Source: a virus
IMG/VR virus record: IMGVR_UViG_3300024999_000440
Location: 1-21,943 of that record
DNA length: 21,943 nt
Reading direction: 5' to 3' (one strand)
The notes beneath the pieces are model-generated. The model saw only the letters and a list, made by a program, of their open reading frames with translations. It was not told the DNA's origin and did not search any database. Both the position numbers and the translations under genes were made by a program. Positions 1 to 21,943 of the stretch are shown piece by piece; positions within the stretch are counted from its first letter, which is position 1, and each line of letters opens with the position of its first letter.

Positions 1-186
1 CCTGCTTCTCTGTCTGCTTGGATATTACCCATCATACCAGAAATACAGGAGACAAAGTTAATACTTAATTGTTCAAGTCAATTTGCTGTGGATTGGATAG
101 AGGGAAAATATCTTAGTATGATTGTTGATTGCTTGCCTGAAAATAGTGGGATTAATGATGTTATTGTTAGGTGTGATGGATCTTAG
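1..186 (+). CDS. C-terminal end of a plus-strand protein, unknown function (partial)
   Basis: Plus-strand frame 1 is open from the first base of the window to a TAG at 184-186, giving 61 codons; the other five frames over the same stretch contain stops. From about position 60 to 186 the plus strand is G-rich, the opposite of the rest of the window where coding is on the minus strand, which supports plus-strand coding. The translation has a mixed, soluble-looking composition with two Trp residues and ends in VIVRCDGS. I do not recognise the family. It would converge on the HNH gene, whose stop lies 12 bases further on, and I see no hairpin terminator between them. In an AT-rich genome a frame of this length could be open by chance, so confidence is moderate. 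Confidence 0.5.
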   Translation, partial: PASLSAWILPIIPEIQETKLILNCSSQFAVDWIEGKYLSMIVDCLPENSGINDVIVRCDGS

Positions 187-197
187 AGGTTTTATTC

Positions 198-1472
198 TTA
201 TTGTATTAAAGTAAGTGATTCTCTTTGAGTTTGTATTGTTTTTAAATATTCATCTATTTCTTGTTTATTTTTAAACATTGTTCTGTTAGTCATAGCCATT
301 TCTTTTTGTTCGTTACGCCAATGTATGGCCTCCTCTATAGTTTTAAATGTTTTGCAATTGTATTTACCATTAACAGTAATAAAAGCTTTGTAACTACCTT
401 TTGTTTCAGTATACCCCAAACCTGGTTGATTTTGATTATTACCTTTTAGATTTGTAATTTGTAAATTAGAGATTCTATTGTCCGTTCCAATCCCATTCAA
501 ATGATCTATAAAGAAATTCTTATATTTTATGTCTATCAAATCATTTAAATATCTATGTAATAAAACATAACTTTTTATTTTGTTTATAACTACAGAACCA
601 TGAACATATGAATTATTTTTCTTTTTATTTATATGCCAAATTCCTTTTTCTGTTTTGGTCTTATCTTCTATACTAATCTTAAAACTATTACCTTTTTTAT
701 CATATATATTATAATATGTCCCACATTCTGATAATTCATATCTATTATTTGCAATATTTATAGGATTTTTTTGTTGTTTCTCTAATTGATTTTTAACTAA
801 GATTAATACTTCATTTATTCTTTCTTGTGTTATATTTTCTAATAAATGATATTTATCAATATTATGTCTGTATCCATATTCTCGTTGCATAATAAGTAAA
901 TCTATTAATGCTTCATTTCTTTCTTTAGTCATACTATATATTAGTCTATTATTTATATTTACATTACCAAACCATTTTTCTCCATTTCCTCTAAGTCCCA
1001 CTATTCCACTATTATTAGAAGTTTTATTTCTTTCTTTAGTGTTATCTACACAATCTGAAATAGACAAACTACTTTTTCTATTATCCCATCTATTTCCACC
1101 TAAATGATTTACATATATATTTGGATCTTTAACCCCCATTATTATTCTATGTAACCTTTCATGTTTACCATTCCTGATATAGCTATTACTTCCATTACTC
1201 ATACTCCATGTTTTTGATTTTACGTAAGATATCATTTCTTCATCTCCGTCAAACCAGAAATCAATTCCATCCTGCGTAGTTCCTATCCAATATGTACCAT
1301 CGTCAGATAATTTAAATTTATTTTTAGAGCAATTAGTACATTCTGATTTATTTAATATTCCTTTATCCCCTATAGTTCTTATGTCCTTGCATTTTAAGCA
1401 TTTGATTGTATATTTTTTATTATTATTTTTATATCGACCAATATCTAATATTTCAACTTGTCCATTTTTCAT
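198..1472 (-). CDS. HNH homing-type endonuclease with two tandem HNH/AP2-like modules
   Basis: Predicted site-specific DNA nuclease of the free-standing phage HNH type. From the ATG at 1472 the protein is 424 aa. It opens with a CxxC-x16-CxxC zinc ribbon (C25, C28, C45, C48). Two similar modules follow. Module 1 has LSDDGTYW (55-62), LHR (107-109), VNHLGGN (121-127) and an AP2-like DNA-binding stretch at about 156-190. Module 2 has LSECGTYY (247-254), LHR (305-307), IDHLNG (322-327) and a second AP2-like stretch at about 351-388. The order suggests an internal duplication, with module 1 more diverged (HLGG for the usual HxDG). Start: the frame stays open upstream of the ATG, and an AGGGGGT ribosome binding site (1518-1524) sits 6-7 bases before an in-frame ATA at 1509-1511. 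Initiation at AUA would add 13 residues that read like family sequence (YLIGN). No good ribosome binding site serves the ATG. A weak terminator-like hairpin lies upstream. Confidence 0.8.
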   Translation of the reverse strand: MKNGQVEILDIGRYKNNNKKYTIKCLKCKDIRTIGDKGILNKSECTNCSKNKFKLSDDGTYWIGTTQDGIDFWFDGDEEMISYVKSKTWSMSNGSNSYIRNGKHERLHRIIMGVKDPNIYVNHLGGNRWDNRKSSLSISDCVDNTKERNKTSNNSGIVGLRGNGEKWFGNVNINNRLIYSMTKERNEALIDLLIMQREYGYRHNIDKYHLLENITQERINEVLILVKNQLEKQQKNPINIANNRYELSECGTYYNIYDKKGNSFKISIEDKTKTEKGIWHINKKKNNSYVHGSVVINKIKSYVLLHRYLNDLIDIKYKNFFIDHLNGIGTDNRISNLQITNLKGNNQNQPGLGYTETKGSYKAFITVNGKYNCKTFKTIEEAIHWRNEQKEMAMTNRTMFKNKQEIDEYLKTIQTQRESLTLIQ

Positions 1473-1544
1473 ATCAATGATATTTCCGATTAAATAATTA
1501 ATATTTTCTATCTTATTACCCCCTAAATATTTCTTATTAATTTA

Positions 1545-1578
1545 ACAATCTTAAAGAAGGATGCCTTTCAGCACCCTT
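1545..1578 (-). terminator. Probable weak rho-independent terminator after the 117-aa gene
   Basis: On the minus strand an 8-bp stem (AAGGGTGC pairing with GCATCCTT, one G-U pair; arms 1571-1578 and 1557-1564) closes a 6-base loop TGAAAG and is followed by CTTTAAGATTG, a short T-rich tail. It lies just downstream of the gene at 1596-1949 and upstream of the HNH gene, where it would separate the two. The tail is short, so termination may be partial. Confidence 0.45.
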
Positions 1579-1595
1579 GCCCAAAACCATTATTG

Positions 1596-1949
1596 CTATG
1601 CCTTCACAATCTCAACATAAAACTCACCGCCAAAAAATTCTCCATCCATCCTACCAAACAGTTCCACCTCACTATTTTCATACTTAGCATATTCATAATT
1701 ACATCCACAATCGCATTTTAAATCACTAACCATAATCAATTCACCACATTCTGCATCAGGAAACATTTCTTTAATTGCAGTATTGTAAGTTCTATATACT
1801 TCATCTTTTGCTTTCTCAATTGTTTTAAGAAATGTAGGTTTTCCAAATACTACCGATTTGCCTTCTTCAAATAGATTTACACCAAATCTAACTTGATATT
1901 TAATATTCTTATTGTTTTTGTTGCAATTAATTTGTTTAATCTTTGCCAT
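1596..1949 (-). CDS. Hypothetical protein, 117 aa
   Basis: No family recognised. The ATG at 1949 is preceded by AAGAAGGA about 10 bases upstream. The N-terminal 15 residues are basic and Asn/Lys-rich (MAKIKQINCNKNNKN). The middle has a KAKDEVYRTYNTAIKEMF helix. A CDCGC cluster follows near residue 80, suggesting metal binding, and the C-terminus is rich in acidic and aromatic residues (ELFGRMDGEFFGGEFYVEI). It is one of a run of small genes reading left and ends before the terminator-like hairpin at 1557-1578. Coding potential is good; function unknown. Confidence 0.75.
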   Translation of the reverse strand: MAKIKQINCNKNNKNIKYQVRFGVNLFEEGKSVVFGKPTFLKTIEKAKDEVYRTYNTAIKEMFPDAECGELIMVSDLKCDCGCNYEYAKYENSEVELFGRMDGEFFGGEFYVEIVKA

Positions 1950-1994
1950 TATTAATTATTCCTTCTTCGTTTAATTTATTATTTTTTAATGCTT

Positions 1995-2306
1995 TTAAAA
2001 CACTCTAACATCATTTTCACCCATAACAATCTTTACTAAATCACTATTCAATTTACCACTCTCAAAATTAGAAGAATAATTAATCTTTGCTAACATATTC
2101 AATACTCTATATTTATTAATCATGAATTGATTCACTAATTCAATTCCATCAAGAAAATCAGGTAAATACCAAGTCAATAATGCAATTCTTTCATTATCTT
2201 GCAATATTTCAAAATGAATTTGTTTATTGTCATGTTGATACTGATTTCCTTTTGCTCTGTAATTCCAATACCAAACTTTAATTATGCAAGGTTTTTTGTA
2301 ATTCAT
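1995..2306 (-). CDS. Hypothetical protein, 103 aa
   Basis: No family recognised. The ATG at 2306 has an AAAGGAGGG site about 12 bases upstream. The N-terminus is aromatic and basic (KVWYWNYRAKGNQYQHDNKQ), followed by a segment that looks like alternating strands (IHFEILQDNERIALLTWYL) and a helical C-terminal half. No Cys clusters, signal peptide or membrane segment are visible. It stands between two other short genes in the same direction, 45 bases upstream of the 117-aa gene, so they are probably cotranscribed. Confidence 0.75.
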   Translation of the reverse strand: MNYKKPCIIKVWYWNYRAKGNQYQHDNKQIHFEILQDNERIALLTWYLPDFLDGIELVNQFMINKYRVLNMLAKINYSSNFESGKLNSDLVKIVMGENDVRVF

Positions 2307-2328
2307 TTAATTTGTATTCCCTCCTTTC

Positions 2329-2733
2329 TTAACATCCATAACTACAAGCCCAATATTTCTCACTAGTCATTCCATCTTCTTTTTCAGCAAATTCAATCAA
2401 AGGATTTCTGCAAACTGGGCATATACCTTGTTCTTCACAATATTTCTCATTTTCACTTTTAAAATATTCACTTAATGCATTCTTATCTAGCAATTCAGTA
2501 TATGGGATTTGGCAATTTACCACTCTCAACCATTCTATGCTTTCAACACCGAATTCTAGAAAATTTTCAATGTCATTATCTTTGCATTTGTAATCAACAT
2601 GATCAATAAGAATTTCTTCTTTATATGCTTTTTCTAAATTATGTAAAAACATATAATCTTGATAACTAGAACAAGGGTGAGTACATGAAGAGATACGAGT
2701 ACATTTATCACAAATTTCATTATTATAGTTCAT
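2329..2733 (-). CDS. Cys-rich hypothetical protein with zinc-ribbon-like ends, 134 aa
   Basis: No named family recognised. Two Cys clusters suggest zinc binding. The first, at the N-terminus, is CDKCTRISSCTHPC (about residues 8-21); the second, near the C-terminus, pairs CPVC (about 105-108) with CSYGC at the very end. The region between is acidic and helical. The ATG at 2733 has AAAGGGGA about 9 bases upstream. The gene follows the HAD nucleotidase by 36 bases and is followed 22 bases later by the 103-aa gene, so it is probably part of the same transcript. A role in nucleic-acid or protein binding is only an inference from the Cys pattern. Confidence 0.78.
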   Translation of the reverse strand: MNYNNEICDKCTRISSCTHPCSSYQDYMFLHNLEKAYKEEILIDHVDYKCKDNDIENFLEFGVESIEWLRVVNCQIPYTELLDKNALSEYFKSENEKYCEEQGICPVCRNPLIEFAEKEDGMTSEKYWACSYGC

Positions 2734-2769
2734 TATTTTATTTCCCCTTTGTGTTTATATTTTGTAATT

Positions 2770-3348
2770 TTACAACAGTTCTTTTGCAACATCAGTCCAA
2801 TTCCATAATCTCTTATAGTCATTTGTTTTACTCCATGGATATTCTTTCCCAAAAATATATTTATCTACAGCATTAGACGAATCCAAATTAGTTGTCACAT
2901 CGTCTATAAAAATAGAATCAGGATAATCCATTTGAATAATTTCTTTATTCATTTTCACTCCATCATTATACATGAGAATATAATCCTTAATAAATGGTAA
3001 AGTTTCTTGCAAATATAGCGATTTAAGAGATAGATTCATAGGAGTTCCTATACTAGCTATAATTATCTGATATTTTTCATTTAATTCTCTTACAATTTCA
3101 TATGTATTATCACTTATTAGTTTTAGTAGTTTAAAGAATATAGGAGTTTCAAATATTTCTAATACATTTGATTCAGATTTAAGTAATTTACATTGATTTT
3201 CAAAATTCCAAGTATCTACTAACTCCCAGTTAGCAGGAGTAAAATCTTTATGATATTTGTATAGAATGTTGTAAGATTCGCAGAAACTTCTGGTAGAATT
3301 TACAAGAACATTGTCAAAATCGAGATACAGTCTAGTTTTTATAATCAA
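2770..3348 (-). CDS. HAD-superfamily 5'-nucleotidase, probably acting on deoxynucleoside monophosphates
   Basis: Predicted cytosolic phosphatase of the HAD superfamily. From a TTG at 3348 it is 192 aa. HAD motif I is LDFDNVLVNS, with nucleophile D10 and acid/base D12. Motif II is IIASIGT (S99). A conserved-type Lys lies in NDGVKMNKEI (about 132-136). Motif IV is FIDDVTTN (D149, D150). The pattern resembles 5'(3')-deoxyribonucleotidase-like phage proteins; the substrate is inferred from the nucleotide-metabolism neighbours. I chose the TTG because it overlaps the stop of the kinase gene as TTGA and has a GGAGAG site just upstream. The frame extends further left to an ATG at 3384, but that would overlap the kinase by 40 bases with no ribosome binding site. 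Overlapping ends imply translational coupling. Confidence 0.78.
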   Translation of the reverse strand: MIIKTRLYLDFDNVLVNSTRSFCESYNILYKYHKDFTPANWELVDTWNFENQCKLLKSESNVLEIFETPIFFKLLKLISDNTYEIVRELNEKYQIIIASIGTPMNLSLKSLYLQETLPFIKDYILMYNDGVKMNKEIIQMDYPDSIFIDDVTTNLDSSNAVDKYIFGKEYPWSKTNDYKRLWNWTDVAKELL

Positions 3349-3917
3349 CACTCTCCAATCTTTTCTAAAATATATTTCACACATTCATTAAAATCATAAT
3401 TACTAACCATATAATCTACTTCTTGATTAACTATCTCAAATGTAAATTGCTCTTCATCATCTAATTTACGCCTATTCCATTCTGTTTCATCAAATCCATC
3501 TCTACCAATTGCTCTTTGTTTTCTAGTTGGTTCATCTACATCAATGAAAAATGATATGATGTTGTCTTTGAAATGTTTCTTGAGTTCGATTAATCCTAAA
3601 ATATCTAAAACAACTACATAACTATGTTTTGATAAATTAATGCTGTCGCAATGTAAGCCGTAATACCAAACATCTGGCACATTATTCACAAGTGTATTAT
3701 ATTTTCTACATTCAATAAATTCTTCTTGTGCAATCATATCTTCAAATTGTTGTTTAGTAATAAAATGATATGGATTATTTTCTGATTCTGATGGTCGCAC
3801 GGGGCGTGATGTATGAGATATTACCATTTTGTAGTTATAATTATCTGATATGTATTTTGTAATTGTATCTTTTCCTGCTCCACTAAATGAACAAATTACC
3901 ACAATGTTATTTTTCAT
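3345..3917 (-). CDS. gmk: Guanylate kinase-like nucleoside monophosphate kinase
   Basis: Predicted P-loop kinase transferring phosphate from ATP to a (d)NMP, probably (d)GMP, in the cytosol. From the ATG at 3917 it is 190 aa, close to the usual guanylate kinase length. The P-loop is FSGAGKDT (11-18). The NMP-binding part shows HTSRPVRPSESENNPYHF, matching the guanylate kinase pattern TSRxxRxxExxxxxYxF, then EFIEC and YYGL. A lid-like region with several Arg residues (TRKQRAIGRDGFDETEWNRR) follows. Start: the ATG at 3917 has GGAG 7 bases upstream; an ATG at 3947 lies inside the preceding gene without such a site. It overlaps the ThyX-like gene upstream by 11 bases and the nucleotidase downstream by 4, so the three are likely translated together. 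It stops at TGA, which helps show that TGA is a stop in this genome. Confidence 0.8.
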   Translation of the reverse strand: MKNNIVVICSFSGAGKDTITKYISDNYNYKMVISHTSRPVRPSESENNPYHFITKQQFEDMIAQEEFIECRKYNTLVNNVPDVWYYGLHCDSINLSKHSYVVVLDILGLIELKKHFKDNIISFFIDVDEPTRKQRAIGRDGFDETEWNRRKLDDEEQFTFEIVNQEVDYMVSNYDFNECVKYILEKIGEC

Positions 3918-4515
3918 TTGGATACTCCATTCTATAATAAAAGTCACTATTATAAATTTTATATCTTGACTCTATACTTGTTAATTGATCTTCACTACAT
4001 CTATTTTTAAATTTAGTCCAAAATCCACATTCTGAAAATTCAGGGCATCCACAGCGATATATACAATTAGGAACAAATGTATCAGACATTTCAGGTTCAG
4101 TATATTTTGTTACAATCTTTAAATCTTCTGCCAATTCTCTAGTTTCTTTACTGGCCTGATAACATAGTCTCTTTCTCATTGTGTCAATTAAGTTCTGAGC
4201 GTTTGCAACACCTTCAAAGGTAACTAATGTCCCTTGAGGTTCTTTATCCCTATCTATACCTGTTCTGTCGCTTCTCTGAGTAGATATGAAGCATTCCCAC
4301 TTATGTCTAGAAAAATGAACTGAGATCCATGATTTAATATTTTTCCAAATCCAATTAACTTTGATTAATCTTATAGGACTATGCTCAGATATTAATAATT
4401 TAGTTTTAAATTCGCTATTTGGCATTGTATCTGTTGCATCTTTATTAACTGTTGTACGACATTTGTTTTTTGCATCTACCCAGTCATTTTCAAACTTATT
4501 AATTTGTGTTTTCAT
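3907..4515 (-). CDS. ThyX-like (flavin-dependent thymidylate synthase family) protein
   Basis: Probably related to ThyX, which methylates dUMP to dTMP using FAD and folate. It has 202 aa, with the ATG at 4515 behind GAGAGGAAG. Seen in the protein: SEHSPIRLIKVNW (43-55), which matches the EHSPxR segment of ThyX; then FSRHKWECFISTQRSDR (68-84) where ThyX has its RHRxxS-NE-S-RY signature, here with RHK and a two-residue longer spacing; then RKRLCYQASKETRE (114-127), like the C-terminal substrate-binding Arg region. After the ThyX-like part comes a Cys cluster (CIYRCGCPEFSEC, 151-163). The altered signature leaves activity uncertain. The position next to a nucleotide kinase and a nucleotidase supports a role in dNMP supply. 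Its 3' end overlaps the kinase start by 11 bases. Confidence 0.6.
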   Translation of the reverse strand: MKTQINKFENDWVDAKNKCRTTVNKDATDTMPNSEFKTKLLISEHSPIRLIKVNWIWKNIKSWISVHFSRHKWECFISTQRSDRTGIDRDKEPQGTLVTFEGVANAQNLIDTMRKRLCYQASKETRELAEDLKIVTKYTEPEMSDTFVPNCIYRCGCPEFSECGFWTKFKNRCSEDQLTSIESRYKIYNSDFYYRMEYPNEK

Positions 4516-4533
4516 ATAATCTTCCTCTCTTAT

Positions 4534-5019
4534 CTAAAATTTAATTTTATCATATATCCCTTTAAATCTATAAATACATTGATTCCTATGAGTACAGCCC
4601 CCACAATTCCTATGATAATAGTCAAGTTGCGAATAGCAGGACAAACGATTCTTATAAGGCACATACCCATTTTCAATAACTTTTATTTCTTCATCAGATA
4701 TTTCAATATTATCTTCTGATTTATTTTCAGTTTGACTCAATTCTAATTCATACTCTTCTAATGTTCTTAAATACACGCTAGATATAGAATCTAATTGTTC
4801 TCCATCATCAAATTCAATTTTATAATAATCATTATTTTTTCTTCTACTATGCTTAATAATAGTAGATTCTAAACCCTTATAGTTTGTAGTCATTCCAACA
4901 TAAATTGCTTTGCTTTTTATAGGGAATTTAAATTCTTTTTTGATGTCTGAAATTTCACTATACTTATCTTGCTTCTTAGGTTTCTTCTCTCTGGGAGTTA
5001 GGTTTATAGACTTTGCCAC
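4534..5019 (-). CDS. Hypothetical protein with a Cys-rich C-terminus
   Basis: No named family recognised. The N-terminus is strongly basic (PREKKPKKQDK). A central segment at about 40-85 (KAIYVGMTTNYKG, then YYKIEFDDGEQLDSI) looks like a small beta-barrel of the Tudor/KOW type. Next comes an acidic linker, then a C-terminal CYSQLDYYHRNCGGCTHRNQC with four regularly spaced Cys that could bind zinc. Start: the frame offers GTG at 5028, only 2 bases after AAAGGA, or GTG at 5019 (reading MAKSIN), about 10 bases after it; I prefer 5019. It is the first gene after the promoter at 5065-5093 and leads into the ThyX/kinase/nucleotidase group, so it may be the first gene of that operon. Confidence 0.72.
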   Translation of the reverse strand: MAKSINLTPREKKPKKQDKYSEISDIKKEFKFPIKSKAIYVGMTTNYKGLESTIIKHSRRKNNDYYKIEFDDGEQLDSISSVYLRTLEEYELELSQTENKSEDNIEISDEEIKVIENGYVPYKNRLSCYSQLDYYHRNCGGCTHRNQCIYRFKGIYDKIKF

Positions 5020-5064
5020 ATTTCTCACATCCTTTCATTGACTCTGTACTACATCCATATAATT

Positions 5065-5093
5065 ATTATATATTAATTACAATACAGCGTCAA
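5065..5093 (-). promoter_or_regulatory. Sigma-A-type promoter reading left into the ThyX-like operon
   Basis: On the minus strand TTGACG (5088-5093) and TATAAT (5065-5070) are separated by exactly 17 bp, five of six and six of six matches to the housekeeping consensus. An A-rich stretch containing AAATAAAATT lies directly upstream of the -35 and may act as an UP element. The predicted start site is near 5058, about 40 bases before the GTG at 5019. A short repeat array lies just upstream at 5110-5146. Confidence 0.8.
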
Positions 5094-5109
5094 TATAATT
5101 TTATTTCTT

Positions 5110-5146
5110 ACTTTATGACTTTACTACTTCATTACTTGACTTTATG
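5110..5146 (-). repeat. Tandem array of ~8-bp units upstream of a promoter
   Basis: On the minus strand the units read CATAAAGT, CAAGT, AATGAAGT, AGTAAAGT, CATAAAGT. The outermost units are identical, two inner units share the AAGT end, and one is shortened to 5 bases. The array ends 16 bp upstream of the -35 of the promoter at 5065-5093. Its position suggests regulator binding sites, or possibly iterons; no function can be read from sequence alone. Confidence 0.6.
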
Positions 5147-5163
5147 TATCACCTTATCTGAAC

Positions 5164-5376
5164 CTAATATTGAACAAATCCTATAACCCTATCATCTTTC
5201 TCATTTAACAACTCATAAGCAACTTTAATAATTTGCCTCAAAATGATATCACATTCATTAAAATCTCTTCCCTCAAAATCAGCAGTCAAGAATCCCATCA
5301 TTCGAGCATAATGTTTTGCCTCTAATTCCTTGTTTGAAAGAACTTCCTTATTTGCAATGTTTACATTATTTCTCAT
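5164..5376 (-). CDS. Hypothetical protein, 70 aa
   Basis: No family recognised. A small, mostly helical, acidic protein (for example ELEAKHYARMMGF and IILRQIIKVAYELL), with no Cys cluster, signal peptide or membrane segment. Start: AAAAGGAG lies about 11 bases before the ATG at 5376 but only 2 bases before an ATG at 5385, so 5376 is preferred. It is followed by the repeat array and the promoter at 5065-5093 and is probably the last gene of the unit that comes from the right. Confidence 0.72.
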   Translation of the reverse strand: MRNNVNIANKEVLSNKELEAKHYARMMGFLTADFEGRDFNECDIILRQIIKVAYELLNEKDDRVIGFVQY

Positions 5377-5404
5377 AATTATCATTTCTCCTTTTAATTA
5401 AATT

Positions 5405-5584
5405 TTATTTATCAATTATAGAAAAATCAATAATATCATCAGCATTTACATCATCAGGAAATGAGCAATATTTATTATTATCCTCTGACATATTGCCAAT
5501 AAGTTCTTTTTCTTCTTGATCTAAAATTAATAGAATAGGAACTTGAGTAGAATCATAGATTGTATCACCTATTTTTACGAGCAT
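5405..5584 (-). CDS. Acidic hypothetical protein, 59 aa
   Basis: A short gene: ATG at 5584 with AAGGAG 9 bases upstream, TAA at 5405-5407. The protein begins MLVKIGDTIYDSTQVPILLIL and has a very acidic second half (SFPDDVNADDIIDFSIIDK), so it is strongly negatively charged. The ribosome binding site, length and amino-acid composition support coding. Function is unknown; small acidic phage proteins sometimes act as inhibitors or DNA mimics, but nothing here shows that. It ends 28 bases before the next gene's start. Confidence 0.72.
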   Translation of the reverse strand: MLVKIGDTIYDSTQVPILLILDQEEKELIGNMSEDNNKYCSFPDDVNADDIIDFSIIDK

Positions 5585-5612
5585 ATATACTCACTCCTTA
5601 ATTGTATTATTC

Positions 5613-5677
5613 CTTATTTCATTTTGCTTATGATAAATGAAATAAGAAGATATATTTATATTGCTTATTTCATTTTG
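5613..5677. repeat. Three copies of CTTATTTCAT, two direct and one inverted
   Basis: In the 133-base gap between the nuclease gene and the 59-aa gene, CTTATTTCATTTTG occurs at 5613-5626 and again, identical, at 5664-5677. An inverted copy of the first ten bases (ATGAAATAAG) lies at 5637-5646. Copies 1 and 2 form a perfect 10-bp inverted repeat with a 14-base spacer. There is no T-run after it on the minus strand, so it looks more like an operator or a nuclease target remnant than a terminator. Nothing else is seen in this gap. Confidence 0.6.
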
Positions 5678-5717
5678 ATTCATTTTGATATCACTTTCTA
5701 CTAATATATTTATAAAA

Positions 5718-7262
5718 CTAATTTTCGTTTAATTTTAATATATATACATTGTAATACATCCATCTTAATGGTTTATTTGTTTCTGGGTGTGTTCCGGTCG
5801 AAAGGATTTTATTTTTACAACATTTAGATAGAGAACTATTATCAATTTTGTAATATCTACTAGCATCAGTTAGAGAATTGAAAACTTCTCCTGTTGTTAA
5901 ACAAATTACCTTTTTAGATATTTTTTCATACTTAGTTTTTAAATTATCAGCTTTTTGTTGTTCAAAATTATAATCACACCAACTTAATTCTGCTCCTTGT
6001 TTTAAATACTTTTTTATTGTTGTTTTATTTAATTTAAACAACTTTGCCAATCGTGAGATTGTTTTAATCCCTCCTTTCCACATGTCGCATACTGTTTTTA
6101 CTAGGTTAATGCTCCCTGCTTCATGGCATTTCAACCAATCTATATCTGATTCTTTAAATCCTAATAATATAGGTAATCTAGACTTCATAATACTATTTTT
6201 AATCCATTCCAATTCACTTTTTCTACAATCTAAAATTATGTAATTCTTAATTTTATTCAATCTAGCCAACCATTCTTTATCAAAATCATTATCCTGTGTT
6301 TCTTCTAATGTTGCCCAATTATTATTTGAGTCCTCATAATGTTGAATTCCGTGGGTTTCAATTATGCAATTGATACCTTTAATATAATTATCATATCTAT
6401 AATTATTACACCACTTGATCGTCCTTTTCGACAATTGCGGTATAAAATTAACTTTAAGTTGTTCTAAAAAGTTAAACAAAAACTTCTCAGAATAAGGTAC
6501 TCCGTCACTGCATTTTGGACAAGAAAAGCCATGATTTGTTAACTTATTAATTGCAATTTCTTTCTCATACCCACAGTCTGGACATCTCATAGGTAACTCT
6601 TTAATTGAACCATATGAATATTTATCAGCATCATCTATATTTACTAAATATTTTACTGATTCTGGATGAGTGAGTTTTATTGTGTTACATTTATTACAGT
6701 TAAGACTTTGTTTCCCACCTGTAAAATTATTAATACTTTTCAATTCCGATCCATGTTCGGGATGATATAAACATTTAAACCAGTAACCTATTTTGTTTAT
6801 CCCGTTAGAACTATAACTTACATCTTTAGGACTTAATTTATTTCCATTCTTATCAACATTTAATTCATAATCCCAACGAGATAATAATCTATCTGCATCA
6901 AATTTAGATAAATTTAAGTAACACCATTCAAAGAAGCTAATCCATTTTTCGTATCCGTTCTTTGCACATTTAGTACAATAGTATTTTTCTTCTTCTCTTA
7001 ATGATTTTTTATAATTTTGCCAAATTACCCCTGTTAATAATTTTCCGCATCCATCACATTCCACATCTACGGTTATATGAGACCCATCTGGCAAATCTTC
7101 TGCTTTTATTATAATTTTAGTATTTCTTTTAAGATGCTTTATTCCTTTTATGTCAATTGATTTTGGTATTGTATATCCTTTATTTTCATACCATTTCACT
7201 GTTGTTGTATTTATGTTCATTTCAATTTTCTTTGTTAGTAGCACTAGGTTATCATCCTCCAT
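5718..7262 (-). CDS. Vsr/EDxHD-like homing endonuclease with zinc ribbons and NUMOD1-type tail
   Basis: Predicted mobile DNA nuclease, 514 aa from the ATG at 7262. In order: zinc-ribbon-like pairs CDGC (69-72) with CTKC (96-99), an NCNKC (188-192), and CPDC (227-230) with CPKC (248-251). Then comes a Vsr-like catalytic core, PYSEKFLFNFLEQL (256-269, E259), RYDNYI (289-294, D291) and IIETHGIQHYE (300-310, H304), which fits the E-D-x-H-D arrangement of the EDxHD family. Then IILDCRKSELEWI (342-354), a helix-turn-helix-like ISRLAKLFKLNKTTIKKYL (402-420), and a NUMOD1-like DNA-binding tail (452-485, CLTTGEVFNSLTDASRYY). Start is uncertain: GGAGGAT lies just inside the frame and would better serve a GTG at 7244; an ATG at 7220 is also possible. 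The repeats at 5613-5677 follow it. Target unknown. Confidence 0.75.
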   Translation of the reverse strand: MEDDNLVLLTKKIEMNINTTTVKWYENKGYTIPKSIDIKGIKHLKRNTKIIIKAEDLPDGSHITVDVECDGCGKLLTGVIWQNYKKSLREEEKYYCTKCAKNGYEKWISFFEWCYLNLSKFDADRLLSRWDYELNVDKNGNKLSPKDVSYSSNGINKIGYWFKCLYHPEHGSELKSINNFTGGKQSLNCNKCNTIKLTHPESVKYLVNIDDADKYSYGSIKELPMRCPDCGYEKEIAINKLTNHGFSCPKCSDGVPYSEKFLFNFLEQLKVNFIPQLSKRTIKWCNNYRYDNYIKGINCIIETHGIQHYEDSNNNWATLEETQDNDFDKEWLARLNKIKNYIILDCRKSELEWIKNSIMKSRLPILLGFKESDIDWLKCHEAGSINLVKTVCDMWKGGIKTISRLAKLFKLNKTTIKKYLKQGAELSWCDYNFEQQKADNLKTKYEKISKKVICLTTGEVFNSLTDASRYYKIDNSSLSKCCKNKILSTGTHPETNKPLRWMYYNVYILKLNEN

Positions 7263-7277
7263 TTTATTATATTTAAA

Positions 7278-7664
7278 TTACCATGTTTTATATTTAGTAA
7301 AATCAATTGCGACATCGCATTTAGGACAAACACCTACATATGTAGACCCTATTCCATTGCCATATTCAAACAATAATAAATGGACATTGTCTATGTAGCA
7401 TTCTGCATAGATTCCTTGTGAATTCATTTCGTCAGTTTTGCCAATATACTCATATCCTTTATTAATTAATCTTTTCTGTGCTTCCTTATTATATTGATCT
7501 GCTTTAAGTTGAGTAATTTGATTCTCTAAATCTTTAACATGAACTTGGCGAATATTCTTTTTGATTTCTAATCCAATAATTTCCTTTCTTATTTCTGACA
7601 ATTCATTACGAGATGATTCTAATTGCGATTGAAGTTCTGTAATTTGGGCATTTATTTTTTCCAT
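7278..7664 (-). CDS. Coiled-coil protein with C-terminal CPKC motif, 128 aa
   Basis: No named family. Residues 1 to about 65 form a long predicted coiled coil (heptad-like ITELQSQLESSRNELSEIRK and DLENQITQLKAD). A small domain follows, with a single CPKC motif near residue 113 and a GYEYIGKTDE start. This layout suggests a structural or adaptor protein rather than an enzyme. The ATG at 7664 has AAGGAG 9 bases upstream. It lies 15 bases before the start of the EDxHD-like nuclease gene, with little room for a separate promoter. Confidence 0.75.
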   Translation of the reverse strand: MEKINAQITELQSQLESSRNELSEIRKEIIGLEIKKNIRQVHVKDLENQITQLKADQYNKEAQKRLINKGYEYIGKTDEMNSQGIYAECYIDNVHLLLFEYGNGIGSTYVGVCPKCDVAIDFTKYKTW

Positions 7665-7698
7665 TTGTATTCACTCCTTATAAATTATTTAATAATAA

Positions 7699-7887
7699 TT
7701 ATTTTACAACTTTCAATTCTAAAGCAACACGTTCTGAATGGCCCATTATTCTATATTTCTCAATATCAACAACTTTATAGTTTTTACTTTCATTTTTGAT
7801 AGTTATTGTTTCGCCATTTTTGTAATTTGCATTTGTTGTGTATGCGGTTACTACCTCATTTTTAGAATTGTAGAGTAGAATATCCAT
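7699..7887 (-). CDS. Hypothetical protein, 62 aa
   Basis: No family recognised. A small, probably beta-rich protein (MDILLYNSKNEVV, then NGETITIKNESKNYKVVDIEKY). The ATG at 7887 has AAGGAGG 7 bases upstream, and it overlaps the stop of the previous gene by one base (TAATG), a sign of translational coupling. No Cys, signal peptide or membrane segment. Confidence 0.72.
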   Translation of the reverse strand: MDILLYNSKNEVVTAYTTNANYKNGETITIKNESKNYKVVDIEKYRIMGHSERVALELKVVK

Positions 7888-8084
7888 TAAATTTCCTCCT
7901 TATTGGAATTATCTAATTCTAATAATCCGTCTTCATCTTTTCTTTTACAAGAAAAACAAATATTTTTACCATCTTCTGTGCGATATGATCTTGATTGTGG
8001 TTCCTTACATTCATAGCATTTTAAGACTATTGATTTGATTCCATTTGGCATGACGCTTCTACCTGAAAGATAATTGTATTTCAT
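7887..8084 (-). CDS. Small zinc-finger-like protein, 65 aa
   Basis: No named family. Two CxxC pairs, CYEC (23-26) and CFSC (43-46), separated by a basic segment (KEPQSRSYRTEDGKN), form a compact zinc-finger-like unit; the tail is acidic. The ATG at 8084 has AAAGGAG about 8 bases upstream. It is coupled to the 62-aa gene by a TAATG overlap. Nucleic-acid binding is a reasonable guess but is not shown. Confidence 0.72.
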   Translation of the reverse strand: MKYNYLSGRSVMPNGIKSIVLKCYECKEPQSRSYRTEDGKNICFSCKRKDEDGLLELDNSNKEEI

Positions 8085-8184
8085 TATGATTTCTCCTTTA
8101 TTAATTAATAAATTTTATAGATTGAATTGATTAGATTAAACAACTTCAAATTCATTGTGATAATAAATTCTCCTCTCTTAATAC

Positions 8185-8361
8185 CTATGAATCTATCATT
8201 TCTTGGTATTTGATTTTTTCATTTTTAATTCTTTTAATAGCATCTAAAGTTTCTAATAAAGCTTTCTTAAACCCCTTATTCCACGCATAAACACTTTCAT
8301 TATGATAATCTATATTGATAGAATTTATTTCGTTAATAAGCCATTCCTTTAATTCTTTCAT
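8185..8361 (-). CDS. Hypothetical protein, 58 aa
   Basis: ATG at 8361 with AAAGGAG 11 bases upstream, TAG at 8185-8187. The protein is helical and basic, beginning MKELKEWLINEINSIN and ending KIKYQEMIDS, with WNKGFKKALLETLDAIKRI in the middle. This amphipathic pattern is common in small phage proteins of unknown role. A second purine-rich GGGAGG (8391-8396) lies further upstream and is not followed by a start codon at a useful distance. Confidence 0.7.
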   Translation of the reverse strand: MKELKEWLINEINSINIDYHNESVYAWNKGFKKALLETLDAIKRIKNEKIKYQEMIDS

Positions 8362-8441
8362 TATGAACTATTCTCCTTTCTATTTATTCACCTCCCTTCT
8401 GTCAATTTTATTTTATGTTTATTTAAGTGAAATTGTGAGTA

Positions 8442-8576
8442 TTATAATTCGTCTCTGATGAAGACAATATAATCTGAAATTTTACATTGATAACACAAAT
8501 CAACATATATTTCTTGAACTTTATCACATTCAATTGATTCTCCACATCCACTGTCGAAATGTACACATTGTTTCAT
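8442..8576 (-). CDS. Cys-rich small protein, 44 aa
   Basis: ATG at 8576, TAA at 8442-8444. It has five Cys in 44 residues (C4, C11, C17, C28, C31), including a CYQC pair at 28-31, which suggests a small metal-binding protein. AAAGGAG lies about 13 bases upstream of the ATG, slightly long but usable. No family recognised. It starts 20 bases after the 88-aa gene and reads in the same direction. Confidence 0.65.
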   Translation of the reverse strand: MKQCVHFDSGCGESIECDKVQEIYVDLCYQCKISDYIVFIRDEL

Positions 8577-8596
8577 TTTTAAATAACAACTCCTTT

Positions 8597-8863
8597 CTAA
8601 AATCCTTCTTCAATTCTTCCACCAAAAATCATTTCAACTACTTTAATTCCTAGTTTCAAACCTTCAATATAACCTAATTCATTGACAGACAGTTCTTCAT
8701 CATTTCTTTCTTGCTGAATAAAGCCAATTGACTGATTTACAAAAGACTTATATTCCTCAACGTCTGATTTGTAAAATTCAAGTGCTTCATCAAATGTGAA
8801 TAAGTTGACATTAAATACTTCTTCAATTGGTTTTAGTACTTTGATTAATTCTTTATCCATCAT
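8597..8863 (-). CDS. Acidic hypothetical protein, 88 aa
   Basis: No family recognised. An acidic, largely helical protein (LKPIEEVFNVNLFTFDEALEFYK and KSFVNQSIGFIQQER), ending GGRIEEGF. The ATG at 8863 is followed by a second ATG; AAAGGAG lies 9 bases before the first, so 8863 is chosen. It begins 16 bases after the frameshifted gene at 8880-9067. Confidence 0.72.
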   Translation of the reverse strand: MMDKELIKVLKPIEEVFNVNLFTFDEALEFYKSDVEEYKSFVNQSIGFIQQERNDEELSVNELGYIEGLKLGIKVVEMIFGGRIEEGF

Positions 8864-8879
8864 ATTATTATTCTCCTTT

Positions 8880-9067
8880 CTATTTACTTACTTTCTTAAC
8901 ATCGTCAAAATTAACAAAACAAGTACAATCGTTAAAATCAGGATTATCATCTAATCTACTTCATTTAACATAATAAAATCACCATCTTTGAGAGCATCGT
9001 GAGTCCATTTGTCTTTGTAGTTTGGTTCAATGGAAATATTATCGAGAGAATATTTATTTTTTAACAT
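8880..9067 (-). pseudogene. Small gene broken by an apparent one-base deletion
   Basis: An ATG at 9067 with a good AAGAAGGA site 8 bases upstream opens a frame that stops after 38 codons at TAG 8951-8953. The -1 frame from about 8960 continues directly as RLDDNPDFNDCTCFVNFDD and ends at TAG 8880-8882, just before the next gene's ribosome binding site. The two parts read as one protein (FIMLNEV then RLDDNPDF) of about 62 aa if one base is restored near 8955-8960. No slippery heptamer is visible there, so programmed frameshifting is unlikely. It may be a real mutation or a sequencing or assembly error. Function unknown. Confidence 0.6.
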
Positions 9068-9115
9068 TTATGTATTCCTTCTTTCTTTTAATACTTTAAA
9101 TTTCACTTTGATATG

Positions 9116-9322
9116 TTAAACATTTTCACTCTTGCAAAGTTTGCAATATCTAACGTGAACACTATTGGGCCACTCAGTGTCATAATAGTCGGCAATATCT
9201 TCATGAGGACAATATTCTTGAAGATTAAGCATCAATTCTACTCTATCTTTGGTTAATTTAGACTGCTTATTTTCTATTGATTTTATCTTTTTTAATATCT
9301 CATTAAACTTTTCTACTTCAAT
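9116..9322 (-). CDS. Hypothetical protein of about 68 aa without a normal start codon
   Basis: An open frame ending at TAA 9116-9118 encodes a convincing small protein: an amphipathic helix (KFNEILKKIKSIE) then VELMLNLQEYCPHEDI and a C-terminal YCKLCKS pair, with CPHE and CKLC suggesting a metal site. A strong AAAGGAG (9326-9332) stands at the right place, but no ATG, GTG or TTG in this frame follows it. The nearest candidates are ATT at 9320-9322 (spacing 3) and GTA at 9314-9316 (spacing 9); an ATA at 9341-9343 overlaps the deaminase stop. Either initiation is non-canonical or the start has been lost. The first ordinary in-frame starts, TTG and ATG near the middle, would remove the helix. 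Confidence 0.55.
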   Translation of the reverse strand: MEVEKFNEILKKIKSIENKQSKLTKDRVELMLNLQEYCPHEDIADYYDTEWPNSVHVRYCKLCKSENV

Positions 9323-9339
9323 CCACTCCTTTGTATTTT

Positions 9340-9786
9340 CTATTTTAAATTACCATTTAATTTTATCTCTATTTTAATATTACTAACTAATTGCCTATAT
9401 TTAACTCCTGCCATATTTAGAATAAATCTAGAAGCAATTGTTTGTTCCATATCTTTATATTTATCACTTAGATATACGACTTCAGATATTCCTGATTGGA
9501 CTATACTCTTAGCACATTCATTACATGGGAATAATGTTGCATAAAGAATACATCCATTTAAGTCATTTCTACCATATAATATAGCATTTTGTTCAGCGTG
9601 AATGACGTATAGATATTTACTTGATAATCCTTCTTTTGATTCCCAAGGCATTTCTGAATCAGGACAATTTTTAGGCATACCATTGTATCCAGTTGATATG
9701 ATTCGATGATTTTTATCTACTATACATGCTCCAACTTGTGTTCTTGGATCTTTACTACGTAACGATGATATGTATGCTACGGACAT
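9340..9786 (-). CDS. dCMP deaminase, N-terminus possibly shortened
   Basis: Zinc enzyme converting dCMP to dUMP for dTMP synthesis. From the ATG at 9786 it has 148 aa. Seen: RSKDPRTQVGACIVD (10-24), GYNGMP (33-38), the zinc/catalytic motif HAEQNAIL (63-70; H63 ligand, E65 acid/base) and PCNEC (87-91; C88 and C91 ligands). The family usually begins WDxYFM. Here the in-frame codons before the ATG read AAT TGA GAT GAT TAC TTT, that is N-stop-DDYF, so a TGA stands exactly where Trp is expected. Before it, a TTG at 9814-9816 lies about 11 bases after AAAGGA. The ATG at 9786 has only a weak GAGATG site. The catalytic core is intact, but the short helix before it may be missing. It lies after a MazG-like gene. 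Confidence 0.82.
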   Translation of the reverse strand: MSVAYISSLRSKDPRTQVGACIVDKNHRIISTGYNGMPKNCPDSEMPWESKEGLSSKYLYVIHAEQNAILYGRNDLNGCILYATLFPCNECAKSIVQSGISEVVYLSDKYKDMEQTIASRFILNMAGVKYRQLVSNIKIEIKLNGNLK

Positions 9787-9844
9787 AAAGTAATCATCTC
9801 AATTTATTATTTGCAATTTGTTTGTAGTCCTTTCTGTGAAGGTA

Positions 9845-9867
9845 GGAGAGGTATTTTGAACCTCTCC
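9845..9867 (-). other. Perfect 8-bp hairpin between MazG-like and deaminase genes
   Basis: GGAGAGGT and ACCTCTCC pair perfectly around a 7-base loop. On the minus strand no T-run follows, so it is not a typical terminator; it may attenuate, stabilise or mark a processing point in the mRNA. The remaining intergenic bases hold nothing else clear. Confidence 0.5.
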
Positions 9868-9874
9868 ATATTAA

Positions 9875-10261
9875 TTACTTCATTTGTCTTTTAATTTCTG
9901 CTTCAATTTGAGGCTCAGGTGCTTGCCATCCTTCTGGTTTTGCAACTTTCCCATCCAATTCTCTATAATGGGGTTTTCCATCAGGCCAAAGTTTAGCCAT
10001 ATTTGCTTTCTGCACAATATTGAATACAGGTTCTAAATCTACACCAATTTCCACAGCCGTTCCTAAAATAAAATAAAGGCAATCCACTAAAGCGTCTGCT
10101 TGATCAATTACATTATCTGATTCTAGAAATTCATCTACTTCTTCTATTACCCAACTCATTCTTGCTTTTGCTCTTTTTTTATCCATAAATGTAGGTGTAT
10201 TTGCGATTGGATGATTAAATGCCACCTGAAATTCTTTTACCTGTTGTTGTTGCTTCATCAT
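9875..10261 (-). CDS. MazG-like nucleotide pyrophosphohydrolase
   Basis: Predicted all-alpha NTP pyrophosphohydrolase, releasing pyrophosphate from (d)NTPs or a related nucleotide. It has 128 aa. The metal-binding pattern is visible: EExxE in VIEEVDEF (E40, E41, E44) and DALVD (D56, D60), the EExxE...DxxxD arrangement of the MazG/HisE-like superfamily. The C-terminal half (NMAKLWPDGKPHYRELDGKV) carries the usual basic and aromatic residues of phage members. The ATG at 10261 has GAGG 9 bases upstream; a second ATG follows directly. It sits 34 bases after the ribonucleotide reductase and before the dCMP deaminase, fitting control of the dNTP pool. Exact substrate unknown. Confidence 0.8.
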   Translation of the reverse strand: MMKQQQQVKEFQVAFNHPIANTPTFMDKKRAKARMSWVIEEVDEFLESDNVIDQADALVDCLYFILGTAVEIGVDLEPVFNIVQKANMAKLWPDGKPHYRELDGKVAKPEGWQAPEPQIEAEIKRQMK

Positions 10262-10295
10262 TATTTATTTCCTCTTTTCATTTATTTTATTTTTG

Positions 10296-13200
10296 CTAAT
10301 TACAACGTTGATATGTGCATTTAGTGCATTGTACGCACCCATCATATTTTGTTAAAGTATATTCACCACATTCAGGACATTTAAATTTTTCATCTTTATT
10401 AGATTCTATTTGTAATGGTTTTACAGTTTTAATAATTATATCTTTACTAGGTTTTAATTCTCCATTCAAGAATTTAATCATTTGTTTAGCAATTCCATCC
10501 CCACAACTCTTACCAACCTCTTTATCTTTTTTATGTGCTGCTACGCTTACATCGCATTTAACACTTTGTAATTGTTCGATGATTACATAAGGATCAACAT
10601 TAGCTTTTAACATCGTAGAGATCATTCTAGTGAGTGCTATGGTCATTCCCTGACATCCACCACTGGAACCACTTTGAGAGAATACTTCACACAATTTTCC
10701 TTCGTCATTGTATATTAAAAATAACCACATTGAACCACAGCCAGTTTTTACTTTTAATCTTACTGAATTAGCAATATCTAAAGTCTCATTAATTGGAACA
10801 TATTTATTAACCTCAATTGGTGATTCTGCACTCAATACTTGATTTTCCCTTGAATTTTGGACATAGACTGTAGTACCTTTACATCCTAGTTCCCATGCCA
10901 TCATAAATGCTTTATAAACATCTTCGACAGTAGAATTTTGAGACATATTAATTGTCTTTGATAAAGCGTTTGTAGTTACTTGCTGTAATTCTGCTTGCAT
11001 TTTAATATGATCTTCCCATGATATTTCAAGAGAAGTTTTAAATAGTTTTTGCCATTTTTCAGGTACACCCTTGATTCCTTGACAACTTCCACTATTATCA
11101 AGTATTTCTTTAATTATATTATCATTTAACCAACCCTCAGAATTTCCAATATCCCTAAACAAAGAATTTACCATTATGTATTCTTTTTCTCTCATTAAAC
11201 GTCTAAACACAATAGCAAAATAAGTTTCAACCCCTGAACTTGCACATTCTTCATCTAGAAGTAATTGTGTAGCACCTGTCGGTTGACCAGAAGTAACTGA
11301 TAAATTTCTAATTCTAATTCCCTGTTCTTCAAATGTGCTACCATACCAACCTTCAGGTAATTCTCTACCTTCTTCAATTAATTTACAGCTATAGGCCTGT
11401 GCTGTATCAGTAATTCTTTTTAATATTGATTTAGCAAATATTCTACCTTCTTTTGAATCATATGCTAATCCTTTTAATGTCAACATAGGATTTAATCCCA
11501 TTACTCCAATGCCTAATTTGCGTGTTAATAATACAGCTTTTTCAATTAATTCATCTGGTAAATTATTAATATCAATACTATTATCTAAAAATCTTACTAT
11601 TGTTTCTGTAACATAATCTAATTTATCGAAATCAACATTCCCATTTTTATCAATATATCTTTGTAGATTATGTGCAGATAAATTACATGCTTCATTATCA
11701 TACAAGGGAATTTCTCCACACTGTCCTGTAACAATTCCATTAAAACATCCTTTGTGTTTTAGAGGTTCATTGAAACAATATACAGATTCTTCAATATTTG
11801 ATTGATTGACAATCTCAGTTACATAGATAAATTTACTAGCATCTCTATTAGGATTTGCAATTAATTCAACTCTATTAGTATGTAATTGCAATTGCATTAA
11901 TTTATACACATTACTTGTATTTATAAGTAATCTAAAACAATCCTGACACTGATATTCTTTTGTATCATTTTCTCCAAATGGCATTTCTTTTTTTGTTGCT
12001 TTTTTATTTAAAGATAGTGTTGCATTACAACCTAATGTATTAAGCATCATTTTAATATCACTGAGAAAGTTTCTATCAATAGAACTTATTGCAATGGAAC
12101 CATCTTTTGAATTTAATGTGCCATCTGTATCAATGATCCCTGCTAACCAATGTAGTCTATTTTCTATGGAATAGTTTTGATCTGGCACAAATTCTTTAGA
12201 GTATGGTTTGTAATCATTGGAAAGTCTAACATGAATTCTATCACTTTTTTCTTCATCTCTTGAATTAAGACAATCAATATATTGCAATAAACCTTTTTTA
12301 ACATCATATAAACTAATACATTGCCAATTCTTTTCCGTATTGTAGAATCCATCCCCTGCATATACACCCAAAGTATACATAAATTTATTTTCTAATTGCA
12401 TTTCTCCTTCAATAATTGGGAAATTATATTTATCCAACTTATCATTAATCTCCAAATCTTTTGCATCTTTAATTAGAACTTTATTTGTGTAACACTCTCT
12501 ACCTAAATTACTTTTTACGTGAAATTTATGATAAGGAGTACATTTTAATTCAGAACCATCACTAAATTTTACTAATAATATTTTTTGATTAGTATTTGTA
12601 ATTGTAGGAGTTACTTCAGAAAATTCTGTACCATTCCATATGTTTACTTTTTTATCTAATACAGAATCAATTCTAGAATATCCTTTATCAGTTAAAACTA
12701 AGGTATCTCCAGTTACACACGCATTACATGAGTCAATTTCACCAAGATTTTTAACACAAGGATTATCTTTATTAATGGTAGAACCGAAGAGAATTCCTGG
12801 TTCCGAATGATATCTAGCATTAGTAACAATTTTATTAAATAATTCTCTAGCATTAATTGTTTTTGTTACATATCCAAGTGGACTTTTTAATTCAATGTCT
12901 TTATTATCCTTTACTGCTTGCATAAAATTATCATCTACAAGAACTGAAATATTAAAGTTTTTAATTTCATTGTGGTCTGATTTTACTGTAATAAACGATT
13001 CAATATCTGAATGATAAATATCCATTACAATAATACCTGCACCTCTACGTCTTGCTTGCATAACTACGTCTAATGTTGTATTAAAAACCTTCATAAAGGA
13101 AATTGGGCCTGTACTTTTACCTTTTGTTGAAACTATTTTAGCATCTTTTTCACGTAATTTTGAAATATTTAAACCAATACCACCACCCATTTTAGTGATA

Positions 13201-13502
13201 ATTGCTGATCTTTCATTTGTATAAAAAATTGAATGTAAATCATCTTTTAAACCACCAACAACAAAACATGATGATAGCATATTATTTACACCAGCATTCA
13301 TTAGGAATGGAGTTGCTGGCATCCAATATCCCTCTACAATTGTATTATAGAATCTATTTGTCCAATATTGTATTAATTCTTCTGTTTTTTCTACACTAGC
13401 AATTTTTTTCGATACTCTCATAAACATTTGTTCTGGATTTTCATTTTCTAGTAGATAATCTGATTCTAATATGTAATTTGCAACCTCATTAAATTTGTAC
13501 AT
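10296..13502 (-). CDS. nrdJ: Class II (B12-dependent) ribonucleotide reductase containing an intein
   Basis: Reduces ribonucleotides to deoxyribonucleotides using adenosylcobalamin; cytosolic. The precursor is 1068 aa, about 735 after removal of a 333-residue intein (C262-Q594). Seen in the host protein: first redox Cys in LSSCFVVGG (C79), KMGGGIGLN, the radical-site triad NxCxE formed by N260, C595 and E597 only after splicing, second redox Cys in EACNLSAHNL (C606), SGQPTGATQ and SSGVETYF, GCKGTTVYVQNSRENQVL, a TSCPD domain (about 913-1012) and a C-terminal Cys-rich tail (KCPECGEY to QRCN). These fit class II (NrdJ) rather than class I or III. The ATG at 13502 has GGAG about 7 bases upstream. 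It is followed by the MazG-like gene and preceded by an endonuclease VII-like gene. Confidence 0.92.
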   Translation of the reverse strand: MYKFNEVANYILESDYLLENENPEQMFMRVSKKIASVEKTEELIQYWTNRFYNTIVEGYWMPATPFLMNAGVNNMLSSCFVVGGLKDDLHSIFYTNERSAIITKMGGGIGLNISKLREKDAKIVSTKGKSTGPISFMKVFNTTLDVVMQARRRGAGIIVMDIYHSDIESFITVKSDHNEIKNFNISVLVDDNFMQAVKDNKDIELKSPLGYVTKTINARELFNKIVTNARYHSEPGILFGSTINKDNPCVKNLGEIDSCNACVTGDTLVLTDKGYSRIDSVLDKKVNIWNGTEFSEVTPTITNTNQKILLVKFSDGSELKCTPYHKFHVKSNLGRECYTNKVLIKDAKDLEINDKLDKYNFPIIEGEMQLENKFMYTLGVYAGDGFYNTEKNWQCISLYDVKKGLLQYIDCLNSRDEEKSDRIHVRLSNDYKPYSKEFVPDQNYSIENRLHWLAGIIDTDGTLNSKDGSIAISSIDRNFLSDIKMMLNTLGCNATLSLNKKATKKEMPFGENDTKEYQCQDCFRLLINTSNVYKLMQLQLHTNRVELIANPNRDASKFIYVTEIVNQSNIEESVYCFNEPLKHKGCFNGIVTGQCGEIPLYDNEACNLSAHNLQRYIDKNGNVDFDKLDYVTETIVRFLDNSIDINNLPDELIEKAVLLTRKLGIGVMGLNPMLTLKGLAYDSKEGRIFAKSILKRITDTAQAYSCKLIEEGRELPEGWYGSTFEEQGIRIRNLSVTSGQPTGATQLLLDEECASSGVETYFAIVFRRLMREKEYIMVNSLFRDIGNSEGWLNDNIIKEILDNSGSCQGIKGVPEKWQKLFKTSLEISWEDHIKMQAELQQVTTNALSKTINMSQNSTVEDVYKAFMMAWELGCKGTTVYVQNSRENQVLSAESPIEVNKYVPINETLDIANSVRLKVKTGCGSMWLFLIYNDEGKLCEVFSQSGSSGGCQGMTIALTRMISTMLKANVDPYVIIEQLQSVKCDVSVAAHKKDKEVGKSCGDGIAKQMIKFLNGELKPSKDIIIKTVKPLQIESNKDEKFKCPECGEYTLTKYDGCVQCTKCTYQRCN
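11721..12719 (-). mobile_element. LAGLIDADG intein inserted at the radical cysteine of the reductase
   Basis: Residues 262-594 of the reductase precursor. Block A is CVTGDTLVLTDKGY at the N-terminus with nucleophile Cys. Block B is LKCTPYHKFHV with the Thr-x-x-His pattern. Two LAGLIDADG motifs, TLGVYAGDGF (about 377-386) and WLAGIIDTDG (452-461), indicate a potentially active homing endonuclease. The C-terminal block reads VYCF then NGIVTGQ, followed by Cys as the +1 residue. The last residue is Gln instead of the usual Asn and the residue before it is Gly instead of His, a known but atypical class of C-termini. The insertion point lies between A261 and the catalytic Cys. Confidence 0.9.
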
Positions 13503-13551
13503 ATATTATCTCCATTCTTATATATTATTTATTTCTATACTCAGAACTTTA

Positions 13552-14013
13552 CTATTTCATAAATCTTTTTAAAAATATATCGGGTGTAGCTATCCCTAAA
13601 ATATAATCCGATGCTCTTAACAATAAAGTTGGATCATCTTTAAAAAATCCTAAACCCTTATTACAATTTGCACATAACATTCCTCTAATTCTTCCACTTT
13701 GATGTGAATGGTCTATCCCTAAATTATCTATACTTCCACATATAACACATACTTTATTCAATGAATCATATTCTTCTTTTGAAATACCATAATTAGATTT
13801 GGCTTTTATAAATGCAACTTTATCTTTGTTTTTACCTACCCATGTTTTTTGACTTTCTTTTGCCTTTTCTTTATTGTTTTGATAATATGATTTACTTTGA
13901 TTTTTAGAACATTCTTTACACCATGATGTAGGTTCCCCTTTATTTTTACCTTTCTTCTCAATGTAAAATTCAGATTCTTCTTTAAATGTTTCGCATTTGG
14001 GACATTTTTTCAT
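13552..14013 (-). CDS. Endonuclease VII-like nuclease (His-Me finger)
   Basis: Predicted DNA nuclease of the recombination endonuclease VII family, 153 aa. An N-terminal zinc-ribbon-like part, CPKC (4-7) with WCKEC (31-35), is followed by a basic linker. The catalytic His-Me domain shows CVICGS (89-94), LGIDHSHQSGRIRGMLC (98-114; D101, H102, H104) and CANCNKGLGFF (114-124; C114, C117, N118), closely following the family pattern. In T4 this family resolves branched DNA; free-standing phage copies can also act as homing nucleases, and this one sits directly before the intein-bearing reductase gene. The ATG at 14013 overlaps the TGA of the previous gene (ATGA) and has GGAG just upstream, so translation is coupled. 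Confidence 0.82.
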   Translation of the reverse strand: MKKCPKCETFKEESEFYIEKKGKNKGEPTSWCKECSKNQSKSYYQNNKEKAKESQKTWVGKNKDKVAFIKAKSNYGISKEEYDSLNKVCVICGSIDNLGIDHSHQSGRIRGMLCANCNKGLGFFKDDPTLLLRASDYILGIATPDIFLKRFMK

Positions 14014-14306
14014 TCTTTCTCCTCTTTTACTTCTTCATAACTCTTTAAGAATATATTAATCTTACAAGGATAAATTTCGCCATTTATACCTGTGATCAAC
14101 ATATCTTGTGGAGTGAAACGCATCATTCCTTCAAGTGTAGGAATTAAATAACATTCATCATTTTCATGAGTAACTGGACGACCACTATAATTAAACGACC
14201 AAGGCATATCACATACTATATTTGCTCCATTATTTCTTCCATATGTGAGAAATTCATCAAATGTGATTGCCTCAATTACTACTGGTTTCTTACGATATTT
14301 CGCCAT
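14010..14306 (-). CDS. PGDYG-like phage protein, 98 aa
   Basis: A small protein family common in phages, function unknown. The N-terminus MAKYRKKPVVIEAITFDE and the C-terminal IPTLEGMMRF then GINGEIYPCKINIFLKSYEEV match the recurring pattern KKPVxIEA ... TLEG ... GxxGExYPCKxxIFxxxYE of PGDYG-like proteins. The ATG at 14306 has AAGAAGG 9 bases upstream. It ends in TGA overlapping the ATG of the endonuclease VII-like gene, so the two are coupled. Confidence 0.75.
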   Translation of the reverse strand: MAKYRKKPVVIEAITFDEFLTYGRNNGANIVCDMPWSFNYSGRPVTHENDECYLIPTLEGMMRFTPQDMLITGINGEIYPCKINIFLKSYEEVKEEKE

Positions 14307-14361
14307 TTATTTTTACCTTCTTTCTTATAAACTATACGATCAATATCTTCTTTTATCTTAT

Positions 14362-14613
14362 TTACTTCCAATGATTATTCTTCTTCAATATCTCAATAAC
14401 GTCTTTAGCATAATCCTCGTCAATATTAATCACTAAATATTTATTATCAGTTTTCTTTCCAAACTTAACTCTGCTAACTCTAATATTTTTAATAATTCTA
14501 GCTAAATCAATGCTATCTTGTTCTGATGTGTGTTTATATAAATCATCTTGTTTTATGACTACATATTTGTTAAAGTCAATTCCATGTAAAGAAATATTAT
14601 TTAAATTATTTAT
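14362..14613 (-). CDS. Hypothetical protein of about 83 aa, no canonical start codon
   Basis: An open frame ending at TAA 14362-14364 encodes a protein-like sequence: NISLHGIDFNKYVVIKQDD, a helix (IDLARIIKNIR), RVKFGKKTDNKYLVINID and a C-terminal helix ending NNHWK. No ATG, GTG or TTG lies at its beginning; the frame is closed by a TGA at 14623-14625. The best candidate is ATA at 14611-14613, which overlaps the TAA of the preceding gene and would give MNNLNN. ATC at 14617-14619, 7 bases after AAGGTG, is an alternative. The gene fills what would otherwise be an empty 300-base gap between two genes, which supports it. Function unknown. Confidence 0.5.
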   Translation of the reverse strand: MNNLNNISLHGIDFNKYVVIKQDDLYKHTSEQDSIDLARIIKNIRVSRVKFGKKTDNKYLVINIDEDYAKDVIEILKKNNHWK

Positions 14614-14807
14614 ACAGATTGTTCATCACCTTCTTTCTTAACAATAAAATGATCTGGTGCTTGCCAATACCATTGATATTGATTAAATTCACCACAAATA
14701 TTCTTAAATTTCATATAAACTTGCTCTACATCAAGTGGTGCTAATATTCTCAAACAACTAGAAGATTTTTCACACTCGATAAATTTACACATTGATATGT
14801 TAGCCAA
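14610..14807 (-). CDS. Hypothetical protein with N-terminal Cys motif, 65 aa
   Basis: No named family. The N-terminal CKFIECEKSSSCLR (7-20) is a three-Cys motif seen in many short phage proteins; the rest contains aromatic-rich QYQWYWQAP. Start: an in-frame TAA lies just upstream, so translation begins at TTG 14807 or later (ATG at 14792). AGAGGA is 14 bases before the TTG, a rather long spacing. It begins 3 bases after the preceding gene ends, so coupled translation is likely. Confidence 0.65.
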   Translation of the reverse strand: MANISMCKFIECEKSSSCLRILAPLDVEQVYMKFKNICGEFNQYQWYWQAPDHFIVKKEGDEQSV

Positions 14808-14810
14808 TTG

Positions 14811-15014
14811 TTAATCTTCAATCCTCTCATTTTTAATATCAAAATATTCGCCATCATACTCTCTTGGAATATTTCTTTTATAATAACCAATTTTACCTGT
14901 GTCTTGCTCAAAACAATGCATATAATTAATTTTATCATGATAATTTGATTCATATTCTTCTTTAGATATTTCTATCCACTTTGATCCATCCATAGCATCT
15001 GTTAGAATTTTCAT
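14811..15014 (-). CDS. Hypothetical protein, 67 aa
   Basis: No family recognised. It begins MKILTDAMDGSKWIEISKEE and is acidic, with aromatic residues (CFEQDTGKIGYYKRN, EYDGEYFDIKNER). The ATG at 15014 has AGAGGTG 7 bases upstream. A 13-bp hairpin (15038-15086) lies just before this ribosome binding site and may influence expression. Confidence 0.72.
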   Translation of the reverse strand: MKILTDAMDGSKWIEISKEEYESNYHDKINYMHCFEQDTGKIGYYKRNIPREYDGEYFDIKNERIED

Positions 15015-15037
15015 TATGTATCACCTCTTTTGATTTA

Positions 15038-15086
15038 GCAAGAATTTGATTGGTGATTCTAATAATCTATGTGATCAAACTCTTGC
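15038..15086 (-). promoter_or_regulatory. Long RNA hairpin ahead of the 67-aa gene
   Basis: On the minus strand GCAAGAGTTTGAT (15074-15086) pairs with ATCAAATTCTTGC (15038-15050) over 13 positions, one of them G-U, around a 23-base loop. The stem ends about 9 bases before the AGAGGTG ribosome binding site of the gene at 14811-15014. There is no T-run, so it is not a simple terminator. It could act as a control element, mRNA processing site or partial barrier. Confidence 0.55.
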
Positions 15087-15133
15087 TTTATTATGATAAT
15101 TATTTTATGATTTGTGTTTCTTAATTATGTCTG

Positions 15134-15280
15134 TTAACCAATCTTTTTATAATATGTAGTTGTATTGGTTAGATTACTTTTGCTGAACATAAAATTTGCT
15201 TTGTCTTGGGAATTGTATTCTTGAGAAGTGCAAGTAGTCCATTGACCATCGATGCGATTGATGAGTTTTGTGGGATTCAT
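15134..15280 (-). CDS. Hypothetical protein, 48 aa
   Basis: ATG at 15280, TAA at 15134-15136. A very strong AAAGGAGGTG lies upstream (10-12 bases). The protein is short and polar, starting MNPTKLINRIDGQWTTC and ending TTTYYKKIG. It is the first gene behind the consensus promoter at 15355-15383, so it is probably highly expressed. An 8-bp inverted repeat (15135-15142 with 15164-15171) overlaps its stop codon. Function unknown. Confidence 0.7.
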   Translation of the reverse strand: MNPTKLINRIDGQWTTCTSQEYNSQDKANFMFSKSNLTNTTTYYKKIG

Positions 15281-15341
15281 TTTTGTTTTTCACCTCCTTT
15301 GATTAATATAGTTTATTTATTGAGATTAAGATGATTGTTTT

Positions 15342-15348
15342 ACCTCCT
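15342..15348 (-). promoter_or_regulatory. Shine-Dalgarno-like sequence at the predicted 5' end of the mRNA
   Basis: AGGAGGT lies 6-12 bases downstream of the TATAAT box, so it would be at or within a few bases of the transcript's 5' end. No ATG, GTG or TTG follows at a suitable distance, and the real ribosome binding site is 50 bases further on. Such 5'-terminal sites are known in Firmicutes (cry3A STAB-SD, phage SP82) to bind 30S subunits and protect mRNA from decay; the same role here is an inference. Confidence 0.45.
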
Positions 15349-15354
15349 GTGAAT

Positions 15355-15383
15355 ATTATAGCATGTGGGGAATGTGATGTCAA
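15355..15383 (-). promoter_or_regulatory. Perfect consensus sigma-A promoter reading left
   Basis: TTGACA (15378-15383) and TATAAT (15355-15360) with exactly 17 bp between them, on the minus strand. An A-rich stretch containing AAATAAAATT stands 2 bases upstream of the -35; the same ten bases stand near the -35 of the other promoter at 5065-5093. The predicted start is near 15348. It would drive the 48-aa gene and the small genes beyond, possibly through to the reductase. No terminator is evident between the helicase stop and this promoter. Confidence 0.88.
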
Positions 15384-15415
15384 GGAATTTTATTTTAGTA
15401 TTCAGATCAATAGAT

Positions 15416-17671
15416 TTAACGAAGTAGTAATTCTTTAAGATGTGTCTTTCTATTGAAATCTGCTTTTTTCTTAATAGCCCTATTTACTGTTTCTATTTCT
15501 CCAAAGTGAAATACCTTTTGTTTTGCTCTCGTTTGCGATACATAAATCAGATTACTATTGAGCATAAAGGTATGAGCTTTAGGGGTAATCATAATAACCT
15601 TTTCACATTGACCGCCTTGGCTCTTTAATATCGAAATACTATATGAAAGCTTAATATTAATCAAATCACTTTTATTATAAATAACAACTTCATCAAATTG
15701 AATAATTAATTTACCATTCTTGATTTTTACTATTTTGCCTATTTCCCCATTTGCCACAAAAGTTTTATCATCTTCATCTATAAAATCATCATTATATCTT
15801 ATTGCTTTATAATTATTCACAGATTGAATGACAAGATCATTCTCATAAAATTTCGTTTCACCAAGTTGAACGTAAATATTTCCTGATAATACGTTAGGAT
15901 TTGCTATAGGTTGTAGATGTTTATTTATAGCAACAGTTCCGTAATCACCTACATTATAAGATGATAAAATCATTATATCTTCTTTGGAAGTTCCAGATGA
16001 TAATAGTTTTTTGTATAGGGCAACCACATTTTTCATTATATTTTCTTGTAACATAGGTATAAACATATATCCTTTGTCATCACCAAATATTTGTGGATTT
16101 TGAGAATTTGCTAAGAATTTTTCGCTATTTCTAGTTTTCGTTGCGACAGTTAATACTCCTCCTTCTCCATATCTGAAAATTTGAGTAAGAGAAACTATTG
16201 GAATTAGATTTGAATTAATTAGATCATAAAAAACATTACCTGCACCAACAGAAGGCACTTGGGCACTGTCGCCTATCATCAATAATTTAGTTTTAGAGAA
16301 ATCAATTGCCTCTAATAAATGCTTCATTAAAAATACATCACACATAGAAAATTCATCCACACAGACGATAGAATATGACAATTTAGATTCTTCATTATAT
16401 CCCCATACTGGAGGTTTATATAATAACCCTCTGTGGATTGTAGATGCAGGTTCTTTTGCATATTCACCAAGGATCTTGGCCGCACGACCAGTTGGAGCAA
16501 ACAAACAAAATGATTTATTATTATCGTTCAACATATCAATCAAAGATTTAGTTGTAGCGCTCTTTCCACTTCCACTAAAACCATTGAGAATGCACACATT
16601 AGAATTACACACCATAGGTAAAACTTTATGTTGTTGCTCTGTGAGAGTAATATCTCCATTATTCTTATATTTTTCAGTATCAATATTCCATTTATTATCC
16701 ACATTCAAACCTTCTAGAATTCTCTTAGCAATATATTCTTCTGTTTGATATGTTTCCTCTAATGCCACAGTTTTATTTACTTTATCAAAATGAATATCTT
16801 TATCACTTTTAACAATATCAACAAAATGCTCAATACATTTATTTGCTAATGATTCAGATTGTTTCCTTAACTCCTTAACTTCCATTTTAGTATTCCCATC
16901 ATTCTCATTTTCTTCTAATAAAAACATAATTGCTGATTTTTGTCTTTGACTAGAAGTTTGTAAATCAAAAGTAAAATCAATTGGTGGTTTTTCTCCTTTT
17001 GCTTTTGTTGCAATGCAATCTTTATTAAATTCAAGGAGTATTTTATCTGCTTTCTTGAATGAAATCCTTGATAATCCGCATAAACACATGTACGGATTGT
17101 CTTGTAATTTTTCTTTAATCTTATCAACTGAACCATATTTATCATATAATGCTTTTAATATTTTGAATTCAATAAATCCTTTAAATTCTGTAACTAACTC
17201 TCCTAATACAAAATTCTCAATAATTTTCCTTTTGATTACGTCAAATCTAACTTCGCCAATATTGTATAATTTCTTTAGATCAATATCATCTAAACGATTA
17301 TTGATAACTCTATCAATAATGTCTGGATATTCCCTCATCACTTCATCAACCTGACTATTACTATCTAATATGCTTTGTAAAAACAATCTAGTTGATGTCT
17401 CTGTTTTAGGCATATCCCTTCCTATATTAATTACTTTATACGATATTCCATTTTTTCCTTCCTTTTCTTCTGCTTTTATAGAGTATTCTATACCTGTTTC
17501 AAGATCAGGTAAATTTCCTAGAATGCTGACATTGCCATATGTGTTTTTTGTTATATGTGGATATTTGGTATCATCAACTTCTAGAGCGTATATTTTATAA
17601 TCATCTGTATTGTAGGGGTTTGCGACTACGACTCCCTTGAATTCATAAATTATTTTATTTTTACTTGCCAA
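15416..17671 (-). CDS. RecD2-like ATP-dependent DNA helicase
   Basis: Predicted superfamily 1B 5'-3' DNA helicase, 751 aa, likely part of phage replication or recombination. N-terminal OB-like region (about 5-85), then helix-hairpin-helix-like LYNIGEVRFDVI (135-146) and DNPYMCLCGLSRISFKKADK (191-210), as in RecD2. Motor: Walker A GFSGSGKS (364-371), FAPTGRAAKILGE (391-403), Walker B CVDEFSMCD (437-445), motif III LLMIGDSAQVPSVGAGNV (463-480), QIFR (497-500), and motif VI region SYSISILKSQGGQ then VSQTRAK near the C-terminus. Start: TTG at 17671, 7 bases after GAGGTG; no ATG is better placed. The polymerase stop codon abuts this TTG, and the ribosome binding site lies within the polymerase coding end, so translation is coupled. 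No partner RecB or RecC is visible. Confidence 0.88.
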   Translation of the reverse strand: MASKNKIIYEFKGVVVANPYNTDDYKIYALEVDDTKYPHITKNTYGNVSILGNLPDLETGIEYSIKAEEKEGKNGISYKVINIGRDMPKTETSTRLFLQSILDSNSQVDEVMREYPDIIDRVINNRLDDIDLKKLYNIGEVRFDVIKRKIIENFVLGELVTEFKGFIEFKILKALYDKYGSVDKIKEKLQDNPYMCLCGLSRISFKKADKILLEFNKDCIATKAKGEKPPIDFTFDLQTSSQRQKSAIMFLLEENENDGNTKMEVKELRKQSESLANKCIEHFVDIVKSDKDIHFDKVNKTVALEETYQTEEYIAKRILEGLNVDNKWNIDTEKYKNNGDITLTEQQHKVLPMVCNSNVCILNGFSGSGKSATTKSLIDMLNDNNKSFCLFAPTGRAAKILGEYAKEPASTIHRGLLYKPPVWGYNEESKLSYSIVCVDEFSMCDVFLMKHLLEAIDFSKTKLLMIGDSAQVPSVGAGNVFYDLINSNLIPIVSLTQIFRYGEGGVLTVATKTRNSEKFLANSQNPQIFGDDKGYMFIPMLQENIMKNVVALYKKLLSSGTSKEDIMILSSYNVGDYGTVAINKHLQPIANPNVLSGNIYVQLGETKFYENDLVIQSVNNYKAIRYNDDFIDEDDKTFVANGEIGKIVKIKNGKLIIQFDEVVIYNKSDLINIKLSYSISILKSQGGQCEKVIMITPKAHTFMLNSNLIYVSQTRAKQKVFHFGEIETVNRAIKKKADFNRKTHLKELLLR

Positions 17672-20600
17672 TTAATACACCTCATAATCAAATAATATAT
17701 CTTCTATTTCATTTGTTTTTTGCCATTTTCCACCTATATTTTTTGTTTTAAACTGCTGATTGAATTCATTTACCTTTAGTACACTAAATAATTCGAATGG
17801 ATTTTCTACATATATTTGTGGGTCTTTCACTTTTGTTTTAACTTCATCACCAGTCTGTATTTGTCTTAACGTAACGTATGGTTTTCTTTTATCATTATAA
17901 GTAGTATAATCAACAACAATATAATATTTGCTTCCAACATTTTCATTTACATATACAACATATTCTAAATAGTCTTTTTCAAATTTAACTTGTTCCTTAA
18001 CTGATAGAGGTTTATCTTCAATATTATTTGTACACTCTGTAACTAAACCAACTATATCCAATTCTTTGTATAACGCTGTCGTTTCCTTATTACTATACTT
18101 TTTTAGTAATTCTTCAGTCAAACCCATTTCTTGTATTTTTGACTTATTGATTTGTTTCACTCCATTTAACTTTTCAAATATATCTAGATATTGCAATAGT
18201 TTTTTATTTTTGCCGAATTTTTTAAAGAATCCCAAACCAGTTAATATTTTTAGTTGTCTCAAATTCGCAGATGTTTTTGTAAAGATATCTGTTAACAACT
18301 GAGCAAATGTATTATATTTATTATCTCTTAATTCATACAGTTCGGTTGCTATTTTAAAACTACAATATTTAATACTTTCTATGCCTTTATAAATAGTATT
18401 CGTTTCTTTATTAAAAGTGTATTCTCCAATAGATTTTCCAAACTCGATTGATTTAATCTTAATACCTTTTTCTTTTGCTAGTTCAGTACCCATTTGTATA
18501 TCTTCTTTATTTGCAACGTTATTTAAATATGCTGTAGTAAATTCAAGTGGGTAATATGTTCTAAGTCTAGTACACGCATATCCATTCATCGAATATCCAG
18601 TGGAATGATTATATCCAAATTGATATTCCGAGCTGTCATCGATAATTTGGAGAAATTGTTTTGCTTCTTCTTCTGCTATTTCTCTTGGTTTTGAAGACTT
18701 ACCGCAATACCCTTCTAATATTTTAGGTAATTGTTCGTTCAATAAATCTGTGTCTTTTTTACCAATTGCTCTCCTAGTAGTATCTGCAAGAGATCCATTA
18801 AATCCACAAATATCTGTTAAAAACTTAATTGTATCTTCTTGATATACTAAAAATCCATTATTTTGATTTAGAAGTTTATTAATTTCTTCGGAAGGATTTT
18901 CATTGATTTCCCTTGCTATCAATTTATCTCTATAACTTTTACCAGAAGGTCTCAGACATGCGTTAACTAAAGACATATCATTTATTCTTTTCGGTTTAAA
19001 CTCCTTTAATAAAGAAAAAGAAAAATCACTTTCGAACTGAAATACACCAATTTTTGACATAATCATATCATTCCATACATTTTTATCGTCCCAGTCAATC
19101 TCATGAGATTTTAAATAATGAGAATTAATATATTTATATGTATCTTTCATTATACCAACTGTTTTTAAACCCAATATATCAAACTTAACATAATTAAGAG
19201 AATCAACTGCTTTCATTGCACATGTAGAGACTGGAAAACTTTCATCTCCACCACTATAAAATACACCTAAATTGTCTTGCAATGTGATTGGAGAACCTAT
19301 CATTCCGCTAGGATGATGTCCTTTTGAAATAATTGTACCCTTAATACCATCAAAGTAATAAAATAAATCTTTATTACTTTCTTTTAAATCTTGAAAATTT
19401 TGATACAACTTTTTGGCTTTAATATTAGCTTTTTGACTTCTAATTTGGTTAGCATATATTTCGTGATTGTCAAAGTCAACTGATGATTTTTCTAGATCAA
19501 GTTCTTCTAAATTTACTTCAGATTGTATTATGTCGTTGTATTCCTTGAATATCTTTTCATATTTATCCTTAATACTAGCAACTGCATCTAAATCCTTGTA
19601 ATCCAATCCTTTAGCTAATACATCAATAGTACCTCTATCTTGAAGCGTACCAAATTGTGCTATATAAGATGTCTTAGAAGATCCAAACTTTTTAATAATA
19701 AATTCATAAACCTTCGCTCTGTCTTTTGGTGCAAAATCTATATCTATATCTGCTAAACTTACCCTATCAGCATTACAAAATCTTGAAAAAACTGTTTCCC
19801 ATTTTACAGGGTCAACATCAATAATATCTAATATATATGCAATAGTGCTTCCTCCAACAGAACCCCTGCAAAAACCATAAGGTATATCATTCAAATTGCA
19901 ATAATCAACTAATTCAGACATAAACAATAAAAAACTTTCCATTCCTTGATTTTTAAATGCTAAAAATTCTTCTTGTATATTTAGTTTATATTTAGGATTT
20001 TTATTATCTATCACTTTTTTATTTATTTTATCTTGATATTTTCGCATTATTTCGTCTTTAAATAAATTAGAAACATTGTCTCCATAGAGATTTGGATATT
20101 TGAATGTTTTGTCAAGTTTAAAATCCTCTATTAAGTCTGAAAATTTATTTGTATTTTCTATAGCTTCTAAATATACTTCTTCTGGTAGTACATTCTGAAC
20201 TCTAAATTTGCTAATTAATTCGTCTAATGTTTTCCATGTTAAATCAAATTCTTCCTCAAAACTATTATCTGTCTCGTTTGTATCTGTATTTTCATCTTCT
20301 TCAATTTTTGCTTTTTTCTTTTTTGAGTAATCACTATTTTTTGATTTCTGTAAAATCTTTCTACATGCGGCTTTGTATTCAGTAGATGAATGGGTGTCTG
20401 TTCCTGCTATTAACGGGATATTATATTCTTTACTTAATTCCCATAATAGAGCATTGTATTCCTTTTGATCATTGCAGTCATGATACTGTATTTCTAAAAA
20501 GCATCTATCGTTATTTTTAGCTAACCAATCTAAATATATTTTAAAATAACCATCAGTATCTTTTCTCTTTTTCCATAACATTGATGCTAGACATGCAGTT

Positions 20601-21031
20601 GTTACTATAATATTTGAACTTGTATTCATTAATTCTTCCAGTGAAATTCTAGGATTATAATAAAAATGTCTATCTGTTTTATCTTCGTTCTTACCTTTCG
20701 AAGTTGCTAAAGACATCAATAAATTTAACTCTCTCACACCGTCAATATTTTTAGCGTATAACCCTATATGATAACCTCTTTCGTCTACTTCTAGTTTTGT
20801 ACATAAATACAGTTCTACACCATGAATATATTTTATTTTTGCCTTATCACAATCTTGTTTCTTTTTTACCCAATCAGCTATATTACCATGCTCGGAAAAC
20901 GCAATAGCTTTCATATCATGCTTTTTAGCAAGTTTAATATACTCTTTATAACTAGTGCAAGAATCAGAATAGCCATTTGTATTAGAATAATCAGTATGGC
21001 AATGATAAATTATAAATTTATTGTTATTCAT
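17672..21031 (-). CDS. dnaE: DNA polymerase III alpha subunit, DnaE type, with PHP domain
   Basis: Phage-encoded replicative C-family polymerase, 1119 aa. N-terminal PHP domain: IIYHCHTDYS (H10, H12, D14), FSEHGN (E47, H48), HGVELYL (E73), GTDTHS (D212, H214), so the metal ligands look kept and a PHP exonuclease is possible. A Lys/Glu-rich insert follows (about 235-265). Palm: GFCRGSVGGSTIAYILDI (386-403), SLADIDIDFAP (425-435, catalytic Asp pair) and YVKFDILGLKT (614-624, third Asp). Later GFLVYQEDTIKFLTDICGF and GYNHSTGYSMNGYA match the family; the C-terminus looks like an OB fold. Start: GGAGGT ends directly before an ATG at 21037 but is 7 bases before the ATG at 21031, which I chose. It overlaps the GIY-YIG stop by 8 bases and is followed directly by the helicase. 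Confidence 0.92.
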   Translation of the reverse strand: MNNNKFIIYHCHTDYSNTNGYSDSCTSYKEYIKLAKKHDMKAIAFSEHGNIADWVKKKQDCDKAKIKYIHGVELYLCTKLEVDERGYHIGLYAKNIDGVRELNLLMSLATSKGKNEDKTDRHFYYNPRISLEELMNTSSNIIVTTACLASMLWKKRKDTDGYFKIYLDWLAKNNDRCFLEIQYHDCNDQKEYNALLWELSKEYNIPLIAGTDTHSSTEYKAACRKILQKSKNSDYSKKKKAKIEEDENTDTNETDNSFEEEFDLTWKTLDELISKFRVQNVLPEEVYLEAIENTNKFSDLIEDFKLDKTFKYPNLYGDNVSNLFKDEIMRKYQDKINKKVIDNKNPKYKLNIQEEFLAFKNQGMESFLLFMSELVDYCNLNDIPYGFCRGSVGGSTIAYILDIIDVDPVKWETVFSRFCNADRVSLADIDIDFAPKDRAKVYEFIIKKFGSSKTSYIAQFGTLQDRGTIDVLAKGLDYKDLDAVASIKDKYEKIFKEYNDIIQSEVNLEELDLEKSSVDFDNHEIYANQIRSQKANIKAKKLYQNFQDLKESNKDLFYYFDGIKGTIISKGHHPSGMIGSPITLQDNLGVFYSGGDESFPVSTCAMKAVDSLNYVKFDILGLKTVGIMKDTYKYINSHYLKSHEIDWDDKNVWNDMIMSKIGVFQFESDFSFSLLKEFKPKRINDMSLVNACLRPSGKSYRDKLIAREINENPSEEINKLLNQNNGFLVYQEDTIKFLTDICGFNGSLADTTRRAIGKKDTDLLNEQLPKILEGYCGKSSKPREIAEEEAKQFLQIIDDSSEYQFGYNHSTGYSMNGYACTRLRTYYPLEFTTAYLNNVANKEDIQMGTELAKEKGIKIKSIEFGKSIGEYTFNKETNTIYKGIESIKYCSFKIATELYELRDNKYNTFAQLLTDIFTKTSANLRQLKILTGLGFFKKFGKNKKLLQYLDIFEKLNGVKQINKSKIQEMGLTEELLKKYSNKETTALYKELDIVGLVTECTNNIEDKPLSVKEQVKFEKDYLEYVVYVNENVGSKYYIVVDYTTYNDKRKPYVTLRQIQTGDEVKTKVKDPQIYVENPFELFSVLKVNEFNQQFKTKNIGGKWQKTNEIEDILFDYEVY

Positions 21032-21734
21032 TTGCATACCTCCAAATATATCCGTGTGACGTTTTTACTTTTCTTTTACAGCATTTTGCGATTCCACTAT
21101 TATCATATCCCAATAATTCTTTAACTTCCATACATCCCCAATAAGAACGTATAAAATTTCCCTCTAAATCGTATTGATTTATCTCTCTTGATCTAGGATT
21201 ATTTTTGCCTTTAACGCTAGGTCTATCTCCTTTCATACTTTCTATTTCTTTATCGGTATGCTTTCTTTTGTAAACAGGACTTTTTTCTTTAACAAACCTG
21301 CCATTAAGAGTTTCTTTAATCTTTTTTATTGTTTCTTCTGAATGACGCTTACCATAAAAAGGATTATTTTCGCCAGAAATATCTGCATGATTTTCCTTTA
21401 TTTTTTGTATTGTTTCTTGAGAGTGTTTTGAAATTAAACCACCACTTCTAAGATTATATCCATAACTTGGATTTGTGCTATTGTGTTTTTTAATTAATTC
21501 TCCCTCAATTACACAAGCCTGTTCTGCAGATAGGTTTTCTATTAAAACAATATGTAAAAAACTATCCCATCCATATTTCTTAATAGCGTTCCAAAAATGA
21601 TTATTTTTATTATTATCATAAGGGTTATAACCATTCCCATTTTGCCATCTCATCTCTGTACTTTGTTGTGTTTGACCTATATATAACTTGTTATTTATTT
21701 TATTTACATGTGCATAAATTTTATAATTATTCAT
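21024..21734 (-). CDS. GIY-YIG homing endonuclease with NUMOD3 and NUMOD1-type DNA-binding motifs
   Basis: Predicted homing nuclease, 236 aa. GIY-YIG domain: KIYAHVNKINNKLYIGQT (5-22) with the GIY part replaced by KIY and YIG intact at 18-20, conserved-type Arg in EMRWQ, catalytic-type Glu in VIEGELIKKHN, and GYNLRSGG. Then NUMOD3-like repeats (GENNPFYGKRHSEETIKKIKE and related segments) and a C-terminal NUMOD1-like motif (INQYDLEGNFIRSYWG, SGIAKCCKRK, YIWRYANE). Start: the ATG at 21734 has AGGAGGT about 9 bases upstream; a TTG at 21773 in frame lies inside the previous gene. The gene is wedged between the upstream acidic-tail gene (14-base gap) and dnaE, and the dnaE ribosome binding site is inside its last codons, as if inserted into a replication operon. 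Confidence 0.88.
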   Translation of the reverse strand: MNNYKIYAHVNKINNKLYIGQTQQSTEMRWQNGNGYNPYDNNKNNHFWNAIKKYGWDSFLHIVLIENLSAEQACVIEGELIKKHNSTNPSYGYNLRSGGLISKHSQETIQKIKENHADISGENNPFYGKRHSEETIKKIKETLNGRFVKEKSPVYKRKHTDKEIESMKGDRPSVKGKNNPRSREINQYDLEGNFIRSYWGCMEVKELLGYDNSGIAKCCKRKVKTSHGYIWRYANE

Positions 21735-21748
21735 TATGGTATAACCTC

Positions 21749-21943
21749 CTAATCTAGTAATCCGTCCATCCAACTTAAATCGTCTTCATCCTTTTTATTA
21801 TCTGCCGAACTAAAAGATTTTCTCTTTTCTAAATAAACAGCATATGGTTTATGCAAGTTTGCACTATATCCACTCAGATTTGCAAAGAAGTATGATTCAG
21901 AATCAGTTACTTCTTCCCACCATACATTTTCATCTTTAGTTTT
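21749..21943 (-). CDS. C-terminus of a protein with an acidic tail, possibly an SSB (partial)
   Basis: The minus-strand frame is open from the right edge of the window to TAG 21749-21751, giving 64 residues; the N-terminus lies outside. The visible part starts KTKDENVWWEEVTDSES, has a basic stretch (YLEKRKSF) and ends in an acidic, hydrophobic-capped tail, KKDEDDLSWMDGLLD. Acidic tails with terminal hydrophobic residues are typical of phage single-strand-binding proteins, where they recruit replication partners, and the next recognisable genes are a polymerase and a helicase. This is an inference only; no OB fold is visible in the fragment. Confidence 0.7.
   Translation of the reverse strand, partial: KTKDENVWWEEVTDSESYFFANLSGYSANLHKPYAVYLEKRKSFSSADNKKDEDDLSWMDGLLD

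Follow-up and report, generated by a model that had tools for sequence, protein, structure and literature searches.

What explains the presence of five different nuclease families within 22 kb of one viral sequence, and are these genes invaders or long-standing parts of the phage? We examined this question in a 21,943-nt piece of IMGVR_UViG_3300024999_000440 (the window, that is, the whole stretch analysed). The original prediction had placed five nucleases here: HNH, EDxHD/Vsr-type, LAGLIDADG within an intein, Endo VII-type and GIY-YIG. All five open reading frames were confirmed, each on the minus strand, at the positions given below.

1..186, plus strand: 3' end of a convergent gene whose weak match hints at a replication initiator, forming the other flank of the gene A site
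198..1472, minus strand: gene A, free-standing HNH nuclease with two HNH-like segments (two phrog_99 matches, E 5.6e-24)
1553..1578, minus strand: terminator-like hairpin between P1596 and the HNH gene (pattern scan)
3345..3947, minus strand: guanylate kinase-like gene of the dNTP block, the anchor for finding relatives
5718..7262, minus strand: gene B, free-standing EDxHD (Vsr-like) nuclease with a Cys-rich N-terminal part, an HTH-like segment at 385-430 and an I-HmuI-like C-terminus (phrog_4538, DUF4379, folds)
9340..9786, minus strand: dCMP deaminase of the dNTP block
10296..13502, minus strand: ribonucleotide reductase (RNR) large subunit with intein (Ribonuc_red_lgC, TSCPD)
11721..12719, minus strand: gene C, intein carrying a LAGLIDADG endonuclease and placed before the Cys of CGEIPL (RNR residues 262-594)
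13552..14013, minus strand: gene D, free-standing Endo VII-motif nuclease of DHHRN/F-CphI type, its start overlapping the stop of the upstream gene (PF02945, Endonuclease_7, 60 bits)
15416..17671, minus strand: RecD2-like helicase (Pfam-type domain match)
17672..21037, minus strand: DNA polymerase III alpha (DnaE type), neighbour of gene E
21024..21734, minus strand: gene E, free-standing GIY-YIG nuclease between dnaE and a gene that we take to be Cas4-like (TIGR01453, NUMOD3/NUMOD1)

As predicted, three of the five lie in or beside essential replication or dNTP genes: gene E abuts dnaE, gene C is within the RNR gene, and gene D is beside it.

The family assignments were then drawn from profile, motif and fold comparisons. 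Gene A carries a phage HNH domain of the HNH_3 type, recognised by phrog_99; its Pfam HNH_3 score was 22.0 bits against a cut-off of 24.8, which it passed only when counted with its neighbours (25.1, genome search). The frame stays open for 23 codons upstream of 1472 without ATG, GTG or TTG, and the true start probably lies upstream of 1472. Gene E combines a GIY-YIG domain with NUMOD DNA-binding motifs, as expected of a GIY-YIG homing endonuclease. It matched the group I intron endonuclease model TIGR01453 with 84.4 bits (cut-off 56.05), NUMOD3 with 43.9 bits and NUMOD1 with 26.7 bits (both over cut-off), and the GIY-YIG model alone with 21.0 against 22.6 (22.7 with neighbours). The sequence GGAGGT stands at its 3' end, just upstream of the dnaE start. 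A group I or II intron around the nucleases was considered and rejected, as the window gave no Rfam match at the gathering score, nor with E values as high as 5. Since there was no Rfam match of any kind, genes A, B, D and E look free-standing rather than intron-encoded; gene E, in addition, separates two genes that adjoin each other in relatives.

Gene C has in-frame splicing blocks and an endonuclease inside a host protein, and other alleles of that protein have no such insertion, as in a LAGLIDADG intein. It matched LAGLIDADG_3 with 40.8 bits and the intein N-terminus model TIGR01445 over its cut-off, and a PDB search with it gave no match at E 0.01. Inteins usually end in His-Asn; gene C, whose splicing is predicted, begins with Cys, ends in Gly-Gln with no His before the Gln, and is followed by an extein Cys. 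Of the records matched in a phage search with the intein, 322/330 cover at least 80% of it; of the 15 places listed, 7 carry a ribonucleotide reductase annotation. The LAGLIDADG inteins of phage RNRs, for example that of Staphylococcus phage vB_SauM-V1SA22 (43% identity), are its closest known counterparts; they belong to different phages, and the unusual end sets the window's intein apart from them.

For gene B, the PHROG matches were phrog_4538 (E 1.5e-55) and phrog_9084, "homing endonuclease" (1.1e-18). A PDB sequence search with the protein or with an eight-row alignment returned no homing nuclease; fold comparison alone gave the assignment. The predicted fold of residues 256-368 aligned 96/97 residues with I-Bth0305I (3r3p, Z 8.4) and also matched Vsr (1cw0, Z 7.9; 1vsr, Z 7.1), within a model of pTM 0.34 against which two mitoribosomal chains also scored Z 8.9 and 8.6. 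The fold comparison of gene B further gave 1u3e (Z 7.2). Among homologues, D291, E302 and H308 are invariant and E259 occurs in 7/8, a comparison among homologues rather than a residue-by-residue mapping to I-Bth0305I. With moderate confidence, these models point to a catalytic fold of the I-Bth0305I/Vsr type. I-Bth0305I itself belongs to the EDxHD family, as PMC3943268 describes it; gene B differs from it in being free-standing and in the Cys-rich part in front, and its sequence match to the PDB entry was too weak to be listed. By this predicted fold, phrog_4538, listed as of unknown function, is now placed with I-Bth0305I-type homing enzymes.

Gene D had been predicted to be a resolvase type beside four homing families. 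The four homing families stood, with one correction: gene D is better read, from its motifs, as a fifth putative homing type, a DHHRN (F-CphI-type) endonuclease. The DHHRN residues are present as CVIC at 89 (C89/C92), DHSH at 101 (D101, H102, H104), R110, CANC at 114 (C114/C117) and N118, which include the catalytic and zinc residues named for F-CphI in PMC6083498. According to the same paper, the Endo VII motif is C-terminal in most of the endonuclease clade, F-CphI included, and mostly N-terminal in resolvases; in gene D it occupies residues 71-138 of 153. Gene D matched Hpy99I at E 1.9e-8, far above T4 Endo VII (E 0.19, confined to query residues 80-125), and it lacks the whole-length Endo VII similarity and the N-terminal motif of a T4-type Holliday resolvase. 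The phage's own resolvase is thus the less likely identity. F-CphI adjoins an intron-containing psbA (PMC6083498), whereas gene D adjoins an intein-containing RNR gene.

These data bear on whether the nucleases could be resident phage genes, serving as Holliday resolvase, in host DNA breakdown or in restriction of rivals, inherited with the genome and lost wherever they are absent. The dN/dS values of the GIY-YIG, HNH, EDxHD and intein proteins (~0.1 to 0.3) indicate present or past selection to keep them, which agrees with such residence and equally with homing genes. Phage resolvases, too, have the Endo VII motif, and a resolvase role for gene D is conceivable because neither the window nor 14 related records yielded the RuvC-annotated protein that lies beside gmk in LIBA6276. 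Against residence stand the C-terminal motif and the Hpy99I match of gene D, as well as its distribution: the Endo VII-type gene occurred in 1/16 records, the window alone, although many of the others are fragments. A search of viral contigs gave 20 loci of Endo VII-type relatives, the best 45% identical over 85 residues, short pieces apart. We regard residence as very improbable.

Comparison of the insertion sites in relatives showed that none of the five nucleases is fixed (0/5), so that the outcome which would have spoken against mobility, the same nucleases at the same places everywhere, was not observed. Clean empty sites were obtained in part. Both flanks are preserved at the GIY-YIG site (L003/L004 and L006) and at the Endo VII-type site (L006); in L005 the Endo VII-type gene is likewise absent, but the left-hand neighbour differs. 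The HNH and EDxHD genes are absent from some relatives, but the surroundings are rearranged, and at neither site does a relative without the nuclease keep both flanks unchanged. This applies to L008, L011, L014 and L016, in which no nuclease was recognised at the HNH site, and to L008 and L012, in which the EDxHD gene is missing between the same two neighbour genes. Both of the latter carry EDxHD homologues elsewhere, an instance of the differing positions that these genes take among relatives; 14/16 records searched, window included, had at least one phrog_4538 match. Intein-free RNRs were found in G016 and Clostridioides phage LIBA6276, but these are distant (27-38% identical). Inteins occupy the same site in L005 (63% aa) and G006 (25% identical). 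An RNR alignment search of viral contigs gave nine loci, two of them the L005 and L006 contigs again and the other seven 29% identical.

The prediction had also suggested competition between elements, and the gene A site supports this. Among 26 sequences scanned, the hairpin occurred only in the window, L061, L012 and L019, in each case with an adjoining nuclease gene. Behind the nearly identical hairpin lies an HNH gene in the window and L061 and an EDxHD gene in L012 and L019; this alternation of families argues against resident genes. The L061 homologue of gene A is 85% identical (aa) and contains an in-frame TGA, a stop that fits the expectation for decaying homing genes. Similarity to L061 also steps at this site, from 57% aa in P1596 to 85% in the HNH protein and 89% nt in the convergent-gene tail. 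Against L061, dS is lower for HNH (0.43, 0.33-0.58) than for P1596 (0.79, 0.48-1.22), with overlapping intervals. The tail is 90-93% identical (nt) to L008 and L016 over 193-195 bases, and the L008 homologue of this gene matched a DnaA model with E 2.4e-5 and 23.6 bits, far below the cut-off of 343.9. One could imagine the gap between operon end and convergent gene as an exchangeable slot, in which the hairpin would arrive with the nuclease and insulate the operon, HNH and EDxHD genes would be swappable, and the five families would jointly protect a single replication/dNTP block and spread it among co-resident phages; we think this unlikely.

Of the GIY-YIG relatives in viral contigs (186 matched, 80 kept), L071 was set against the window, and L079 and L087 more briefly. 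L071 has a 91% homologue of gene E at the same site. Its dS was 0.42 (0.28-0.62) for GIY-YIG, compared with 1.21 (from 0.66) in the neighbouring dnaE codons and 1.01 (from 0.52) in the Cas4-like tail, over short stretches (95 dnaE and 59 Cas4-like codons) and with overlapping intervals for GIY-YIG and the Cas4-like tail. From this comparison, the GIY-YIG copies diverged later than the adjoining dnaE. The intein does not look recently moved, since the window and L005 differ more in it (63% aa, dS 1.14) than in the exteins (93% and 87%, dS 0.36 and 0.78).

The density of nucleases had been called high even for phages. This held best for family diversity, as no window of the relatives had more than three families (1765 overlapping windows), although families picked from the window itself bias the comparison in its favour. 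By count the window also stands high, with the same bias, but not alone: the mean among relatives is 1.49 detected nuclease frames per 21.9 kb, 15/1765 overlapping windows have five, and this maximum is reached in G006 and G009. These counts include some matches under curated cut-offs, with rows of one frame or rows covering only C-terminal repeats merged or dropped. An HNH-looking frame in L003 (8132-8824), seen by eye and unconfirmed by Pfam, stands outside them, and relatives may be undercounted. Conversely, not every match in the relatives need be a homing enzyme, because the GIY-YIG and phrog_4538 models also match 13/14 and 8/14 control genomes. A Poisson value of 0.009 belongs to a first, lower count of relatives (67 frames, maximum 4 per window), superseded after two more HNH models were added. 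The cluster may be a chance one, the upper end of a lineage rich in homing genes, as the averages and maxima of the relatives suggest. In the same direction, L071 has two HNH-like frames and a GIY-YIG gene within 5 kb, and in the 12.5 kb of L005 three genes in a row contain LAGLIDADG matches. The family diversity speaks against chance, and we give this reading somewhat less than an even chance.

Homing genes could also bracket the replication/dNTP genes and jointly carry them between phages as cargo, in a multi-family "HEG-island". Essential genes surrounded by several HEG classes, including nucleases at dnaE and RNR, and class swaps at the same site were indeed found, and the similarity step to L061 is consistent with such transfer. 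The dnaE gene is mosaic relative to L006 (24-40% identical to residue 900, 56-100% after; 62-91% throughout against L003). The HEG-islands described in Barth 2023 (PMC10448857) are alike in having several homing gene classes beside essential replication and RNR genes, changing classes at one place and LAGLIDADG inteins in RNR; the window adds EDxHD and Endo VII-motif enzymes and, as far as described, belongs to a different phage group. However, otherwise unlike phages were not found to share any long near-identical island, the sole aligned piece above 90% against L006 being about 320 bases at the RNR 5' end and upstream, and the dnaE step lies ~2.7 kb inside the gene, away from any nuclease. 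Joint transport is possible but rather doubtful.

Another possibility is interference, in which nucleases are kept since they harm competing phages, by analogy with gp210 of phage PhiPA3, which harms PhiKZ (PMC11620839). The nucleases sit at replication/dNTP genes common to relatives, and eight distinct relatives (L004, L006, L012, L015, L016, L018, L020 and L021) come from one metagenome, 3300024999, so that relatives could meet. The same pattern arises from selfish spread alone, and we find interference unlikely as the reason for retention, while competition between phages as such is plausible.

No near relative of the window was found among named phages by megablast. The guanylate kinase profile gave 53 loci in GTDB genomes, the best-scoring 26-33% identical over long stretches (40% at most, 67 residues), and no close host. 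The dCMP deaminase and the L061 HNH gene have TGA at Trp positions, which raised the possibility that TGA is reassigned to Trp; this was rejected for the window, where 79 Trp codons in 24 listed genes are TGG and 2/23 genes end in TGA.

Taken together, the window very probably belongs to a large uncultured relative of Clostridioides phage LIBA6276 whose replication/dNTP genes five unrelated homing elements invaded independently. Four of these would be homing endonuclease genes that stand free (HNH, EDxHD, Endo VII-motif DHHRN and GIY-YIG), and the fifth a LAGLIDADG endonuclease in an RNR intein. We infer cleavage, target sites, homing during co-infection and separate arrival. In a co-infecting relative without it, each nuclease would presumably cut conserved DNA close to the point where it is itself inserted, and repair of the break from the carrier would copy the nuclease gene with some flanking DNA. 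The free-standing homing endonucleases of T4 and its relatives, as described in PMC2988022, are alike in lying intergenically near replication and nrd genes, in start/stop overlaps (as mobE) and in being replaced by other nucleases or none in relatives; T4 has 15, or 11% of coding potential. A table in that paper lists GIY-YIG and HNH enzymes only, three in introns, whereas no intron was found in the window.

The window is thus very probably a homing-endonuclease colonisation of a replication/dNTP block, a known kind of invasion as in T4 and HEG-islands, at unusually high diversity, and gene D would add an F-CphI-like member beside an RNR. It offers a natural experiment: related phages share this gene block but differ in whether they carry each nuclease, and at one site the families alternate. 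Such a system could show why one homing enzyme rather than another takes a site, and whether several of them act together in moving replication genes.

The window makes up the full 21,943 bases of its IMG/VR record and, by its content, is a genome fragment. Its main genes are all on the minus strand, as listed below; the gene upstream of the GIY-YIG gene had no family match and is one that we take, from reading its sequence, to be Cas4-like.

Gene order in the window and position of the intein
First part, minus strand: Cas4-like gene end, GIY-YIG gene (21024-21734), dnaE, recD2, small genes, Endo VII-type gene (13552-14013)
Middle, minus strand: RNR gene with intein (LAGLIDADG, 11721-12719), PRA-PH/MazG-like gene, dCMP deaminase gene, small genes, EDxHD gene (5718-7262)
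Last part, minus strand: small genes, weakly ThyX-like gene, guanylate kinase gene, deoxynucleotidase-like gene, small genes, HNH gene (198-1472)
RNR residues 262-594, minus strand: intein

Megablast of the window DNA against phage records gave no match. Among the DnaE proteins of phage records, the nearest (55% identity) belongs to Clostridioides phage LIBA6276; its 134-kb circular record contains terminase and tail genes and keeps the window's order of dnaE, RNR and gmk. Relatives of its terminase were found in the related records G001, G002, G006 and G010 (5 of the 16 searched, counting LIBA6276), indicating that the group is phage-like. Some relatives also encode actin-like proteins and ATPases of the FtsK or HerA type; lying beside phage-type genes, and together with a weakly DnaA-like domain in the gene convergent to HNH, these give the relatives the look of phage-plasmids (related contigs L008 12901-13872 and 15751-16719, L014 15612-17024, L019 19279-20784). 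The corresponding block of L008 also holds two IS605-type TnpB-like genes (628-1533 and 5728-6327). In the window, the ThyX-like match adjoining guanylate kinase (3907-4515) is weak and below cut-off (E 0.0014). In the dCMP deaminase frame, TGA stands at 9799-9801 where L008 and L014 have a conserved Trp, and the deaminase probably starts at the ATG at 9786. A gene remnant at 8883-9067 keeps both ends and has lost its middle; the full gene, in L014 and L019, encodes 127 aa.

The original prediction looked to empty sites in relatives as the sign of mobility. Empty sites with both flanks were found for the GIY-YIG gene (contigs L003/L004 and L006) and the Endo VII-type gene (L006), but the HNH and EDxHD sites were not clean. 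In L003 and L004, counted once because their alignments are identical, and in L006, a gap of 15 or 14 bases, with nothing inserted, separates the end of the Cas4-like gene from the start of dnaE. The window's GIY-YIG gene begins 14 bases past the Cas4-like stop, and its own stop overlaps the dnaE start region. A GGAGGT within its last codons lies six bases ahead of the second dnaE ATG (21031), indicating that the insertion kept a ribosome site for dnaE. PMC2988022 describes parallels in T4, where endonuclease genes contain signals for downstream genes and starts and stops overlap.

Contig L002, 100% identical to the window, also has the GIY-YIG gene, and the separate contig L071 carries a GIY-YIG gene in the matching position (91% aa identity). 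Between window and L071, dS was 0.42 for GIY-YIG (bootstrap 0.28-0.62) and 1.21 for the first 95 codons of dnaE (lower bound 0.66), indicating that the GIY-YIG copies diverged later than the adjoining dnaE. They probably also diverged later than the Cas4-like tail (59 codons, dS 1.01, lower bound 0.52), whose interval overlaps that of GIY-YIG. L071 has, within 5 kb adjoining dnaE, two ORFs resembling the window HNH protein (237-1016, 2101-2829) as well as GIY-YIG. The DnaE of L006 (3257-6349) is a mosaic, its first 900 or so residues being 24-40% identical to the window and the rest 56-100%, indicating that relatives recombine within the block; the step is not at a nuclease.

At the Endo VII-type site, L006 has the same left gene and RNR on the right, with 70 bases between; its 97 N-terminal RNR residues are 98% identical to the window's. 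L005 also lacks this nuclease, with a different left gene. The gene had been read as a resolvase type, a reading that the comparisons spoke against: the best PDB match was Hpy99I (E 1.9e-8), with T4 Endo VII at 0.19, and the motif is C-terminal (residues 71-138 of 153). According to PMC6083498, resolvases form a separate clade with a mostly N-terminal motif, and the endonuclease clade, which includes F-CphI as well as restriction enzymes (Hpy99I among them), has it mostly C-terminal; the window protein carries the residues named there. PF02945 was found in the window alone of 16 records.

For the intein, L005 carries an allele 63% identical between exteins 93% and 87% identical, indicating that the intein is older or faster-evolving than the exteins; this comparison speaks against a recent arrival in these two sequences. 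An intein 25% identical occupies this point in record G006, and intein-free RNRs occur in G016, where the RNR is similar, and in LIBA6276. Such inteins are frequent in phages (330 records match, best 43%). In L005 (1-12512), three consecutive genes (DnaE-like polymerase, RecD-like helicase and RNR) each contain a LAGLIDADG match within an intein-like insert, the first two inserts being judged by eye. In L007, the stretch 7720-8592 lies in an ORF distinct from the one matching RNR, and both its ends show 77-83% DNA identity to the ends of the window's RNR intein.

The HNH gene lies past the last operon gene, before the convergent gene; L008 and L016 match the end of the latter at 90-93% identity. 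In L061 the site is likewise occupied by an HNH gene (85% aa), in which an in-frame TGA stands at a position that is TGG in the window; L019 holds an EDxHD gene there, as does L012 with a different left gene. In the window, L061, L019 and L012 the nuclease follows a hairpin that differs little between them, and of the 26 sequences scanned only these four have it. At this site in L008, L011, L014 and L016, none of which keeps both window flanks, we recognised no nuclease and found no such hairpin; in L011 and L014, the small convergent genes were outside the family-library scan.

The EDxHD protein had no homing nuclease among its PDB sequence matches. In a Foldseek search with its AlphaFold model (mean pLDDT 73.6, pTM 0.34), Vsr ranked second (probability 0.99, E 0.033), and VIA-align placed 96 of 97 I-Bth0305I residues on it (Z 8.4) and the DNA-binding end of I-HmuI on residues 433-509 (Z 7.2). 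Two mitoribosomal chains scored slightly above I-Bth0305I, so the fold evidence is moderate by itself; a match to phrog_9084, 'homing endonuclease', agrees with it. Among loci with both neighbour genes found, the gene was absent between them in L008 (L009, L010 and L013 gave the same hits) and L012, which carry homologues elsewhere (51% and 54% identical). Similarity to both ends exactly at the left neighbour's stop codon. On the right, 5450-5590 is a shortened copy of a gene of about 70 aa, which L011 and L016 have across the window ORF P5164, indicating a rearranged neighbourhood and not a clean two-flank empty site. Matches to phrog_4538 occurred in 14 of 16 records, with G006 giving as many as ten rows; some matches cover C-terminal repeats only.

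We then compared nuclease density, which had been called high even for phages, by running seven family searches on 15 related records (1181 kb). The count took in some matches below the curated cut-offs, merged rows belonging to one frame and may have missed some nucleases of relatives; it gave the relatives 80 nuclease frames, or 1.49 per 21.9 kb. Among 1765 overlapping windows, taken at 500-base steps from the 12 of 15 records of sufficient length, the number of families never exceeded three, against all five in the record under study, a comparison favouring the window because the families were chosen for being in it. By number of nucleases, 15 of these windows, in G006 and G009, also held five. 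Matches in 14 control genomes (GIY-YIG 13, PF01844 HNH 10, phrog_4538 8, LAGLIDADG_3 5, phrog_99 4, HNH_3 3, Endonuclease_7 2) indicate that the models are not specific to homing enzymes. For T4, 15 homing genes with 11% of coding potential are given in PMC2988022, and for phage CB7, 23 in 142,778 bases in PMC7344957.

Judging from the enzyme families and the pattern of presence and absence, each of the five enzymes most likely would cut a co-infecting genome without its gene, near the insertion point; break repair would copy the nuclease gene into the cut genome, and occupied genomes would be immune because the insertion interrupts the target. PMC10448857 describes homing genes of several classes that lie together, close to genes for polymerase, RNR and terminase, and one class taking the place of another at a single site. 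The window is a new and diverse case of the same kind, in a phage group that the sections consulted do not name. PhiPA3 gp210 is a homing enzyme shown to act in competition between phages (PMC11620839), and the window's nucleases could possibly serve in such competition.

Follow-up and report, generated by a model that had tools for sequence, protein, structure and literature searches.

The insert in the ribonucleotide reductase gene of this phage DNA is almost certainly a class 1 intein of full length that includes a LAGLIDADG homing endonuclease. As judged from its sequence, the element is a widespread phage allele inserted at the catalytic-cysteine site of reductase large subunits, in this case in a class II host. 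The window, meaning the whole stretch of DNA that was analysed (a virus record of 21,943 bases), is a fragment of a tailed phage. Coordinates of the reductase gene, the intein and their functional residues are collected in Table 1.

Table 1. Positions of the reductase precursor, the intein and the residues discussed in the text, numbered along the window.
Feature	Position	Strand	Remarks
Class II (NrdJ-type) ribonucleotide reductase precursor, intein-interrupted	10296..13502	-	1068 aa; Ribonuc_red_lgC/lgN, TSCPD, TIGR02504
N-extein	12720..13502	-	aa 1-261; last residues GEIDSCNA
C259	12726..12728	-	extein position -3; codon TGT (GTA, Val, in relative L001)
Intein	11721..12719	-	333 aa, aa 262-594, in-frame; splicing domain and LAGLIDADG endonuclease
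Intein Cys1	12717..12719	-	first splicing nucleophile; invariant in alignments A1 and A4
Block B TxxH (T61, H64)	12528..12539	-	TxxH in 88/88 inteins
LAGLIDADG motif 1, LGVYAGDG	12348..12371	-	
LAGLIDADG motif 2, LAGIIDTDG	12120..12146	-	
Block F:4 Cys (C315)	11775..11777	-	replaces the commoner Asp; Cys in 87/88 inteins
Block F His (H322)	11754..11756	-	matched to canonical block F by eye
Block G end, Gly332-Gln333	11721..11726	-	not His-Asn; Gln 60/88, Gly-Gln 51/88
C595	11718..11720	-	+1 splicing nucleophile; after splicing also radical cysteine; aligned with T. maritima NrdJ C322
C-extein	10299..11720	-	aa 595-1068; first residues CGEIPL

The class II reductase and its intein

Two protein family models bear on the class of the host enzyme. 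The window reductase scores 480.7 bits with TIGR02504 (NrdJ_Z, class II), above the cut-off of 400, and 263 with TIGR02506 (class I), below the cut-off of 341, upholding the class II assignment made by an earlier, sequence-only reading of this DNA. The exteins match the Pfam families Ribonuc_red_lgC/lgN and TSCPD; the TSCPD domain is in keeping with an NrdJ enzyme, as is a C-terminal cluster of cysteines. Neither the window nor the nearest relative, with a contig of 43.6 kb, shows a gene for a small subunit (NrdB), but all contigs are fragments and the window itself is a 21.9-kb virus record, so that the missing small subunit proves little. Removal of the 333-aa intein leaves a reductase of 735 aa, as computed from translation of the open reading frame. 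Rfam and tRNA scans of the whole window were empty.

The intein is recognized from its first residue by the NCBIfam model TIGR01445 (intein_Nterm; 34.6 bits, cut-off 24.5), and within its sequence the Pfam models LAGLIDADG_3 and Hom_end score above their cut-offs. Cys1, a TxxH motif in block B and a Cys at +1 identify it as class 1. Its C terminus is Gly-Gln, an accepted variant with Gln at the end and a residue other than His before it, rather than the canonical His-Asn. The Cys at position 4 of block F is the second commonest residue there (PMC4031507). An AlphaFold model built from a 57-sequence alignment (pLDDT 92.4) predicts an intein fold with an inserted LAGLIDADG endonuclease, and the best structural matches of this model in the PDB are the intein-endonucleases TliVMA, PI-PfuI and PI-SceI. 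A sequence search of the PDB with the single intein as query gave no match; with an alignment profile of the intein, the search led to PI-PfuI and to mini-inteins.

In a HMMER alignment to the T. maritima NrdJ (1xje), the segment following the intein, CGEIPLYDNEACNL, falls on CGEIGLSDYEACNL, and C595 falls on C322, the radical cysteine of that enzyme. The first junction of the precursor reads S-C-N-A/C-V-T (the slash marks the splice point) and is devoid of Glu; the second reads T-G-Q/C-G-E and is devoid of Asn. Since neither junction holds a whole N-x-C-x-E, it takes splicing to complete the triad. The sequence-only reading had placed an intein ending in TGQ between A261 and C595, at the radical-site triad, and had the radical cysteine, directly after the intein, double as the +1 splicing nucleophile; the alignment and the junctions bear it out on all these points. 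As N260 and C595 meet only through splicing, the unspliced reductase should be inactive, and the dependence of the enzyme on splicing should thus follow from the geometry of its active site. The same reading had omitted C259, with which the junction reads CNA/C.

Distribution of the insertion site and of the terminal glutamine

A protein search found a homologous intein in 330 phage records, with at least 80% of the length covered in 322. Junctions were read in 17 annotated records and 80 environmental contigs; leaving out L019 (a hit in another gene), L003 (small-subunit gene) and L021 (a duplicate), the 97 copies kept represent 88 distinct inteins. All 97 lie directly before the Cys of C-x-E, with N-x (Q-L in a few) on the other side. 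The window intein thus shares its N-x/C-x-E insertion point with 87 other distinct inteins, which rules out chance, and is homologous in sequence to the inteins found there. A search of cellular genomes by peptide patterns, narrow in scope, found no close relative.

The terminal residue is Gln in 60 of the 88 distinct inteins and Asn in the remaining 28, the commonest terminal pairs being GQ (51) and GN (21). On a tree of the inteins, from which the last three residues were left out, 13 Gln/Asn changes are needed and 6 are forced by well-supported branches; the tree was built quickly and has many open forks, making 6 to 13 a rough range. By type of junction, NL/C versus NP/C or NA/C, the same tree splits with 2 changes. 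Gln is equally common in both junction types (29/44 and 31/44). Because Gln and Asn appear to have interchanged 6 to 13 times, Gln is best regarded, from these comparisons, as a usual variant of the catalytic-cysteine-site allele.

Two features that might have set the window intein apart were considered and dismissed. The Gln end is no oddity, being that of 60/88 inteins. Nor is the class II host, as six further Gln-ended hosts (L022, L024, L035, L044, L048 and L065) pass the NrdJ model TIGR02504 and the junction types split the tree with only 2 changes. The rarity implied by the sequence-only reading is therefore not sustained: the insertion site, the terminal residue and hosts of class II are each frequent, and a reductase intein ending in Gln, that of Chilo iridescent virus, has long been characterised (PMC4031507, citing Amitai 2004).

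Related insertions were seen outside this set. A NrdB-like small-subunit gene in L003 (3360-4862, plus strand) contains an intein whose two ends are the same (CVSPDTLVLTDKGY...CFNEPKKHKGCFNGLVTGQ) but which has Ser at +1, indicating that the intein family has moved into the small subunit too. In four class II-like phage reductases (L116, L133, L147 and L161) the catalytic-cysteine site is occupied by an intein ending in His-Asn. The window intein used as query matched that of L133 and missed those of L116, L147 and L161. Since such inteins occur in no fewer than four further class II-like reductases, several lineages may use the site.

Taken alone, the window intein is one more well-preserved class II example of a common phage allele and carries little weight. 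The allele as a whole offers natural Gln/Asn pairs, such as L048/L034 and L013/L012, that are suited to a comparison of rates.

Splicing, mobility and the cysteine at -3

Gln-ended inteins are taken to follow the same pathway as the others, with Gln cyclising, other mechanisms being possible; functional inteins that lack the penultimate His also exist (PMC4031507). The sequence-only reading described such inteins as known and their final step as atypical. The first part holds; the step is atypical only mildly, being ordinary class 1 chemistry in which Gln cyclises instead of Asn (PMC4031507). By this route, Cys1 would form a thioester, C595 would take over the N-extein, and cyclisation of Gln333 would release the intein, after which an S-to-N shift would join A261 to C595 and complete N-A-C-G-E.

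There is a very slight chance that the Gly-Gln end makes the intein splicing-defective or slow, so that the gene would be a relic and its reductase for the most part inactive. The Gln-ended Pol II inteins of Pyrococcus and Methanoculleus do splice slowly and are improved by Asn (PMC4031507). Against this stand the prevalence of Gln as the majority terminus of the allele (60/88), the strong purifying selection on the extein (dN/dS approximately 0.1) and the behaviour of the Chilo iridescent virus reductase intein, whose terminal residue is likewise Gln and whose splicing is better with it than with Asn (PMC4031507). Gln is the majority terminus and has repeatedly been swapped with Asn in both junction types, so that in inteins without the penultimate His, splicing from a Gln end looks like a solution that is stable and interchangeable.

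The endonuclease probably cuts the conserved stretch in intein-less reductase genes of co-infecting phages, the intein gene being copied in. Among the reductase relatives, a full intein is present in L001 and L022-L024, a mini-intein in L101, and the site is empty in 71; from the sequences, this coexistence of full, mini and empty states is as expected of a homing element. The mini-intein of L101, the second closest relative, has 137 aa (4281-4691), occupies the same catalytic-Cys site without an endonuclease and ends in GN. Both LAGLIDADG motifs of the window intein are present, as the sequence-only reading held; they retain their acidic residues in an open reading frame free of frameshifts. 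In the comparison with L001, dN/dS is 0.24 for the splicing part and 0.26 for the endonuclease, against approximately 0.1 for the extein, and these values point to constraint on both parts of the intein. It is accordingly unlikely, if conceivable in view of the complete loss of the endonuclease in L101, that the element still splices but is no longer mobile for want of an active endonuclease; the intact acidic residues, the purifying selection and the confidently predicted endonuclease fold all argue the other way.

Divergence between the window and L001 is unevenly spread along the gene. Third-position identity in the N-extein is mostly 80-93% up to residue 232 and drops to 52% just before the intein; within the intein it is 78% over the first 37 residues and 40-62% over the rest; in the C-extein it is 54-68% over much of the length and approximately 85% further down. 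The corresponding dS values are 0.37 (N-extein), 1.16 (intein) and 0.78 (C-extein). Such a peak at the intein fits replacement by homing with co-conversion of the flanks, as far as the sequences tell; it could also be produced if the intein evolves faster, or by the usual recombination among phages.

Directly upstream of the reductase gene lies a free-standing open reading frame of Endonuclease VII/HNH type (13552-14013, minus strand), possibly a second homing endonuclease for the reductase locus. Three further open reading frames on the minus strand resemble homing endonucleases, namely an HNH type (198-1472), a DUF4379 zinc-finger type (5718-7262) and a GIY-YIG type with NUMOD (21024-21773), making up a dense set of mobile endonucleases within 22 kb. 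A gene for a DnaE-type polymerase III alpha (1121 aa) adjoins one for a RecD2-like helicase (751 aa) at 15416-21037 (minus strand), which suggests that the phage is large and encodes replication functions of its own. The contig L002 shows approximately 94% nucleotide identity to the window where the reductase gene begins and 73% just upstream, which points to mosaic boundaries around the gene.

The shared cysteine had also been proposed as a point of redox or condition control, a suggestion that finds no support here. One version of it would have a disulfide between C259 and Cys1 block the first splicing step under oxidising conditions and so turn the reductase off. The CNA/C junction does put a Cys at -3, and there is a precedent in an oxygen-labile enzyme: in the Pyrococcus abyssi MoaA intein, by the account given in the part of PMC10663303 that cites Callahan 2011, an N-extein Cys bonds Cys1 and blocks splicing when conditions are oxidising. 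A trap of the MoaA type implies an N-extein Cys conserved within the lineage; here the -3 Cys is present but not conserved. It occurs in 1 of the 88 inteins (that of the window only), and the nearest relatives, L001 and L101, have Val instead. Among the 71 class II sites that lack an intein, two have it too, showing that variation at this residue does not depend on an intein. In infected cells the cytosol is reducing and would, moreover, disfavour the disulfide. On balance, such a switch is very unlikely. We are equally sceptical of the related notion, confined to this one copy, that CNA/C is a natural redox trap, in which three cysteines (-3, intein 1 and +1/radical) would form one switch and an oxygen-independent reductase would be spliced only when conditions are reducing. 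From the sequence comparisons, the -3 Cys looks like ordinary variation.

Comparison with known inteins

The resemblance to the P. abyssi MoaA intein lies in a Cys of the N-extein as a potential partner for Cys1; it ends with the lack of conservation of the -3 Cys and the unsupported redox dependence of the window intein. The NrdJ-1 split intein has a host that is class II by name, and its insertion, too, interrupts N-P-C-x-E (native flanks NPC and SEI; PMC13123727). Unlike the window intein, however, it is split, lies one codon later, after the Cys, and has an obligate Ser at +1; the radical cysteine is therefore not the nucleophile there.

Phage reductase inteins have been reviewed, with nrdJ and the enzymatically active P1201 nrdE among the cases covered (PMC3653736), and allelic inteins at one shared reductase site are known from SPbeta-type Bacillus prophages, insect iridescent viruses and a cyanobacterium (PMC1635734, where the RIR1 allele at the catalytic-cysteine site is named both RIR1-i and RIR1-l). 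The SPbeta-type phage L018 (SNL/C...GN/CSE) has the insertion point of the window intein, and the Chilo iridescent virus intein has its Gln end, the latter being linked to the window only through L018 and PMC1635734. These RIR1 inteins differ in residing in class I hosts, and the SPbeta-type copy is 26% identical to that of the window.

The NrdA inteins of ICP1 (treated in PMC9040626 and PMC10448857), phiTE, Silviavirus, Rheinheimera and others are homologous over their full length, with 35-43% identity, share the site and mostly end in GQ, but they have class I hosts and NL/C junctions and belong to the opposite half of the tree of inteins. The inteins of uncultured phages in L022, L024, L035, L044, L048 and L065 lack the Cys at -3 and are 39-49% identical to the window intein, with which they share the insertion site, the Gln end and a host reductase scoring above the TIGR02504 cut-off.
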